This document shows positions 1 through 64,000 of a stretch of DNA of 64,000 bases, one piece after another. Source of the stretch: Sphaerisporangium rubeum (GTDB taxonomy: Bacteria; Actinomycetota; Actinomycetes; Streptosporangiales; Streptosporangiaceae); assembly GCF_014207705.1 (NCBI RefSeq), contig NZ_JACHIU010000001.1:6812501-6876500 (forward strand), written 5' to 3'. The position numbers and the translations under genes are program-made. The notes beneath the pieces were generated by a model. That model had not been told where the DNA came from, ran no database searches, and saw nothing but the letters and a program-made list of their open reading frames with translations. The first letter of the stretch is position 1. Every line of letters begins with the position of its first letter.

Positions 1-1372
1 CTCGAACGGCGCGACGGCGCCGAGCGGGGCCCCCGCGGCGACCGAGCGCTCCGGCGGCTCCGCAGGCACTCCCGGCGCGGCCGGCATCGGCGACCCCGAC
101 TTCCCCCGTGACGGCAACGGCGGGTACGACGTCGCGCACTACGGCCTGCGGCTCGGATACGACCCGTCGTCGCGGACCCTCGACGGCACCGCGACCGTCA
201 AGGCCGCCGCCACGCAGGACCTGTCACTGTTCCACCTCGACCTGCACGGCTTCACCGTGCGCGCGGTCACCGTGGACGGCGCCGCCGCCACGTTCACCAG
301 GGACGGCGACGAGCTGGTCGTGACGCCGGCCGAGCCGATCGCCAAGGGCACGTCCTTCACCGTCGCCGTCGAGTACGGCGGCAAGCCCGACCCGGTGCGC
401 AACTCCTCCAACCTCGGCACCTACGGCTTCATCCCCACCAAGGACGGCGCGTTCGTCACCGCCGAGCCGAACGGCGCCAAGACGTGGTTCCCCTGCAACG
501 ACCACCCGGCCGACAAGGCGACGTTCGACTTCGACGTCACCGTCCCCGCGGGGCTCACCGTCATCGCCAACGGCGAGATGACCAGGCCCCCCGCCACCTC
601 CGGTGACAAGTCCACGTTCACGTGGCGCGAGTCGCACCCGATGACGACCTACCTCGCCACGATCACCCTCGGGAAGTTCCAGGTCCGCACCGGCAAGAGC
701 ACGCGCGGCATCCCCGTGTACGCCGCCACCGACCCGGCGTACTCCCACCAGCTCGACTCGCTGTTCGCCACCTCGGCCAAGGTCACCGACTACTGGTCCA
801 CGGTCTTCGGCCCCTACCCGTTCTCGTCCACCGGCGGCGTGATCGACGACTTCTCCGCCGGTTACGCGCTGGAGAACCAGACCAAGCCCATGTACGGCGG
901 CTTCGCCCCCGACCAGAGCATCATCGCGCACGAGCTGGCCCACCAGTGGTTCGGCGACAGCGTCAGCATCACCCGCTGGAAGGACCTCTGGCTCAACGAG
1001 GGCTTCGCGACCTACGCCGAGTGGCTGTGGGCCGAGCGCAACGGCGGCGCGAGCGCCGACCAGACCTTCGAGGGGTACAACGGCGCCGACCGCTCCGAGA
1101 TGTGGGGGTACCCGCCAGGTGAGGCGCGCCGCGACGACCTGTTCCACAACTCGGTCTACACGCGCGGCGCCATGACGTTGCACGTGCTGCGCCGCCGCAT
1201 CGGCGACGACAAGTTCTTCGAGCTGCTGCGCACCTGGACCAGGACATACGCGCACTCCAACGCCACCACACCGCAGTTCATCGCGATGGCGGAGAAAGTC
1301 GGCGGCAAGCCGGTGAAGGACCTGTTCGACGCCTGGCTGTTCAGCCCCACGCACCCCACGATCGTGCGCTGA
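1..1372 (+). CDS. M1 family metallopeptidase (aminopeptidase N-like), 5' truncated
   Basis: Zinc aminopeptidase that would trim N-terminal residues from peptides. The open frame enters from the left edge (first full codon at base 2), so the start and any signal peptide are outside the window. The visible 5' part encodes a Ser/Gly/Ala-rich linker, which suggests an exported protein with a low-complexity stretch after its signal sequence. The zinc site HELAHQWFGD lies at about 929-958, followed by the third ligand in LWLNEGFATYAEWL, the standard HExxH-x18-E arrangement of M1 gluzincins. A degenerate substrate-binding motif (YALENQTKP, family GxMEN) precedes it. The protein ends soon after the catalytic domain, so it is a short form lacking the long C-terminal helical domain of E. 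coli PepN. The next gene is convergent, 10 bp away. Family assignment is secure; substrate and location are inferred. Confidence 0.93.
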   Translation, partial: SNGATAPSGAPAATERSGGSAGTPGAAGIGDPDFPRDGNGGYDVAHYGLRLGYDPSSRTLDGTATVKAAATQDLSLFHLDLHGFTVRAVTVDGAAATFTRDGDELVVTPAEPIAKGTSFTVAVEYGGKPDPVRNSSNLGTYGFIPTKDGAFVTAEPNGAKTWFPCNDHPADKATFDFDVTVPAGLTVIANGEMTRPPATSGDKSTFTWRESHPMTTYLATITLGKFQVRTGKSTRGIPVYAATDPAYSHQLDSLFATSAKVTDYWSTVFGPYPFSSTGGVIDDFSAGYALENQTKPMYGGFAPDQSIIAHELAHQWFGDSVSITRWKDLWLNEGFATYAEWLWAERNGGASADQTFEGYNGADRSEMWGYPPGEARRDDLFHNSVYTRGAMTLHVLRRRIGDDKFFELLRTWTRTYAHSNATTPQFIAMAEKVGGKPVKDLFDAWLFSPTHPTIVR

Positions 1373-1382
1373 GCCTCCCCGG

Positions 1383-2597
1383 TCAGCCGAACGACAGCTT
1401 GTAGCCGTAGCGGCGCAGGCCCGCGAGCACCTCGTCGCAGTGGAGCGGGCCGCGGGTCTCCAGGTGCATGAGGACCTCGGCCTCGTCGATCTGGAGCCGC
1501 GGCGCCATGCGTTCGTGGACGACGTCGATGACGTTGGCGCCGAGCCCCGCGACCCGGCCGAGCAGCTCGGCGAGCGCACCGGGCCGGTCGGGGAGGCGGA
1601 TGCGGAAGGCGAGGTACCGGCCGGCCGCGGACAGGCCGTGCCGCAGGACCTTGGACAGCAGCAGCGGGTCGATGTTGCCGCCGGACAGCACCGCGACCAC
1701 CGGCGGCTCGAACGCGTGCGGCTGGTCCAGCAGGCCGGCGACACCGGCCACACCGGCGGGCTCGACGACCTGCTTGGCCCGCTCCAGGCACAGCAGCAGC
1801 GCGCGGGACAGCGTCTCCTCGGTGACGGTCACGACGCTGTCCACCAGGTAGTGGATCATCTCGAACGTGATGTCACCCGGCCGGCCGACGGCGATGCCGT
1901 CGGCGATCGTGGACTGCGGCTCGACCGGCACCGGGTGGCCCGCCGCGAGCGACGCGGGGTAGGACGCGGCCCGGTCGGCCTGCACGCCGACGACCCGCAC
2001 GCCGGGCCGCATCGACTTCACCGCCAGCGCCACCCCGGCGGCGAGGCCCCCGCCACCGACGGCGACCGCGATGGTGGCGACGTCCGGCACCTGCTCGACG
2101 ATCTCCAGCCCCACGGTGCCCTGACCGGCGACGACGTCCCTGTGGTCGAAGGGGTGGATGAACACGCCACCGGTGAGCTCCGCGTGTTCCCGCGCCGCGG
2201 CCAGGGCCTCGTCCACCGTCGTCCCCGCGAACACCACCTCGGCCCCGTACGCGCGGGTCGCCTCGACCTTCGGCAGCGGCGCGCCGTACGGCATGAAGAC
2301 CGTCGCCTTGCACCCGAGCAGTCCCGACGCCAGCGCCACCCCCTGCGCGTGGTTCCCCGCGCTGGCCGCGATCACGCCACGCGCGCGTTCGGCGTCGGTC
2401 AGGCGCGCGATGCGCACGTAGGCGCCGCGGACCTTGAACGACCCGCCGCGCTGGACGTTCTCGAGCTTCAGGTGGACCGGCCCGCCGACGATCTCCGACA
2501 GCACCCGCGAGTGCAGGACCGGCGTCCGCGCCGCGACATCCGCCAGCAACTCCCGCGCGGCCACGACATCGTCATAACCGACCTCTGCACGCCCCAT
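1383..2597 (-). CDS. ilvA: Threonine ammonia-lyase (PLP-dependent) with C-terminal ACT domain
   Basis: Deaminates L-threonine to 2-oxobutanoate in the cytoplasm, the first committed step to isoleucine, or a catabolic route in TdcB-type enzymes. The 404-residue protein has the PLP lysine in GGSFKVRGAY (K55), the SAGNHAQG phosphate-loop region and the glycine-rich VGGGGLAAG cofactor loop. A single ACT-like regulatory domain covers about residues 330-404. One ACT domain and this length match the shorter, catabolic-like or single-ACT type common in actinobacteria. Serine dehydratase activity is also possible. It is a lone gene between convergent neighbours. Confidence 0.92.
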   Translation of the reverse strand: MGRAEVGYDDVVAARELLADVAARTPVLHSRVLSEIVGGPVHLKLENVQRGGSFKVRGAYVRIARLTDAERARGVIAASAGNHAQGVALASGLLGCKATVFMPYGAPLPKVEATRAYGAEVVFAGTTVDEALAAAREHAELTGGVFIHPFDHRDVVAGQGTVGLEIVEQVPDVATIAVAVGGGGLAAGVALAVKSMRPGVRVVGVQADRAASYPASLAAGHPVPVEPQSTIADGIAVGRPGDITFEMIHYLVDSVVTVTEETLSRALLLCLERAKQVVEPAGVAGVAGLLDQPHAFEPPVVAVLSGGNIDPLLLSKVLRHGLSAAGRYLAFRIRLPDRPGALAELLGRVAGLGANVIDVVHERMAPRLQIDEAEVLMHLETRGPLHCDEVLAGLRRYGYKLSFG

Positions 2598-2662
2598 GTC
2601 GGCAGTCTCCCACTGCCGGCCCGATCACCCGCTCACTCCCCCACCCGCGTCGCCGCACGTCG

Positions 2663-3739
2663 TCAGGGTGCCGTCCAGTAGGGGCCGGGGGCCAGGACCA
2701 GCGCGGCGGCGCCGATGAGACCGGCGCGCCGGCCGAGCGAGGCGGGGACGACGCGGAGGCGGCGGGAGAACGGCATGCGCGCGTGTGCGCGGAGGGCCTC
2801 TTCCAGCGGGGTGAACAGCAGGGGACCGGCCTGGGACAGGCCGCCGCCGATGGTCACGAGGTCGAGGTCGCACAGGTGGGTGGTGGAGGCGATCGCCGTG
2901 CCGAGCGCACGACCGGCCCGGGTCATGGCACGCAGCGCGATCTCGTCACCGGCGGCGGCGTCCGCGGCCAATCGGCGAGCGGTGGCCGTGCCTGCTTCTT
3001 CGTAGCCGGCGTCACCGGCTTCGTGAGAGGGGTCGCTCGGCGCAGGAGGCAGGGACTCGCGCGCGTCGACCGGATGGAGTCGGCTCGCCTCCGGACGGCC
3101 GCTCGTGGCGGCGCCGGGGATCCAGCCCTGCCGGATGGCCCAGGCGGCGAGTGCGGGGCCCCGGCTGACGGCTTCCAGGCAGCCGTGGCCGCCGCAGCCG
3201 CACTCGGGGCCGGCGGGGTCGACGACGACGTGGCCGATGTGGCCGGCGTTGCCGGTGGGGCCGGAGATCAGGCGGTCGCCGAGGATGAGGCCGCCGCCGA
3301 CGCCGGTGGAGACGACCATGCCGAGCATGTCGGCGACGCCTTGGCCGGCGCCGCGCCAGTGCTCCGCCACGGCGAGGCAGATGGCGTCGTTGTGCACACG
3401 GACCGGGACGCCTGGGAACCGTTCCTCCAGAGCGGCGCGCAGGGGGAAGTCACGCCAGCCCGGCATGTTGAGCGGGGACACCACGCCGTCCGGCCAGCGC
3501 ATCGGGCCGCCGCAGCCCACCCCCACCCCGAGCCCCGGGCCGTTCGCCACCAAGGGTTCGACGAGGGCCAGCAGGGTCTTCCACAGCGTGCCGGCGTTCG
3601 CGCCGGGTGGCGTGGCGACCTGCTCGGCCGCGAGGACCCGGCCGGAGACGTCCACCAGGCCGGCGGCGAACTTGGTGCCGCCGATGTCGATCGCCAGCAC
3701 GGACCCGGCCGCGCTCGCGGGGGGATCGGCCGCGGTCAT
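2663..3739 (-). CDS. ROK family sugar kinase (glucokinase-like)
   Basis: Predicted ATP-dependent hexose kinase of 358 residues. The N-terminal phosphate-binding loop reads LAIDIGGTKFAAGLVD, the catalytic-base region PVRVHNDAICLA, and the ROK zinc motif GHIGHVVVDP...CGCGGHGCLEAVSRG is complete. There is no N-terminal helix-turn-helix, so this is a kinase rather than a NagC/XylR repressor. Between the zinc motif and the C-terminal lobe sits an unusual insertion of about 45 residues rich in Pro, Ser and Glu. The ATG at 3739 overlaps the stop of the upstream FIST gene by 4 bp (ATGA), so the two are probably translationally coupled. The substrate is not determined; glucose is the family default. 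Confidence 0.88.
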   Translation of the reverse strand: MTAADPPASAAGSVLAIDIGGTKFAAGLVDVSGRVLAAEQVATPPGANAGTLWKTLLALVEPLVANGPGLGVGVGCGGPMRWPDGVVSPLNMPGWRDFPLRAALEERFPGVPVRVHNDAICLAVAEHWRGAGQGVADMLGMVVSTGVGGGLILGDRLISGPTGNAGHIGHVVVDPAGPECGCGGHGCLEAVSRGPALAAWAIRQGWIPGAATSGRPEASRLHPVDARESLPPAPSDPSHEAGDAGYEEAGTATARRLAADAAAGDEIALRAMTRAGRALGTAIASTTHLCDLDLVTIGGGLSQAGPLLFTPLEEALRAHARMPFSRRLRVVPASLGRRAGLIGAAALVLAPGPYWTAP

Positions 3740-4956
3740 GTGCTGCGGATGGTCTTCTGGGGCCTGGTGGTGGACGAAGGCGGCGGGGACGCGCCGAAGA
3801 CCAGCAAAGCGGCAGAGAAGCCGTGGACATGGTTGTGGCCGGCCACCGGGCCCACCTCGCCGGCGGCGAAGAAGCCGGCCATGCCGATGGGGCCGACCGT
3901 GTCCTGGACGGCGAGCGCGTCGTGGTCGGAGCTGCCGAACATCGCCGAGCCCCGGCCGTTGCAGGAGAAGAGCAACGCGCCGTCCACCCGGCCGCGCTGC
4001 TCCACGTGCGCGTCGAGCAGTTCGTACAGGTCCTCGTCGGCCGCGGCGGCGTCCCGCACCTGGAAGCGGACGCTCTGGCCGACCTCCAGGACGTCCCCGA
4101 CGGCGACCGCCTCGCGCTCGGGGTCGATGCCGAGGATGCCGCGGATGAGGAAGTCTCCCCGCTCGTGGCTCTCGGCGTACTCGTCCATGGCGACGCCGAT
4201 CTGCAGCCCGGACGCGACCAGCTCGCGGTCCTCCTCGTCCAGGTCGCTGACGATGTCCTCGAGCCGCGCGAGCGCGGGCTGGCCGGCCAGCTCCAGCAGC
4301 AGGTTGTCCTCCGACCGGGTGACGACCATGGTGGGGCCGATGGGACGGCAGCCCTGGGAGACGACGGTGCCGACGTTGACGGCGCCGCTGAGCATGACGC
4401 CGATGGCGCCCTCGGTGTACATCTCGCCGTCGGCGAACAGGCGCACCGAGCCCTGGCCGTTCATGCCGTTGGCGAGGCCGCCGACGAGCGGCAGGTCCCC
4501 CAGCACGTCGGCGGAGTGCTCCACGAACGCGTCGGTGGGGAAGGTGTAGGGGTCGGCGAGCAGGATGGCCGCCTGGTCGTCGGGGCCGCGGTCCGGCAGG
4601 CCGATGATGACGAAACGGTCCTCCATGCGCAGCGTCTCCAGCACGAACGCGGTGGCGCGTCCGCCGCCGAGGCTGGCGGCCCAGGCGCTGACCGCGGGGG
4701 TCAGCTCCACCCCCTGGCCGTCGCCGATGACCCCGGTGGCGCTGCACCCGATCACCTGGGCCCCCGGCGCCATGCGCATGGCCCGCAGCCCGGCGCGGGT
4801 GACGTCGTCGGGGTCGTCGCCGCAGATGAAGAAGCACAGCAGGTCGGGTGGTCCCGACAGGCCGGCGAGCGCCTGGCGCACGGCGGTCTCGGCGGCCACC
4901 ACCAGGTCGGACCCGACGGCGAGACCGTCCGAGAACCGGCTCGTCAAGACCGCCAC
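3736..4956 (-). CDS. FIST N- and C-domain sensory protein
   Basis: A 406-residue cytosolic protein with a FIST_N domain (about residues 35-230, with segments such as GCSATGVIGDGQGVE) and a FIST_C domain (about 245-385, ending near LLFSCNGRGSAMFG). FIST domains are predicted ligand-binding sensory modules, often fused to signalling outputs. This one has no output domain but overlaps a ROK kinase gene by 4 bp. That pairing suggests sensing linked to sugar phosphorylation, which is inference. The start has a strong GAGGAGG Shine-Dalgarno. A small palindrome lies just upstream at 4974-4987. Confidence 0.85.
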   Translation of the reverse strand: MAVLTSRFSDGLAVGSDLVVAAETAVRQALAGLSGPPDLLCFFICGDDPDDVTRAGLRAMRMAPGAQVIGCSATGVIGDGQGVELTPAVSAWAASLGGGRATAFVLETLRMEDRFVIIGLPDRGPDDQAAILLADPYTFPTDAFVEHSADVLGDLPLVGGLANGMNGQGSVRLFADGEMYTEGAIGVMLSGAVNVGTVVSQGCRPIGPTMVVTRSEDNLLLELAGQPALARLEDIVSDLDEEDRELVASGLQIGVAMDEYAESHERGDFLIRGILGIDPEREAVAVGDVLEVGQSVRFQVRDAAAADEDLYELLDAHVEQRGRVDGALLFSCNGRGSAMFGSSDHDALAVQDTVGPIGMAGFFAAGEVGPVAGHNHVHGFSAALLVFGASPPPSSTTRPQKTIRST

Positions 4957-4973
4957 ACGCCTCGCCTCCTCTT

Positions 4974-4987
4974 ATGACGGGAGTCAT
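4974..4987. promoter_or_regulatory. Palindrome ATGAC-N4-GTCAT, possible operator
   Basis: A perfect 5-bp inverted repeat with a 4-bp spacer lies 17 bp upstream of the FIST start codon, in the 170-bp divergent region shared with the MoxR-type gene. Position and symmetry fit a dimeric regulator site, but no regulator family is recognised and a 14-bp palindrome can occur by chance. Confidence 0.3.
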
Positions 4988-5126
4988 CGTGTGTCATACA
5001 TTGCCCCTCTTGGCCGGATTCTCCCCACTACGGGAGTAACGACGCCCCCGCAGCGTCACACAATGGTCAAGCTCCGAGATGTGTATAAGCCGCCACAAGC
5101 TTCCCAGGAGACGTAGTCTCGTCTTC

Positions 5127-6572
5127 GTGCATGAATCGCCCTCACCGCGAAGTGAAACCCCGCAAGCGCGCACTCTCCATGAGCTGCGCGAAAGCGGACA
5201 CACCTACCGTTCGGTCAAGGCGGAGATCCGCGAGAACCTGCTGGCCAGACTACGCGCAGGCACGCCGAGATTCCCGGGCATCGTGGGATTCGACGACACG
5301 GTGCTGCCGCATCTGGAGCGCGCGCTGCTGGCCGGACACGATCTCGTGCTGCTGGGTGAGCGAGGCCAGGGCAAGACCCGCCTCATCCGCACCATCACGG
5401 GCCTTCTCGACGAGTGGACCCCGGTGGTCGAGGGCTGCGAGATCAACGACCACCCGTACGCGCCGACATGCGTGCGCTGCGTGCGTCTCGCCGCCGAGAC
5501 CGGCGCGGACCTGCCTGTGGCGTGGAAGCACCGCGACGACCGGTACGGCGAGAAGCTCGCCACCCCCGACACCTCGGTCGGCGACCTGATCGGTGACGTG
5601 GACCCCATCAAGATCGCCGAGGGCCGCACCCTCGGCGACCCCGAGACCGTGCACTACGGCCTGGTCCCCCGCACCAACCGCGGCGTCTTCTCGGTGAACG
5701 AGCTTCCCGACCTCGCCGAGCGCATCCAGGTGTCGCTGCTCAACGTGCTGGAGGAGCGCGACATCCAGGTGCGCGGCTACAACCTGCGCCTGCCGCTGGA
5801 CATCCTGCTGATCGCCAGCGCCAACCCCGAGGACTACACCAACCGCGGCCGCATCATCACGCCGCTGAAGGACCGCTTCGGCGCCGAGATCCGCACCCAC
5901 TACCCGCTCAGCCTGGAGAGCGAGCTGGCGCTGATCCGCCAGGAGGCCTCGGTCCTGTGGGGTGGCGAGGGGACCGACACCGGCGGCGCCGAGCTGCCCG
6001 ACCACCTGATCGAGGTCATCGCGCGCTTCACCCGCCTGGTGCGCGAGTCCACAGCCGTGGACTCCCGCTCCGGCGTCTCGGCCCGTTTCGCCATCGCCGC
6101 CGCCGAGACCGCCGCGGCCTCCGCCGTGCGCCGTGCCGCGCTCACCGGCGAGGAACGGCCCGTCACGCGAGTTGCCGATCTGCCGGGTGCCGTGCCGACA
6201 CTGCGCGGCAAGGTCGAGTTCGAGGTGAGCGAGGAGGGCCGCGAGGTCGAGGTGCTGGCCCACCTGCTGCGCCGCGCCGTCGCCGACACCTTCCGCCGCA
6301 CGCTCGGCGGCATGGACCTGTCGGCGCTGCTCGACAAGTTCACCGAAGGCGCGAAGATCGAGACCGGCGAGCTGACCACGGCCACCGACCTGCTGCGGCA
6401 GATCGGGCCGGTCAACGGCCTGTCCAAGATCATGTCCCAGGTCGGCATGGGTGAGGGTGAGGAGTCCCCCGGTCACGCCGCCGCCGCGCTGGAGTTCGCG
6501 CTGGAGGGCCTGTACCTCATGCGCCGCCTGTCCAAGGACGAGATGGACGGAGGCGCCGTCTACCGGACCTAG
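5127..6572 (+). CDS. MoxR/magnesium-chelatase-type AAA+ ATPase
   Basis: AAA+ ATPase of 481 residues if started at GTG 5127. That start places about 19 residues before the conserved HELRESGHTYRSVKAE opening; an in-frame ATG at 5079 would add 16 residues. Walker A is GERGQGKTR (residues about 77-85), with a Cys-containing insert (CEINDHPYAPTCVRC) soon after and the sensor/arginine region in ASANPEDYTNRGR. Such ATPases pair with VWA proteins and act as chaperone-like remodellers or metal-insertion factors. The next gene, 38 bp on, encodes the expected VWA partner. The target complex is unknown. Confidence 0.86.
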   Translation: MHESPSPRSETPQARTLHELRESGHTYRSVKAEIRENLLARLRAGTPRFPGIVGFDDTVLPHLERALLAGHDLVLLGERGQGKTRLIRTITGLLDEWTPVVEGCEINDHPYAPTCVRCVRLAAETGADLPVAWKHRDDRYGEKLATPDTSVGDLIGDVDPIKIAEGRTLGDPETVHYGLVPRTNRGVFSVNELPDLAERIQVSLLNVLEERDIQVRGYNLRLPLDILLIASANPEDYTNRGRIITPLKDRFGAEIRTHYPLSLESELALIRQEASVLWGGEGTDTGGAELPDHLIEVIARFTRLVRESTAVDSRSGVSARFAIAAAETAAASAVRRAALTGEERPVTRVADLPGAVPTLRGKVEFEVSEEGREVEVLAHLLRRAVADTFRRTLGGMDLSALLDKFTEGAKIETGELTTATDLLRQIGPVNGLSKIMSQVGMGEGEESPGHAAAALEFALEGLYLMRRLSKDEMDGGAVYRT

Positions 6573-6610
6573 GTCAGGCATATCGGACACGACGGTTAGG
6601 CTCCGAAGAG

Positions 6611-8563
6611 ATGAGCGGTTACCGATACGGCGAGTATCACGACGGACCCGACCCCCTGGCACCGCCGTACGACGTGCGGGCCGCGCTCGACGAGATGGGT
6701 GACTCGATCCTGTCGGGCTCCACCCCGCAGGACTCCCTGCGTGAGCTGCTCAGGCGTGGCCTGCCGGGTGCGCCGGACCGGCGTGGGCTCGACGAGCTGC
6801 TGCGCGAGGTGCGCAAACGCCGCCGCGAGCTGCGTGAGCGCGGCGATCTGTCCGGCACGCTCGACCGGGCCAGAGCGCTGCTGGACAAGGCGATCGGCCA
6901 GGAGCGCGCCGAGCTGTTCCCCGACCCCTCCGACGACGCGCGCCTGCGTGAGGCCGAGCTGGACGCCGTGCCGTCCGACACCGCGAGCGCGGTGCGGGAG
7001 CTCGGCTCGTACGAGTGGCGCTCGGCCGCCGCCAGGCAGACGTTCGAGGAGCTGCGGGACCTGCTGCGCCGCGAGGTGCTCGACAGCCGGTTCCGCGGCA
7101 TGCGCGACGCGCTGACCAACCCCGACCCGCAGGCCATGGAGCGGGTACGCCAGATGATGTCCGACCTGAACGACATGCTCGACCGCGACGCGCGCGGCGA
7201 GCACACCCAGGAGGACTTCGACCGGTTCATGGACAAGCACGGGGAGTTCTTCCCCGAGCGTCCCCGCGACCTCAACGAGCTGGTCGACATCCTGGCCCGC
7301 CGTGCCGCCGCCGCGCAGCGCATGCTGGCCTCGATGACCCCGCAGCAGCGTGAGGAACTCCAGGCCCTGATCGACCAGACCATGGAGCAGGCCGGCCTGC
7401 GCGAGCAGATGGACCGCCTCGGCCAGGCCCTGTACGCGCGGCGTCCCGACCTCCCCTGGGACGGCTCGGAGCGCATGGACGGCGAGCAGCCCCTCGGCAT
7501 GGGTGACGCCGTGACCGCGCTGGAGGAGCTGGCCGACCTGAGCCGGCTGGAGGAGTCGCTGCGGCAGGACTACCCGGGTGCCAGGCTCGACGACGTGGAC
7601 GAGGCGGCGGTCCGCCGCGCGCTCGGCCGGTCGGCCGTGGACGACCTGGCGGCGCTCAAGCGCATCGAGCAGGAGCTGGAGCAGCAGGGCTATCTGCGGC
7701 GCCAGCGCGGCAAGCTGGAACTCACCCCGAAGGCCGTGCGACGGCTCGGCGAGACCGCGTTGCGGCGCGTGTTCGACTCCCTCGACGGCGGCAGGCGCGG
7801 CGACCACGACCAGCGGGACGCCGGCGCCGCCGGGGAGCTCACCGGCACGTCGCGGCCGTGGCGGTTCGGCGACGAGCAGCCCCTCGACGTGGTGCGCACC
7901 CTGGTGAACGGCGTGCGGCGCGGCGCCGGCGCGGGGCAGAGGGTCGCGTTGTCGGTCGACGACTTCGAGGTGGCCGAGACCGAGCGGCGCACGGCCGCGG
8001 CGGTGTGCCTGTTGGTGGACCTGTCGTACTCGATGGCCCTGCGCGGCACGTGGGCCCCCGCCAAGCAGACCGCGCTCGCTCTGCAGGCGCTGGTGGCGTC
8101 CAAGTTCCCCGGTGACGCGGTGCAGATCATCGGGTTCTCCAACTACGCCAGAGTGCTGCAACCCGAGGAGCTCGCGGGGCTGGAGTGGGACATGGTGCAG
8201 GGCACCAACCTGCACCACGCGCTGCTGATCGCCGGACGCCACCTGGACCGCCACCCCGACTTCGAGCCGGTCGTGCTGGTGGTGACCGACGGCGAGCCGA
8301 CGGCCCACCTCATGCGCAACGGCAGGTACTGGTTCGAGTGGCCGCCGTCGCGCGAGACCCTGGAGCTGACCCTCGCCGAGGTGGACAAGATGACCAGGCG
8401 CCGGGCCACGCTCAACGTGTTCATGCTGGCCACCGACGAACGGCTGAAGGACTTCGTGGACGAGGTCGCGCGCCGCAACGGCGGCCGGGTCTTCTCCCCG
8501 AGCGCCGACCGCCTCGGCGAGTACGTCGTCAGCGACTTCCTGCGGGTCCGCCGCTCCCGCTGA
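6611..8563 (+). CDS. VWA (von Willebrand factor A) domain protein, partner of MoxR ATPase
   Basis: A 650-residue cytosolic protein. Residues about 1-430 are charged, helical and Arg/Glu-rich. The C-terminal VWA domain (about 455-640) carries the MIDAS motif DLSYS, with the second metal-site segment in VVTDGEPTAH. MoxR/VWA pairs are widespread; known members insert metals or remodel enzymes (CoxD/CoxE, RavA/ViaA), but no substrate gene is adjacent here. The last codons are imperfectly duplicated beyond the stop (see repeat at 8506-8672). Confidence 0.85.
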   Translation: MSGYRYGEYHDGPDPLAPPYDVRAALDEMGDSILSGSTPQDSLRELLRRGLPGAPDRRGLDELLREVRKRRRELRERGDLSGTLDRARALLDKAIGQERAELFPDPSDDARLREAELDAVPSDTASAVRELGSYEWRSAAARQTFEELRDLLRREVLDSRFRGMRDALTNPDPQAMERVRQMMSDLNDMLDRDARGEHTQEDFDRFMDKHGEFFPERPRDLNELVDILARRAAAAQRMLASMTPQQREELQALIDQTMEQAGLREQMDRLGQALYARRPDLPWDGSERMDGEQPLGMGDAVTALEELADLSRLEESLRQDYPGARLDDVDEAAVRRALGRSAVDDLAALKRIEQELEQQGYLRRQRGKLELTPKAVRRLGETALRRVFDSLDGGRRGDHDQRDAGAAGELTGTSRPWRFGDEQPLDVVRTLVNGVRRGAGAGQRVALSVDDFEVAETERRTAAAVCLLVDLSYSMALRGTWAPAKQTALALQALVASKFPGDAVQIIGFSNYARVLQPEELAGLEWDMVQGTNLHHALLIAGRHLDRHPDFEPVVLVVTDGEPTAHLMRNGRYWFEWPPSRETLELTLAEVDKMTRRRATLNVFMLATDERLKDFVDEVARRNGGRVFSPSADRLGEYVVSDFLRVRRSR

Positions 8564-8672
8564 CGGCGGCCGCCTCGGCGAGCACGTCACCGGCGACCCG
8601 CGTGCCCGCCGTTCCCGCGTGTCCGCCGTTCCCGCGCGACCGGCCGCCTCGGCGACCCACGTGCCGTGTCCG
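8506..8672. repeat. Degenerate tandem duplication of the VWA gene 3' end
   Basis: The final ~17 codons of the VWA gene (around CCGCCTCGGCGAGTACGTC ... CGCCGCTCCCGC) are followed, after the stop, by a diverged second copy (CCGCCTCGGCGAGCACGTC ... CGCCGTTCCCGC). The CCGTTCCCGCG block repeats once more, and a partial third copy (GGCCGCCTCGGCGA) follows. The copies are non-coding past the TGA at 8561-8563. Confidence 0.7.
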
Positions 8673-8679
8673 TCGCCGG

Positions 8680-9345
8680 CTACGGCTCGATCAGGCCGAC
8701 CCGTATGGCGTACCGGGTCAGCTCCAGGCGGTCCTTCATGCCGAGTTTCTGCAGCAGGTTGGCGCGGTGCCGTTCGACGGTCTTGGCGCTGATGACGAGC
8801 ATGTCGGCGATCTCCTGCGAGGTGTGGCCCTCGGCGACGAGCTTGAGTATCTCCTCCTCGCGCTCGGTGATCGCTCTCGGCGGCACGGCGCCGCCTTCTC
8901 TGGCCCGGTCGAGGTAGTCGCGGATCAAGGCGGTGACCGCGCCGGGGTACAGGAAGGGCTCGCCGCGCATCGCGGCGTGGCAGGCCTCCACGAGGTCGCG
9001 GTCGGCGACCGACTTCAGCACGTACCCTGAGGCGCCGGACTTCAGCGCCTCGAAGAAATACTGCTCGTTGTCGTACATGGTCAGGATGAGGATGCGCATG
9101 TCCGGCCACTGCCGCGACAGCTCGCGCGCGGCGCGCAGCCCCGTCATGCGCGGCATCGCGATGTCCAGGATGGCGAGGTCGGGCCGGTGCTCGCGGGCCA
9201 GCGCCACGGCCTCGGCGCCGTCACCGGCCTCCGCGACGACGGTCAGCCCCGGCTCGCCGTCCAGGATGAGCCGCACACCCCGCCGGACCAGCGCGTGGTC
9301 GTCGGCGAGCAGAATGCGGGTGACGGGTCCGTCCGGCACGCTCAT
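8680..9345 (-). CDS. NarL/LuxR-type response regulator
   Basis: A 221-residue DNA-binding response regulator. The receiver domain (about residues 9-125) has the acidic pocket LLADDH and the phosphoacceptor aspartate D61 in AILDIAMPRM. The LuxR-type helix-turn-helix occupies about residues 158-219, around EIADMLVISAKTVERHRANL. Its start overlaps the stop of the upstream histidine kinase by 4 bp, so the two form one two-component operon. Target genes are unknown. Confidence 0.93.
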   Translation of the reverse strand: MSVPDGPVTRILLADDHALVRRGVRLILDGEPGLTVVAEAGDGAEAVALAREHRPDLAILDIAMPRMTGLRAARELSRQWPDMRILILTMYDNEQYFFEALKSGASGYVLKSVADRDLVEACHAAMRGEPFLYPGAVTALIRDYLDRAREGGAVPPRAITEREEEILKLVAEGHTSQEIADMLVISAKTVERHRANLLQKLGMKDRLELTRYAIRVGLIEP

Positions 9346-10298
9346 CGGCTCTCCTCGGTGGTTCTCGGGACCGGGACGGCCAGGCGGACCTGCATGCCGC
9401 CGCCGGGGGACGGCCCGACGGTGAGGTCGGCGCCGATGAGCAGGGCCCGTTCGCGCATGCCGCTGATGCCGGACCCCTCCGGCGCGTTCCCCGGCCCGCG
9501 GCCGTCGTCGCGCACGTGCAGTTCGACCCCACCCGGCGTGCGGCGCAGCGTCAGGTCGACGTGTCTCGCGTGCGCGTGGCGCGCGGTGTTGGTGAGGCCC
9601 TCCTGGGCCACGCGGTACAGCACGAGTTCGGTGTCCTCGTCGAGCGGCGGCAGGCCGGGTTCGAGGTGGTGGTGCACGGCGAGGCCGGGGGTGGAGAACT
9701 CACCGGCGAGCGCCTTGAGCGCGCTGGACAGGCCGAGTTCCTCGAGGACGCCGGGCCGCAGGCGCCTCGCGATGCGGCGGATCTCGTCGAGCCCGGTGCG
9801 GGTGGTCTCCTGCACCTGGCGGATCTCCTCCTGTACGGGCCGCGGCGCGTGGTCCGCGACACGCTTCAGCTCCAGCAGCACGGCGGTGAGGGTCTGCCCC
9901 ACCTCGTCGTGCAGTTCCTGCGCGATGCGCCGCCGCTCGGCCTCCTGCGCCGACAGCGCGCGAGCGGCGCTGCCGGCCCGTTCGGCCTCCAGCCGGTCGA
10001 GCATCGTGTTGAACGTGCGGATCAGCTCGGCCACCTCGCCGCGGCCGTCCGGCACCGGCCGCTGTCCGGGCCGCAGCAGGTCGGTGGTCGACATGGCGCG
10101 GGTCAGCCGCCGCACCGGGGAGAGGCCGACGCGCAGCAGCGCGGCGTTGGCCACCAGCATGGCGGCCAGTCCCACCACGAGGATCGCCGCCTCGGTGAGC
10201 AGCACAGGGGTGGACACCGTGACCGGCCCGAGCAGCATCACCATGGCCAGAACCAGCACGACGGCGTTCAGCAGGAAGATCCGCCAGAACAACGACAC
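9342..10298 (-). CDS. Sensor histidine kinase, HisKA_3 family
   Basis: Membrane histidine kinase of about 318 residues, partner of the overlapping response regulator. Two transmembrane segments fill the first ~60 residues with almost no extracytoplasmic loop, so the signal is probably sensed in or at the membrane. A HAMP-like linker follows, then the HisKA_3 dimerisation helix with phosphoacceptor histidine in RRIAQELHDEVGQTL, and an HATPase domain with N box GLTNTARHAHA and G box DDGRGPG. The GTG at 10298 is preferred because GGGGGA stands 6-8 bp before it. A GTG at 10322 would add eight residues made of the Shine-Dalgarno region itself. Confidence 0.9.
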   Translation of the reverse strand: MSLFWRIFLLNAVVLVLAMVMLLGPVTVSTPVLLTEAAILVVGLAAMLVANAALLRVGLSPVRRLTRAMSTTDLLRPGQRPVPDGRGEVAELIRTFNTMLDRLEAERAGSAARALSAQEAERRRIAQELHDEVGQTLTAVLLELKRVADHAPRPVQEEIRQVQETTRTGLDEIRRIARRLRPGVLEELGLSSALKALAGEFSTPGLAVHHHLEPGLPPLDEDTELVLYRVAQEGLTNTARHAHARHVDLTLRRTPGGVELHVRDDGRGPGNAPEGSGISGMRERALLIGADLTVGPSPGGGMQVRLAVPVPRTTEESR

Positions 10299-10491
10299 CC
10301 CGTGTCCCCCTCTCCCCTCCACTATGACGATGCCCGCCGCCGCGCGCCATCGGTGCCGGCACCCATAAGTGGTACCGGTCTACATGTCGGCCACCGGCCG
10401 AAATGGGGGGTGGCACGGATGGCGCGCACCCCCGTGCGCGGGAGAACCTGGAAGGGCCTCACCGGCGGCGAGCCTACGGGGGGAGGGAGCC

Positions 10492-10923
10492 ATGACGCAC
10501 GCCGACGACCGCACCCGTTCCGGTCTCGCGGCGCGGACGCAGGACAGCGTCACTCCACCCGTCCAGGTCCCGCCGGGGAGGCGCCAACGTACGTGGCTGT
10601 CGTTGTTCCTGCTCGTGGGCCTCACGCTCCTGACCGTGGGCCTGCTGCGCGGCACCGGCGCGCTGATCGCCGTCGGCCTCATCATGGCCGGTCTCGTCGA
10701 GGTCGTGGTCAACCGGTACCGCACACGCGACCAGGAGCCACATCAGTGGCACCGGAGCCCGCCTGGCTCCCTGACCGGCGACGGAGCCGTTCAGTGGGCC
10801 GCTCGGTGGGCCCGTGAGCGGACCGGCCGCGGTGGCGGCCCCGGCCGTACCACCGGCAACGGAGCCGGTCCCGGCCGCGGCGACAGCCCTGGCACCGGGC
10901 CGGGGCCGCAGCGACGGTCCTGA
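10492..10923 (+). CDS. Small two-TM membrane protein with Gly/Pro-rich tail
   Basis: Unrecognised protein of 143 residues starting at ATG 10492 behind a strong GGGAGGGAG ribosome site. A polar N-terminus (about 35 residues) is followed by two adjacent hydrophobic segments (WLSLFLLVGLTLLTVGLL and ALIAVGLIMAGLVEVVV). The C-terminus of about 55 residues is low-complexity, rich in Gly, Pro and Arg, and merges with repeat-like DNA. The N-terminal half is a convincing gene product; the tail may be a product of local repeat expansion. Confidence 0.6.
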   Translation: MTHADDRTRSGLAARTQDSVTPPVQVPPGRRQRTWLSLFLLVGLTLLTVGLLRGTGALIAVGLIMAGLVEVVVNRYRTRDQEPHQWHRSPPGSLTGDGAVQWAARWARERTGRGGGPGRTTGNGAGPGRGDSPGTGPGPQRRS

Positions 10924-11140
10924 ACCCGGCCGGTTCCGTGACCGGCGGTACAGCACCGGTGCGGACCGTGCCGACGGCACGCGACCGAACCGGAACCGTA
11001 CCGACCGCCTGAACCGGTGCGGGACAGTGCCGACGGCACGTGACCCTACGGAGCCGTGCCGACTCCCGAACCGGACCGCGACCGGCCCGACGGCACCTGA
11101 CCGGACCGGAACCGTACCCCGCGGCACCTGACCGGAGCCG
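10924..11140. repeat. Imperfect ~59-bp tandem repeats, non-coding
   Basis: About three diverged copies of a ~59-bp unit start at GTGCCGACGGCAC (10968, 11027 and a variant at about 11085). Each core is itself a short palindrome, and the units are interleaved with ACCGGAACCGTACC-type words. Open frames cross the region on both strands, but they only spell out the repeat. The whole 10924-11377 gap otherwise holds the AT-richer leader of the antiporter gene. Confidence 0.65.
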
Positions 11141-11377
11141 CGGCGGCGACGAACCTGGCCGGGGCCGTTACGGACTCCTGTAACGGGCGGGAGGCCGTAC
11201 GGCCCCGGCCTTCCCGGCCACGATCAGTTTGAAAACTCCACAAAGACCCCATATCCCCCTATAACGACATACGACCGGCTCAACCGGAAATTCCGGTCGC
11301 CTGCCCTCCGAGGAGGACCCATCCAGCACCGCGTACACACATGGCGCAGTCCCGACCCGCACGGAAGGTGGTGACCC

Positions 11378-12706
11378 GTGGGACATGCCGACACCTTGCT
11401 CGCCATGGGAGGCGCCTTCCTCGCAGCAGCCCTGCTCGCCCGGCTCGGCCGGCGCATCGGGTTGCCGACGATTCCGCTGTTCATGCTCGCGGGCATCCTG
11501 CTCGGCCCGCACACACCGGGCATCATCCTGGTCGAGGACCCGCACGAGCTGGAGATGCTCACCGCGCTCGGCCTCGTGCTCCTGCTGTTCTACCTTGGTC
11601 TTGAATTCCACCTCGATGACCTGCGGCGCGGCGGCAAACAGTTGTTCGCCGCCGGTGGCGGTTATCTGCTGCTGAACGTCGGCGCCGGGCTCGGCTTCGG
11701 GTTCGCGCTCGGCTGGGGCACACGTGAGGCGGTCGTGCTGGCCGGGGTGGTCGGCATCTCGTCCTCAGCGATCGTCACCAAAGTCCTCATCGACACAGGA
11801 CGCATCGGCAGACCGGAGACGCGCCTCATCCTCGGCGTCACCGTCGTGGAGGACATCTTCCTCGCGCTGTACCTCGCCGCGCTCCAGCCGGTGCTCAGCG
11901 GCGCGCAGGGAACCGCCGAGTTCCTGCTCCAGGGGGCCAAGGCGTTCGGCTTCCTGATGCTGCTGGCGATCGCCGCACGGTACGGCACCCGGCTGATCGG
12001 CCGCCTCATCGCGGTCAAGGACGACGAACTGCTCGTGGTGAGCTTCCTCGGCCTCGCCGTCCTGGTGGCCGGGGTGTCGGAGTCGCTCGGCGTCGCCGAC
12101 GCCATCGGCGCCTTCATGGTCGGCCTGATCCTGTCGGGCACCTCGTCGGGCCCGCGCATCCGCGAGCTCGTCCACCCGCTGCGGGACGCCTTCGCCGCGA
12201 TCTTCTTCTTCGGCTTCGGCCTGTCGATCGACCCAGGCGATGTCACGTCCGTCGCGTGGCTGGTGGTCGGCGCCGTCGCGCTGACCATCGTCATGAACAT
12301 CGCCGCGGGCCTGCTCGCCGCACGCCTGCACAGCTACGGCCCGGGACCCGCCGCGGACATCGCCACGACGCTGCTCGCGCGGGGTGAGTTCGCGCTCATC
12401 CTCGGCGCCATGGCCGCAGGCGCGAACCTCGACCGCCGCCTCGCGCCGTTCATCGCGGGCTACGTGCTCGTGCTCGCCGTGCTCGGTCCGGTGTCAGCGG
12501 GACGGTCGCATCTGCTGGCGCGGGTGCTCGGGATCCGGCTGATGGCGGGGCTGTTCCGGACAGAGCCTCCCTCGTCGCGGCCGGACGACGAGCGTCCCCG
12601 CGACTCTGAGCGGCCGGAGGGTTCGCGAGAGCCGGATGAGGCGCACGACTCCGAGCCGGATGAGACGCATGGGAAGGAGGAGTCGGAACGGTACGCGGGT
12701 CGTTAA
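11378..12706 (+). CDS. Cation:proton antiporter, CPA2/Kef-type
   Basis: Integral membrane antiporter of 442 residues, predicted to exchange K+ or Na+ for protons. Residues 1-390 hold about 12 hydrophobic segments with the conserved family opening (LLARLGRRIGLPTIPLFMLAGILLG... region) and the LGLEFHLDD segment typical of the Na_H_Exchanger fold. The cytoplasmic TrkA-N domain of full KefB/KefC is missing. Instead there is a ~45-residue acidic, Glu/Asp/Ser/Arg-rich tail. The GTG start at 11378 has a GGAAGG site about 10 bp before it. Confidence 0.9.
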   Translation: MGHADTLLAMGGAFLAAALLARLGRRIGLPTIPLFMLAGILLGPHTPGIILVEDPHELEMLTALGLVLLLFYLGLEFHLDDLRRGGKQLFAAGGGYLLLNVGAGLGFGFALGWGTREAVVLAGVVGISSSAIVTKVLIDTGRIGRPETRLILGVTVVEDIFLALYLAALQPVLSGAQGTAEFLLQGAKAFGFLMLLAIAARYGTRLIGRLIAVKDDELLVVSFLGLAVLVAGVSESLGVADAIGAFMVGLILSGTSSGPRIRELVHPLRDAFAAIFFFGFGLSIDPGDVTSVAWLVVGAVALTIVMNIAAGLLAARLHSYGPGPAADIATTLLARGEFALILGAMAAGANLDRRLAPFIAGYVLVLAVLGPVSAGRSHLLARVLGIRLMAGLFRTEPPSSRPDDERPRDSERPEGSREPDEAHDSEPDETHGKEESERYAGR

Positions 12707-12813
12707 CTCGTTGCCGTTCCACCTCCCGATGGCACACCCTTTTCACAGGAGGCGCTCGGGGGACGTCCGTTCAGGAAACCGCCGGCTTCCTCCTCCCACG
12801 AAGGGAGCACGTC

Positions 12814-13014
12814 ATGTTCGCGGCGGCGTTCATCCTGATCACCATGGTCGTCACGGTGCCGCTGTACGAGATCACCGTGCACCACAGGCCGCGACGGCGC
12901 CACCCGCCGTCCGGCCCGGTGCGGCCGGACGGCACGCCACGCCGTCCGGCAGCGCCACACGAGCCGGCCGGACGCGTGCCGGCCGTGCGGCGGGTGCCCG
13001 CCGGAAGCCGTTGA
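12814..13014 (+). CDS. Small single-TM protein, unknown
   Basis: A 66-residue product starting at ATG 12814 with an AAGGGAG ribosome site 7 bp before it. An N-terminal hydrophobic segment (AAAFILITMVVTVPLYEI) is followed by a His/Pro/Arg-rich tail. No family recognised. The good ribosome site and membrane segment support a real gene; the tail may simply reflect GC-rich composition. Confidence 0.5.
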   Translation: MFAAAFILITMVVTVPLYEITVHHRPRRRHPPSGPVRPDGTPRRPAAPHEPAGRVPAVRRVPAGSR

Positions 13015-13110
13015 GACGTCCCGTTCGCAGGGGTTCGCGCCGGTCATCGTCACACATCCGGGGCCGGGGGACGTTCCCTTGCTGATCACCAAGGCGATAG
13101 CCTCGACGGC

Positions 13111-13548
13111 ATGTCGTTCCTCGACTACCTTCTGCTCTGGCTGCACATCGGCTTCGCGATCTTCGCGCTCGGGCCGGCGACAGTGGCCGCTCACTTCACG
13201 CCGCGGTACATCCGCGCCAAGGACGTCGGCGTGCTGCGGTTCCTCAACCGCACCACGCGGATATTCGGACTGCTCACCATCGCGGTCTTCCTCTTCGGTC
13301 TGGCGCTCGGCCGTGCCGCGCTCGCCAAGCCGTACCTCTCGGTGTCGATGACGCTGTTCATCGTGGGGGCGGTGCTGCTGGTCATGATCGAGCGTGACCA
13401 GCGCACCGCCATCCGCGTGCTGTCCAGCGCGTCCGAAGAGGACGACGCTCAGGTGCAGACCGGCCGCATCGCCATGCTGGCCTCCATCATGGCGCTCATG
13501 TGGCTGATCATCCTGGTGCTGATGGTGTGGTTCAACCCCAACAGCTGA
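13111..13548 (+). CDS. DUF2269-type integral membrane protein
   Basis: A 145-residue membrane protein with four hydrophobic segments (about 5-27, 49-68, 75-93 and 122-141), resembling DUF2269/predicted integral membrane proteins. Function unknown. It stands alone and converges on metB, with a GC-rich hairpin between the two stops. Confidence 0.75.
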   Translation: MSFLDYLLLWLHIGFAIFALGPATVAAHFTPRYIRAKDVGVLRFLNRTTRIFGLLTIAVFLFGLALGRAALAKPYLSVSMTLFIVGAVLLVMIERDQRTAIRVLSSASEEDDAQVQTGRIAMLASIMALMWLIILVLMVWFNPNS

Positions 13549-13556
13549 GCCGTGTG

Positions 13557-13573
13557 CCCGGCCGCCGGCCGGG
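13557..13573. terminator. Bidirectional hairpin between convergent genes
   Basis: Perfect 7-bp stem CCCGGCC/GGCCGGG with a 3-base loop, 8 bp past the DUF2269 stop and 8 bp before the metB stop. No U-tract, as usual for actinobacterial terminators. Confidence 0.5.
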
Positions 13574-13581
13574 CCGTGCGC

Positions 13582-14724
13582 TCAGCCGCCGAGCGCCTGG
13601 CCGAGGTCGGCGAGCAGGTCGCTCACCGACTCGATGCCGACCGACAGGCGCACCAGGTCGCCGGGCACCTCCAGGGCCGACCCGGCGACCGAGGCGTGCG
13701 TCATGCGGCCCGGGTGCTCGATCAGCGACTCCACCCCGCCGAGCGACTCGCCGAGTATGAAGATCTTCGTGCGGTCGCAGATCGCCACGGCCTCCTCCTC
13801 GCCGCCGGCGACCCGGAACGACACCATGCCGCCGAAGCGGCGCATCTGCTTGGCCGCCACCTCGTGGCCCGGGTGGCCGGCGAGCCCCGGGTAGTACACC
13901 TCGGTGACACGCGGATGCGAGAGCAGCAGGTCGACGACCCGCTCGGCGTTGTCGCAGTGGCGGTCCATGCGCACCGCGAGGGTCTTCAGGCCGCGCAGGG
14001 TCAGCCAGGCGTCGAACGGCCCGGCCACCGCCCCCATGGCGTTCTGGTGGTACGCCAGCCGGTCACCGATCTCCTTGTCGCGCGCCACCAGCGCACCGCC
14101 GACGACGTCGGAGTGACCCCCCGCGTACTTGGTGGTGCTGTGCACGACCACGTCGGCGCCGAGGGCCAGCGGCTGCTGGAGGTACGGCGTGGCGAAGGTG
14201 TTGTCCACGACGAGCACCGCGCCTGCGGCGTGCGCGATGGCGGCGAGCGCCTCGATGTCGGCGATGCCGAGCAGCGGGTTGGTGGGGGTCTCCACCCAGA
14301 TGATCCGGGTGTCGGGGCGCACGGCGGCCCGCACCGCGTCCAGGTCGCCGAGCGGCACCGGGTCGTAGTGGAGCCCCCAGCCCTCGTAGACCTTGTCGAA
14401 CAACCGCCACGTGCCGCCGTAGGCGTCGCCGGGGATGATGACGTGGTCACCCGGCCGGCACAGCGCGCGCAGCACGGCGTCCTCGGCCGCGAGACCCGAC
14501 GCGAACGCCAGCCCCCGCGTGCCGCCTTCGAGCGCCGCGACACACTCTTCGAGCGCGGTCCTCGTGGGGTTCGCCGACCGGCTGTATTCGTAGCCCTCAC
14601 GCAGCCCGCCGACGCCGTCCTGCTTGTAGGTGGACACGGCGTAGATCGGCGGCACGACGGCCCCGGTGCGCGGATCAGGAGCCTGGCCTGCGTGGATGGC
14701 CAACGTCTCGAAGCCTTCAATCAT
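13582..14724 (-). CDS. metB: Cystathionine gamma-synthase (Cys/Met metabolism PLP enzyme)
   Basis: A 380-residue cytosolic PLP enzyme. The Schiff-base lysine is K199 in HSTTKYAGGHSD; other family landmarks are SRSANPTR, FASGLAAEDA and VETPTNPLLGIADI. In actinobacteria the gene beside cystathionine beta-synthase usually makes cystathionine from O-acyl-homoserine and cysteine, but the fold also includes cystathionine gamma-lyases, and sequence reading cannot separate the two. With the next gene (113 bp upstream, same strand) it forms a transsulfuration pair linking methionine and cysteine pools. Confidence 0.9.
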   Translation of the reverse strand: MIEGFETLAIHAGQAPDPRTGAVVPPIYAVSTYKQDGVGGLREGYEYSRSANPTRTALEECVAALEGGTRGLAFASGLAAEDAVLRALCRPGDHVIIPGDAYGGTWRLFDKVYEGWGLHYDPVPLGDLDAVRAAVRPDTRIIWVETPTNPLLGIADIEALAAIAHAAGAVLVVDNTFATPYLQQPLALGADVVVHSTTKYAGGHSDVVGGALVARDKEIGDRLAYHQNAMGAVAGPFDAWLTLRGLKTLAVRMDRHCDNAERVVDLLLSHPRVTEVYYPGLAGHPGHEVAAKQMRRFGGMVSFRVAGGEEEAVAICDRTKIFILGESLGGVESLIEHPGRMTHASVAGSALEVPGDLVRLSVGIESVSDLLADLGQALGG

Positions 14725-14837
14725 CCCCCAACGCTATCGCCTCGGCCGGGGACCACGATCCGCGTCACCCATGCCACGGCGGGGGACGCGGACCGGGAAC
14801 GGCCCCATGACGGCGTCGCAGGCCGCCGGTGACGGGC

Positions 14838-16214
14838 TCAGCCGTTGTTGCCGGCCAGGAAGGCGAGCAGGTCCTGGCGGGTGACGAGGCCGACGGGCTT
14901 GCCGTCGTCGAGGACCACGGCGGCGTCGGCCTTCTCCAGGGCCTCGATGGCGACGGAGATGGGTTCGCCGGAGCCGATGTTGGGGAGCGGAGCGGACATG
15001 TGGCCGGCGAGGGGGTCCTCGGCCTTGACGCGGCCGTGGTACAGGGCCTCGAGCAGGTCGCGTTCCACGATGGAGCCGACGACCTCGGCGGCCATCACGG
15101 GAGGCTCTTCCTTCATGACGGGGAGCTGGGACACGCCGTACTCCCGCATGATCGCGATGGCGGTGCCGACGGACTCGTGCGGATGGGTGTGCACGAACTC
15201 CGGCAGGCCCTGGCCCTTGCGGCCGAGAACGTCGCCGACGAGGCCCTCGTCGCTGCTGGTGGTCAGGAAGCCGTAGTCGGCCATCCAGTCGTCGTTGAAG
15301 ATCTTGGACAGGTAGCCCCGGCCGCCGTCGGGAAGCAGGACGACGATCACGTCGTCGGGCCCGGCCGTCGCGGCGACGCGCAGGGCCGCGACGACGGCCA
15401 TGCCGCAGGAGCCGCCGACCAGCAGGGCCTCCTCGCGCGCGAGGCGGCGGGTCATGCCGAAGGAGTCCTTGTCGGAGACCGCGATGACCTGGTCGGCCAC
15501 CGTGGTGTCGTACGTGGCGGGCCAGATGTCCTCGCCGACACCCTCCACCAGGTAGGGCCGGCCGGTGCCGCCGGAGTACACCGAGCCCTCGGGGTCGGCG
15601 CCGATGATCCGCACCCGGCCGCCGGACACCTCCTTGAGGTAACGGCCGGTGCCGCTGATGGTGCCGCCGGTGCCGATGCCGGTCACGAAGTGGGTGATCT
15701 TGCCCTCGGTCTGCTCCCAGATCTCCGGGCCCGTCGAGTGGTAGTGACTCGCCGGGTTCTCCTCGTTGGAGTACTGGTCGGGCTTCCAGGCGTTCGGCAC
15801 CTCGCGGGCCAGCCGGTCGGACACCGAGTAGTACGAGTCGGGGTGGTCGGGGGACACGGCGGTGGGACACACCACCACTTCGGCCCCGTACGCGCGCAGC
15901 ACCGCGATCTTGTCGGAGGCGACCTTGTCCGGCACCACGAACAGGCAGCGGTAGCCCTTGTGCTGCGCCACGATCGCGAGCCCCACACCGGTGTTCCCCG
16001 AGGTGGGCTCCACGATGACGCCGCCGGGACGCAGCGCGCCGGACCGCTCGGCCGCCTCGACCATGCGCAGCGCGATGCGGTCCTTCACGGAGCCGCCGGG
16101 GTTGAAGTACTCCACCTTGGCGAGGACCTGGGCCGACAGGCCCGCCGTCACCTTGTGCAGCTTGACGAGCGGGGTGTTGCCCATGAGCTCGATGAGCGAG
16201 TTGTGTACGCGCAC
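14838..16214 (-). CDS. Cystathionine beta-synthase with C-terminal CBS pair
   Basis: Joins serine and homocysteine to cystathionine using PLP. The 458-residue protein has the catalytic lysine in FNPGGSVKDRIALR (about K44), the PTSGNTGVGLAI phosphate loop and the TGIGTGGTISGTGRY loop. A C-terminal CBS-domain pair (about residues 330-455) probably binds an adenosyl ligand. No N-terminal haem domain. GTG 16214 is preferred because GAGGAG lies about 9 bp before it and the product then opens at the conserved HNSLIELMGNTPLVKL. An in-frame GTG at 16235 would add seven residues. Confidence 0.93.
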   Translation of the reverse strand: MRVHNSLIELMGNTPLVKLHKVTAGLSAQVLAKVEYFNPGGSVKDRIALRMVEAAERSGALRPGGVIVEPTSGNTGVGLAIVAQHKGYRCLFVVPDKVASDKIAVLRAYGAEVVVCPTAVSPDHPDSYYSVSDRLAREVPNAWKPDQYSNEENPASHYHSTGPEIWEQTEGKITHFVTGIGTGGTISGTGRYLKEVSGGRVRIIGADPEGSVYSGGTGRPYLVEGVGEDIWPATYDTTVADQVIAVSDKDSFGMTRRLAREEALLVGGSCGMAVVAALRVAATAGPDDVIVVLLPDGGRGYLSKIFNDDWMADYGFLTTSSDEGLVGDVLGRKGQGLPEFVHTHPHESVGTAIAIMREYGVSQLPVMKEEPPVMAAEVVGSIVERDLLEALYHGRVKAEDPLAGHMSAPLPNIGSGEPISVAIEALEKADAAVVLDDGKPVGLVTRQDLLAFLAGNNG

Positions 16215-16459
16215 CGGGAATGTCTCCTCGATCACTTGAATTGCAAGTTTTGCGAGCTTGACCGGCCGGACCGAGCTTGGTGGCTGTTCCCCGGCCGTTC
16301 AACTCCTCACCGTACCGTCACGACTACGACAGCACCGGACATGTACCGCAAGCCCCCGTCCGGCCGGAGGCCGACGGACCGCCGGGGACCCCCTGAGCCG
16401 GTCCGCCGTCACCCCGGAAACCGCCGGGGCGGGACGGGACGGACGATCTACTGGTCACT

Positions 16460-17497
16460 GTGGGAGGGCTGACGAAGGAGATGTGGACGCCGGGAATCGC
16501 GAGAGCGGCACGCCGGATCGCGACCGCGGCCGCCGTCGGCGGCGGCGGGGCGACCGCGCTGGGTGTGGCCGTGTACGGGCTGGTCCAGGTGGAGGCGGTG
16601 ATCGCGCGCAGGTCCATCGGCCGCAGGTACGGCATGAACGGCCCGCGGGCCGACGGCCTCTACGGCGCGTGGCACGACCCGCGCGACCCGGCCGACCCAG
16701 GCGCGGAGGCGAGCCGGCCCCTGCGCCTGGCCATGCTGGGGGACTCCACGGCCGTCGGGCTCGGCATGCGGGACCCGGCGACCACGCCTGGCGTGGTGAT
16801 CGCGCGCGGCCTGGCCGAGGTGGCGGGCCGGCCGGTGCGGCTCGGGGTGCACGGCAGGTCGGGCTCAGTGTCCGCCGACCTCGTCTGGCAGGTGGACCGC
16901 GCGCTGAGGACCGAGCCGGACATCGCGGTGATCTTCATCGGCGCCAACGACGTGACCACCAAGACCAAGCCCGCGCATGCCGTACGGCACCTGCGGGACG
17001 CCGTGCGCCGGTTGAGGGAGGCCGGGGCCGAGGTGGTGGTCGGCACCTGTCCCGATCTCGGCACGGTGCGGCCGATCGGCCAGCCGCTGCGGTGGATGAC
17101 CCGCATGTGGAGCCGTCAGCTCGCGGCGGCGCAGACCGTCGCCGTGGTCGAGGCAGGCGGCCGGACGGTGGCGTTCGCCGACCTGCTCGGGCCGGAATTC
17201 GCCTCATACCCCGGCGAAATGTTCGGACCGGATCGTTTCCACCCATCTGCCAGAGGTTATGAACGCGCCGCGCACGCGGTGCTACCGTCTGTATGCGCCG
17301 CGCTCGGGCTGCGGGCGGAACCCCGGCCCGAGCGTGGCGAGGGATCGCAACCGATTTACCTCGCGGCGGCCATCGCCGCGGAGGAGCCCGGGACCGAGGT
17401 CACCGCGGCCCGTGTCGCCGGCCGGGCGACCGGCCCCTACGGAAGATGGGCCACGCTGCTTCGCCGACGGCCGGGACCGATGCCGCACGGCGCCTAG
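16460..17497 (+). CDS. SGNH/GDSL-family hydrolase
   Basis: Predicted esterase or lipase of up to 345 residues. The block I serine is in LAMLGDSTAVGLGM, block III in VIFIGANDVT, and the catalytic Asp/His pair in PDRFHPSARGYERA. An N-terminal hydrophobic stretch (AAAVGGGGATALGVAVYGLV) may anchor the protein in the membrane. GTG 16460 and ATG 16481 are both in frame; a GGGAGGG site fits either. The C-terminal ~60 residues are disordered. Substrate unknown. Confidence 0.85.
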   Translation: MGGLTKEMWTPGIARAARRIATAAAVGGGGATALGVAVYGLVQVEAVIARRSIGRRYGMNGPRADGLYGAWHDPRDPADPGAEASRPLRLAMLGDSTAVGLGMRDPATTPGVVIARGLAEVAGRPVRLGVHGRSGSVSADLVWQVDRALRTEPDIAVIFIGANDVTTKTKPAHAVRHLRDAVRRLREAGAEVVVGTCPDLGTVRPIGQPLRWMTRMWSRQLAAAQTVAVVEAGGRTVAFADLLGPEFASYPGEMFGPDRFHPSARGYERAAHAVLPSVCAALGLRAEPRPERGEGSQPIYLAAAIAAEEPGTEVTAARVAGRATGPYGRWATLLRRRPGPMPHGA

Positions 17498-17550
17498 ATC
17501 CGGCCACCCTCCGCGACGGGGTCGTCACCGTCTCCCCGCATTGGAGTGGA

Positions 17551-18912
17551 ATGTCCGTGTTCCGGCCTCTTGCGACACCGGTCGTCGCGCTCGCGGCCGT
17601 CCTCGTCCTCGCCGGCTGCTCAGGCGGCTCAGGTGGCGGAGCGGCGGCGCAGGCGCCTCGGCCGGCCTGGCACACCACCGAGGTCAACGCCGTCAGCCGC
17701 GCCGCCGTGGCCACCGGAGTCGCCGCGGTGACCTCGATGAAGCCGGACGGCACCCTGGAGACCGCCGCTCTCGACCTGAGCTCGGGCCGGGCCTTGTGGC
17801 GGCGGCCCGCGTCGCTCGCCGGCCGCCTCCCCGGCATGGGGGTGCCACCCCCCGCCGCCGTCTCCGCCGCAGGCGGCAAGGGGGTCGTGGCCGCCGCCGC
17901 GCCGTCCGGGAAGAGCGGCAAGGAAGCCCTGCTGGTGGCCGCCGACGCGCGCACCGGACACGAGCTGTGGAGCCGTCCCGTGCGCACGACGTTCGGCCCG
18001 CAGGCCTGCGGACCCTACCTGTGCGTGTCCGAGCACACCGCGCTCGCCACTGCGCGCATGGTCGTGCTCGACCCGCTCACCGGCGCGGAGCTGTGGCGGC
18101 TTCCCGGCATCGCCGAGGCCGAGTGGTCCGACACCGGCAAGGTCGTCGTGCTGCGCCTCGCCAAGCACCCGGCGCTGTCCACGCACGACCTCAGAACCGG
18201 CAAGACGGTCTGGGAGCTGCCGGTGGAGCAGGCGCTCGCTCCTGGCGTGGACCTGTCAGGCGGGTGGTCGTTCGGCTCGGCGGGCGGCGACCTGATCGGG
18301 TACGTCGCGCCGTACACGAGCCCGCGCACCGGCCGCGCGTCCGTCTTCGGGGTGTTCTCCGTGCGGCTCGCCGACGGCAAGGTCAACTGGCTGCGGCCCT
18401 CGGTGGTGCGCGTCTACCCGAGCGGCAGCCCCGGCTTCGCCCCTGTGGTGCGTCCGGTGGACGAGAAGGGCCGGTTCGGCGGCTTCGCGCGGCTGGACCC
18501 GGGCTCGGGCCGGGTGGTCGGCCAGATCACCGCCGACCAGGTCCCCGGCACGGGCTGGTGGCTGGCGTTCCCCGGCGACATGGCACGGCTGGGGTTCCTC
18601 AAGCCGAGCCACGCCGGTGCGTCCTTCGAGCTGGCGTCCGGCCGTCCCGTGCCGGTCACCGGACAGCGCGGGTGGTCGTTCTGCGTCACCGATCCCAAGC
18701 CGCTGGCCCTGACCAGGACGCCGCAGGGCTTCTTCCCCGTCGCGTCGCTGTGCGAGTTCGACCTCGCGACCGGCGTCAGGGCCCCCACCGGCGCCGTGCC
18801 ACCGCAGTGGTTCACCGGCAGCCAGGACGGCTGGCGGCTCTGGCGCGACGAGAAAGGCGGCCTGCACGCCGTCAGGGACGCCACCGGCACGACCCCTGGC
18901 ATGTACGGCTGA
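17551..18912 (+). CDS. Secreted lipoprotein with PQQ-like beta-propeller
   Basis: A 453-residue lipoprotein starting at ATG 17551 with GGAG 5 bp before it. The N-terminus has a signal peptide ending in the lipobox LVLAGC, then a Ser/Gly linker. The body contains repeated blade-like segments of the PQQ/outer-membrane-BamB type (for example DLSSGRALWRRP, DARTGHELWSRP, DPLTGAELWRLP and DLRTGKTVWELP). Such propellers usually bind proteins or cofactors rather than catalyse. Role unknown. Confidence 0.8.
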   Translation: MSVFRPLATPVVALAAVLVLAGCSGGSGGGAAAQAPRPAWHTTEVNAVSRAAVATGVAAVTSMKPDGTLETAALDLSSGRALWRRPASLAGRLPGMGVPPPAAVSAAGGKGVVAAAAPSGKSGKEALLVAADARTGHELWSRPVRTTFGPQACGPYLCVSEHTALATARMVVLDPLTGAELWRLPGIAEAEWSDTGKVVVLRLAKHPALSTHDLRTGKTVWELPVEQALAPGVDLSGGWSFGSAGGDLIGYVAPYTSPRTGRASVFGVFSVRLADGKVNWLRPSVVRVYPSGSPGFAPVVRPVDEKGRFGGFARLDPGSGRVVGQITADQVPGTGWWLAFPGDMARLGFLKPSHAGASFELASGRPVPVTGQRGWSFCVTDPKPLALTRTPQGFFPVASLCEFDLATGVRAPTGAVPPQWFTGSQDGWRLWRDEKGGLHAVRDATGTTPGMYG

Positions 18913-18933
18913 GACCCGTGGCCCGGCCGGGCC

Positions 18934-18952
18934 GCACCGGATCAGCCGGTGC
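18934..18952 (+). terminator. Hairpin after lipoprotein gene
   Basis: Perfect 7-bp stem GCACCGG/CCGGTGC with a 5-base loop, 22 bp after the lipoprotein stop. Confidence 0.4.
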
Positions 18953-19077
18953 GCGCCAGGCCGTGCCGGGTCGGGTAGTACAAAGTTCTGTTCGCGGTGG
19001 CCCCGGCCGCGGAATCCGGACGATGGCGCGGTAATCTCCGCAACAGGGAGCCCTGCCGACGAACCCAGGAGAGCCAG

Positions 19078-20298
19078 ATGCCCGAGGCAGTCATCGTCGC
19101 GACCGCACGTTCGCCGATCGGCCGAGCCTTCAAGGGGTCGCTGAAGGACATGCGTCCCGACGACCTGACCGTCCAGATGATCAAGGCGGCGCTGGACAAG
19201 GTGCCGCAACTCGACCCGCACGACGTCGACGACCTCATGCTGGGCTGCGGCCTGCCAGGCGGCGAGCAGGGCTTCAACATGGCGAGGGTGGTCTCGGTGC
19301 TGCTCGGCCTGGACGACGTGCCCGGCACCACCGTCAACCGCTACTGCTCGTCCTCGCTCCAGACCACCCGCATGGCCTTCCACGCCATCAGGGCCGGTGA
19401 GGGTGACGTGTTCATCTCGGCCGGCGTGGAGACCGTCTCCAGGTTCGCCAAGGGCAGCAGCGACTCGCTGCCGGACACCGCCAACCCGTTGTTCGAGCGC
19501 GGCAAGGAGCGCACCGACGCGCGCGCCGCAGGTGGCGCGCCGCCGTGGCACGACCCGCGTGAGGACGGCGAACTGCCGGACGTCTACATCGCGATGGGCC
19601 AGACCGCCGAGAACGTCGCGCAGATCAAGGGGGTCGGCCGCCGCGAGCAGGACGAGTTCGGCGTACGGTCGCAGAACCTCGCGGAGAAGGCCCTCGCGAA
19701 CGGCTTCTGGGAGCAGGACATCACCCCGGTGACGCTGCCGGACGGCTCGGTCGTGAGCAAGGACGACGGACCGCGGCCCGGCACCACCTACGAGGCCGTG
19801 TCACAGCTCAAGCCGGCGTTCCGGCCCGACGGCACGGTCAACGCCGGCAACTGCTGTCCGCTCAACGACGGCGCCGCCGCGGTGATCGTGATGAGCGACG
19901 TCAAGGCCGCCGAACTCGGCATCACGCCGCTGGCCCGCGTCGTGTCCACCGGCGTCAGCGGCCTGTCCCCGGAGATCATGGGGCTCGGCCCGGTCGAGGC
20001 GTCCCGCCAGGCGCTGAGCCGTGCCGGCATGTCCATCGACGACGTCGACCTGGTCGAGATCAACGAGGCGTTCGCCGCGCAGGTGATCCCGTCCTACCGC
20101 GAGCTCGGCATCGACCTCGACCGGCTGAACGTCAACGGCGGCGCCATCGCCGTCGGGCACCCGTTCGGCATGACAGGTGCCCGGATCACCTCGACCCTGC
20201 TCAACGGCCTGCGTTTCCACGACAAGACCATCGGGCTGGAGACGATGTGCGTCGGCGGCGGCCAGGGCATGGCCATGCTGCTCGAACGCCTGAGCTGA
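19078..20298 (+). CDS. Thiolase (acetyl-CoA acyltransferase)
   Basis: A 406-residue thiolase with all three catalytic elements: nucleophile C90 in NRYCSSSLQ, H361 in GGAIAVGHPFGMTG, and the second cysteine C391 in ETMCVGGGQG. It cleaves 3-ketoacyl-CoA in beta-oxidation (FadA-like) or condenses acetyl-CoA units. The intact NEAFAAQV segment also fits. ATG 19078 has AGGAGAG 6-8 bp upstream. No beta-oxidation partner is adjacent. Confidence 0.93.
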   Translation: MPEAVIVATARSPIGRAFKGSLKDMRPDDLTVQMIKAALDKVPQLDPHDVDDLMLGCGLPGGEQGFNMARVVSVLLGLDDVPGTTVNRYCSSSLQTTRMAFHAIRAGEGDVFISAGVETVSRFAKGSSDSLPDTANPLFERGKERTDARAAGGAPPWHDPREDGELPDVYIAMGQTAENVAQIKGVGRREQDEFGVRSQNLAEKALANGFWEQDITPVTLPDGSVVSKDDGPRPGTTYEAVSQLKPAFRPDGTVNAGNCCPLNDGAAAVIVMSDVKAAELGITPLARVVSTGVSGLSPEIMGLGPVEASRQALSRAGMSIDDVDLVEINEAFAAQVIPSYRELGIDLDRLNVNGGAIAVGHPFGMTGARITSTLLNGLRFHDKTIGLETMCVGGGQGMAMLLERLS

Positions 20299-20348
20299 GC
20301 CGGAGCGGGATCGCGGCCGGCTCGGTTCCGGCGCAGGAGGCGAGCCGC

Positions 20349-20759
20349 TCAGCCCATGTAGTCGGGACCGGCCCGCTTGATGTCGATGCGGACCAGCACG
20401 TTGCGCTGCGTCCGCATCGCCTCGCGGAACTCGTCCCAGTCGGGGTGCTCGCCGGAGACGACGCGGAAGTACTCGATGAGTCCTTCCTCGGCCTCCGGCA
20501 TGGGGATCACCTCGGCGACCCCCTCGATCTGGACCCACTCCCCGAGGAACTCGTCGACCATCACACACAGGGAGACGTCGGGGTTGCGGCGCAGCTGCTT
20601 GGCTTTGGCCGCGCTCTCACGGGTGCTGACGATGGCGCGGCCCTCGGCGTCGATGCCGACGAGCACGGGGGACATCTGCGGGTGACCGTCCGAGCGCCAG
20701 GTCTGAATCACCGCACGATGATTTTTCCTGATGTAATCACGGGCCTTGTCGAGATCCAT
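20349..20759 (-). CDS. PPOX-class flavin/F420-dependent oxidoreductase
   Basis: A 136-residue split-beta-barrel protein of the pyridoxamine-phosphate-oxidase superfamily. It has the opening typical of actinobacterial F420- or FMN-binding members (HRAVIQTWRSDGHPQMSPV) and the conserved STRESAAKAKQLRRNP segment. Probably a small redox enzyme; cofactor and substrate cannot be assigned by eye. ATG 20759 gives the usual family N-terminus. Confidence 0.85.
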   Translation of the reverse strand: MDLDKARDYIRKNHRAVIQTWRSDGHPQMSPVLVGIDAEGRAIVSTRESAAKAKQLRRNPDVSLCVMVDEFLGEWVQIEGVAEVIPMPEAEEGLIEYFRVVSGEHPDWDEFREAMRTQRNVLVRIDIKRAGPDYMG

Positions 20760-20791
20760 GCCCCCATGATGACCCCGCCGGGGGCAGGACA

Positions 20792-20820
20792 GCGCCCACG
20801 CCATGGGACGGCGTGGGCGC
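20792..20820 (-). terminator. Terminator hairpin of DUF4287 gene
   Basis: Perfect 11-bp stem GCGCCCACGCC/GGCGTGGGCGC with a 7-base loop, 18 bp beyond the stop of the minus-strand DUF4287 gene. Confidence 0.65.
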
Positions 20821-20838
20821 ACTGGGGTGGGGCTGGGG

Positions 20839-21072
20839 CTACAGGAACCCCATGCGGGAACGGCGGTTCCGCTCGTGCTCGATGACGATCGCGGCGGCGT
20901 AGCCGTGGGTGAGCCCGTGCTCGTCGGCGAGCCAGTTGGCCCGCTCGTCACACCGTAGGAAAGCCGGGCCGTTGTCGATGGCTTGGAACCACTCGGGGAG
21001 TGCGCGTCCGGTGATGTCCGGAACCCTGGCGATCAGCTTGTTCTGCGTCTCCGGTGAGTGGTTCAACGACAT
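20839..21072 (-). CDS. DUF4287-type small protein
   Basis: A 77-residue protein resembling the DUF4287 family of small actinobacterial proteins (segments ALPEWFQAIDNG and WLADEHGLTHGYAAAIV). Function unknown. ATG 21072 is chosen because GGAGGTG lies 5 bp before it; an upstream ATG at 21084 would consume that site. Confidence 0.75.
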   Translation of the reverse strand: MSLNHSPETQNKLIARVPDITGRALPEWFQAIDNGPAFLRCDERANWLADEHGLTHGYAAAIVIEHERNRRSRMGFL

Positions 21073-21215
21073 GGGCACCTCCATGAGTAAGCCTCTTTGG
21101 GACGACACTGCATCACCCGGCCGCCGATGGCAAGCCCCAAATGGCCAGCCTTCTCTTACAAAACGTAGATCGTCGGTGGCGGAGCGTGCGATGATCAAAG
21201 GCTCACCAGGTGCCG

Positions 21216-21262
21216 GGCAAAGCGTGTGCCCCGCCGGGGTCCGGCGGGGCACACGCTTTGCC
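21216..21262 (-). terminator. Long perfect terminator hairpin after BI-1 gene
   Basis: Perfect 22-bp inverted repeat (left arm 21216-21237, right arm 21241-21262) with a 3-base loop, 27 bp after the stop of the minus-strand BI-1 gene. Arms begin GGCAAAGCGTG and end CACGCTTTGCC. Confidence 0.75.
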
Positions 21263-21289
21263 TGCTCGGGTAGTGCCCGAAATCGGCCG

Positions 21290-22081
21290 TTAATCGTTGT
21301 TGAAGAAGAAGCTGACGAAGCGGAGGATCTCAAGGTAGAGCCAGACGAGGCTCACCGTGAGGCCGAACGCCATCAGCCAGGAGTACTTCTCCGGCACCCC
21401 GGCCCTGATGCCCTGCTCGACCGCGTCGAAGTCCAGCAGCAGGAAGAAACAGCCGAGCAGGATCATGCCGATGCTGAAGATCCAGCCGATCGGGCTGTCG
21501 GAGCGCAGGCCGAGGCCACCCTCGATGAAGAACCCGAAGATCAAGTTGAGGACGACCAGGCCGATCGCGGCGAACGCCGCCGCGATGACGAACTTGGTGA
21601 ACTTCGGTGTGGGCCGGAAGATCTTCAGTGCGTAGACGGCCAGCATGCCGCCGAACGCCACCATCGTGCCGAAGACCGCCGCGACGACGACGCCGTCGTA
21701 CAGCGAGTTGTACACATTGCTGATCACACCGATGGCCACGCCGTACGCGACGGAGTAGCCGAGGATCAGCACCGGGTTGGTGCTCTGCCGGAACGAGACG
21801 ATCAGGCCGAGCACCAGACCGACGATCACGCCGGCGATCGCGGCTCCCATGCCGAGGTCGAGGTACCAGGCGAGGGCCGCGGACAGCACCAGGGTGCCGA
21901 GGGTGATGGCGCTGCGCACGACGACGTCGTCGATCGTCATCGGCCGTGCGGCGGTCGGCGGGGCGTACGACGGCGCGTCGTACATGTCCCGCAGGTGCTG
22001 CGGGCTCGCCATCGGGCCCGCGCCGTACTGCTGCTGGTTGTTGTGTCCCAGCCGGCTGAGGACCGGGTTCCTGCTCTGCAT
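21290..22081 (-). CDS. Bax inhibitor-1/YccA family membrane protein
   Basis: A 263-residue integral membrane protein with a ~50-residue polar, Gln-rich N-terminus and about seven transmembrane segments. It carries the family hallmarks (GLVLGLIVSFRQ, late acidic segment LLLDFDAVEQG). BI-1/TMBIM proteins form pH-sensitive Ca2+ leak channels in studied cases; the role in actinobacteria is unknown. ATG 22081 is preceded by GGAGGCA. A strong terminator follows. Confidence 0.9.
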   Translation of the reverse strand: MQSRNPVLSRLGHNNQQQYGAGPMASPQHLRDMYDAPSYAPPTAARPMTIDDVVVRSAITLGTLVLSAALAWYLDLGMGAAIAGVIVGLVLGLIVSFRQSTNPVLILGYSVAYGVAIGVISNVYNSLYDGVVVAAVFGTMVAFGGMLAVYALKIFRPTPKFTKFVIAAAFAAIGLVVLNLIFGFFIEGGLGLRSDSPIGWIFSIGMILLGCFFLLLDFDAVEQGIRAGVPEKYSWLMAFGLTVSLVWLYLEILRFVSFFFNND

Positions 22082-22709
22082 TAACTGCCTCCACTGCGAC
22101 CTGCGATCAGCCTGTTCGGTCGAGTCGGTCGAGCCGCACAGGAGTGCGCCAGTTGCCATAAGCCTTCCATCGGCCGCGGGTGCCGGGAGGACCCGGCCGC
22201 GACAGGCCACCGGGTGACGTGTGATCGGCCCGGCGGCACCGGTACAACGAAGGAGCTCGGCGGGGAGTTCCGCGCCGCCGGATTGCGTTTCGATCACGTC
22301 GTCCGCTCCCCGCCGCGGCGGCCATGGCGGGCCGGCCCTGTGGGAGGACGCCGGGGACCCTCCGGCGGTGGCCGGCGGCGCCGTCCAGGGAGGCGTGGAA
22401 GAGACAGCCGATATTCACCTCTCGTGAGGGAAATTTCCTGATGTTCGGCGATAATCCCTTTTTCGAGTTACTCGCGAGGTATTAGCGCGAGGTTCGCTTA
22501 CCGGCGGCGAAGATGACGGAGTGCATCGGATCGGATGTGCATCGGAGCGGCACGGAATGATAACGATTTACCGTGGGTGGGGAGCAACCGGGGGCTTGAC
22601 CAGCGGAGAACCCCCCGGATAATGCCTGGCGGGGGTGTACTGAACCGTCGAGGATATCGGAACTCGGCGCGACATGCGCGGCAGAGGCGTTTGTTCAGAC
22701 GGCGGAGGG
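22082..22709. other. 628-bp region without a convincing gene
   Basis: Between the BI-1 start and the tRNA gene. The first ~330 bp are GC-rich, with only short frames of biased composition. From about 22430 to 22660 the DNA is clearly AT-richer than its surroundings. No ribosome site plus coding-like frame was found. It may hold promoters for BI-1. Confidence 0.5.
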
Positions 22710-22782
22710 TGCCCCCGGTGGGACTCGAACCCACACTGGAACCCTTTTAAGGGGTTTGCCTCTGCCATTGGGCTACGGGGGC
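22710..22782 (-). tRNA. tRNA with anticodon UAA but class I (short) variable loop
   Basis: A 73-nt cloverleaf on the minus strand. Acceptor stem GCCCCCG/CGGGGGC, D arm GCC...GGC, anticodon stem AACCC/GGGTT with loop CTTAAAA (anticodon TAA, complement at 22747-22749), 5-nt variable loop CCAGT, T arm GTGGG/CCCAC with loop TTCGAGT, discriminator A. No encoded CCA. UAA would read the leucine codon UUA, but bacterial tRNA-Leu is class II with a long variable arm, so identity is uncertain. All stems pair perfectly, so this is not obviously a pseudogene. Confidence 0.85.
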
Positions 22783-23041
22783 GCCGTAATCATACGTAAC
22801 GGACCACACTTGCGTAACGGGTCAGAGCCCACGTCTACCGACTTCTGTCTGTAGTCCGCTGGATAACGATATACGGCGCGTGCCCCCTCGACTCGGGCAA
22901 TGAACAACAGACCGCTCAAGTAGCCCAATTTTCTCCCTCCTCCCGTTCCCCCGCGCTTCCCCTTGTACGGCCTTCGACGCAACAGTACGGCCCGCACCGA
23001 TCCGGCGCGGGCCGTACCCCGTCCATCCGCTCCCGCGGACC

Positions 23042-24361
23042 TCAGCCTGTGGCGGCCGCGGCGCGGAACTCCTCACGCGGGGACTCGATCTCCCCCATCG
23101 AGACGGTCTCGCGTTTGAAGAACAACGCGAGCGTCCAGTCGGCCACCACACGCACCTTGCGGTTCAGGGTGGGGACCCGCGACAGGTGGTAGGTGCGGTG
23201 CATGAACCACGCCGGCAGGCCGTGCAGCTTGACGCCGTAGACGTTGGCCACACCCTTGTGCAGGCCGAGACCGGCCACCGAGCCGGCGTACTTGTGCCGG
23301 TACGTCAGCAGCGGACGGCCCGCCAGGTGACGCACGATGTTGTCGGCCAGCACCTTGGCCTGCCGCACGGCGTGCTGCGCGTTCGGCGCGCAGTACTTGC
23401 CGGGGTTGGTCACGTCCGGCACCCCGGCGACGTCGCCGGCGGCGAACGCGCCGTCGGCGCCGACCACGGTGAGCTGAGGCGTGGTCTTCACCCGGCCGCG
23501 CTCGTCCAGCGGCAGGTCACCGGAGTTCACCACCGGGTTGGCCTTGACGCCGGCCGTCCACACGATGGTGGCCGACTCGAACTCGTCGCCGTCCGACAGC
23601 TTCACGTGGCCGCCGACGCAGGATTCGAGAAGCGTGCGCATCTTGACCTCGATGCCGCGTGCGCGCAGTTCCTCGATCGTCCACAGGCCCATCTCCGGGC
23701 CGACCTCCGGCAGGATGCGGTCGCTGGCCTCGACCAGGACCCACCGCAGGTCCTTCTCGCTGAGGGTGCCGTAGTACTTGACCGCGTCCCTCGCCATGTC
23801 CTCCAGCTCCGCCAGGGCCTCGACACCGGCGAAGCCGCCGCCGACCACGACGAAGGTGAGCGCGCGGCCGCGTACCCGCTCGTCGTCGGTGGCGTCGGCG
23901 CGGTCGAGCATGCCGAGCACCCGGTTGCGCAGCGCGATGGCCTCGCCGACCGACTTGAAGCCGATGGCGGCGTCGGCCAGGCCGGGGATCGGCAGCGTGC
24001 GCGAGATGGAGCCCGCGGCCATCACGATGACGTCGTACTCCAGGTCCATGGCGGGACCGACGAGAGGCTGGAAGGTGACGGACCTGTTGCCGTGGTGCAC
24101 TTTGGTGACCTTGCCGTTGAGCAGGCGCACGCCGGGAAGCACCCGCCGCAGCGGCGTCACGACGTGACGCGGGGACAGGTTGCCCGCGGCGGCCTCCGGG
24201 AGGAACGGCTGGTAGGTCATGTAGGACTGGGGGTCGACGATGGAGATCCGCACCTGTCCGGTCCGCAGCTCGCGCCGCAGCTTGCGCTGCAACCGGAGTG
24301 CGGTGTACAGCCCGACGTACCCGCCGCCGACGATGAGGATGTGCTTGGCCTTATGGTTCAC
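23042..24361 (-). CDS. ndh: Type II NADH dehydrogenase-like FAD oxidoreductase
   Basis: Single-subunit NADH:quinone oxidoreductase, 439 residues, which would feed electrons from NADH to menaquinone without pumping protons. The FAD dinucleotide motif HILIVGGGYVGLYTALRL is at the N-terminus. A second Rossmann motif (FVVVGGGFAGVEALAEL) binds NADH, and the later GDVAGVPDVTNPGKYCAPNA segment fits NDH-2. A C-terminal amphipathic stretch (VADWTLALFFKRE) may attach it to the membrane. GTG 24361 has AAAGGGG before it. A perfect Rex-operator match sits 26 bp upstream, so expression is probably controlled by the NADH/NAD+ ratio. Confidence 0.88.
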   Translation of the reverse strand: MNHKAKHILIVGGGYVGLYTALRLQRKLRRELRTGQVRISIVDPQSYMTYQPFLPEAAAGNLSPRHVVTPLRRVLPGVRLLNGKVTKVHHGNRSVTFQPLVGPAMDLEYDVIVMAAGSISRTLPIPGLADAAIGFKSVGEAIALRNRVLGMLDRADATDDERVRGRALTFVVVGGGFAGVEALAELEDMARDAVKYYGTLSEKDLRWVLVEASDRILPEVGPEMGLWTIEELRARGIEVKMRTLLESCVGGHVKLSDGDEFESATIVWTAGVKANPVVNSGDLPLDERGRVKTTPQLTVVGADGAFAAGDVAGVPDVTNPGKYCAPNAQHAVRQAKVLADNIVRHLAGRPLLTYRHKYAGSVAGLGLHKGVANVYGVKLHGLPAWFMHRTYHLSRVPTLNRKVRVVADWTLALFFKRETVSMGEIESPREEFRAAAATG

Positions 24362-24386
24362 GTCAGTGCCCCTTTGGCATCGTTGC

Positions 24387-24404
24387 TTGTGAAACCATTC
24401 ACAA
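24387..24404. promoter_or_regulatory. Rex operator (ROP) upstream of ndh
   Basis: TTGTGAAACCATTCACAA is a perfect 7+7 inverted repeat with a 4-bp spacer. It matches the known Rex consensus TTGTGAA-N4-TTCACAA and extends by one further base pair on each side (C...G). It stands 26 bp upstream of the ndh start codon, where a bound repressor would block transcription. Confidence 0.85.
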
Positions 24405-24457
24405 GCCTACGCCACGTACAAGCCTCAGGGCCAATCGGATATTCCGTACGCGGTAGA

Positions 24458-25291
24458 TCAGCCGGCGAGAGCCGTAGCACGGCTGAAGACCGCGTCGAGC
24501 ATGGGCTCGGTGACCCGGCCCGTGAAGGTGTTCTGCTGGCTCGGGTGGTAGCAGCCGATCAGGTGGACGGCGGCGCCGTCCCGGCTCAGCGCGACCTCGG
24601 CGCCGTGGCCGAACGGCGGACGAGGGGACGGCAAGGCGTACCCCGCGGCCCCCAGCGCCGGCCACACGGCCTGCCAGGCGTAGCCACCGAGGCAGACCAC
24701 CACCCGCAGCGACGGGGCCACCAGCTCGAGCTCACGGGCCAGCCAGGGGAAGCAGGTGGCCCGCTCCTGCGGGGTGGGCTTGTTGGCCGGTGGCGCGCAG
24801 CGGACGGCGGCCACCACGCGCGCGCCGATGAGACGCTGGCCGTCCCCCGCGTGCGTGCTGGTCGGCAGCGCCGCGAGACCCGTGCGGTACAGGGACGCGA
24901 ACAGCCAGTCGCCGCTGCGGTCCCCGGTGAACACCCTGCCGGTGCGGTTGCCGCCGTGCGCCGCCGGGGCCAGGCCCACCAGCAGCACCTTGGGCTCGTC
25001 GTCACCCCAGCCCGCGATGGGCCGTCCCCAGTAGATCTCGTCGCGGTACGCGCGCCGCCGCACGTCCGCGACCTCCTCACGCCACGCGACCAGGCGCGGA
25101 CAGGCCCGGCACACCGACTGCCGCGCCGTCAGCTCCGCGAGCGTGCCGCTGGACCGGGCCAGCTCGCGCACCTCCTCCGAGGTCCGCGCCACCGGGGTGT
25201 CCGGCGCGGCCGGGTCCTCGGGCCAGCCGCTCCCCGGCGGGACGAAGCTCACGCGGCCACCGCGCGGCACGTCACGACGGCGGCTCCTCAC
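24458..25291 (-). CDS. Uracil-DNA glycosylase, UdgB (family 5)
   Basis: Base-excision repair glycosylase of 277 residues that removes uracil and other deaminated bases. It has the Fe-S-type cysteine layout: CRACPRLV (first pair), then CAPPANKPTPQERATC (second pair). The active-site segments are GLAPAAHGGNRTGRVFTGD and, near the C-terminus, CYHPSQQNTFTGR. The GTG at 25291 overlaps the upstream ppx stop by 20 bp; an in-frame GTG at 25252 (product opening SFVPPGSGWPED) is an equally good start. Confidence 0.9.
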   Translation of the reverse strand: MRSRRRDVPRGGRVSFVPPGSGWPEDPAAPDTPVARTSEEVRELARSSGTLAELTARQSVCRACPRLVAWREEVADVRRRAYRDEIYWGRPIAGWGDDEPKVLLVGLAPAAHGGNRTGRVFTGDRSGDWLFASLYRTGLAALPTSTHAGDGQRLIGARVVAAVRCAPPANKPTPQERATCFPWLARELELVAPSLRVVVCLGGYAWQAVWPALGAAGYALPSPRPPFGHGAEVALSRDGAAVHLIGCYHPSQQNTFTGRVTEPMLDAVFSRATALAG

Positions 25292-26189
25292 CGAGGCCGC
25301 GCGCGATGCCGTCCAGGATGTCGTGCTCGCTGACCAGGACGTCCGCGAAACCGAACCGCTCGACGAGACGGTCGAGGATCAGCGCGCCGGCGCCGATCAC
25401 GTCGACCCGGCCGGGATGCATGACGGGGATCGCGGCGCGCTCGTCGTGGGTCATGGCGAGCAGCCGGCGCGACACCTCGTGGACCTTGGCGGCCGGCAGG
25501 CGGGAGCCGTGGATGCGGGCCGGGTCGTACGCCGGCAGGTCGAGCGCGATCCCCGCGACCGTGGTGACCGAACCCGCGAGGCCGACGAGGGTGCGCGCAC
25601 GGGACACCGGCACCTCGGCCGCCACCTGGTCGAGGGCCGCGTCGATGTCCGCGGTCGCCGCCGCGACCCGCGGCTCCCCGCCGGAGAAGTGGCGCTCGGT
25701 GAGGCGCACGCAGCCGATGTCCACCGAGATAGCGGCGTCCACGTCGGCGGTGCCGAGCACGAACTCGGTCGACCCGCCGCCGATGTCCACCACCAGCACC
25801 GGCGGCTCCGCGCCGTGGACCCCGGCGGTCGCGCCGAGGAACGACAGGTGGGCCTCCTCGGCGCCGGTGACCACCTCGGGCCGTACGCCGAAGATCTCGT
25901 GGACGCCGCCGGCGAACTCGTCACGGTTGCTCGCGTCGCGTGTGGCGCTGGTGGCGACCACACGCACCTTCGTCGCGCCGTGCGAGCGCACCAGCTCGGC
26001 GTAGCCGCGCATCGCGGTGAACGTGCGCTCAAGCGCCTCCGGGGCCAGTTTCCCCGTGCGGTCCACCCCCGCGCCGAGGCGCACGATCTCCATGCGCCGC
26101 TCGACGTCCGACAGGTCTCCCCCGTCGAGATCGGCGATGAGCAGCCGCACCGAGTTGGTCCCGCAGTCGATCGCCGCCACCCGCGTCAT
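25272..26189 (-). CDS. ppx: Ppx/GppA family exopolyphosphatase
   Basis: A 305-residue actin-fold phosphatase predicted to degrade polyphosphate or (p)ppGpp. The N-terminal phosphate loop is VAAIDCGTNSVRLLIAD and the second loop VVDIGGGSTEFVLG. This is the short, two-domain form usual in actinobacteria. ATG 26189 has GGAGGA 4-6 bp upstream and overlaps the DUF501 stop by 4 bp. Confidence 0.92.
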   Translation of the reverse strand: MTRVAAIDCGTNSVRLLIADLDGGDLSDVERRMEIVRLGAGVDRTGKLAPEALERTFTAMRGYAELVRSHGATKVRVVATSATRDASNRDEFAGGVHEIFGVRPEVVTGAEEAHLSFLGATAGVHGAEPPVLVVDIGGGSTEFVLGTADVDAAISVDIGCVRLTERHFSGGEPRVAAATADIDAALDQVAAEVPVSRARTLVGLAGSVTTVAGIALDLPAYDPARIHGSRLPAAKVHEVSRRLLAMTHDERAAIPVMHPGRVDVIGAGALILDRLVERFGFADVLVSEHDILDGIARGLGEEPPS

Positions 26190-26713
26190 GCGTCCTCCTC
26201 CGTGGCCCCGCCGGCGGCGTGCGGCACGCAGGGGCCGTCCTTCCACCAGTCGGGGAGCGCGTCCAACGCCTGCCTGCCGAGGGGGTTGCTCCCCGGTGCG
26301 GCCAGCTCATGCCCCACCAGCGCGTGCAGGCACTTCACGCGGTCCGGCATGCCGCCTGCGCTCTGCGTGCCGCGCGGCAGCGGCTCGATGCCGAGCTCCT
26401 CCGCCGCGTGGTCGCGCCGCGCCACGTAGTCGTCGTGCGCCGCGGCGTACGCCTCGGCGAGCGCCTGGTCGGCGGCCAGGCGTTCCCGCATCTCGGCCAT
26501 CATGCCGGTCGACTCCAGGGTGCCGATCGCCGAGGCGGCCTTGGGGCACGTCAGGTAGTACAGCGTGGGGAACGGCGAGCCGTCAGGCAGCCGCGGCGCG
26601 GTCTCCACCACGTCCGGCAGTCCGCACGGACAGCGGTGCGCCACCGCGCGCAGCCCTCGTGGCGGCCTGCCGAGCTGCCGTTCCACCGCGACCGCGTCGG
26701 CCGGATCCATCAT
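26186..26713 (-). CDS. DUF501 family protein
   Basis: A 175-residue cytosolic protein of the DUF501 family, a conserved actinobacterial neighbour of ftsB and ppx. It contains a Cys-rich N-terminal segment (HRCPCGLPDVVET, then YLTCPKAAS) and a conserved KCLHALVGHELA helix. Function unknown. It overlaps ppx by 4 bp and follows ftsB by 10 bp, so it is probably cotranscribed with both. Confidence 0.9.
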   Translation of the reverse strand: MMDPADAVAVERQLGRPPRGLRAVAHRCPCGLPDVVETAPRLPDGSPFPTLYYLTCPKAASAIGTLESTGMMAEMRERLAADQALAEAYAAAHDDYVARRDHAAEELGIEPLPRGTQSAGGMPDRVKCLHALVGHELAAPGSNPLGRQALDALPDWWKDGPCVPHAAGGATEEDA

Positions 26714-26723
26714 CTCGCTCCCG

Positions 26724-27143
26724 TCACGGGGCGGGTGTGCGACCCGCCTCCACTCGCCGGCCGTCGCCGCGGTCGGCGGCCTCGATCGACTCCCACAGCG
26801 TCTGGTACCACGGCGCCTTGGCCCGCGGCGTCCCCTCGGCCTTCGGCCGGCTGCCGGCCGGCCGCTCGGGGTCGCGCACGACGTAGCACTTCTCGCCGGT
26901 GCCGCAGTAGTGCAGCCGCACCCGGGCCTGCTGCCGGATGTAGGCCGGGTCGTCCAGTTGCTTGCTGCGCTCGGCCAGGTCCGCGAGGGCCTGGAGCGCC
27001 TGTGCCTGCTGCCGTTCGAGCTGCGCGATCTGGCGCCGCTGCGCGACGTACTCGCGGATCGGGTAGGCGAGGCTCATCGCGATGGCGCAGACCACGACGG
27101 CCAGGATCGCCGCTCGTCCTGTCAGCTGCGGACGCTTCTTCAT
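26724..27143 (-). CDS. ftsB: FtsB/DivIC-type septum formation protein
   Basis: Bitopic cell-division protein of 139 residues. It has a short cytoplasmic start, a transmembrane segment at about 12-30 and a Gln/Leu-rich coiled coil at about 34-65, then the conserved DPAYIRQQARVRLHYC region and a disordered tail. FtsB homologues join FtsL and FtsQ in the divisome. The location between eno and DUF501 is the standard actinobacterial one. ATG 27143 has GGAGGAG 1-3 bp upstream. Confidence 0.9.
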   Translation of the reverse strand: MKKRPQLTGRAAILAVVVCAIAMSLAYPIREYVAQRRQIAQLERQQAQALQALADLAERSKQLDDPAYIRQQARVRLHYCGTGEKCYVVRDPERPAGSRPKAEGTPRAKAPWYQTLWESIEAADRGDGRRVEAGRTPAP

Positions 27144-27212
27144 GCTCCTCCCCGGGGTTCTCCCGTCACCCGCGCCGCCACGGTGCGGCGGCACGGGCCA
27201 CAGGAGGACAAA

Positions 27213-28499
<1,287 letters not shown>

Positions 28500-28632
28500 C
28501 TAGAAAGTGTCAGGCCGGGGGCTCCCCCCGGTCGTCGCGCCACGGTGCGCGACGCAGGTTTCGACGTTTTGCCGCACGAGCCTATCGGGACCCGCGACCT
28601 GCCACGCGACCGCTCCCCACCAACGACGTACG

Positions 28633-29601
28633 TCAGCCGCCTGACCCTTGCGAACGCTCCCAGGCGCGCACCCGGTCGCGGTAGTCGCGCGCCGCGGCCC
28701 GCAGCTCGGCCTCGGGGTCCAGACCGGCGGCCTGTGCCCTTCCCACCAGGTCGAACAGCTCGCGGCCGATGCCCTGGCCGACGGCGCGCGAAAGCGAGGG
28801 CGGCACACCGGCCCGCTCCGCGCGGGTGCGCAGGCCGGCGGCCAGAGACAGCGCGGGCTGGCCCATCGGCACGCCGTCCAGCAGGGACTCCCAGCCCTTG
28901 GCAGCGCGCTCGGCCGCCTTGATGGCGTCCCAGTTGTCGCTGACCTCGCCGGCGCCACTCACCACCGTGTCGGCGAACACGTGGGGGTGGCGGCGCACGA
29001 GCTTGTCCACGATGCCGGCCGCCACGTCGTCCACGTCGAAACCGCCGTCATCGGCCGAGCGCTCCTGCGCGAGACGCGCGTGGAAGACCACCTGGAGCAG
29101 CAGGTCGCCGAGCTCCTCGCGCAGCGCCGCGTGGTCGCCTTCCTCGATGGTCTCCAGGACCTCGTAGGCCTCCTCCATGAGGTACGGCATCAGCGACTCG
29201 TGGGTCTGCCGGCGGTCCCACGGACACGAGCGGCGGAGCCGGTCCATCACGGTGACCAGATCGAGCACACGGGAACCCGGCAGGTCGTACGACCCGGGGA
29301 CCGCCTCGATCACCGGCGGCTCCGGCATGGCGAGCGCCGCGTGGCCGACGGCCCGCATGAGCGCCTCGTCCCCCTCGGGCGAGGCGAGCCACACGACCGT
29401 GCCCTCGGCGCCGCGGCGGGCCAGGCCCGCCGGGTCCGGCGTCACCACCTCGACGGCCACGCCTTCCTCGGCGAGGTAGGGCAGCGCGGGGTGGTCCGGT
29501 GTGCCGGTGAGCACGGGGCCGTCCTTCAGCACGGCCCACGCGCGGCCGGTGAGCAGGCCGGGTGCCACCCGCGGCGAGGTGGTGACGACGACGAGCGTCA
29601 C
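28633..29601 (-). CDS. mazG: MazG nucleoside triphosphate pyrophosphohydrolase
   Basis: Hydrolyses NTPs/dNTPs to monophosphates and cleans oxidised or excess nucleotides. In the 322-residue protein the all-alpha MazG domain (about 120-215) carries the metal site LMEEAYEVLETIEEGD with ALREELGDLLLQVVFHA. Residues 1-110 form the extra N-terminal domain typical of actinobacterial MazG. The GTG start overlaps the upstream lipoprotein stop by 4 bp. Confidence 0.93.
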   Translation of the reverse strand: MTLVVVTTSPRVAPGLLTGRAWAVLKDGPVLTGTPDHPALPYLAEEGVAVEVVTPDPAGLARRGAEGTVVWLASPEGDEALMRAVGHAALAMPEPPVIEAVPGSYDLPGSRVLDLVTVMDRLRRSCPWDRRQTHESLMPYLMEEAYEVLETIEEGDHAALREELGDLLLQVVFHARLAQERSADDGGFDVDDVAAGIVDKLVRRHPHVFADTVVSGAGEVSDNWDAIKAAERAAKGWESLLDGVPMGQPALSLAAGLRTRAERAGVPPSLSRAVGQGIGRELFDLVGRAQAAGLDPEAELRAAARDYRDRVRAWERSQGSGG

Positions 29602-30245
29602 TGGCCCTGCTGCTCCTGCGGCACGGCGCCGGGATCTTGAGGAGTCTGCTCCGGAGCGGCGGCGGTGCCGAAGCGGTCGGACGGGACCAGGCCCTGCTGG
29701 AGGTTCCACTCGCCGAAGCGGTGGGAGACGGCGACCGGGATCTGGTCCATCTGCTCGAACAGCTTCTGCTGCGCGGCCTGCGTCGACGTCTGGTCGGACA
29801 GGTTGGCGCCGAACTTCTCCAGGGACTTCTGGTAGATCACCGCGGTGCGGATCCAGTGGCGGGTCTCCGACGGCGGCACGCCGCGCGTGAGCGCCGCGGG
29901 GCCGATGCGCTCAAGGCCACCCTGCTCGGCGATGAACTTGTCCACGTCGCCCTCGGTGACCGTGAGGCCGTTGCGCGCCGCGAACTGCTCGAACTGCCTG
30001 AAGTTGATCAGCTGCAGCAGCACGGCCTTCGGCACCGACTCGATCTGGAGCTGGCTCTCGGGGATCTTGGCCTTCTGCAGCGCGGCACGGTACTCGGTGA
30101 CGTCCGCGGTCAGCTCCTTGGAGGTGATCCGGGCGTCGCCGATCGTGGCCGCCGTGCCGACCCCGACCGGGGACGAGGAGCAGGCGGTCAGCGCGACACC
30201 CGCGGCCACCGCGGCCAGCAGCACGCGCACAGCGTTCGACTTCAC
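29598..30245 (-). CDS. SurA N-domain-like lipoprotein
   Basis: A 215-residue exported lipoprotein, with a signal peptide ending in the lipobox LTAC. The remainder resembles the SurA N-terminal chaperone domain (helices around AVLLQLINFRQFEQFAARNG), without a visible parvulin catalytic domain. It probably assists folding outside the membrane. GTG 30245 is chosen because AAGGGA lies 7 bp upstream. It is sandwiched between mfd and mazG, the usual actinobacterial order. Confidence 0.85.
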   Translation of the reverse strand: MKSNAVRVLLAAVAAGVALTACSSSPVGVGTAATIGDARITSKELTADVTEYRAALQKAKIPESQLQIESVPKAVLLQLINFRQFEQFAARNGLTVTEGDVDKFIAEQGGLERIGPAALTRGVPPSETRHWIRTAVIYQKSLEKFGANLSDQTSTQAAQQKLFEQMDQIPVAVSHRFGEWNLQQGLVPSDRFGTAAAPEQTPQDPGAVPQEQQGQ

Positions 30246-30325
30246 GTGAGGTCCCTTCAACAGACGCGGGTAACTCTACTCAAACCCGCGAGTGCGGTCA
30301 CCGGCCGCCACGGCGGCCCGGCGGT

Positions 30326-33874
<3,549 letters not shown>

Positions 33875-34300
33875 CTCAGAAATGCCCCCACATGATCACG
33901 CCGCCTCCGCTCGCCTCGCGGACGGCCTGGTGCGGCCATGAATGCTCCACGTGACGACTTGGCCGCGCGCCACCGGCCGGCCACAGCGCAGGGGGCGGCA
34001 CGCGTGATCCCCGGCTCCACAGGCCACCGGGACCCCCTCAAGGCTACTTCCCCCCGGCCCCCGCCACGCCGGGAACCACCTCTGTGTCCCGTGTACCGAA
34101 ATTTCCACTCATTCCACTACCGCACCTCTCCGACACACAGCGAACCGCACATGGAGCAGAGCCGCACCGATGCTCATGTCGGTGCATGTACCGAAATATC
34201 GGTGCAGCGCGTCCGGACTGTGGGGAGCCTCCCGGCGCGGAAAGCCGCCGAGCGGCCCAAGTAGCCCACACAGAGAGATCGACTGACTACCCTGGGTGGC
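33875..34300. promoter_or_regulatory. 426-bp divergent intergenic region with palindromes
   Basis: Upstream of both mfd (minus) and the methyltransferase gene (plus); no convincing gene. It holds two neighbouring inverted repeats, GCACCGA-N8-TCGGTGC (34164-34185) and ACCGA-AATA-TCGGT (34190-34203), plus a related GTACCGAAATTTCC word near 34091. The repeated ACCGA half-sites suggest a regulator-binding cluster. Confidence 0.4.
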
Positions 34301-35032
34301 ATGTCTGAGGTTCGATGGTGGCCCGCCACCCAAGGCGACGTGTTCAGCCTCCGCATCCGCGAGCTGTGGACCGAGCACCTCGGCCGCCGGCTCGACATCC
34401 TCATCGCCGGCTGCGGCCGGGGAGACACCATCGAGCTCGACCGCGTGGAGACCCGCCTCACCGGCATAGACGAGGACCTCCCCGAGGTCCGCGACGCCGT
34501 CCACTCACGTACCGACCTCGACGCGCGCTTCCTCGGCGACCTGCGCGACGCTCCCCTGCTCCCCCGCACCTTCGACGTGGTCCACGTGCCGTTCCTCCTG
34601 GAGCGCGTCCACCACGCCGAGCTCGTCCTGGACCGCATGGTCAACGCGCTGCGTCCCGGCGGCCTGCTCCTCATCCGCATGAGAGACCGCGACACCGCCT
34701 ACGGCTGCTACGACCGCCTGCTCCCCGGCTGGACCCGCCGCCTCCTGTGGCCCCACCTGGCCCCCGAAGACGCCGTCGGCCCCCTCCCCGCCGTCTACGA
34801 ACAGGTCGCCTCCCGGGAAGGCCTCCACTCCTACTGCCTGATGCGCGGCCTGATGATCGCCGAGGACTACAGCGCCACCAGCGGCTCCGCCTTGCGAGGC
34901 CCCCACGCACCCCTGACCAGAGCCGCCTGCCAGGCCCTCTCCAAACTCACCGCGGGCCGCCTCCCCACCACCCACGACGAGATCACCCTCGTCATCCGCA
35001 AACCCCAGAACCACTTCGCACGCCTCATCTGA
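34301..35032 (+). CDS. Class I SAM-dependent methyltransferase-like protein
   Basis: A 243-residue cytosolic protein. The SAM-binding motif I is LDILIAGCGRGDTIELD, followed by the acidic ribose-binding end (LTGIDEDL) and a post-I segment FDVVHVPFLLERVHHAE with an NALRPGGLLLIRM strand, as in methyltransferase_11/25 proteins. Substrate unknown. It lies 52 bp upstream of cysC and reads the same way, so it could modify the polysaccharide or a precursor made by the neighbouring cluster; that is inference from location. Confidence 0.75.
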   Translation: MSEVRWWPATQGDVFSLRIRELWTEHLGRRLDILIAGCGRGDTIELDRVETRLTGIDEDLPEVRDAVHSRTDLDARFLGDLRDAPLLPRTFDVVHVPFLLERVHHAELVLDRMVNALRPGGLLLIRMRDRDTAYGCYDRLLPGWTRRLLWPHLAPEDAVGPLPAVYEQVASREGLHSYCLMRGLMIAEDYSATSGSALRGPHAPLTRAACQALSKLTAGRLPTTHDEITLVIRKPQNHFARLI

Positions 35033-35084
35033 CCATCCCCGTCACCGCCGACCACCACGCACCAGGCCGCGATGCAAATATCCT

Positions 35085-36311
35085 GTGCCGGTGGCTGATC
35101 TGGAGTGGACTCCCGGCGAGCGGGAGCTCGCCGACCTCGAGTTGCTGTTGTCCGGTGTGTTCGCGCCGTTGACCGGGTTCATGGGGGCGGCGGACGTCGT
35201 CTCCGTGGAGGAGACCGGCAGGCTCGCGGACGGCACGCCGTGGCCGGATCCGATCACGCTCGAGGTGCCGGACGATCACCCGGTGACGGCGGGACAGGAG
35301 CTTGTGCTGCGTGACCCGGAAGGGGCCGGGGTCGCGACGCTCACCGTGACCGAACGCGACCATGGCCTGGTGGCCGGCCCCGTGACCTCTCTCGGAGCTC
35401 CGGAACACGGGCCGTTCGCGCGGCTGCGGCTCACGCCGGACCAGATCAAGGACCAGGCCGGTGCTCCCCTGCTGGCCGTCACCATGCGTGGCCCGCTGGA
35501 CGACCTGGACGAGATCACGGCCACCGCGCGCGAGCTGGACGCCACGATCCTGCTTCTCCCCCTCGCGTACGGCGAGAAGGGCCCCGCCGTCGTCCGCGCG
35601 GCGCTCAAGGCCCGCGACCGCCTCCCCGCCGGCACCCTTCTCGCCGCCGTCCCCCTGGCCCCCCGCGAGCCGGAGATCGACCTGGAGCTGCGCGAACACG
35701 TGGCGACCGCCTACGGCGCCGAGGAGCACATCGCCGCTCCGGAGCCCGTGACGCTCCCCGGCCCCCCGCACCGCCGCGGCGTCGTCGTCTTCTTCACCGG
35801 CCTCTCCGGCTCCGGCAAGTCCACCGTGGCCAGAGGCCTGCGCGACGCGCTCCTCGAAGACGGCACCCGCACCCTCTCCTACCTGGACGGCGACGAGGTC
35901 CGCCGACTCCTGTCGTCCGGACTCACGTTCACCAAGCAGGACCGCGACCTCAACATCCGCAGAATCGGCTTCGTCGCCTCGGAGGTCGCACGGCACGGCG
36001 GCCTCGCCATCTGCGCACCCATCGCGCCGTACGCCGCCACCCGCGCCGAGGTCCGCCACATGGTCGAAGGCGTAGGCGCGGACTTCCTGCTCGTCCACAT
36101 CTCCACCCCCCTGGAGGAGTGCGAACGCAGAGACCGCAAGGGGCTGTACGCCAAGGCCCGCGCCGGTCTGATCCCCGAGTTCACCGGCGTCTCCGACCCC
36201 TACGAGACGCCGGACGACGCCGACCTCGCCATCGACACCACCGGCGTGCCGGTCGGCCAGGCCGTCGACAGGGTGCTCGCGCTGCTGCGCTCGGGTGGCT
36301 GGCTCAGGTGA
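35085..36311 (+). CDS. cysC: APS kinase with N-terminal ATP-sulfurylase-like domain
   Basis: Phosphorylates adenylyl-sulfate (APS) to PAPS, the sulfate donor. The C-terminal APS kinase domain (about residues 225-400) is complete: P-loop FFTGLSGSGKSTVA, DGDEVRRLLSSGLTFTKQDRD, and the lid/IAPYAATRAEVR segment. Residues 1-220 resemble the PUA-like N-domain of ATP sulfurylase (LLLSGVFAPLTGFMG) and a shrunken catalytic domain in which the usual QxRN and HxGH sites are not visible. ATP sulfurylase activity is therefore unlikely to reside here and would come from CysDN at 56.6-58.8 kb. The 408-residue frame starts at GTG 35085 or 35091, with no clear ribosome site. Confidence 0.88.
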   Translation: MPVADLEWTPGERELADLELLLSGVFAPLTGFMGAADVVSVEETGRLADGTPWPDPITLEVPDDHPVTAGQELVLRDPEGAGVATLTVTERDHGLVAGPVTSLGAPEHGPFARLRLTPDQIKDQAGAPLLAVTMRGPLDDLDEITATARELDATILLLPLAYGEKGPAVVRAALKARDRLPAGTLLAAVPLAPREPEIDLELREHVATAYGAEEHIAAPEPVTLPGPPHRRGVVVFFTGLSGSGKSTVARGLRDALLEDGTRTLSYLDGDEVRRLLSSGLTFTKQDRDLNIRRIGFVASEVARHGGLAICAPIAPYAATRAEVRHMVEGVGADFLLVHISTPLEECERRDRKGLYAKARAGLIPEFTGVSDPYETPDDADLAIDTTGVPVGQAVDRVLALLRSGGWLR

Positions 36312-36366
36312 GCCCGTCCTGAGCCCTTCCGTGAGCCCTTCTGTGAGCCCTTCCGTGAGCACGGTC
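36308..36366. repeat. Tandem 12-bp repeat GTGAGCCCTTCC between convergent stops
   Basis: Five imperfect units (36308, 36320, 36331, 36343 and 36355) fill the whole gap between cysC and the glycosidase gene. The cysC stop falls in the first unit and the glycosidase stop in the last. Confidence 0.75.
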
Positions 36367-37444
36367 AGTCGCCGGGTACCGGGGTGGAGCTGAAGTAAGG
36401 AGCGCGGGCCAGTTCGGTGAAGGCGCGTGCGGTGTCCGGGGTGGTGTCGAAGCGGGTGTCGCCTCTCGGGGCTCTCGGGGAGTCGAAGTAGACGAGGGCC
36501 TTGATCTGGGGGTAGCCACGGATCTGGCGGCGGACGGTGTTGAAGAAGGTGGTCTTGAAGTGGGGGTCGTCCTGGCGGGGGAAGGCACCCCATTCGGCGA
36601 TCATGATGGGTTTGGCGGGGAAGCGGGCCTGGGTCCAGCGGTAGAAACCCGGCCATTTGGCGTGGTCGGGACGGATCTTGTCGATCAGGGTGGCGAAGTC
36701 GTCGACGCGGCGGTCGGCGTAGGGGTCGACGCCGATCCAGTCGACGACGTCGTCGCCGGGGTAGAGGCGTTCGAACCACGGCTTGGTGGCCCAGTTGGGG
36801 GCCCCCATGTAGGTCATGACGGTGACGGCGTTCCTGACGCCTTCGGAGCGTAGGCGCAGGACGACGTGGCGGTACATCGCGGCGTAGTCGTCGGCGGTCA
36901 TGCCGGAGCCCGGACGGGGCCGTACGTCGTTCTCGGGCTCGTGGTGGACGGTCAGGAAGAACCGGTGCGGCAGGTGGCGCTTGATCGAGTCGGCCAGGCG
37001 GTCGATGCGGTGGTCCACGGCGCCGGCGGCGATCTCGGCCCAGGTGTGGTGCACGGACGGCTTCCAGTTGACGAGCAGCAGGCGGGTGCGTGCGAGGCGG
37101 CGTTCCGCGCGGGTGGGGAAGGCGTCGCCGCCGCGGTGGTAGACGTGCACGATGTCGGCTTTGCGGCCCATGCGTTCCTCGGCGGCGGCCAGGGCCTTGG
37201 CCGGGGGAAGCCCGCCGAAGACGTCAGGGGCCACACCCCACCAGGCGCCGCAACTCGGGATGAGCTTGGCCGTGGCGGCGCAGCGAGGGGTGTCGCCGGG
37301 GATGCCGGCGGCGGCGACAGGAGGCCGGCCCGTGGTGTCCCGGCCGGGACGCACGGCCGCCATGGTGTAGACGAGCAGGCCGCAGGCGGCGAGGATGCCG
37401 GCGCCGAAAACCCATATTCCCGTCACTTTTCGCAAGGCGGCCAA
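36365..37444 (-). CDS. Membrane-anchored GH26-like glycoside hydrolase
   Basis: Predicted cell-surface glycosidase of up to 359 residues. An N-terminal transmembrane/signal-anchor segment (VFGAGILAACGLLVYTMA) precedes a (beta/alpha)8-type domain. Probable acid/base glutamate is in LTVHHEPENDV and probable nucleophile in PIMIAEWGAFPRQ, the spacing seen in clan GH-A enzymes such as GH26 mannanases/lichenases. Cluster context suggests trimming or release of the exopolysaccharide. The start is uncertain: TTG 37444, TTG 37435 and GTG 37426 are all in frame near an AAGGGGG site. Confidence 0.72.
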   Translation of the reverse strand: MAALRKVTGIWVFGAGILAACGLLVYTMAAVRPGRDTTGRPPVAAAGIPGDTPRCAATAKLIPSCGAWWGVAPDVFGGLPPAKALAAAEERMGRKADIVHVYHRGGDAFPTRAERRLARTRLLLVNWKPSVHHTWAEIAAGAVDHRIDRLADSIKRHLPHRFFLTVHHEPENDVRPRPGSGMTADDYAAMYRHVVLRLRSEGVRNAVTVMTYMGAPNWATKPWFERLYPGDDVVDWIGVDPYADRRVDDFATLIDKIRPDHAKWPGFYRWTQARFPAKPIMIAEWGAFPRQDDPHFKTTFFNTVRRQIRGYPQIKALVYFDSPRAPRGDTRFDTTPDTARAFTELARAPYFSSTPVPGD

Positions 37445-37942
37445 ACCCCCTTATACGGTTTCCCCCCGGAAGGCTGTTAATCACCTTCCCACTAATCGCC
37501 GCACAAGTGGGGGAAACTCGGCACCCTCCTGCTGAGCTGCGTCTACACAATTATGGAAATGTCCGACCATAAGGGTCAGAGACGGTCAGCCAACCTCCAG
37601 GAAAAAGCCGATATCCGGCCCCCGGGACATGCCGGCGCGCCTATAGTTCTGTCAATCCGACACCGAATCCGACACCGCCGCGAAAACATCTGAGCACCCT
37701 TGTGGGACTCCTGAGCACAGCCACCGTGAAACGCCTGCACAGCACCGCACGGCCGGAGCAGAACACCCCGGCACCACCCCTTGCACGACCCGAGCACCGC
37801 CGCCGCAGAACATCCCGGCACGGCCGTGGGACACCTCCTCACCACCGCACCGGGACACCCCCGCACCACCGCAGTGAAGACACCCGAGCACCCCGCGTCG
37901 AGCGGGACGGCCGGCCCCCGTACCGAGAGGCGTTTCTGATCC
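37445..37942. repeat. Promoter region plus degenerate G/T-C/A repeat block
   Basis: 498 bp between divergent genes. The part near the glycosidase (37445-37650) is AT-richer and probably holds promoters. From about 37690 to 37905 the plus strand is built of diverged ~20-bp words of the type GGGACACCCCCGCACCACC and GAGCACCG. Frames through this block only spell out the repeat, so it is not treated as coding. The co-polymerase operon starts right after it. Confidence 0.6.
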
Positions 37943-39127
37943 ATGAGCCAGCCGGCCACCGCCAGCCCCAGGGCCGAGATCGGCCCCATGCTGCTGCGGC
38001 GGCGCGCGGCCGTCACCGGGTGCCTGATCGCCGGGTTGTGCGCCGGCGGGGTCGCGCTGGCCGCCACGCCGCCGACGTACGTCGCGACGGCCGAGGTGCT
38101 CGTGTCCCCGACCGGGGTGCAGGATCAGACCAACCCGGTCACGCCACGTCAGCGCGAGCCGCTCAACCTCGACACCGAGGCACATGTCGCGCGTTCCGCG
38201 GTGGTGGCGGCCCGTGCGGCCCGCATGTTGAAGATCGACGACCCGACGGCGTTACGCGAGCGCGTCACCGTCACCGTGCCGCCGAACTCGGCCGTTCTCA
38301 CCGTTTCGTACGCCTCAGGCGACCCGGTGAGCGCCGCCGCAGGCGCGCAGGCCTTCGCCAAGGCCTACCTCAGCCAGCGCGCCGCCGCCGCCAACCAGGC
38401 AGTCGCCGCTCAGCTCAAGGTGCTCGCCGCCAAGCTCCGCGAGGCAGGCACGCAGTTGTCCGCCACCGTCACCGGCCTCTCCCGCCTGGCCGCCGGCTCG
38501 GCCGAGCGCGTCATCGCCGTGCAGCGGCAGAGCGTCCTGAACCGCCAGATCCTCACCCTCACCGCCAAGCAGGACGCGCTGAAGACCATCGCCGTCACCC
38601 CCGGCCAGGTCATCACCGACGCGCGTCCCCCCGCCGCGCCGGCCGCACCCCGGCCCCCGCTGTACTTCGGCAGCGGCCTGTTCCTCGGCCTGCTCGCCGG
38701 CGCCGGGGTCGCCATGGTCCGCGACCGCTTCGACACGAGGCTGCGCACCGCCGCCGACGTGGAGCGGCTCACCGGCCTGCCGGTGCTGTGCGAAGGTGAG
38801 AACGCGCGTGAGCTGCGCGAGCTCGCCATGGCCGTCGCCACCCATCTGCGTGACGGCGGCGAGCTCCTCGTCCGCAGCGTCACCCCCGGCACCGACCCCG
38901 AGCCCATCGCCGACGACCTCAGAGTGGCCCTCACCGGGCTCGCTCCGATCTGGGTCCGCACCGACCGTACGGCGCGGGCCGACGCCGCCGTCCTGCTCGT
39001 GGAGAGCCGCGCCGCGCGCGCGACCCAGCTCGCGCACGCCGTACGCCAGCTCCGCCGCACCGACACCGCCGCGCTCGGCGTGATCCTCCTGCCTTCCCCG
39101 GCCGCGCTGCCCCGTGGTGAGTCGTGA
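37943..39127 (+). CDS. Wzz-like polysaccharide co-polymerase with degenerate kinase domain
   Basis: Inner-membrane chain-length regulator of 394 residues. The first transmembrane segment is at about 25-42 (VTGCLIAGLCAGGVALA), an extracytoplasmic helical region covers about 43-230, and the second is at about 237-255 before DRFDTRLRTAADVERLTG. The cytoplasmic tail (about 255-394) resembles a bacterial tyrosine-kinase domain in its late strands (AAVLLVESRAARATQLAH, then TAALGVILLPSP) but has no Walker A loop and no Tyr cluster. It is therefore probably a pseudokinase. It heads a run of genes with 4-bp overlaps. A TTA codon lies at 38252-38254. Confidence 0.8.
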   Translation: MSQPATASPRAEIGPMLLRRRAAVTGCLIAGLCAGGVALAATPPTYVATAEVLVSPTGVQDQTNPVTPRQREPLNLDTEAHVARSAVVAARAARMLKIDDPTALRERVTVTVPPNSAVLTVSYASGDPVSAAAGAQAFAKAYLSQRAAAANQAVAAQLKVLAAKLREAGTQLSATVTGLSRLAAGSAERVIAVQRQSVLNRQILTLTAKQDALKTIAVTPGQVITDARPPAAPAAPRPPLYFGSGLFLGLLAGAGVAMVRDRFDTRLRTAADVERLTGLPVLCEGENARELRELAMAVATHLRDGGELLVRSVTPGTDPEPIADDLRVALTGLAPIWVRTDRTARADAAVLLVESRAARATQLAHAVRQLRRTDTAALGVILLPSPAALPRGES

Positions 39128-40452
39128 CCGCCGTCACCCGTCCCTTCGCCGCGCCGCGTGCCGCGGCGGCGTCCACCCGGCCGGGTCGCGTGGCGTGGCC
39201 GGTCGCGGCGCTGCTCGTGGGGTACCCGGTGTGGTGGGCCCTCGGGTTCGGCGGGCTGGCGGTCGTGGTGCTCGCGGTGCCGATGGGGCTGGTCCTGTGG
39301 CGGCGGCGGCCGGTCGTCGTCCCCAAGGGGATGGGGCTGTGGCTGCTGCTGGTCGCGGGGTACGCCGTCAGCGCCGCGATGCTGGCGGAGACTCCGCCAG
39401 GCACGTACGGGGAGCTCGGCACGGGACGGATCGCGGGCTACCTGATGCGGCTCGTCCTCTATGTGTCGCTCGTCGTGCTCGTGCTGTACCTGGCGAACCT
39501 GACCGAGGCCGAGCTGCCCCAGCGCGCGCTCGTGCGCATGATGGGTGCGCTGTTCCTCACCACCGTGGCGGGGGGACTGCTCGGGGTGCTCGCGCCACGG
39601 TTCGAGTTCACCTCGCCGGTCGAGATGGTGCTCCCCGAGTGGGTCAGCGGGAACCCGTTCGTCCGGAACCTGATTCACCCGACCGCCGCGCAGACGCAGC
39701 ACGTGCTGGGACACGCCGCGCCGCGGCCCGAGGCGCCGTTCGAGTGGGCCAACGCCTGGGGTGGCAACTGCTCGGTGCTGCTGATCTGGTTCGTGGTGGG
39801 CTGGTGGGTGTACGGCGGACCGCGACGGCGGGTGCTGTGCGTCGTCGTGGTCGCGGCGGCGGCCGTGCCGGTGGTGTACTCCCTGAACCGCGGGCTGTGG
39901 ATCGGGCTCGCGGTCGCGATGGTCCACCTGATGGTCAGGAGCCGTGCGAGGCTCGCCGCCGCGGCGGTGCCGGTGGCGGTCGCGGCGATGCTGGCGGGGC
40001 CGCTCGGGTCCATCGTGGCGCAGCGGCTCGACAGCCCGCACAGCAACCAGATCAGAGCGTTCACCGTGTCGGCCACGGTCGCGGCGGCGGCGCACTCGCC
40101 GGTCATCGGGTACGGCAACACGCGCAACGCGTACGGCAACTACCGCAGCGTCACGACCGGCAAGACGTCCTGGTGTCATGAGTGCGGCCATCCTCCGCTC
40201 GGCAGCGACGGTCAGCTGTGGCTGCTGCTGATCACCCAGGGGTTCACCGGCGCGCTGCTGTACGTCGCGTTCTTCGCCGGGACGATCCGGCGGTTCCGCC
40301 ACGACCGCACGCCGATCGGTCAGGCGGGGACGCTCGTGATGATCCTCGCGCTGCTCTACATGTTCGTCTACGACGGCCTGATCACCGCGCTGACCCTGTA
40401 CCTCATCTCCTTCGCCATCCTCTGGCGCAACGCGGGAGCACGACACCCATGA
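39124..40452 (+). CDS. O-antigen ligase/polymerase-like membrane protein
   Basis: A 442-residue integral membrane protein with about 10-12 hydrophobic segments and one large extracytoplasmic loop (about residues 150-225) before the region PVVYSLNRGLWIGLAV, the pattern of Wzy/WaaL (O-antigen_lig) proteins. Later residues GYGNTRNAYGNYRS and the segment GQLWLLLITQGFTGALLY are also typical. It would polymerise repeat units or ligate chains outside the membrane. GTG start overlaps the previous stop by 4 bp. Confidence 0.82.
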   Translation: MTAVTRPFAAPRAAAASTRPGRVAWPVAALLVGYPVWWALGFGGLAVVVLAVPMGLVLWRRRPVVVPKGMGLWLLLVAGYAVSAAMLAETPPGTYGELGTGRIAGYLMRLVLYVSLVVLVLYLANLTEAELPQRALVRMMGALFLTTVAGGLLGVLAPRFEFTSPVEMVLPEWVSGNPFVRNLIHPTAAQTQHVLGHAAPRPEAPFEWANAWGGNCSVLLIWFVVGWWVYGGPRRRVLCVVVVAAAAVPVVYSLNRGLWIGLAVAMVHLMVRSRARLAAAAVPVAVAAMLAGPLGSIVAQRLDSPHSNQIRAFTVSATVAAAAHSPVIGYGNTRNAYGNYRSVTTGKTSWCHECGHPPLGSDGQLWLLLITQGFTGALLYVAFFAGTIRRFRHDRTPIGQAGTLVMILALLYMFVYDGLITALTLYLISFAILWRNAGARHP

Positions 40453-41357
40453 GCGACTTCCAGGCGCGGCTGCGCCACCTCGACGAGGTGACGGCCCTGC
40501 TCTACCCGGCGTCGGCCGGGCCCGGCCGGGGAGCGTACGCGGTCGTCCCCTCCCGCCTGGCGCCGCGGCGGCTGGTGCCGCGGTCCCGGTGGCTGCCGGG
40601 ACGGCGGCGGCTGCCGCGCGGGCCCGGCACCATCGAGGGACACCTCGGTGAGGTGTTCGGCAGGCCCGTCCGGGTCGTGACATACGTACGGCCGGCGCGG
40701 CGGGCCAACCGCAAACCGGTGCTGGCGGTGTTCGGGCCGGACGGTGAGCGGCTCGCGTTCGTCAAGGTCGGCCACACCGAGCGGGTCCGTGCGCTGGTGC
40801 GGCACGAGAGCACGACCCTCGCCATGCTGGCCGCCGCACCGCCGCGCACCGTGGTCGCGCCGTCCGTGCTGTACCACGGCCTGTGGCGCGACATGGACGT
40901 ACTGGCCCTCTCACCGCTGCCGGTCACCCGTGGCCGGGTGCGGCCCGCGCTGCTGGCCCGCGCCGCCGAGGAGATCGCACGGCTGCCGGCCGGCGCCGCG
41001 TTCAGCTGGCACGGCGACTTCGCACCGTGGAACATGGCCGCCTCGGCGGACGGACGACTGCTGGTGTGGGACTGGGAACGCTTCGGCACCGGCGTTCCCC
41101 TGGGCTTCGACGCGCTGCACCACTTCTTCCAGCGCGCGCTGCGCCGCATGCCACCTCGGGTCGCCGCCGAGGCGTGCGTGGCCCAGGCCCCGCGCACACT
41201 GGAGTCCTTCGCGGTCGCCGCGTCCCCGGCCCGGCGCACCGCCGTCCACTACCTGGCCACCCTCGCGACCCGCTACGAAACCGACGGCCACCAGCCACTC
41301 GGCCCACCGTCGCAGTGGCTCACCCCGGTGGCCGACGCACAGGAGGCGTTGTGGTGA
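40449..41357 (+). CDS. APH-fold phosphotransferase (sugar/aminoglycoside kinase-like)
   Basis: A 302-residue cytosolic protein with the aminoglycoside-phosphotransferase catalytic loop SWHGDFAPWNMA (catalytic Asp and Asn) and the metal-binding segment LLVWDWERFG. It is encoded inside the polysaccharide operon with 4-bp overlap, so it probably phosphorylates a sugar or glycan intermediate rather than a drug. Similar kinases sit in other exopolysaccharide clusters. Substrate unknown. Confidence 0.75.
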   Translation: MSDFQARLRHLDEVTALLYPASAGPGRGAYAVVPSRLAPRRLVPRSRWLPGRRRLPRGPGTIEGHLGEVFGRPVRVVTYVRPARRANRKPVLAVFGPDGERLAFVKVGHTERVRALVRHESTTLAMLAAAPPRTVVAPSVLYHGLWRDMDVLALSPLPVTRGRVRPALLARAAEEIARLPAGAAFSWHGDFAPWNMAASADGRLLVWDWERFGTGVPLGFDALHHFFQRALRRMPPRVAAEACVAQAPRTLESFAVAASPARRTAVHYLATLATRYETDGHQPLGPPSQWLTPVADAQEALW

Positions 41358-41424
41358 CCTCGCACCGTGCCCCAGGCGCAGGAGACCTCCTGATGACCTC
41401 GCTGGAGGCGTTGTGGTGACCTCG
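41342..41424. repeat. Direct 21-bp repeat duplicating a gene junction
   Basis: Two exact 21-bp copies, beginning GGAGGCGTTGTGGTGACC, at 41342-41362 and 41404-41424, 62 bp apart. Each includes a ribosome site, a TGG-TGA stop context and a GTG start. The first copy ends the kinase gene; the second starts the sulfotransferase gene. Confidence 0.9.
41354..41419 (+). CDS. 21-aa minicistron between kinase and sulfotransferase
   Basis: GTG at 41354 overlaps the kinase stop by 4 bp and has the duplicated GGAGG 7 bp before it. The frame ends at TGA 41417-41419, overlapping the sulfotransferase GTG. Its C-terminus SLEALW echoes the kinase C-terminus AQEALW because both come from the duplicated DNA. 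It may carry translation coupling across the duplication rather than make a functional peptide. Confidence 0.45.
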   Translation: MTSHRAPGAGDLLMTSLEALW

Positions 41425-42273
41425 GTGGTGAAACGCTCGGCGCACGCCGTGTCCGGTGTGGCGGGACGGCTGAGCGCCGGGGTCCGCGTGACCCCGTCGT
41501 TCCTGATCGTGGGAGCGCAGCGGTGCGGGACGACCTCGCTGTACCGTGCGCTGGCGCAGCATCCTCTGGTGCTGAAGCCGACCCTGCGCAAGGGGGTGCA
41601 CTACTTCGACGTGGCCTACGAGCGTGGGCCCGAGTGGTACCGGGCCCACTTCCCCCTGGCGGCCACGGCACGTCGCCTGGCCCGGCGGTACGGCGTGCGT
41701 CCCCTCGCGTTCGAGTCCGCGCCGTACTACCTGTTCCATCCGCACGCGCTCACCCGCGCCGCGCACGACCTGCCAGGGGTGAAGCTCGTCGTCCTGGTAC
41801 GCGACCCCGTCGAGCGCGCCTACTCCGCGCACACCCACGAGTACGCCAGAGGCTTCGAACCCGAGCCGTCCTTCGAGCGCGCAGTGGATCTGGAGCAGGA
41901 ACGGCTCGCCGGCACCACCGAACACCTGACCAGGAACCCGTACGCCGTCAGCCACGCGCACCGCCACCACGCGTACCTCGCGAGAGGCCGGTACGCCGAG
42001 CAACTGGCACGCGCCGAGGCCCTCGTGGGCCGGGACCGCATCCTCGTCGTCGACAGCGGCCGCTTCTTCGCCGACCCCGAGCCGGCGTACGACCGCGTCC
42101 TGGAATTCCTCGGCCTCCCCCGCCTAGGAGACCCCGTCTTCGACCGGCACAACGCACGACCCCGACCGGCCCCGCTTCCCGCGTCCCTGCGCGCCGACCT
42201 CAACGAACGCTTCGCCATGTGGGACCACCGCCTGGAACTGTGGCTCGGCACCCGTCCGTCATGGCGTCCCTGA
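41416..42273 (+). CDS. PAPS-dependent sulfotransferase
   Basis: A 285-residue sulfotransferase. The 5'-phosphosulfate loop is LIVGAQRCGTTSLYRAL and the 3'-phosphate site KLVVLVRDPVERAYSAH, both complete. The N-terminal region is soluble without a signal peptide, so it would act in the cytoplasm on a nucleotide- or lipid-linked sugar. Closest in style to the heparan/N-sulfotransferase-like bacterial group (YYLFHP, HEYARGFEP). GTG 41416 is chosen for its GGAGG site at 7-bp spacing; GTG 41413 is also possible. Confidence 0.88.
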   Translation: MTSVVKRSAHAVSGVAGRLSAGVRVTPSFLIVGAQRCGTTSLYRALAQHPLVLKPTLRKGVHYFDVAYERGPEWYRAHFPLAATARRLARRYGVRPLAFESAPYYLFHPHALTRAAHDLPGVKLVVLVRDPVERAYSAHTHEYARGFEPEPSFERAVDLEQERLAGTTEHLTRNPYAVSHAHRHHAYLARGRYAEQLARAEALVGRDRILVVDSGRFFADPEPAYDRVLEFLGLPRLGDPVFDRHNARPRPAPLPASLRADLNERFAMWDHRLELWLGTRPSWRP

Positions 42274-42304
42274 CACCTCCCCGAATTAGACCCGCGCGAG
42301 GTGA

Positions 42305-43723
42305 ATGCCGGTGCCGGCGACAGTGACACGACGTGGCGTGGCTGGAGTGGCGGCGGCCGTTGCAGGGGCCGGGGGCCAGTTCCTCCTCGTGGTGGTCGTC
42401 ACGCGGGGAGTGGATGCCGGCACGGCCGGTGTGTTGTTCAGCACGACGACGTTGTGCCTGATGACGGCCACTGTGCTGCGGCTGGACGCGGGTAACGGCC
42501 TGGTGTACCTGCTGGCCCGCTCGTCCGGCGTCCGGTTCAGGCACGTGTTGTCCCCCATCGTGGCCTCAGCGGTCCTCGTGTCGGTGGCCGTGTACGGTCT
42601 CGCCGACGACATCGCGCACATCCTGCTTCCCGGCGCACCCGGCGTCGCCTCGGCCCTGCGGGTCCTCGCCGTGGCCCTGCCTGTCGTGACCTGCGCCGAC
42701 GTCCTGGTCGCCGCGACGCGGGGCCACGGCGCGATGCGGCCCACGGTGCTGCTCAGCGGCCTGCTCCAGCCGGGGGCCCAGTTTCTGCTGACCGGTACGG
42801 CGGCGGTGCTCGGCGCGCCGGCGCCGCTGCTCGCCGCCGCCTGGGCCGTGCCGTACCTGCCGGTGCTCGTCCTCAGCGCGCTCTGGCTGCGCCGTCGCGG
42901 CCACCGTCCGGAGACCACGTCCGCACGGGAGTTCTGGCGGCACGTCGCGCCGCGCGCGGTGGGTGGCGCGGCGCAGGCGGTGTTCCAGCGGCTCGACATC
43001 GTGATCGTCGCGATGCTCGCCGGCGCCGCACAGGCGGCGGTGTACACGGCCGCGACCCGGTTCAAGGTCGTCGGCCAGCTCGTCAACCAGGGCCTGGCGC
43101 AGGCCGCGCAGCCGGACCTGGTCCGCGCCATGGCGGACGGCGACCTGCGGCGGGCCCGCGTGCTGTACCAGCGCACGACCGCCTGGCTGGTCGTCCTCAC
43201 CTGGCCCGTCTGGCTCGGCTACGCCGCGCTGTCCCCCTGGCTGGCGGCGGTGTTCGGCGAGCAGTACCGCCACGGCACGGCGGTCGCGCTGGTGCTGGCC
43301 GTCACCATGATGGCCGCCACCGCCGCCGGCATGGTGGACGTCGTCCTCATCGCCGCCGGTCACACCACAGCCAGCATGGCCTACGTCCTCGCCGCCATCA
43401 CCGTGACCGTCGCCGTGGACGTGACCCTCGTCCCCTCCCTCGGCGCACCAGGCGCCGCGCTCGGCTGGTCCGCCGGAGTCCTCACCAAGAACCTCCTCCC
43501 TCTCACCCACCTGTCCCACCGCTACGGCCTGCACCCCTTCGGCCCGCACACCCTCCCCACCCGCCTCCCAGCCGATCCACACCTCACCGGCCCACACCCC
43601 ACCGGCGCACGCCTGTCCGACCCGTACCCGACCGACCGGCACCTGGCCGACCCGCACGCGACCGGTCCGCACAAGGCCGCCGGCCCGCACGTAGCCGGCT
43701 CGACCTCCGAGGGGGGACGGTGA
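42305..43723 (+). CDS. Wzx-type polysaccharide flippase with repetitive tail
   Basis: A 472-residue MATE/MOP-superfamily membrane protein with about 12 transmembrane segments over residues 10-415. It is predicted to flip lipid-linked oligosaccharide across the membrane. Supporting segments include AAVYTAATRFKVVGQLVNQG and FGEQYRHGTAVAL. The last ~55 residues form a His/Pro/Asp-rich degenerate repeat (units such as DPHLTGPHPTG, DPYPTDRHLA, DPHATGPHKA) that is not part of the family. ATG 42305 abuts the GAGGTGA site; GTG 42311, in frame, has better spacing. Confidence 0.83.
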   Translation: MPVPATVTRRGVAGVAAAVAGAGGQFLLVVVVTRGVDAGTAGVLFSTTTLCLMTATVLRLDAGNGLVYLLARSSGVRFRHVLSPIVASAVLVSVAVYGLADDIAHILLPGAPGVASALRVLAVALPVVTCADVLVAATRGHGAMRPTVLLSGLLQPGAQFLLTGTAAVLGAPAPLLAAAWAVPYLPVLVLSALWLRRRGHRPETTSAREFWRHVAPRAVGGAAQAVFQRLDIVIVAMLAGAAQAAVYTAATRFKVVGQLVNQGLAQAAQPDLVRAMADGDLRRARVLYQRTTAWLVVLTWPVWLGYAALSPWLAAVFGEQYRHGTAVALVLAVTMMAATAAGMVDVVLIAAGHTTASMAYVLAAITVTVAVDVTLVPSLGAPGAALGWSAGVLTKNLLPLTHLSHRYGLHPFGPHTLPTRLPADPHLTGPHPTGARLSDPYPTDRHLADPHATGPHKAAGPHVAGSTSEGGR

Positions 43724-44619
43724 CCGTCCTCGTGACCGGGCTGCCGCGCAGTGGCACGAGCTGGGCCGGGGCGATGCTCGCGGCCGGTGGGGACGCGGTG
43801 TACGTCAACGAACCGCTGAACCCGCAGCGGCCCCCCGGCCGTTCCCCCGGCGTGCTGAACGCCACCGTCACGCACCGCTTCCAGTACATCTGCCGCGACA
43901 ACGAAGCGCCGTGGCTGCGGGCCTTCACCGACACCGTGGCCCTGCGGTACCGCTTCGCCGCCGAGCTGCGGCGCAACCGCCGGCCACGCGACCTGGCCCG
44001 CATGGTCAGGTACGGCTCGGCGTTCACGTACGGCAGGCTGCGCGGCCGGACGGCCCTGCTGGACGACCCGTTCGCGCTTTTCTCGGCGACGTGGTTCGCC
44101 GAACGGCTGGCCTGCCGGGTGGTGCTGCTGGTGCGTGACCCGGTGCCGTTCGCGGGGAGCTGGCGGCGGCTCGGCTGGCGGGTCCGGTTCCGTGACCTGC
44201 TCGACCAGCCGTTGCTGCTGCGCGACCACCCCCACGTGGCCGCCGCCGGTCGCCTGGACGGCTGCCCCGACCACCTGGCGAACATCGCGACCCTCTGGAA
44301 GCTGGCCCGCACCACCGCGCACACCTTCGCCGGCCACCCCGGCATCAGGGTCGTCCGTTACGAGGACCTGGCCACCGACCCGGTTCCCGCCTACCGCGAC
44401 CTGTACGACTGGTGCGGCCTCCCCTGGACGCCGCGGGCCGAACGTCGCGTCGTGCGCGCCTGCACCGCGTCCACCACCGGCCGCCGGGACACACCGTTCA
44501 CCTGGAACGGCCTGTCCCGCACGGCCTACCGTCCCATGAACTCCCGGCAGGCCGTGACCGCTCGTCCCGGCAACCTCACCGCGGCGGACATCAGCCGGAT
44601 ACTGGCCCTCACCGCGTGA
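43720..44619 (+). CDS. PAPS-dependent sulfotransferase
   Basis: A 299-residue sulfotransferase. PAPS-binding 5'-loop VTGLPRSGTSWAGAM and 3'-phosphate site RVVLLVRDPVPFAGSW. A late segment VRYEDLATDPVPAYRDLYDW is typical of Sulfotransfer_1/3 proteins. GTG start overlaps the flippase stop by 4 bp. The 3' end overlaps the convergent WecB/TagA-type gene by 94 bp. It is likely to modify the same polysaccharide at another position. Confidence 0.88.
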   Translation: MTVLVTGLPRSGTSWAGAMLAAGGDAVYVNEPLNPQRPPGRSPGVLNATVTHRFQYICRDNEAPWLRAFTDTVALRYRFAAELRRNRRPRDLARMVRYGSAFTYGRLRGRTALLDDPFALFSATWFAERLACRVVLLVRDPVPFAGSWRRLGWRVRFRDLLDQPLLLRDHPHVAAAGRLDGCPDHLANIATLWKLARTTAHTFAGHPGIRVVRYEDLATDPVPAYRDLYDWCGLPWTPRAERRVVRACTASTTGRRDTPFTWNGLSRTAYRPMNSRQAVTARPGNLTAADISRILALTA

Positions 44620-45425
44620 GAACGCCACGCTCGCGTCACGGCGGCGCAGACGAGCATGCGGAGCGCGAACGGCAGATCGTCCACGAGGTACCTGCGTGCC
44701 AGCCGTGTCGGCTCGGCGGCCAGCCGGAACAACCACTCCAGCCCGGCGCGCCGCATCCACTCCGGCGCGCGGCGGACCGCGCCGGCTGTGAACGCGATGG
44801 CCGCGCCGCAGCCGACGAACCACGTACCCGGCAGGTCCTCCCGCAACGTGACGATCAACCGGTCCTGCTTGGGGAACCCGAGCCCGACGAACACCAGCCG
44901 AGGCGCCGCCGCCACCAAGGCCGCACGAACCTCCCGCACGGCCTCGGCGGACGCCTCGAACCCGTACGGCGGCGCCGCGACCCCCGCGACCCGCAGCCCC
45001 GCGTACCGGCCGCGCAACACCTCGGCGGCCCGGCACGCCACCCCCGGCGGCCCGCCGAGCAGATAGATCGGCAACCCGGCACGCGCCGCGGCCTCCGACA
45101 ACGACCAGATGAGATCGGCCCCCGTGATCCGCGCCGGCACCGCCGCCCCCAGCAACCGCGAGGCCCAGACCAGCGGCATGCCGTCCGGCACGGCGATCTC
45201 GGCCTGCGCCACGACGGACCGCACCACCGGGTCCCGCGCGCACATGCGGCAGATGTCCACATTAGGTGTGACGACGTGTCCGCCTTCTCCCCGCAAGGAC
45301 GCCACCACGACCCGGTCCACCACCTCCTGCTCGGTGAGCCGGTCCACCAGCACCCCACCGACCCGCACCCGCTCCACGACAGGCCGCGGATCACGCGACC
45401 TACCGGCCAGCGTCCGTTGCGACAT
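44526..45425 (-). CDS. WecB/TagA/CpsF family glycosyltransferase
   Basis: GT26-type glycosyltransferase of 299 residues that would add a sugar (ManNAc-type in TagA/WecG) to a lipid-linked acceptor at the membrane. Landmarks: VTPNVDICRMCARD, VPDGMPLVWASRLLG, PIYLLGGPPGVA and FVGLGFPKQDRLI. A C-terminal Arg-rich amphipathic region fits membrane association. ATG 45425 has GGAGGG 4-7 bp upstream; longer frames upstream run into repeat DNA. Head-to-head 3' overlap of 94 bp with the sulfotransferase gene. Confidence 0.88.
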   Translation of the reverse strand: MSQRTLAGRSRDPRPVVERVRVGGVLVDRLTEQEVVDRVVVASLRGEGGHVVTPNVDICRMCARDPVVRSVVAQAEIAVPDGMPLVWASRLLGAAVPARITGADLIWSLSEAAARAGLPIYLLGGPPGVACRAAEVLRGRYAGLRVAGVAAPPYGFEASAEAVREVRAALVAAAPRLVFVGLGFPKQDRLIVTLREDLPGTWFVGCGAAIAFTAGAVRRAPEWMRRAGLEWLFRLAAEPTRLARRYLVDDLPFALRMLVCAAVTRAWRSHAVRASIRLMSAAVRLPGRAVTACREFMGR

Positions 45426-45440
45426 CAAACCCTCCAAGGA

Positions 45441-45582
45441 TGCGGAGCGACGGCGAACGTCCACCGCGACATGAAAGACCGCACGCGTCCGCCGACCCTC
45501 CGCGTGCGCGGAGCGGCCACGGACATCCACCGCGACATCGGACCGTGCATGAAACCCGTGCATGCAACCCGTGCATGAATGT
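45441..45582. repeat. Intergenic imperfect repeats (65-bp and 13-bp units)
   Basis: A ~38-bp segment (core CCACCGCGACAT) occurs at about 45441-45481 and again at 45506-45545. It is followed by three 13-bp units, CGTGCATGAAACC, CGTGCATGCAACC and CGTGCATGAATGT, at 45544-45582. The block fills the gap between the two glycosyltransferase genes. Confidence 0.7.
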
Positions 45583-45605
45583 GGCGTGCGCGTCTGCCGG
45601 CGACA

Positions 45606-46520
45606 TCAGATGCCGTGTCCCCAGGCGTGCAGCCGGTGGAGCACCAGCCGTGCCGGCAGGCCGAGAGCGACGGCCACCGCGATCGGCACCCGGGGTTCGC
45701 CGCACCGGGTGCCGAAGGCGCGCAGGGCCCAGCGGGCCGCCTCGCGCCGGTGGCCGAGGGCCGCGTGCAGGAACGCGAGCTGTCCGTAGACCCGCGCCGC
45801 GCCACGCCGGTCGCGGACGAGCGCGGGATGCCTGGCCAGCATCCACTCGAGCCCCGCGATGCGCTCGGCCCAGCGGGTCACGTACGCCGAAGCCCCCCAC
45901 CGCACCCGCACCAGCGGCCGGTCGACGTACACCAGCGGCCGCCGGCCCGCGGCCCGCAGCGCGAGATCCCAGTCCTCGTTCTGGCCGGCCGGCGCGCTCT
46001 CGTCCACCCATACCGCGCCACGCCGGAACAGGAACGTCGAGGAATGCACCATCACCATGCGCGACCGCGTCAGGTCGGCCTCGGTCACCCGGTCACTCCC
46101 GGCCGTCCGCGCCACCCGCCGTCCGCCGTACTCGACCTCGATGGCGCACGAGCAGAACTCACCCCCCGGCTCCGCACGCAACGCCACCACCTGCGCCGCG
46201 AGCTTCCCCGGCAACCACACGTCATCGTCGTCGCAGAACGCCACGAACTCGGTGTCGAGCACCGCGATCCCGGTGTTCCGAGCACCCGGCAAGCCGGGGG
46301 TGAACCGGTTGCCGACCACGACCACCCGCCTTGCCACCCCACCCGCGGTGACGAGCCCCGCGAGCTGCCGGCGCACCGCCACCACGTCCCCGCCGTCCAC
46401 CACGACCACCACGGACACCCGCGGATACGCCTGGGCCAGCACCCCCCGCACCGCCTCACGCAGCAGGGACGGCCGGTCGCCCCGGGTCGGCACGACGACC
46501 CCCACAGCCGGCGGGCTCAT
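45606..46520 (-). CDS. Family 2 glycosyltransferase
   Basis: A 304-residue GT-A-fold transferase. N-terminal nucleotide-binding strand VGVVVPTRGDRPSLLREAV, then the metal site FVAFCDDDDVWLPGKL, and a catalytic-base region around GQNEDWDLALRA. Cytosolic, probably membrane-associated. It would build the repeat unit. ATG 46520 overlaps the stop of the upstream sulfotransferase by 4 bp (ATGA). Confidence 0.9.
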   Translation of the reverse strand: MSPPAVGVVVPTRGDRPSLLREAVRGVLAQAYPRVSVVVVVDGGDVVAVRRQLAGLVTAGGVARRVVVVGNRFTPGLPGARNTGIAVLDTEFVAFCDDDDVWLPGKLAAQVVALRAEPGGEFCSCAIEVEYGGRRVARTAGSDRVTEADLTRSRMVMVHSSTFLFRRGAVWVDESAPAGQNEDWDLALRAAGRRPLVYVDRPLVRVRWGASAYVTRWAERIAGLEWMLARHPALVRDRRGAARVYGQLAFLHAALGHRREAARWALRAFGTRCGEPRVPIAVAVALGLPARLVLHRLHAWGHGI

Positions 46521-47503
46521 CGGCATCCCGAAGCCGTCACACCCGGCGGCAGCCACGGCACCGGCCCGCGCGAGTCGCACGGACGGTAGCCGTACCTGAT
46601 CATCAGCGGCCACGTGAGGGCCGTCACGAGCCACCGGTGATGCCGAGGCAGCCGGTCGCACCACGTGTCGTCCAGCCGCAGCTCGAGAGTCCCCGTCGTG
46701 AACCGCATAGGGTTCCCCGAGCAGGTGTGCGCCATCGACAGCTCGGCCACCCGATGACCCGCGGCGAACCCGGAAAGACCAGGAGGATCCCCCCGAGGCC
46801 CCGTAGGCAGCCCCAACTGCGCCAGCAACGGGACGAGCACGGCCGGCGGATCGGCGAGCAGGTCCTCGTACCGCACCCGCACCACCGTGCCGTTACGCAA
46901 CGCCAGCAACTCGAACGCGAGGTTCTGCACCACCCAGTGCACAGCCGTACGCCACGGCCGCCACCGCGTCATCGGAGCCCCGTCCTCGGGCCGCCGCACA
47001 TGCCGCTGCCACGAGTGCGCCACGGCCCGCGGATCACGCACCAGATGCACCACGCTGAGATCGACCACCGGCGAGGTCAGCAAGCAGAACGCCAGCGAAG
47101 CGTGCTTGCTCGAATCGACCACCACCGGCCGCGCCGCGACCTGCGCCGCCGCCTCGTACACCCTGGAGTAGGCCCGCGTGTACCCACTCAGGTCGGGATG
47201 CCGCCGCCGCACCGCCAGCCCCGGGATCCGCCGCGTCCGATCCACCCGCCGCCGCAACATGATCACCCGATCGGCCAGCCCGCTGGACCACCCCCCGAAG
47301 GCCCGCACCCCCACCCGCCGCCAGAACGCGCACGCCGTGAACGCCTCCCCACACCCACAGGGCTCCCGCCCCAGCACCCCCCGCTCCCACAGATGCACGA
47401 CCTCCCCGAGCGGCGCCACCCCGGGAACCTCCCCGAGCAACCGCTCCAACAAGGTCGTCCCACTACGCCCCAGCCCACCGATGAAGATCACCCGAACGGC
47501 CAC
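46517..47503 (-). CDS. PAPS-dependent sulfotransferase
   Basis: The third sulfotransferase of the cluster, 328 residues. 5'-phosphosulfate loop IFIGGLGRSGTTLLERL, 3'-phosphate site VHLVRDPRAVAHSWQRH. A Cys-bearing insert (GREPCGCGEAFTACAF) is typical of a bacterial Sulfotransfer_3 subgroup. Translation is coupled to the downstream GT2 gene by a 4-bp overlap, which supports action on a glycan. Confidence 0.88.
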   Translation of the reverse strand: MAVRVIFIGGLGRSGTTLLERLLGEVPGVAPLGEVVHLWERGVLGREPCGCGEAFTACAFWRRVGVRAFGGWSSGLADRVIMLRRRVDRTRRIPGLAVRRRHPDLSGYTRAYSRVYEAAAQVAARPVVVDSSKHASLAFCLLTSPVVDLSVVHLVRDPRAVAHSWQRHVRRPEDGAPMTRWRPWRTAVHWVVQNLAFELLALRNGTVVRVRYEDLLADPPAVLVPLLAQLGLPTGPRGDPPGLSGFAAGHRVAELSMAHTCSGNPMRFTTGTLELRLDDTWCDRLPRHHRWLVTALTWPLMIRYGYRPCDSRGPVPWLPPGVTASGCR

Positions 47504-47590
47504 TGCTTGACTCCCCCGAGGCGTCTCGAATACAGAACGTACCGAGATTAGCGCGGAGAGTAATCAGCCGGTGCCGGAACAGTAAAGGAT

Positions 47591-48385
47591 CTATCTTCCT
47601 GAGCGCGCCAAGACCGACCGTAGTTCGCACAAGCCGGCATCAGAGCCCTCGACCCGCGCGACCAGCGCCTTCCGGCCCTCGATGAGCCGTAGCGCACGCG
47701 GGGTTGGCTCACCGCACTGCAGCCAGTACGTCGGATGGCACCCGGCGGTACGGAGCAAGGCCTCACCGAGCGGAAGGTCCCAGCTCGCGGACCACCCGCA
47801 GACCAGAAGCGGCGCACCGGTCAGCACACGGTCGAGCAGCGCGTCGACGACCGGATGGTAGGTGTGCAAGGCGGCGGTGTCCCGGATCCGGACATCCCGG
47901 TAGTCCCCATGCAGCTTCACCACCAAGGGTTCCTGGACATCGGCCATGGCCATGGTGTCGAGGTCATGCGCCACACGAGCCCTCACGCCGGCCTCGGCCA
48001 GCGCCTGTTCGAGGAGCCGGTCGAAGTTCGTGGTGAGGAACGGCCCGGCCAGCCCGTGAGCGGCCATGTCCGCGAGCACCCGATGGGCCGGCGTCGGCCC
48101 GAACCCCTCGAACAGCCGACGAGGCAGCGTGAGCCGATGTCCCGCCTCTCCCTGGAGCATGGCGAAGTAGTCCGGGAAGCGACCGAACCTGGCGACGTAC
48201 CAGGCGACCGGATCGTCACCGGGCTCCTCACCGCACCCGGCCGCGACCAGCCGCAGCAGTTCCTCCCCGGTGGCCACTCCCGCAGAGTGGGACGCCCCAG
48301 CTCCCGCGAGCACGACCACCGGCCGCCCCGCCGAACCCATGCCGTCCGCCAGCACCTCCACCGGCACAGTCCTCACCCGAAACAC
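47591..48385 (-). CDS. SIR2-like domain protein
   Basis: A 264-residue protein with SIR2-fold NAD-binding motifs: VVLAGAGASHSAGVATG at the N-terminus, FLTTNFDRLLEQAL, and VVKLHGDY. The zinc ribbon of true sirtuin deacetylases is absent, as in SIR2_2-type domains that act as NADases in some phage-defence systems (Thoeris ThsA, DSR). No defence partner is recognisable next door, and the length leaves no room for an extra effector or sensor domain. GTG start at 48385. It lies inside the polysaccharide region, so a defence role is only one option. Confidence 0.75.
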   Translation of the reverse strand: MFRVRTVPVEVLADGMGSAGRPVVVLAGAGASHSAGVATGEELLRLVAAGCGEEPGDDPVAWYVARFGRFPDYFAMLQGEAGHRLTLPRRLFEGFGPTPAHRVLADMAAHGLAGPFLTTNFDRLLEQALAEAGVRARVAHDLDTMAMADVQEPLVVKLHGDYRDVRIRDTAALHTYHPVVDALLDRVLTGAPLLVCGWSASWDLPLGEALLRTAGCHPTYWLQCGEPTPRALRLIEGRKALVARVEGSDAGLCELRSVLARSGR

Positions 48386-48543
48386 CGAACGCCGACGTCG
48401 CCGCAGCTCTCCCCAGACCTCACCGGGACGCCGGCCGTGCTCTCGTGACCGAGCTCATCGAAAATCGACATGCGCCATCCTTGAGCCGGAGGCATTGTGA
48501 CCGTCAAGAAAGTGTATTGACGAGCACCTCGAAAGGCACGGCC

Positions 48544-49629
48544 ATGCGCGTCCTGTATGTCCGCCCTTATACGCATCGAGACTCCGGGCCCGCGCTCGCG
48601 AGTGACAGCATCGGATTCAACGTCACCTGCGCCGACGCGTTGGAGACAGGGCTCACGGCACGGGGTGTGGAAGTGTCCTCCGTCGTGGGAGGCGGGGACG
48701 GTCGTACGGCGTGGGTCGGGGCGGTGCTGACGGAGTTCGAGCGGATGCTCGTCATGCGTCCGCCGGACGTCGTGTTGGCGTTTCATGCGTTCTGGCCCTT
48801 CACCGTCGAACTGCGGCGGGTCATGGACGACGCGGGGTACGGCGGACCGCTGGTCACATACACGCATGGCAGTCATTGGGACCGGACGGATCTGTTCCGT
48901 TTCGAGCGGTACCCGCGTCTGGCATGGGCCGATCTCGGTAACCTCATGTGCGCCGACCGGGTGCTCGTGGTGAGCAGGTGGATGGCCGCCGCACTCACCA
49001 CCGAGGTGAGCGCCGCCGCGCCGTCCGCCGCCGCGGAACTGGTGCCGCGTCTGCGGCCGGTCGGGCTGCCGCTGGACCTGCCACGTATCGACGCCGCCAG
49101 GTGCCCGCAGGATCCGGGGCCACCGATCGTCGTGTTCAACCACGCGCCGGTCACCGCGAAACGCCCCGAGGTGTTCTTCGAGCTGGCCGAGGAACTGCTT
49201 CGCCGCACCCCGGCCCGCCTGCTGATCACCCGCCGTATCCCGCCGAACCCTTTCCTCGGACGGCTGGACCCGGACCGCGTACTGCTCGGCGATGACCTGC
49301 CGGTCGACGAGTACTACGCCGCCTTGTGGAAGGCGCACATCCAGGTCAGCACGGCCATCCATGAGAGCCTCGGCGTCGCCACCCTTGAGGCCATGGCCAC
49401 CGGCACGTGCTGCCTGCTGCCGCGCGTCGGCGCGTACCCCGAGATCACCGATCCCGACGCGTTGTACGACGACACCGGGGAGTTGTTGTCCCGCTTAGTG
49501 GACCTCGTGGGACGACCTGAGCCGCGTCGTGATCTGGCGGCCAGGCAGATGGCCCGCACGCGCGCCGCCTACAGTCCGGAGCGAGTCGCCGCGGCGGTGC
49601 ACGAGGTACTGCTGGAGGTCGCCCGATGA
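48544..49629 (+). CDS. Family 4 glycosyltransferase
   Basis: A 361-residue GT-B-fold transferase. The C-terminal nucleotide-sugar site has the E-x7-E pattern in HESLGVATLEAMATG, followed by GAYPEITDPDALY. The N-terminal half (acceptor side) includes VTYTHGSHWDRTDL. ATG 48544 follows GAAAGG. A rare TTA codon lies at 49495-49497. A 42-codon frame overlaps its stop by 4 bp. Confidence 0.88.
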   Translation: MRVLYVRPYTHRDSGPALASDSIGFNVTCADALETGLTARGVEVSSVVGGGDGRTAWVGAVLTEFERMLVMRPPDVVLAFHAFWPFTVELRRVMDDAGYGGPLVTYTHGSHWDRTDLFRFERYPRLAWADLGNLMCADRVLVVSRWMAAALTTEVSAAAPSAAAELVPRLRPVGLPLDLPRIDAARCPQDPGPPIVVFNHAPVTAKRPEVFFELAEELLRRTPARLLITRRIPPNPFLGRLDPDRVLLGDDLPVDEYYAALWKAHIQVSTAIHESLGVATLEAMATGTCCLLPRVGAYPEITDPDALYDDTGELLSRLVDLVGRPEPRRDLAARQMARTRAAYSPERVAAAVHEVLLEVAR

Positions 49630-49754
49630 AGACCATGCTCCGCGGTATGCGCGACCGCAACCGCCTTGGACAGATGCGCGTTGTGGACAGGGTCGAACGT
49701 GCCGGCTACGACACCCAGGCGCAGGATCTCTCGGTCAATGCTTGGAATGGTTGA
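49626..49754 (+). CDS. 42-aa unknown peptide or gene remnant
   Basis: ATG 49626 overlaps the glycosyltransferase stop (ATGA). The product opens MKTMLRGMRDRNRLGQM and ends DLSVNAWNG before TGA 49752-49754. No family recognised. It could be a genuine small coupled gene or the 5' remnant of a deleted one. The following ~275 bp before the D-Ala-D-Ala ligase hold no clear gene. Confidence 0.4.
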   Translation: MKTMLRGMRDRNRLGQMRVVDRVERAGYDTQAQDLSVNAWNG

Positions 49755-50030
49755 TCCGGACGTTCACCTGGACAAGGGGACTTTCATGTCCGGGACAGAC
49801 GCCGGTTGATCGCCACCCACCGCTGCCGGATCGTGAGCACGGCCAGACGGCGCATCAGGCGGCGTGTCATGGGTCGTGATCCTATTTCACTGGAGACGCA
49901 CCGGACACGTCGAAGGTGACGTGTTCCGCAGGGTCATGTGGCTTTGCCCTATCTGGTGGGTGCGTGGCCTTCGCTGTGGCGCCGAGCGGGCATCTCAATG
50001 TCAGCGGCCGCTCGCCGAAGGGAGATCGCC

Positions 50031-51086
50031 ATGGCTTCCCGTCTTCGTGCCTCCGGGCAAGGGTCCGTGCGGGTTCGGGTCGCGGTGCTGTACGGGGGCC
50101 GGAGTCCTGAGCATCCGGTGTCGGTCGCGAGCGGACGGGGGGTGCTCGCGGCGCTGGACCCTCAGGCGTACGATCCGCTGCCGGTGCTCATCACCGCGGA
50201 AGGAGCGTGGACCGTCCCCGGTCACAGTGCCGCTGTCGTGCTCGATCCGTCGAGCGGGGAGTTGCTCGGGTACCGGGCCGGGCGGCCTGTGTACTCGCTC
50301 GGACGGCCGGATGTCGTCTTTCCTGTGCTGCACGGGCCCATGGGGGAGGACGGCACGGTGCAGGGGCTGCTGGAGCTGGCCGGGCTGCCTTACGTGGGGT
50401 GCGGGGTGCTGTCCAGTGCGGCGTGCATGGACAAGGCCTGGGGGAAGCGGGTGGCGGTGACGGCGGGGCTTCCTGTCACGCCGTACGTGGTGCTCGACGG
50501 GGCGGTCGAGGACGATCTGCTGGAGCGGCTCGGGTCGCCGGTGTTCGTCAAACCGGCTCGCTGTGGTTCCAGCATCGGGGTCTCTCCTGCCTCCACCCGG
50601 GAGGAACTGGACGCCGCGCTCCGCATCGCGTCCGCTTACGACAGCAAGGTGATCGTCGAGGCGGGGGTACGCGGCATGGAGGTCATGTGCGGAGTCCTGG
50701 AGCTGTCCGGCGAACCCGTCGCCGGCCCTCTCGCCGAGATCGCCCTGGACGGGGCCGACTTCTTCGACTACGCCGCCAAGTACACCGCCTCCCGGCCCCA
50801 GTTCACCGTCCCGGCACGCCTGGACGAAGCCACCACCCACAAGGTGCGACAGCTCGCCACGACGGCCTTCCACGCTCTCGGTTGCCGCTCTCTGGCCCGC
50901 GTCGACTGCTTCGTGACTCCCGAGGGAGAAGTCCTCTTCAACGAGGTCAACACCATGCCGGGCTTCACCGCCGGCTCCCTGTTCCCCCAGATGTGGAAAG
51001 CCGCGGGGCTGCCGTACGAGGATCTGATCGACCATCTGATCAGGGACGCGATGACCACCCCGACCGGCCTGCGTCCGGCCGCCTGA
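50031..51086 (+). CDS. ddl: D-alanine--D-alanine ligase
   Basis: ATP-grasp ligase of 351 residues that makes the D-Ala-D-Ala terminus of peptidoglycan precursors. Landmarks: VAVLYGGRSPEHPVS, HGPMGEDGTVQGLLE, KPARCGSSIGVS, and the metal site LFNEVNTMPGFT. The omega-loop region reads FFDYAAKYT with the tyrosine typical of D-Ala-D-Ala rather than the VanA-type D-Ala-D-Lac enzymes. ATG 50031 has GAAGGGAG 7 bp upstream. It stands outside the usual mur context, so it may be a second, accessory copy. Confidence 0.92.
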   Translation: MASRLRASGQGSVRVRVAVLYGGRSPEHPVSVASGRGVLAALDPQAYDPLPVLITAEGAWTVPGHSAAVVLDPSSGELLGYRAGRPVYSLGRPDVVFPVLHGPMGEDGTVQGLLELAGLPYVGCGVLSSAACMDKAWGKRVAVTAGLPVTPYVVLDGAVEDDLLERLGSPVFVKPARCGSSIGVSPASTREELDAALRIASAYDSKVIVEAGVRGMEVMCGVLELSGEPVAGPLAEIALDGADFFDYAAKYTASRPQFTVPARLDEATTHKVRQLATTAFHALGCRSLARVDCFVTPEGEVLFNEVNTMPGFTAGSLFPQMWKAAGLPYEDLIDHLIRDAMTTPTGLRPAA

Positions 51087-51230
51087 ACCTGAGACCGCCT
51101 GATCGAAACCCCATTCGGCGAGAAGAACGGCCCGGTCCGCATTCAACGTCCGGAACGACGACGGCGTCCTTTCCATTACCCCGATGGCGGGACGATCTGC
51201 CTGGGGCCGGACGGCTTGATCTCTCACAAC

Positions 51231-52205
51231 TCAGGCCTTCGGCCTCCGGTTCCGGTACTCAAGAGGGCTCATGCCGTAAGCGGCGCTGAAGGAGCGGGTG
51301 AAGTGAGCGTGAGAAGTGAAGCCCCAGCGGGTGGCGATGGCGTGGACGGGCTGGTCGGCCAGCAGGACGTCGGCCAGGTCGCGGCGGCTTCGGTCGAGAC
51401 GCTGGGACCGGATCCATTCGCCGATCGTGCAGCCGCCGGGTTCGAACAGACGGTGCAGGGTCCGCACGGAGATGTGATGCGCCTGCGCGATCGTCGCGGG
51501 TGAGAGGCCGGGGTCACCGAGTCGCCGCTGGATGAACCCCTGGACACGCTGGAGCATGATCTGCTTCTGCGACTCGCACGGGAGCGCGCCGGTCACCCCG
51601 AGTTCGTGGGCCAGCACGCCGGCGACCAGGTCGAACAGCACGGCGGACAGGCGCGCGGCCTCGTCCGGAGCGTAGGTGCCGAGGTCTCGCGCGGTCTGGC
51701 CGGCGACCGTGCGCAGGAGCGCGGCGATGCCGGACCGGCAGGACAGGCGGGCCCCGACGAAGGCGTCGGCGTACCTGCGTGGCAACGGCAGCCGGTGCTT
51801 CGACACAGCGAAGTACAGGAAACCGGCCGACCCGATCGGATGCCACGCGTCGTAAGGACGTGAGGTGTCGAGCAGCGTCATGTCACCGGGCCGCAGCAGG
51901 GTCTGCCGGTCATGGTGGTCCAGCATGATGTTCCCGTGCAGAGCGAAGGTCAGCCGATAGTCTTCCGGATCGGACCGGCGGATCAACTCAGGACCGCGGC
52001 GCATTCCCCGGCGCGCCTCGCTGCTGCTGATCAACCGGAGAAAACCGATCGGCCCCAGCGCGCCGACGTCCAATTTCCCCTGCAACGGCGATTGATCGTC
52101 ATCGACGTACGGTGCCGCTGGAGCGCTGTCCTGAAATAACACCTCCCTGAAGCGCTCCAGGCGCTCGGCATCAGGCACGTGTTCCGTGGACATCACAGTG
52201 CGCAT
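51231..52205 (-). CDS. AraC family transcriptional regulator
   Basis: A 324-residue activator/repressor. Residues about 40-210 form an AraC-binding-like cupin domain (LHGNIMLDHHDRQTLLRPGD), and the C-terminal ~100 residues carry the double helix-turn-helix (ARTLHRLFEPGG-like and HFTRSFSAAYGMSPLEYRNR). ATG 52205 has GGGGGAG about 8 bp upstream. It contains a TTA codon (complement at 52137-52139). Target unknown; the ddl gene converges on it from the left. Confidence 0.88.
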   Translation of the reverse strand: MRTVMSTEHVPDAERLERFREVLFQDSAPAAPYVDDDQSPLQGKLDVGALGPIGFLRLISSSEARRGMRRGPELIRRSDPEDYRLTFALHGNIMLDHHDRQTLLRPGDMTLLDTSRPYDAWHPIGSAGFLYFAVSKHRLPLPRRYADAFVGARLSCRSGIAALLRTVAGQTARDLGTYAPDEAARLSAVLFDLVAGVLAHELGVTGALPCESQKQIMLQRVQGFIQRRLGDPGLSPATIAQAHHISVRTLHRLFEPGGCTIGEWIRSQRLDRSRRDLADVLLADQPVHAIATRWGFTSHAHFTRSFSAAYGMSPLEYRNRRPKA

Positions 52206-52667
52206 GATCAATTCTCCCCCGTTCTCCAACAATCCGATCAACGAGACCGCAACGGCGCCACATCACGCCGACCCCCGTCCTCGCACGTACAGAATGACCA
52301 GAACGTGGCCGGAGTTCCAGAGCCCCACACCTCCAAAAGCGTCATCTGACCGTCCAGTTAGACCTACGGCTGATTTTCGCCACGGCTTTCCCGGAGTTAG
52401 GGGCCTCCATTAAGGGTTTACCGATGATAATCTCCCCACAATGACATCGGCACCCGCTTCTCAGCCCGGATCATTGGCTCTGCCATTTGCGCGCATCGGC
52501 AATACTCGATGCGCTGACAGGCAAGACGGTCATCGCCGCCGTATGGATCTCGGCCAGTAGTCATAACACATGATGACGGTAAATTCTCCGGTCATACATA
52601 TTTCTGGCGGCACACCAGGGCCTGCTCGTGCATCTCCCGGCCGGCCGGACCGCCGGTTCGCGGCGGC
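52206..52667. other. 462-bp region without a gene
   Basis: Leader of the AraC gene and downstream DNA of the GlxA-type gene. It is noticeably AT-richer than its surroundings. Only short frames without ribosome sites are present. Confidence 0.5.
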
Positions 52668-53630
52668 CTACACGGTGGACTGGGCCAGGCGGTACCGGGA
52701 CGGCGGGAGGCCGTACCGGTCGACGAAGGCCTGGCGGAGGGTTTCCGCCGTACCGAAGCCGCAGCGCGACGCGATGGTGGCCATGGGGAGAGACGTGGAC
52801 GCCAGCAGGTGCGCGGCGGCTTCGGTGCGAGCCCGGCGGACGTAGCGGCCGGGAGGCAGGCCGAGGTGTTTGAGGAACAGGCGGGTCAGGTGGCGTTCGC
52901 TGACGCCGGCGGCGGCGGCCAAGGTGGCGGTGGTCAGGTCCGCGTCCAGGTTGGCGGCGACGTGGTCGACCACTCGTCTCACCAGGTCGTCGCTCAGCGG
53001 TGGGGCCTCGGTGAACATGCTCATCTGGGCCTGGTTGCCGGGACGCTGCATGTACGTCACCAGTTCGCGGGCCACCTCGCGGGCCAGCGCGGGGCCGTTG
53101 TCCTCCTCGATGAAGGCGAGGGTGAGGTCGATGGCGCTGGTGACGCCGGCGGCCGTGGCGATGTGGCCGTCCCTGATGAAGATCGGGTCGGCGTCCACCT
53201 GGATCGCCGGATGGCACTCGGCCAGCGTGCGCGCGTACTTCCAGTGCGTCGTGACCCGCCGTCCGTCGAGCAGCCCCGCCGCCGCCAGCACCGCCGCTCC
53301 CGTGCAGACCGACGCCACCCGCCGGCTCTCCCGCGCCAGCCGCCTGACATGCCCCACGACGACCTTGCTGTCCGCCGCGTCCTCGTAGCCGATGCCCCCG
53401 GAGACGATCAGCGTGTCCAACGGCCCGGTGACCTTCTCCAGCGCCTGCTGGCCCTGCAGGGTCAGCCCCGTGCCGCAGACGATGGGCCGCGCCGACGGCG
53501 TGGCGAGCGCCACGTCGTACAGGTGCTCTCTCGCGTAGAAGTTCGCCACGATCAACGGTGACGTGACACACGCGATGTCCAGCAACTCCGCCGCGTGGTA
53601 CCCGACCACAAGCACGCGTCGTACCGTCAT
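52668..53630 (-). CDS. GlxA-type AraC regulator with DJ-1/PfpI domain
   Basis: A 320-residue regulator. The N-terminal DJ-1/PfpI (amidase-like) domain spans about residues 5-175, with VSGGIGYEDAADS and the nucleophile-elbow cysteine in VASVCTGAAVLAAAG. The C-terminal AraC-type DNA-binding domain spans about 215-315, around GVSERHLTRLFLKHLG and CGFGTAETLRQAFVDRYG. It is divergent from a membrane-protein gene 99 bp away, the likely target. Confidence 0.9.
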   Translation of the reverse strand: MTVRRVLVVGYHAAELLDIACVTSPLIVANFYAREHLYDVALATPSARPIVCGTGLTLQGQQALEKVTGPLDTLIVSGGIGYEDAADSKVVVGHVRRLARESRRVASVCTGAAVLAAAGLLDGRRVTTHWKYARTLAECHPAIQVDADPIFIRDGHIATAAGVTSAIDLTLAFIEEDNGPALAREVARELVTYMQRPGNQAQMSMFTEAPPLSDDLVRRVVDHVAANLDADLTTATLAAAAGVSERHLTRLFLKHLGLPPGRYVRRARTEAAAHLLASTSLPMATIASRCGFGTAETLRQAFVDRYGLPPSRYRLAQSTV

Positions 53631-53729
53631 GCCCTTGACCGTATGTCAGAAAGACCGGGATCCCAAGTATCCAGACCTACTCAGACATCGTATCTGGCCG
53701 CCGCGTCCCGTGCCGCGCACATTGGACCC

Positions 53730-54137
53730 ATGACCGACACGACGCTCCCCCCTCGATCCCGCCACTGGGGCCGTTTCGCGCTCCACTACGTCGAGATGAT
53801 CATCGCCATGTTCGTCGGCATGTTCGTCCTCGACCTGGCCTGGTCCGCGGTAGGCGTAGACCTGTCGTACGCGACCGACCCCGAACTGGCCTACCTGCTG
53901 ATGGCCTTCGACATGTCGGTGGGGATGGCCGCCTGGATGCGTATCCGCGGCCACGCCTGGCTCCCCACCCTGGAGATGTGCGGCGCCATGTTCGTCCCCA
54001 TCGTGCCGCTGTTCCCCTTACTGTGGCTGAACGCCATCGACGGCATGACCCTGATGATCGTCGCTCACGTCGTCATGTTCCCCCTGATGCTCGCCGCCAT
54101 GCTCTGGCGCCGCGACGAGTACACCCACCACCACTGA
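53730..54137 (+). CDS. Four-TM membrane protein, unknown
   Basis: A 135-residue membrane protein with hydrophobic segments at about 20-42, 53-70, 78-97 and 103-126, a Met-rich character and a terminal His triplet. Resembles small actinobacterial membrane proteins found opposite GlxA-type regulators. Function unknown. It contains a TTA codon at 54018-54020. Confidence 0.75.
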   Translation: MTDTTLPPRSRHWGRFALHYVEMIIAMFVGMFVLDLAWSAVGVDLSYATDPELAYLLMAFDMSVGMAAWMRIRGHAWLPTLEMCGAMFVPIVPLFPLLWLNAIDGMTLMIVAHVVMFPLMLAAMLWRRDEYTHHH

Positions 54138-54161
54138 CCGGAACCCATGAACCCGGCAGGC

Positions 54162-54252
54162 CCGGGGGTGTGGGGGTGTCCCCCACACAAGGCAGCCCTT
54201 GCGCCTCACGCGCGAAGCGCCTCATCGCAAGGACCATGATCACGGCGCGGTC
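54162..54252. repeat. ~90-bp structured repeat, copy A
   Basis: Imperfect direct copy of 56423-56510. It begins with a hairpin TGTGGGGG-TGT-CCCCCACA, then CCTTGCG...CGCAAGG enclosing a GCGC-GAA-GCGC hairpin, and ends CACGGCGCGGTC. It starts 25 bp after the membrane-protein stop. Confidence 0.8.
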
Positions 54253-54292
54253 CCTGTCCAGAGTCAGCCTCATCGAGAAATGAGAACAGACA

Positions 54293-54706
54293 CTAACGGC
54301 CTCGCAAGTGATCGAGGAGTCCCCTCCAAGCATCAGAGGTGAAGACAATGGCGGGAACACCGCGACTTTTACTATCTCGAAGAGCCCGCCTAGCACCGCT
54401 CAAGACGGCCACCTCGACGCAGTTGCTTCCATCGTCACCAGAGTAACTGGATCTCCGCCACCGCGTTCCCGGCCTCTGGTACTCCTCGTCCATCCGCACC
54501 TCTCCCCATCGCCAAGGACCTTTCAGGAAGCCGAGGAACGTGGCCCAAATCTCGGAGCTGCACACGACGGCCGGTCGACTGAGATCCTTGCTGTCCCGTA
54601 CGGCCCGGTTCCCACCTGTGACGTTCGCCACTTCTACGCAGTTGCTGCCATCATGACCAGAAAAGCTTGATCGGCGCCATCCTGACTTCATAAGATCCTG
54701 AGTCAC
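54293..54706 (-). CDS. Double DUF397 protein (fused tandem pair)
   Basis: A 137-residue protein containing two complete DUF397 domains (about residues 8-62 and 80-135). Each has the signature RRSS(F/Y)SG-DGSNCVEVA...RA-RDSK. DUF397 proteins are usually single-domain (~65 residues) partners of WhiJ-type regulators. An internal ATG (codon 72, at 54493) still has GGGGAGAGGTG before it. Two adjacent genes thus seem to have fused by stop-codon loss, and the second domain may also be translated alone. GTG start has AGGAG upstream. Confidence 0.88.
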   Translation of the reverse strand: MTQDLMKSGWRRSSFSGHDGSNCVEVANVTGGNRAVRDSKDLSRPAVVCSSEIWATFLGFLKGPWRWGEVRMDEEYQRPGTRWRRSSYSGDDGSNCVEVAVLSGARRALRDSKSRGVPAIVFTSDAWRGLLDHLRGR

Positions 54707-54719
54707 CGTTCGCTCCTGA

Positions 54720-54917
54720 CTACTTCAGGTGATCGAGAAAGGCCGTCCACGCACCGGATGAGAAAACGACAGTGGTTTTGGCGGGATCCTTACTGTCCCG
54801 GACTGCTCGACGCCGTCCGGTTAGGATCGCTACTTCGACACAGTTCCCCCCATCGTCACCAGTGAAGCTGGATCTACGCCATTGCGCTGCAGTGAGCTCT
54901 TCGTTCACCCGGTCCAT
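54720..54917 (-). CDS. DUF397 protein
   Basis: A 65-residue single DUF397 protein (RRSSFTGDDGGNCVEVAILT). Its start overlaps the regulator stop by 13 bp and it precedes the double DUF397 gene by 13 bp. The known family role is as small partner, probably antagonist, of the adjacent XRE regulator. Confidence 0.9.
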   Translation of the reverse strand: MDRVNEELTAAQWRRSSFTGDDGGNCVEVAILTGRRRAVRDSKDPAKTTVVFSSGAWTAFLDHLK

Positions 54918-55741
54918 TTCCGTATCTTCTCCTTGATCATGTCGCTCGACTCATGCCGGGCAAGTGCGTCCACTCGGATCAAGTCGTACCGCATCGATAG
55001 AAAACTCACCTCATCGGACTGAACGCTCACCGGATCCTCTGTACTCTGCGATGCGATGTAAGCCGCAGGGGAAGCACCCTTAGGCATGTCCGCGATGGCG
55101 AAACCACCTAGCAACCCAAGCACGCTCCGGGCCTTGTGCGGTAGCACGTGCAGGGACACATGGGAGTTTCCTCCCATTTCGAGAAGGTACTCGAACTGCG
55201 CCTTCATGATTTCTGGATCCGCGATGGGTCTATTAAGGACACCCTCGTCGATGATGACCCATAGCAGTGGCGGTATCGATCGATGGAGAATCTTCTGCCG
55301 TTCCATTCTCGCTGCTACACGTTCCTCCGCCTGCTCAGGCGTGACCCCAGGCCTACGACTCAGAATGGCGCGCGCGTAGTCCTCCGTCTGCATCAGCCCG
55401 GGAACCATCAAGGGTTCCCACACCCGCAGGGCCTCTGCCTCCTGCTCATACTCCAGCCATGGCCGGAACCATGGCGGCAACTGGGCCGCCGCGCGGTTGA
55501 GGCGGTCGAGTAGGCCGGTGAGGGTGGATCCGAGGTTCAGTGCATCGTCCATGCGGCGTGCGAGGTCGGGGGTGGGGCCGCGGTGGCCGTTCTCGATCAT
55601 GCTGAGGTGGCTGATGGACAGGTGGATCGTTTCGCACAGCCGGCGTTGGGTGACACCTTGAGATAGGCGGAATTTTCGTAATTCTGTCCCGAATTGCAGA
55701 CGCGGCGATATGGATGTATCCGGCTCCAAAGGGACAGTCAT
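54905..55741 (-). CDS. WhiJ-like XRE regulator with DUF5753 domain
   Basis: A 278-residue transcription factor. The N-terminal XRE helix-turn-helix is at about residues 15-70 (LRKFRLSQGVTQRRLCETI...SHLSMIENGHRGP), and a DUF5753 ligand/interaction domain follows at about 90-270 (VPGLMQTEDYARAIL, HVSLHVLPHKA). ATG 55741 has AGGAG 9 bp upstream. With the DUF397 genes and the divergent ATPase it forms a WhiJ/AbaA-like module, which in Streptomyces influences development and antibiotic production. Confidence 0.92.
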   Translation of the reverse strand: MTVPLEPDTSISPRLQFGTELRKFRLSQGVTQRRLCETIHLSISHLSMIENGHRGPTPDLARRMDDALNLGSTLTGLLDRLNRAAAQLPPWFRPWLEYEQEAEALRVWEPLMVPGLMQTEDYARAILSRRPGVTPEQAEERVAARMERQKILHRSIPPLLWVIIDEGVLNRPIADPEIMKAQFEYLLEMGGNSHVSLHVLPHKARSVLGLLGGFAIADMPKGASPAAYIASQSTEDPVSVQSDEVSFLSMRYDLIRVDALARHESSDMIKEKIRKWTG

Positions 55742-55932
55742 CAACCGGCTCCTCTCTCGCGTTCGGGGTCACCTCACCTGCACATCATCAGGCAGTTCTC
55801 CTGTCGTCGCGACCGGGTCCGCACAACTGTGAATGAAATGCGGACCCAGAAAGCCGTTCTCGATCCCGGGGTCTTTGCGACCGTGTGATGGCCACGACCG
55901 AGCCGTCCGCAAATCCCCGGGAAAGGCATTCC

Positions 55933-56379
55933 ATGACTCCGGACACGCATCGCGAACTGACGCTACCCGCTACCGCCGACTCGGCCTCTCGTGCCAGAGA
56001 GGAGGTTCGTGACTGGCTCGGGGAGAGCCACCCGGCGTACGAGCAGGCTCGGCTGGCGGTCTCGGAGTTGGTGACGAACGCGATCCGGCATCCGCGTCAG
56101 GACCCGGCGCAGCCGCCGGGACGGGTGAACCTCCGTCTGGTCGCCACAACCGACCGCGTCCGCATCGAGGTGACCGACCAGGGACGTACCGGCGTCGCGT
56201 CGCGGCCCTGCGCTCAGGAGGCGTCGCCGCTGGCGGAAGGCGGCCGGGGGCTGCTCATCGTCGATCTGCTCTCCGAGGGCCGCTGGGACACCTACGCCAA
56301 CCCGGACGGCCCTGGTCGCACGGTGTGGTGTGAGATCTCCGTCCAGCCGGTCGTGACCATCCGTGCCACGGGTGAATGA
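55933..56379 (+). CDS. Anti-sigma-factor-like ATP-binding protein (HATPase_c_2)
   Basis: A 148-residue GHKL ATPase-fold protein like SpoIIAB/RsbW. N box region ARLAVSELVTNAIRHP and G1/G2 segments VTDQGRTG and EGGRGLLIVDLLSE. It may act as anti-sigma or kinase partner within the WhiJ-like module, from which it is divergent. ATG 55933 has GAAAGG 8 bp upstream; the frame is open from 55885/55888, which would add 15-16 residues. Confidence 0.85.
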   Translation: MTPDTHRELTLPATADSASRAREEVRDWLGESHPAYEQARLAVSELVTNAIRHPRQDPAQPPGRVNLRLVATTDRVRIEVTDQGRTGVASRPCAQEASPLAEGGRGLLIVDLLSEGRWDTYANPDGPGRTVWCEISVQPVVTIRATGE

Positions 56380-56422
56380 GGCCGTGGCCGGCGCCGGCTG
56401 GTTGCGGCGGCGGTGGTTGTCA

Positions 56423-56510
56423 CCGGGGGTGTGGGGGAGTCCCCCACATAAGACAGCCCTTGCGGCCTGCGCGAAGCGCCACTTCGCAGGACCATGGCCA
56501 CGGCGCGGTC
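56423..56510. repeat. ~90-bp structured repeat, copy B
   Basis: Second copy of the 54162-54252 element in the same orientation, with about 85% identity by eye. The TGTGGGGG/CCCCCACA hairpin is preserved and several other changes fall in loops. It lies 43 bp after the ATPase stop. Confidence 0.8.
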
Positions 56511-56527
56511 ACTTCATCGCGTCGAGA

Positions 56528-56562
56528 CCTGGACCATGACCACTCTGCGGTCATGGTCCAGG
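56528..56562. terminator. Bidirectional terminator hairpin
   Basis: Perfect 14-bp stem CCTGGACCATGACC/GGTCATGGTCCAGG with a 7-base loop, between the convergent ATPase and cysN stops (16 bp from the cysN stop). Confidence 0.75.
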
Positions 56563-56578
56563 AGACGGACGGGCCGGG

Positions 56579-57841
56579 TCAGTGGGCTTCGACGATCATG
56601 CCGGCGGCGACGGTGGTGTTGGTGGATTCGTCGATGAGGATGAAGCCGCCGGTGAGGCGGTTTCTGGCGTAGTCGTCGACGAACAGCGGCTGGGTGACTC
56701 TCAGGGAGACGCGGCCGATTTCGTTCAGGGACAGGGTGGTGGCGGATTCGTCGCGGTGGAGGGTGTTGACGTCCAGGCGGTAGTGGAGGTCGCGGACCAT
56801 CGCTCTGGCGGTGCGGGTGGTGTGTTTGATGGTCAGCTTGGATCTCGGGCCGAGTTTGGGGGTGTCGGTCATCCAGCAGATCATGGCCTGGAGGTCCTGC
56901 GCGGAGCGGGGCTGGTTGTTGGGGCGGCAGATCATGTCGCCTCTGGAGATGTCGATGTCGTCCTCCAGGCGGAGGGTGACGGACATGGGGGGGAAGGCTT
57001 CCTCGCGGGGGCCGTCGAAAGTGTCGATGGCGGCGATGCGGGTGGTGAGGCCGCTCGGGAGGTGCATGACCTCGTCGCCGGGCTTGAGCACGCCGCCTGC
57101 CACCTGGCCGGCGTAGCCGCGGTAGTCGTGGAAGGCGGGGTCGGTCGCGCGCTGGGGACGGATGACGTACTGCACGGGGAAGCGGACGTCCACGAGGTTG
57201 CGGTCGGAGGCGATGTGGACGTTCTCCAGGTGGTGGAGCAGGGAGGTGCCCTGGTACCACGGCATGTTCTCCGAGCGGGAGACGACGTTGTCGCCGTGGA
57301 GCGCGGAGATGGGGATGAAGGTCAGGTCGCCGATGTTGAGTTTGGCGGCGAACTGGGTGAACTCCTCGCGGATCTCCTCGAAGCGCTCGTAGGAGTAGTC
57401 GACGAGGTCCATCTTGTTGACGGCCAGCACGAGGTGGGGGACACGCAGGAGGCTCGTCAGGAAGGCGTGGCGGCGGGACTGCTCCAGGACTCCCTTGCGC
57501 GCGTCGATGAGGACGATGGCGAGGTCGGCGGTGGAGGCGCCGGTGACCATGTTGCGGGTGTACTGGATGTGGCCGGGGGTGTCGGCGATGATGAACTTGC
57601 GCTTGGGGGTGGCGAAGTAGCGGTACGCCACGTCGATGGTGATGCCCTGCTCGCGCTCGGCGCGCAGGCCGTCGGTGAGCAGCGACAGGTCGGTGTACTC
57701 GGTGCCGCGGTCGCGGCTGGTGCGCTCGACGGCTTCGAGCTGGTCCTCGAAGATCGCCTTGGAGTCGAACAGCAGGCGGCCGATGAGCGTGGACTTGCCG
57801 TCGTCGACCGAGCCCGCGGTGGCGAAACGCAGGATGTCCAT
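56579..57841 (-). CDS. cysN: Sulfate adenylyltransferase subunit 1 (GTPase)
   Basis: GTP-driven regulatory subunit of ATP sulfurylase; with CysD it makes APS from ATP and sulfate. The 420-residue protein has P-loop AGSVDDGKST (10-18), DTPGH, NKMD and two EF-Tu-like beta-barrel domains. It has no C-terminal APS kinase extension, unlike NodQ/mycobacterial CysNC, so the separate cysC at 35 kb is needed to make PAPS. Its ATG overlaps the cysD stop by 1 bp (TGATG). Confidence 0.95.
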   Translation of the reverse strand: MDILRFATAGSVDDGKSTLIGRLLFDSKAIFEDQLEAVERTSRDRGTEYTDLSLLTDGLRAEREQGITIDVAYRYFATPKRKFIIADTPGHIQYTRNMVTGASTADLAIVLIDARKGVLEQSRRHAFLTSLLRVPHLVLAVNKMDLVDYSYERFEEIREEFTQFAAKLNIGDLTFIPISALHGDNVVSRSENMPWYQGTSLLHHLENVHIASDRNLVDVRFPVQYVIRPQRATDPAFHDYRGYAGQVAGGVLKPGDEVMHLPSGLTTRIAAIDTFDGPREEAFPPMSVTLRLEDDIDISRGDMICRPNNQPRSAQDLQAMICWMTDTPKLGPRSKLTIKHTTRTARAMVRDLHYRLDVNTLHRDESATTLSLNEIGRVSLRVTQPLFVDDYARNRLTGGFILIDESTNTTVAAGMIVEAH

Positions 57842-58755
57842 CAGAAGTAGCCTTCCTTCTTGCGGTCCTCCATCGCGGCCTCCGACGTGCGGTCGTCGGC
57901 CCGGGTGGCGCCACGCTCGGTGATGCGGGTGGCGGCGATCTCGGCGATGATGTCCTCGACGGTCGCGGCGGTCGACTCGACCGCTCCCGTGCAGGTCATG
58001 TCGCCTACGGTGCGGTAACGCACGACGGCCTCGTAGACGGGCTCGTCGTCGCCGCGGTGGGTCACCGGGTCGTCCGGCAGCAGCATGCCGTCCCGCTCGA
58101 ACACCTTGCGGGTGTGCGAGTAGTAGATGGACGGGATCTCGATGCCTTCGCGGCGGATGTAGTCCCAGACGTCCAGCTCGGTCCAGTTGGACAGCGGGAA
58201 GACCCGGATGTGCTCGCCCTTGCGGATGCGCGCGTTGTAGAGGTTCCACAGCTCGGGCCGCTGGTTCTTGGGGTCCCACTGGCCGAACTCGTCGCGGAAC
58301 GAGAAGACCCGCTCCTTGGCGCGGGCCTTCTCCTCGTCGCGGCGCGCGCCGCCGAAGACGGCGTCGAACTCGTTGTCCTCGATGGCGTCGAGCAGCGTGG
58401 TGGTCTGCAGGCGGTTGCGGCTGGCCCGGCGGCCGGTCTGCTCGGTGACCCGGCCCGCGTCGATGGACTCCTGGACGGAGGCGACGACGAGACGCGCGCC
58501 GAGCTCGGCGACCCTGCGGTCACGGAACTCGATGACCTCGGGGAAATTGTGGCCGGTGTCCACGTGCATCAGGGGGAACGGGATGGGGGCTGGCCAGAAC
58601 GCCTTCTCCGCGATGCGGAGCATGACGATGGAGTCCTTTCCGCCGGAGAAGAGCAGACAGGGACGTTCGAACTCGGCCGCGACCTCTCGCATGATGTGGA
58701 TCGCCTCGGCTTCGAGTACGTCCAATTGCGACGTGGTGTAGTCGCTCTGCAGCAT
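57841..58755 (-). CDS. cysD: Sulfate adenylyltransferase subunit 2
   Basis: Catalytic ATP sulfurylase subunit, 304 residues, PP-loop fold with SGGKDS at 37-42 and the GGARRDEEKARAKERVFSFR region. It transfers AMP from ATP to sulfate. No PAPS/APS reductase or sulfite reductase gene follows, which points toward supplying PAPS rather than cysteine. It lies 39 bp after cysQ, in the run headed by the sugar transferase. Confidence 0.96.
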   Translation of the reverse strand: MLQSDYTTSQLDVLEAEAIHIMREVAAEFERPCLLFSGGKDSIVMLRIAEKAFWPAPIPFPLMHVDTGHNFPEVIEFRDRRVAELGARLVVASVQESIDAGRVTEQTGRRASRNRLQTTTLLDAIEDNEFDAVFGGARRDEEKARAKERVFSFRDEFGQWDPKNQRPELWNLYNARIRKGEHIRVFPLSNWTELDVWDYIRREGIEIPSIYYSHTRKVFERDGMLLPDDPVTHRGDDEPVYEAVVRYRTVGDMTCTGAVESTAATVEDIIAEIAATRITERGATRADDRTSEAAMEDRKKEGYF

Positions 58756-58794
58756 CTCTTCGTTCCCTCCGGAAAAGGGGTCGGCCGGGTCGGC

Positions 58795-59634
58795 CTAGCG
58801 GTGCACGTCTCGGATGCCGGCGAGCAGCGTCGGCGCCAGATCCGGTAGGGAGACCAGGATATCCGGCAGCGACGGGATGCTTTGGTTGTACTCCAGCGCC
58901 GAGCCGTCGATCCGGCTCGCGAAGGCCCCGGCCGCGAGCGCGACGGTGACCGGTGCGGCCGAGTCCCACTCGTACTGCCCCCCCGCGTGGATGTATGCCT
59001 CCACCTCGCCGGTGAGCACGGCAGCGATCTTGGCGCCGGCCGAGCCCATGGGGACCAGGTCGGCTCCGATCATGGCGGCGAGCTTGCGGACGAACTCCGG
59101 CGGACGGGTGCGGCTGACCGCGATGCGGACCTGGCCGTCGCGGGGAACAGGGAGCACGGGAGGCTCGGCGGTGGTGAGGGTGACACCTTGGGCCGGCAAG
59201 GCGATGGCGCCTGCGACGAGCGTGCCGTGGCCGGCGGGGGCCGGGCCCGCGCCGTTTCCCGCCGGTCCGGTGGCTGAGGTCTCCCCCGGCTTCCTGGGGT
59301 CGCGTCGCCACAGCGCGACGTGGACGGCCCAGTCGGCGCGGCCCTCCTCGCCGAACTCGCGGGTGCCGTCCAGCGGGTCGATGATCCACACGCGGTCGGC
59401 GGCCTGGCGGCGGGGGTCGTGGCGCTCCTCGCCTGTGCCTTCCTCCGACAGCACCAGGTCGCTCGGCCGCAGACGGGACAGGGACTCGGTGAGGTAGGCG
59501 TGGGACTCGCGGTCCCCGGCGTCGCGGAGCGCCTTGGGGTCGGCGAAGCCGTCCCTTTCGCGCAGGGCCAGCAGCCGCGCACCCGCCTCGGTGGCCAGGT
59601 CTCCCGCGAGCGCGTGGTCGTCGCGTATCGTCAC
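58795..59634 (-). CDS. cysQ: 3'(2'),5'-bisphosphate nucleotidase (PAP phosphatase)
   Basis: Inositol-monophosphatase-fold enzyme, 279 residues, with the metal site WIIDPLDGTREF, the upstream Glu pair in LSEEGTGEERHD and the late motif EWDSAAPVTVALAAGA. It hydrolyses PAP (and PAPS), the inhibitory by-product of sulfotransferases. A Gly/Ala/Pro-rich insert (ETSATGPAGNGAGPAPAGHG) lies mid-protein. GTG 59634 has AGGAAGGA about 5 bp upstream. It stands between the initiating sugar transferase (40 bp) and cysD (39 bp). Confidence 0.92.
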   Translation of the reverse strand: MTIRDDHALAGDLATEAGARLLALRERDGFADPKALRDAGDRESHAYLTESLSRLRPSDLVLSEEGTGEERHDPRRQAADRVWIIDPLDGTREFGEEGRADWAVHVALWRRDPRKPGETSATGPAGNGAGPAPAGHGTLVAGAIALPAQGVTLTTAEPPVLPVPRDGQVRIAVSRTRPPEFVRKLAAMIGADLVPMGSAGAKIAAVLTGEVEAYIHAGGQYEWDSAAPVTVALAAGAFASRIDGSALEYNQSIPSLPDILVSLPDLAPTLLAGIRDVHR

Positions 59635-59674
59635 GATGTCCTTCCTCGTACGTCTGCCGCTGATGTGCCGGGGG

Positions 59675-61120
59675 TCAGTAGGCTCCCCAGCCGCGCGCCA
59701 CGGCGGACCAGGTCTTCCAGAGGATCTGGAGATCCAAGGTGAGAGACCAGTTCTCGACATAACGCAGGTCCAACCGTACCGATTCCTCCCAGGAAAGATC
59801 ACACCTGCCGTTCACCTGCCACAAGCCGGTCATTCCCGGACGGACCACCAGCCGGCGCCGCACGTCGTCGCCGTAGCAGGCGACCTCCTCGGGGAGCGGC
59901 GGCCGGGGGCCGACGAGGGACATGTCGCCGGTGAGGACGTTGACGAGCTGGGGGAGCTCGTCGAGGGAGAAGCGGCGTAACCAGGCGCCGAGCGGGGTGA
60001 CCCGCGGGTCGTCCCTGATCTTGAAAAGGACGCCGTCCAGGTCGCTGACCAGGTCGACGCGGTGCCGCTCGGCGTCCACGCGCATGGTGCGGAGCTTGAG
60101 GATCGTGAACTCGGCGCCGTCCCTGCCGACGCGGGTCTGGCGGAACAGGGCCGGGCCGGGGCTGGTGGCGCGGACCGCCACGGCCAGTGCCACGAGAACA
60201 GGTGCGAGGACGGCGAGGGCTGCCGCGGCGCCGGTGCGGTCGAAGAGGTTCTTGAGCAGGCGGCGCACGCCGGAGAGCTCGGGGTGCTCGACGTGGAGCA
60301 GCGGCAGCCCGGCGACCGGCCGGATCGTGGTGCGCGGGCCGGCGACCTCCATGAGGGCCGGCGCCACCACCAGGTCGGTGTGTGTGCGCTCCAGGCGCCA
60401 CGCCAGGCGGCGCAGCGCGGTGCCGTCGAGCTCGGGACAGGCGAGCACGGCGACGGTGTCGGCCCTGGCCTGGACCACCGCCAGGGGGACGTCGCTGAAG
60501 TCGCCGAGCACCGGCACCCCTCGCACCTCCTCGGCGGCGCCGTGCCGGGGGAGGCAGGCGCCGACGACGTGCATGCCGTGGTACGGCTCCCTGCGGAACT
60601 TCCCGACGAGGTCGGCGACCGACGGCCCGTGGCCCACCGCCACGACCCTGCGCATGCACCGGCCCGCGGCCCGCAGCCGGTGCAGCCGCCGCCGCAGGCC
60701 GTACCGGCAGGTCAGGGTGAGCACCGTCATCAGCGGCAGTGCCACCACGACGTAGCCCCTGGCGAGCTCGGTCTTGGTGACGTACGCGGCGATCGCCACC
60801 CCTGCCGTCAGCAGGAACCCGCACTGGCTGATCCTGCGGAACTCCTCCGGCCCCACACCGACCAGCCGTGCCTCGTAGGCCCGGTTGAGCCCCACCATGC
60901 CGGCCCACACCAGCGGCAGCACCAGGCTGAGCACGACATACGGCACGACGTACGGCGTGATGTCGCCGAAGCGCACGGCGAAGGCCGCCGCGCCGGCGAG
61001 GAAGCCGCAACCGAGGTCGGCCGCCACCGCGGCCAACCGGTACTTGCGCACCCAGCCAGGCGGCGCGGGCCGGCCCCGATGGAGGCTCGGCATCCGCTGC
61101 GTAGCCGATCTGATACTCAC
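59675..61120 (-). CDS. Polyprenyl glycosylphosphotransferase (initiating sugar transferase)
   Basis: WbaP/CpsE/GumD-type enzyme of about 481 residues that starts polysaccharide synthesis by moving a sugar-1-phosphate to undecaprenyl phosphate. Four N-terminal transmembrane segments are followed by a CoA-binding-like Rossmann region (about 150-270), then the re-entrant hydrophobic helix (AAALAVLAPVLVALAVAV) and the Bac_transf catalytic domain (FRQTRVGRDGAEFTILKLRTM, SLDELPQLVNVLTGDMSLVGPRPP). The start is uncertain: GTG 61120 or ATG 61093, neither with a clear ribosome site. A TTA codon sits in AWLRRFS (complement 59978-59980). Confidence 0.93.
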   Translation of the reverse strand: MSIRSATQRMPSLHRGRPAPPGWVRKYRLAAVAADLGCGFLAGAAAFAVRFGDITPYVVPYVVLSLVLPLVWAGMVGLNRAYEARLVGVGPEEFRRISQCGFLLTAGVAIAAYVTKTELARGYVVVALPLMTVLTLTCRYGLRRRLHRLRAAGRCMRRVVAVGHGPSVADLVGKFRREPYHGMHVVGACLPRHGAAEEVRGVPVLGDFSDVPLAVVQARADTVAVLACPELDGTALRRLAWRLERTHTDLVVAPALMEVAGPRTTIRPVAGLPLLHVEHPELSGVRRLLKNLFDRTGAAAALAVLAPVLVALAVAVRATSPGPALFRQTRVGRDGAEFTILKLRTMRVDAERHRVDLVSDLDGVLFKIRDDPRVTPLGAWLRRFSLDELPQLVNVLTGDMSLVGPRPPLPEEVACYGDDVRRRLVVRPGMTGLWQVNGRCDLSWEESVRLDLRYVENWSLTLDLQILWKTWSAVARGWGAY

Positions 61121-61179
61121 GGTGATGGATGTTAGCCGCACAGTGGCCCGGCCTTGAGGAAATCGTGGAGAACTGTGGA

Positions 61180-61776
61180 TTACCGCGGCGGCTTGATCGG
61201 CTTGAGGTCGCCGGCGTGGAAAGCGTTCTGCGTGGCCTCCAGGCCGGAGGTGATGAGGGACTCCACGATGTCGGCCGCGCGGTCCACCAGGAACGGCAGG
61301 TCCTTGCGCTCGGCGGTGGCGAAGTCGCGCAGCACGAAGTCCGCCGGGTCCTGGCGGCCGGGTGGCCGGCCGATGCCGAACCGCAGGCGCAGGTAGTCGC
61401 GGGTGGCGAACGACTTGGTCAGGGACCGCAGGCCGTTGTGACCGTTGTCCCCGCCGCCGATCTTGACGCGCAGCGCGCCGTAGGGGATGTCGAGCTCGTC
61501 GTGGACGGCGATGACGTGCGCGGCGTCGACCTTGTAGAAGTCGGCGAGCGCCTTGGCGGGCCCGCCGGAGAGGTTCATGTACGACAGCGGCTTGGCGAGG
61601 ACCACAGGCTGCCCCGCGAGCCGTCCCTCGACGATCTCCGCGCGCGACCTGTGGCTCTTGAACCGGCCCCCCATGCGGGACGCCAGCTCGTCGGCGACCA
61701 TGAAACCGGCATTGTGGCGGTTGCCTTCGTATTCCGGACCGGGGTTGCCCAGGCCGACGATCAGCCAGCGGTCCAC
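61180..61776 (-). CDS. pth: Peptidyl-tRNA hydrolase
   Basis: Releases peptidyl-tRNAs dropped by ribosomes. 198 residues with [21 protein letters not shown] (catalytic His), [12 protein letters not shown] and HDELDIPYG. It follows rplY as in most actinobacteria. Confidence 0.97.
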
Positions 61777-61859
61777 GACGACACCTTTCCGCGTCGGACA
61801 ACGAACTGCTCACATGATGACGGACGGGACGGCCTGCCGTCCCGTCCGTCGAAAGCGTG

Positions 61860-62462
61860 TTACTCGGCCTGCTCGGCGGAGGCCTCGGTCTCGGCGCCGC
61901 CTTCGGTCTCCTCGGCCTCGGCGGTGGTCGGGACGGTCGTGACCTGGAGCACCACGGTCTCCGGGTCGGCCACCAGGGTGGTGCCCTTCGGCAGCTTGAG
62001 GTCGCCGGCGGTGACGACCGCGCCGACCTCAAGACCCTCGACGTCGACCTCGACGCCGGTCGGGATGTGGGTCGCCTCGGCCTCGACCGTGATCGAGACG
62101 AGCTGCTGGTCGAACAGCCCACCCGGCGCGATGTCGCCGGTGGTCGTGACCGGGATGTCGACGGTGACCTTCTCGCCGCGCTTCACCAGCAGCAGGTCGA
62201 CGTGCTCAAGGAACCCCCTGATCGGGTCCCGCTGCACACCCTTCGGCAGCGCCAGCTCGTCGATGCCTTCGCCTTCGAGGCGGATCAGCACGTTCGGCGT
62301 GCGCAGCGCGAGCAGGAGGTCGTGTCCGGGAAGCGTGAAGTGCTTGGGCTCGATCCCGTGGCCGTACAGGACAGCGGGAACCCGGTCCGCGCGGCGGATC
62401 TTGCGAGCGGCACCCTTGCCGAACGTGGTGCGGGGCTCGGTGGCGAGACGTACTTCGGACAC
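61860..62462 (-). CDS. rplY: 50S ribosomal protein L25/general stress protein Ctc
   Basis: A 200-residue L25 of the long CTC (TL5) type that binds 5S rRNA. It has the N-terminal L25 domain (about 1-90, TFGKGAARKIRRADRVPAVLYG), the C-terminal TL5 beta domain (about 95-185) and an acidic Glu/Ala tail. Upstream of pth, the usual arrangement. Confidence 0.95.
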   Translation of the reverse strand: MSEVRLATEPRTTFGKGAARKIRRADRVPAVLYGHGIEPKHFTLPGHDLLLALRTPNVLIRLEGEGIDELALPKGVQRDPIRGFLEHVDLLLVKRGEKVTVDIPVTTTGDIAPGGLFDQQLVSITVEAEATHIPTGVEVDVEGLEVGAVVTAGDLKLPKGTTLVADPETVVLQVTTVPTTAEAEETEGGAETEASAEQAE

Positions 62463-62588
62463 GAGATCTCCTAGGGAGTATCAGGACGGGAACGCGCTCA
62501 CCCTCACCCGCCCTAGCGGAAGGCGTTACGAGCGCACAACTTCACCAGACTACCCGACGCGACGACGTCATCAGGCTTCCCGGCCGGC

Positions 62589-62912
62589 TCAGGGTGTGAC
62601 AAGGAAACAGTCGTAAGCCTGCATGGTGAAGGGGACGGAGGAGCCGGCATGCGCGAGTGTGCCGCATCGGTATTGGCCGGCGATGTGCCCGGTGACCGTT
62701 ATGACGATGTCGTACGTTCCGGACCCGGTGCAGCCGGTGCCGATGAAGTCCGTGTCTATGAGGTCCCACAGTGGCCAGTGCGGAATGGTCTGTCCTGTGG
62801 TACAGGTGTACGCGCTCTCGGCGTACGCGGCGTTCACTGGAAACGACGCCCCCGTGATCGCGGTCACGATCATGAGCAACAGGACGAGTAAACGGGTGAC
62901 CGGCTGGCGCAT
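62589..62912 (-). CDS. Small secreted protein with four cysteines
   Basis: A 107-residue product with a classic signal peptide (Arg, then LLVLLLMIVTAITGASF, cleavage probably near NAAYA) and a short mature domain with four cysteines, which could form two disulfides. No family recognised. ATG 62912 has AAAGGGG 4-6 bp upstream. Its base composition is less GC-rich than the neighbouring core genes rplY and prs, hinting at later acquisition. Confidence 0.65.
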   Translation of the reverse strand: MRQPVTRLLVLLLMIVTAITGASFPVNAAYAESAYTCTTGQTIPHWPLWDLIDTDFIGTGCTGSGTYDIVITVTGHIAGQYRCGTLAHAGSSVPFTMQAYDCFLVTP

Positions 62913-63100
62913 GATGCCCCTTTCACAGGAAATGACACCGGAAATCGGTGCTTACCCTGAGAAAGCATCGTCACGACCACCATACATGTCCTCTTCCGGA
63001 CACTAACTCGGAGACAACCGGTCCAGTCAACAAGCAACCGGCCGGAAAAACATATCCCCGTCAACCGTAGGCACACATCCGCCGCATGTGCGCCCCGGCG

Positions 63101-64000
63101 TCAGGCGTCCCCCTCGAAGAGGCTGGTCACGGAGCCGTCGTTGAAGACCTCGCTGATGGCGCGGGCCAGCAGTGGTGCGATGGACATGACGGTGAGCTTG
63201 TCGAAACGCTTTTCCTCGGGAATGGGAAGAGTGTTGGTGACGACGACCTCGGAAATGCGAGAGTTTTTCAGACGGTCCACGGCGGGGTCGCTGAAGATGG
63301 CGTGGGTCACCGCGACGATCACATTGGTCGCGCCTTGTTCGTACAACGCGTCGGCGGCCTTGCAGATGGAGCCGCCGGTGTCGATCATGTCGTCGATCAG
63401 CACACAGGTGCGGCCCTTGACCTGGCCGACGACCTCGTGGACCTTCACCTGGTTGGCGACGTCGAGGTCGCGCCGCTTGTGGATGAAGGCGACGCCGGTG
63501 CCGAGCTGGTCGGCCCAGCGTTCGGCCAGGCGCACGCGGCCGGTGTCGGGGGACACGACCGTGGAGGTCGCGGGGTCGATCTTGCCGCCGATGTAGCGGT
63601 GGAGCACCGGCATGGCGAACAGGTGGTCCACGGGGCCGTCGAAGAAGCCCTGGATCTGGGGGGTGTGCAGGTCGACCGACATCAGGCGGTCGGCGCCGGC
63701 GCTGCGGAACAGGTCGGCCATGAGGCGCGCGGTGATGGGCTCGCGGCCGCGGCTCTTCTTGTCCTGGCGTGAGTAGCCGAAGAACGGCAGGACCACGGTG
63801 ATGCGCTTGGCGGAGGCGCGCTTGAGCGCGTCCACCATGATCAGCTGCTCCATGATCCACTTGTTGATCGGGACGGTGTGGCACTGCATGACGAACGCGT
63901 CGCTGCCACGCACCGATTCGAGGTACCTGGCGTAGATCTCGCCGTTGGCGAAGTCGTGCATGCGGGTCGGGGTGACCTCGATGCCGAGGTGGCTCGCGAC
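63101..64000 (-). CDS. prs: Ribose-phosphate pyrophosphokinase, 5' end outside window
   Basis: Makes PRPP from ribose-5-phosphate and ATP for nucleotide, His and Trp synthesis. The visible 300 codons include FANGEIYARYLESVRG, the ATP/metal region VLPFFGYSRQDKKSRGREPI, the flexible-loop residues and the PRPP-binding motif VLIDDMIDTGGSI. The frame continues to the window edge; upstream codons spell VASHLGIEVTPTR, so the N-terminus is missing. Confidence 0.96.
   Translation of the reverse strand, partial: VASHLGIEVTPTRMHDFANGEIYARYLESVRGSDAFVMQCHTVPINKWIMEQLIMVDALKRASAKRITVVLPFFGYSRQDKKSRGREPITARLMADLFRSAGADRLMSVDLHTPQIQGFFDGPVDHLFAMPVLHRYIGGKIDPATSTVVSPDTGRVRLAERWADQLGTGVAFIHKRRDLDVANQVKVHEVVGQVKGRTCVLIDDMIDTGGSICKAADALYEQGATNVIVAVTHAIFSDPAVDRLKNSRISEVVVTNTLPIPEEKRFDKLTVMSIAPLLARAISEVFNDGSVTSLFEGDA

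Follow-up and report, generated by a model that had tools for sequence, protein, structure and literature searches.

The locus described here raises the question of whether a soil actinomycete makes a sulfated extracellular polysaccharide, and whether the PAPS required would come from a cycle of its own. Both had been proposed for a window of 64,000 nucleotides (i.e. the whole stretch of DNA that was analysed), which is part of a complete 7.5 Mb Sphaerisporangium genome. We put the probability that this Wzx/Wzy-dependent locus makes a sulfated extracellular polysaccharide at roughly three in four. The original prediction is supported in part; the conserved union of polysaccharide, sulfotransferase and PAPS genes stands, while the dedicated PAPS cycle does not. 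All the genes that it named (sulfotransferases, CysC, CysD/CysN, CysQ and polysaccharide genes) are present, as judged by Pfam, NCBIfam and PDB matches and by conservation across 80 related loci. Together they make up a single polysaccharide locus of the Wzx/Wzy type, which includes three sulfotransferases, CysC, CysD/CysN and CysQ and so unites sulfotransferases with PAPS synthesis genes. The features are listed below, where fractions give occurrence among the 80 loci and percentages refer to relatives in Actinoplanes missouriensis.

34301–35032, plus strand: SAM-dependent methyltransferase adjoining CysC (Pfam Methyltransf_23 2.5e-8; 56/80)
35085–36311, plus strand: APS kinase (CysC) with a shortened sulfurylase-like N-terminal region (PF01583 2.1e-54; PUA_2 1.4e-19; best PDB match 3cr8; 62/80)
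36365–37444, minus strand: GH26-like glycosidase (just under the Pfam cut-off; 1.3e-12 to the solved GH26 enzyme 2bv9; 73/80)
37943–39127, plus strand: Wzz-like chain-length protein, WpsK relative (NCBIfam EpsF 2.4e-14, below its cut-off; 75/80)
39124–40452, plus strand: Wzy-like polymerase (O-antigen-ligase-like), WpsJ relative (Wzy_C 1e-5, below cut-off; 79/80; 41%)
40449–41357, plus strand: APH-like kinase, WpsI relative (80/80; AlphaFold pLDDT 86)
41416–42273, plus strand: ST1, heparan-sulfate-type sulfotransferase, WpsH relative (ORF 40744–42273, protein from about 41416; Sulfotransfer_1 2.9e-12; 57%)
42305–43723, plus strand: Wzx-like flippase, WpsG relative (MatE 1.2e-4, Polysacc_synt 4.7e-4, below cut-offs; 75/80)
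43720–44619, plus strand: ST2, sulfotransferase (Sulfotransfer_3 2.7e-12; 62/80)
44526–45563, minus strand: WecG/TagA/CpsF glycosyltransferase, WpsC relative (PF03808 9.5e-55; 50%)
45606–46664, minus strand: GT2 glycosyltransferase, WpsA relative (PF00535 1.6e-14; 51%)
46517–47503, minus strand: ST3, sulfotransferase, WpsB relative (Sulfotransfer_3 4.5e-17; 54%)
47591–56379: insert outside the core (SIR2-like, GT4, Ddl, AraC-type regulators, XRE, ATPase; SIR2-like, GT4 and Ddl 0/80)
56579–57841, minus strand: CysN, sulfate adenylyltransferase GTPase subunit (GTP_EFTU 5.3e-44)
57841–58755, minus strand: CysD, the sole CysD found in the genome (PF01507 2.5e-45)
58795–59634, minus strand: CysQ, PAP phosphatase (best solved relative 5djf, 1.8e-60)
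59675–61093, minus strand: initiating polyprenyl-phosphate sugar-phosphate transferase (PGT; Bac_transf 3.4e-65)

The predicted co-occurrence of Wzx/Wzy assembly, sulfotransferase and PAPS genes was borne out. The full set of 15 core genes was present in the sequence retrieved for 33 of the 80 named relatives' loci, many of the 80 stretches ending too early to tell, and also in seven of eight same-genus genomes, where the sequence was taken from CysC through CysN. In each of the 70 genomes of the family (Streptosporangiaceae) that carry CysC and ST1 on one contig, the two are at most 15 kb apart; 84 family genomes carry both, the remaining 14 on separate contigs. In the family of A. missouriensis the two are within about 8 kb in nine of ten genomes, chosen from 250 for few contigs. 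A count of 228 of 250 for that family at 1e-60 mixes matches near 1e-130 with others near 1e-75, the latter perhaps paralogues, and is not usable as a locus count. The whole fused locus, minus ST2, recurs in one of its members (G382), and the fused arrangement is thus found in two families. Telling against the sulfated-polysaccharide reading, a close ST1 was not found in 45 of 129 CysC-bearing Streptosporangiaceae genomes (cut-off 1e-90). Among these a same-genus genome, G004, keeps CysC, GH26, Wzz, APH, ST3 and CysN-D-Q-PGT, with no match for Wzy, ST1, flippase, ST2, WecG or GT2. CysC was absent within 10 kb, or to the end of the stretch, in loci of Micromonospora (4), Glycomyces (3), Modestobacter, Geodermatophilus and some Streptosporangiales. 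Restriction of the locus to sporangium-forming genera was ruled out, as it occurs in Nonomuraea, Microbispora, Micromonospora, Glycomyces and Geodermatophilus, which by their morphology fall outside that group.

Such a product can still fairly be called seldom described in actinomycetes, as had been stated, although an orthologous cluster, wps-1 of A. missouriensis, was given the same prediction of a sulfated polysaccharide in June 2026 (PMC13390465). Taken with AMIS_7390, wps-1 presents orthologous genes in matching order, i.e. CysC (62% over the kinase part), Wzz, Wzy, kinase-like, ST1, Wzx and WecG, then ST3 and GT2. There are exceptions to the order; the Sphaerisporangium ST2 occupies the place of WpsF, the GH26 gene lies elsewhere, and GT2 and ST3 are swapped. 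The A. missouriensis cluster has WpsD, WpsE and WpsF, and no match to ST2. The genome compared was assigned to this species by the position of the locus and by gene order and lengths.

In A. missouriensis wps-1 is needed for normal sporangia, which are distorted on its deletion, and deletions of wpsA, C, F–K and AMIS_7390 release 10^2–10^6 spores compared with 10^8 (PMC13390465). Deletion of wpsH, the ST1 relative, copies the phenotype of the Wzx/Wzy genes; on loss of wpsB, the ST3 relative, sporangium shape is normal and spore release falls just around tenfold (PMC13390465). By analogy, the Sphaerisporangium locus may have a role in sporangium formation. The sporangium defect of the AMIS_7390 deletion was termed "unexpected" by the authors; the available text draws no link between this gene and PAPS supply, and the words "PAPS" and "cysD" are absent from the main text (PMC13390465). 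The orthology suggests that the defect would be explained by PAPS starvation. AMIS_7390 was not activated alongside wps-1 on day 3 (PMC13390465), and CysC is therefore not tightly co-regulated in A. missouriensis.

The proposal of a PAPS cycle belonging to the locus fails at CysDN, which are not separate from assimilation. A search of the genome revealed no second CysD and no ATP sulfurylase (no PF01747), ruling out a second ATP sulfurylase that serves assimilation; for APS kinase there is one strong match, the other being at 1.2e-4. CysH and sulfite reductase are absent from the window, as had been stated (tblastn with the genome's own copies; best E 1.4, chance), and both were found elsewhere, at 2.69 Mb. 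As the genome search gave no other APS-making enzyme, CysDN must also feed CysH/Sir. This dependence is one half of what the original prediction had named as telling against itself. The CysH is of the APS-reductase type (best PDB match 7lhr, 8.4e-80), with paired Cys motifs CC and CxxC in each of 20 loci from 19 genomes and in one outgroup, so that commitment to sulfation comes at CysC and not at CysDN. The whole genome has at least 12 Sulfotransfer_3 matches; most are therefore encoded elsewhere, and the locus does not have PAPS to itself.

That CysC is a full sulfurylase/kinase in this strain is improbable, given the lack of a PF01747 match. The A. missouriensis relative keeps a partial one (1.4e-11, 3–118 of 212); there is none in the Sphaerisporangium genome. 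We take 3cr8 to be the two-domain APS kinase of Thiobacillus denitrificans; compared with it, the sulfurylase-like part is shorter still in Sphaerisporangium (query 221–226 bridges chain 267–363). The T. denitrificans enzyme is likewise an APS kinase fused to a sulfurylase-like domain, and is without sulfurylase activity according to a passage and a reference title in PMC13213808. The structure closest to CysQ, 5djf, is a 3′-phosphoadenosine 5′-phosphate phosphatase.

A shared APS supply is what would be expected if CysDN and CysQ were ordinary sulfate-assimilation genes that happen to neighbour polysaccharide genes in the pth-mfd region and are functionally unrelated to them. In keeping with this, A. 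missouriensis has wps-1 at 0.79 Mb and cysQDN with a PGT at 8.12 Mb (some 1.4 Mb between them, assuming a circular chromosome), and in another genome of its family (G223) cysQDN are beside pth, away from the polysaccharide locus and with no PGT between. However, CysC stays with ST1 also in genomes where cysDN lie apart, assimilation through an APS-using CysH would have little obvious need of CysQ, and cysQ has a sugar-transferase gene as neighbour in A. missouriensis, G400, G404 and G382 as well, in addition to the recurrence of the fused arrangement in a second family. We therefore consider the absence of any tie doubtful. Probably the PGT next to cysQDN, at 8.12 Mb, supplies the initiating step for which wps-1 has no transferase of its own.

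The case for a Wzx/Wzy-made polysaccharide is that an initiating PGT, as had been claimed, glycosyltransferases, Wzx, Wzy and Wzz are present together; the Wzx, Wzy and Wzz assignments are below library cut-offs and rest on conservation and on orthology to WpsG, WpsJ and WpsK. Of three glycosyltransferases predicted, WecG/TagA/CpsF and GT2 (true start probably around 46526, by eye) belong to the core; the third, a GT4 at 48445–49629, is in the insert. The SIR2-like, GT4 and Ddl genes are found in none of the 80 related loci and in none of eight same-genus genomes (sequence from CysC through CysN), and are ruled out as members of the system; the XRE/ATPase of the insert recurs in four of the eight. 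The GH26-like protein aligns with 2bv9 at the Glu of the HHE and AE motifs, residues that we take to be catalytic, and has an N-terminal membrane anchor as judged by eye. The APH-like kinase was overlooked in the original prediction. A fold search with its model returned kinase-like folds at low query TM (0.27–0.50 among the best 50 matches), with the WbdD kinase at the top at a weak TM of 0.35, and a profile search of the PDB gave nothing beyond a chance match. As a lead from the model, it is possibly a glycan kinase.

The WecG/TagA-type transferase and the weak O-antigen-ligase match of the Wzy-like protein could also accord with a cell-wall-bound glycopolymer (teichuronic-acid-like) instead of a free or matrix polysaccharide. 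We find this improbable; Wzz, Wzy, flippase and GH26 fit a secreted polymer, as does the sporangium phenotype of wps-1 (PMC13390465), and the Pfam results for the core genes include no wall-attachment family.

The Pfam matches of all three sulfotransferases are above curated cut-offs, as are those of CysC, CysD and the CysN GTPase domain. ST1 has profile matches to 3rnl (1e-29) and to a heparan sulfate 3-O-sulfotransferase (1.4e-22). ST2 (model pLDDT 73.5) conserves the residues of both PAPS-binding motifs of sulfotransferases. ST3 and a profile built on ST2 give weak matches to CurM or tyrosine sulfotransferases of solved structure, and the ST2 sequence by itself gives none. It is very unlikely that the polysaccharide is unsulfated and that the three enzymes have a lipid, protein or small molecule as acceptor; acceptors are not readable from sequence and the CurM or tyrosine sulfotransferase matches would allow it, but ST1 resembles enzymes acting on heparan sulfate, the wpsH deletion behaves as a Wzx/Wzy mutant (PMC13390465), and ST1 and ST2 overlap or abut the kinase and flippase genes in conserved order.

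For the sulfated polysaccharide, then, we infer each enzyme activity and the sulfate on the polymer, and derive the assembly steps from family membership. The PGT would load the first sugar onto undecaprenyl phosphate, and WecG/TagA and GT2 would extend the lipid-linked sugar. Before or around flipping, ST1, ST2 and ST3 would place PAPS-derived sulfate and the APH-like kinase may add phosphate. The flippase would export the repeat unit, Wzy and Wzz would polymerise it, and the GH26 enzyme would trim the polymer. CysDN would make APS for the whole cell; the APS reductase (encoded elsewhere) would take APS toward cysteine, CysC would convert the remainder to PAPS for sulfation, and CysQ would clear PAP.

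Marine Gram-negative bacteria offer known cases of sulfated capsule loci that include PAPS genes (PMC11766843, PMC11641403). That of Cobetia marina KMM 1449, where the sulfated structure is established, similarly has a sulfotransferase with cysN/C, cysD and cysQ in one locus; it differs in being Gram-negative, with an ABC-transporter capsule, a fused CysNC and other assembly genes (PMC11766843). The Vibrio sp. KMM 8419 locus differs in having second cysNDC copies and ABC export, and its authors report that BLAST gave no similar public locus (PMC11641403). The synechan xss cluster is also of Wzx/Wzy type, with two sulfotransferases and a sulfated product, but is cyanobacterial; the words PAPS, phosphoadenosine, APS kinase and cysC are absent from the available text (PMC8205485). 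Cyanobacteria are still given as the only bacteria with sulfated polysaccharides (PMC13390465, PMC8205485), despite the established marine Gram-negative examples.

A wider proposal, for which we see the balance as even, is that sulfated extracellular glycans are an old and widespread actinomycete trait. An ancestral island between pth and mfd would have comprised a PGT, CysD, CysN, CysC, heparan-sulfate-type sulfotransfer and CysQ. It would have been kept whole in Streptosporangiaceae and some Micromonosporaceae, and split in A. missouriensis into wps-1 with AMIS_7390 and PGT-cysQDN, still cooperating; the AMIS_7390 phenotype would then be one of PAPS loss, and sulfation a condition for sporangia. 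Since the locus is conserved in many actinomycete genera and a set of knockouts exists, the sulfation question is directly testable. The predictions are that CysC limits sulfation, that the chain-starting transferase of A. missouriensis is the one beside cysQDN, and that PAPS loss is the reason that the AMIS_7390 mutant fails. Soil bacteria would also be potential sources of heparan-type sulfotransferases.

We note finally that the methyltransferase gene at 34301 went unmentioned in the original prediction, and that the PGT frame (59675–61093) is concealed inside a longer ORF.

The window covers bases 6812501-6876500 of a genome assembled as a single contig of 7,504,604 bases. Gene search and family matches within it recovered every gene on which the original prediction was based, each at its reported position, and bore out the statement that neither CysH nor sulfite reductase is encoded there. 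The initiating sugar transferase (PGT, 59675-61093) is a clear Bac_transf protein contained within a longer frame, and forms a minus-strand run of genes with CysQ, CysD and CysN. The locus lies between two groups of housekeeping genes and is interrupted by an insert.

Borders and insert of the locus (window positions)
28633-33874: mazG, SurA-like gene and mfd; housekeeping border on one side
47591-56379: insert between ST3 and CysN, with genes for SIR2-like, GT4 glycosyltransferase and D-Ala-D-Ala-ligase-like (Ddl) proteins and AraC-type regulators
61180-63961: pth, L25 and prs; housekeeping border on the other side

Both borders are the same in those relatives whose stretches extend that far. 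The insert separates the third sulfotransferase (ST3) from CysN by about 9 kb. Comparison with the window proteins found SIR2, GT4 and Ddl in 0/80 named loci and 0/8 same-genus genomes, and they are therefore ruled out as members of the system. An XRE/ATPase pair resembling that of the insert recurs near the same site in five genomes (G001, G002, G003, G005 and G010).

The 80 named loci were retrieved with an alignment of the first sulfotransferase (ST1), and are the best 80 of at least 520 confirmed, with flanks of up to 10 kb; the window proteins were placed on them by tblastn. Among these best 80, ST1 and the APH-like kinase occur in all 80, Wzy in 79, Wzz and the flippase in 75 each, GH26 in 73, ST2 and the APS kinase CysC in 62 each, WecG in 60, GT2 and ST3 in 59 each, the methyltransferase (MT) in 56 and mfd in 53. 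Many fetched stretches stop short of CysN or pth, so the remaining counts are lower bounds: CysN at least 39, CysD and PGT at least 37 each, CysQ at least 36 and pth at least 15. The co-occurrence expected in other actinobacterial genomes was found, with the 15 core genes from CysC to PGT together in 33 of the best 80 loci, spanning Nonomuraea, Planotetraspora, Streptosporangium, Planobispora, Microtetraspora, Herbidospora, Acrocarpospora, Sinosporangium and Planomonospora. The usual order is mfd, MT, CysC, GH26, Wzz, Wzy, APH, ST1, flippase, ST2, WecG, GT2, ST3, CysN, CysD, CysQ, PGT, pth, L25, prs. All 15 are also present in seven of eight same-genus genomes, fetched from CysC through CysN, although some strains occur in both sets, which are thus not independent. 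The eighth (G004; C42, L060) keeps CysC, GH26, Wzz, APH, ST3 and CysN-D-Q-PGT, with no match to Wzy, ST1, flippase, ST2, WecG or GT2; the comparison excluded some 6 kb that separate ST3 from CysN. Two family members (G016 and G017; L036, L037) have CysC, mfd, APH-like, GT2, CysN, CysD, CysQ and pth clustered without a close ST1, and this arrangement is a reduced form of the island. In one genome (G021; C118, C136) ST1-like matches form two tandem groups with six members in total.

The CysC profile (E up to 1e-40) matched in 129 of 130 family genomes and that of ST1 (E up to 1e-90) in 84. Where both are on the same contig (70 genomes, 15 of them assemblies with nine or fewer contigs) they are within 15 kb in 70/70, with a median of 6.8 kb. 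They are on different contigs in 14 genomes, three of which belong to one genus (g31) and may be cases of true separation. CysC and CysD share a contig in 16 of 25 family genomes, never more than about 40 kb apart, and are on different contigs in the other nine. At class level nine genomes matched both; CysC is within about 2 kb of CysD in six (G029, G031, G036, G037, G038, G040), in G035 the distance is about 3.4 kb and only a fragment of CysD is present there, and in G034 and G039 the two are on different contigs.

The source genome has one CysD and one CysH by genome search, and profile search found no PF01747 ATP sulfurylase in it. CysH and sulfite reductase are clustered at 2.69 Mb, away from the window, with a chelatase-like gene recognized by eye. 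The CysDN of the window must therefore supply both branches, so that the suggestion that the locus has its own PAPS cycle was too strong. In all 20 loci examined, from 19 genomes of which one has two copies, CysH carries the CC and CxxC motifs; the source genome and Actinoplanes missouriensis are among these genomes. The closest solved relative of CysH is 7lhr (8.4e-80), presumably the APS reductase of M. tuberculosis. G002 (C10) and G004 (C14), of the same genus, each have an additional CysD and an additional CysH some 8-9 kb apart, possibly a separate assimilation set. According to the available text of the respective papers, CysH of C. glutamicum works as an APS reductase without APS kinase (PMC1266029), and a review of M. 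tuberculosis assigns APS kinase to the sulfation branch (PMC3141025). In G030 CysN, CysD and an APS-type CysH are adjacent, and profile searches found no real APS kinase (only a match at 4e-4) and no Sulfotransfer_3 protein; this genome is a natural control. Against a strict rule linking CysC with sulfotransferases, G037 and G038 carry CysC without a Sulfotransfer_3 match.

The window CysC (408 aa) begins with a PUA-like part, followed by a short middle region and a complete kinase domain with a conserved P-loop. Its best solved match is 3cr8, named sulfurylase/kinase in the PDB record and presumably the T. denitrificans enzyme, aligned in two pieces between which some 95 residues of the sulfurylase region are skipped. 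The A. missouriensis relative retains a partial PF01747 match, and decay of the sulfurylase part therefore differs among lineages. The T. denitrificans enzyme is described, in the text available, as lacking sulfurylase activity (PMC13213808).

Sulfated capsule loci with PAPS genes and established polymer structures are described for Cobetia (PMC11766843) and Vibrio (PMC11641403), as far as the accessible parts of these papers go. A search of mostly open-access literature turned up no account of this locus from Streptosporangiaceae, and none of its link to PAPS. The wps-1 cluster of A. missouriensis (wpsA-K) and its neighbor AMIS_7390, the CysC relative, were described in June 2026 (PMC13390465, available in part). 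In the A. missouriensis genome (G463; 8,773,466 bases, ST1 at 785 kb) the wps-1 gene order and protein lengths fit. Identities between window and wps-1 are 57% for ST1/WpsH, 54% for ST3/WpsB, 51% for GT2/WpsA, 50% for WecG/WpsC, 41% for both Wzy/WpsJ and flippase/WpsG, 34% for Wzz/WpsK and 33% for the kinase-like protein/WpsI, and CysC is 62% identical to AMIS_7390 across the kinase part. ST2 and the methyltransferase at 34301 had no match at the wps-1 locus at a threshold of 1e-5. The window GH26 is 27% identical to WpsE and 43% to a further gene, which is not among the deletions in the available text of that paper.

Second GH26 gene of A. missouriensis
L189 6405-7721 (G463 792405-793721): GH26 gene beyond AMIS_7390

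In A. missouriensis PGT-CysQ-CysD-CysN lies beside pth at 8.12 Mb, apart from wps-1, whereas the window has all of these in one locus. In the part of the paper available, wps-1 is described without a PGT, and one PGT of the organism is assigned to wps-2 (PMC13390465). There are four PGTs in A. missouriensis and two in the source genome. Judged from gene arrangement, the PGT beside cysQ is a natural candidate for the wps-1 initiator; it is favored because the fused locus, in Streptosporangiaceae and in G382 from the family of A. missouriensis, has a PGT in the same cluster.

AMIS_7390 is the sole APS kinase found by search of the A. missouriensis genome. In the text available, its deletion phenotype was "unexpected" to the authors, who describe the enzyme family as making APS for sulfur amino acids (PMC13390465). 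We infer that starvation of WpsH and WpsB for PAPS accounts for this phenotype better. Against this, the same text reports that AMIS_7390 was not induced together with wps-1 at day 3, and that the wpsB deletion phenotype was mild. Growth of the mutants on YBNM and HAT agar is reported to show no difference visible by eye; as YBNM is rich (PMC13390465, in part), this result does not test sulfur assimilation.

The AlphaFold model of the APH-like protein has a mean pLDDT of 86.3. Its top Foldseek match is the kinase-methyltransferase WbdD (TM 0.35, E 2.5e-5), which caps O-antigen chains, followed by fructosamine, lanthipeptide-synthetase and aminoglycoside kinases. On the basis of this model the protein is plausibly a sugar or glycan kinase.
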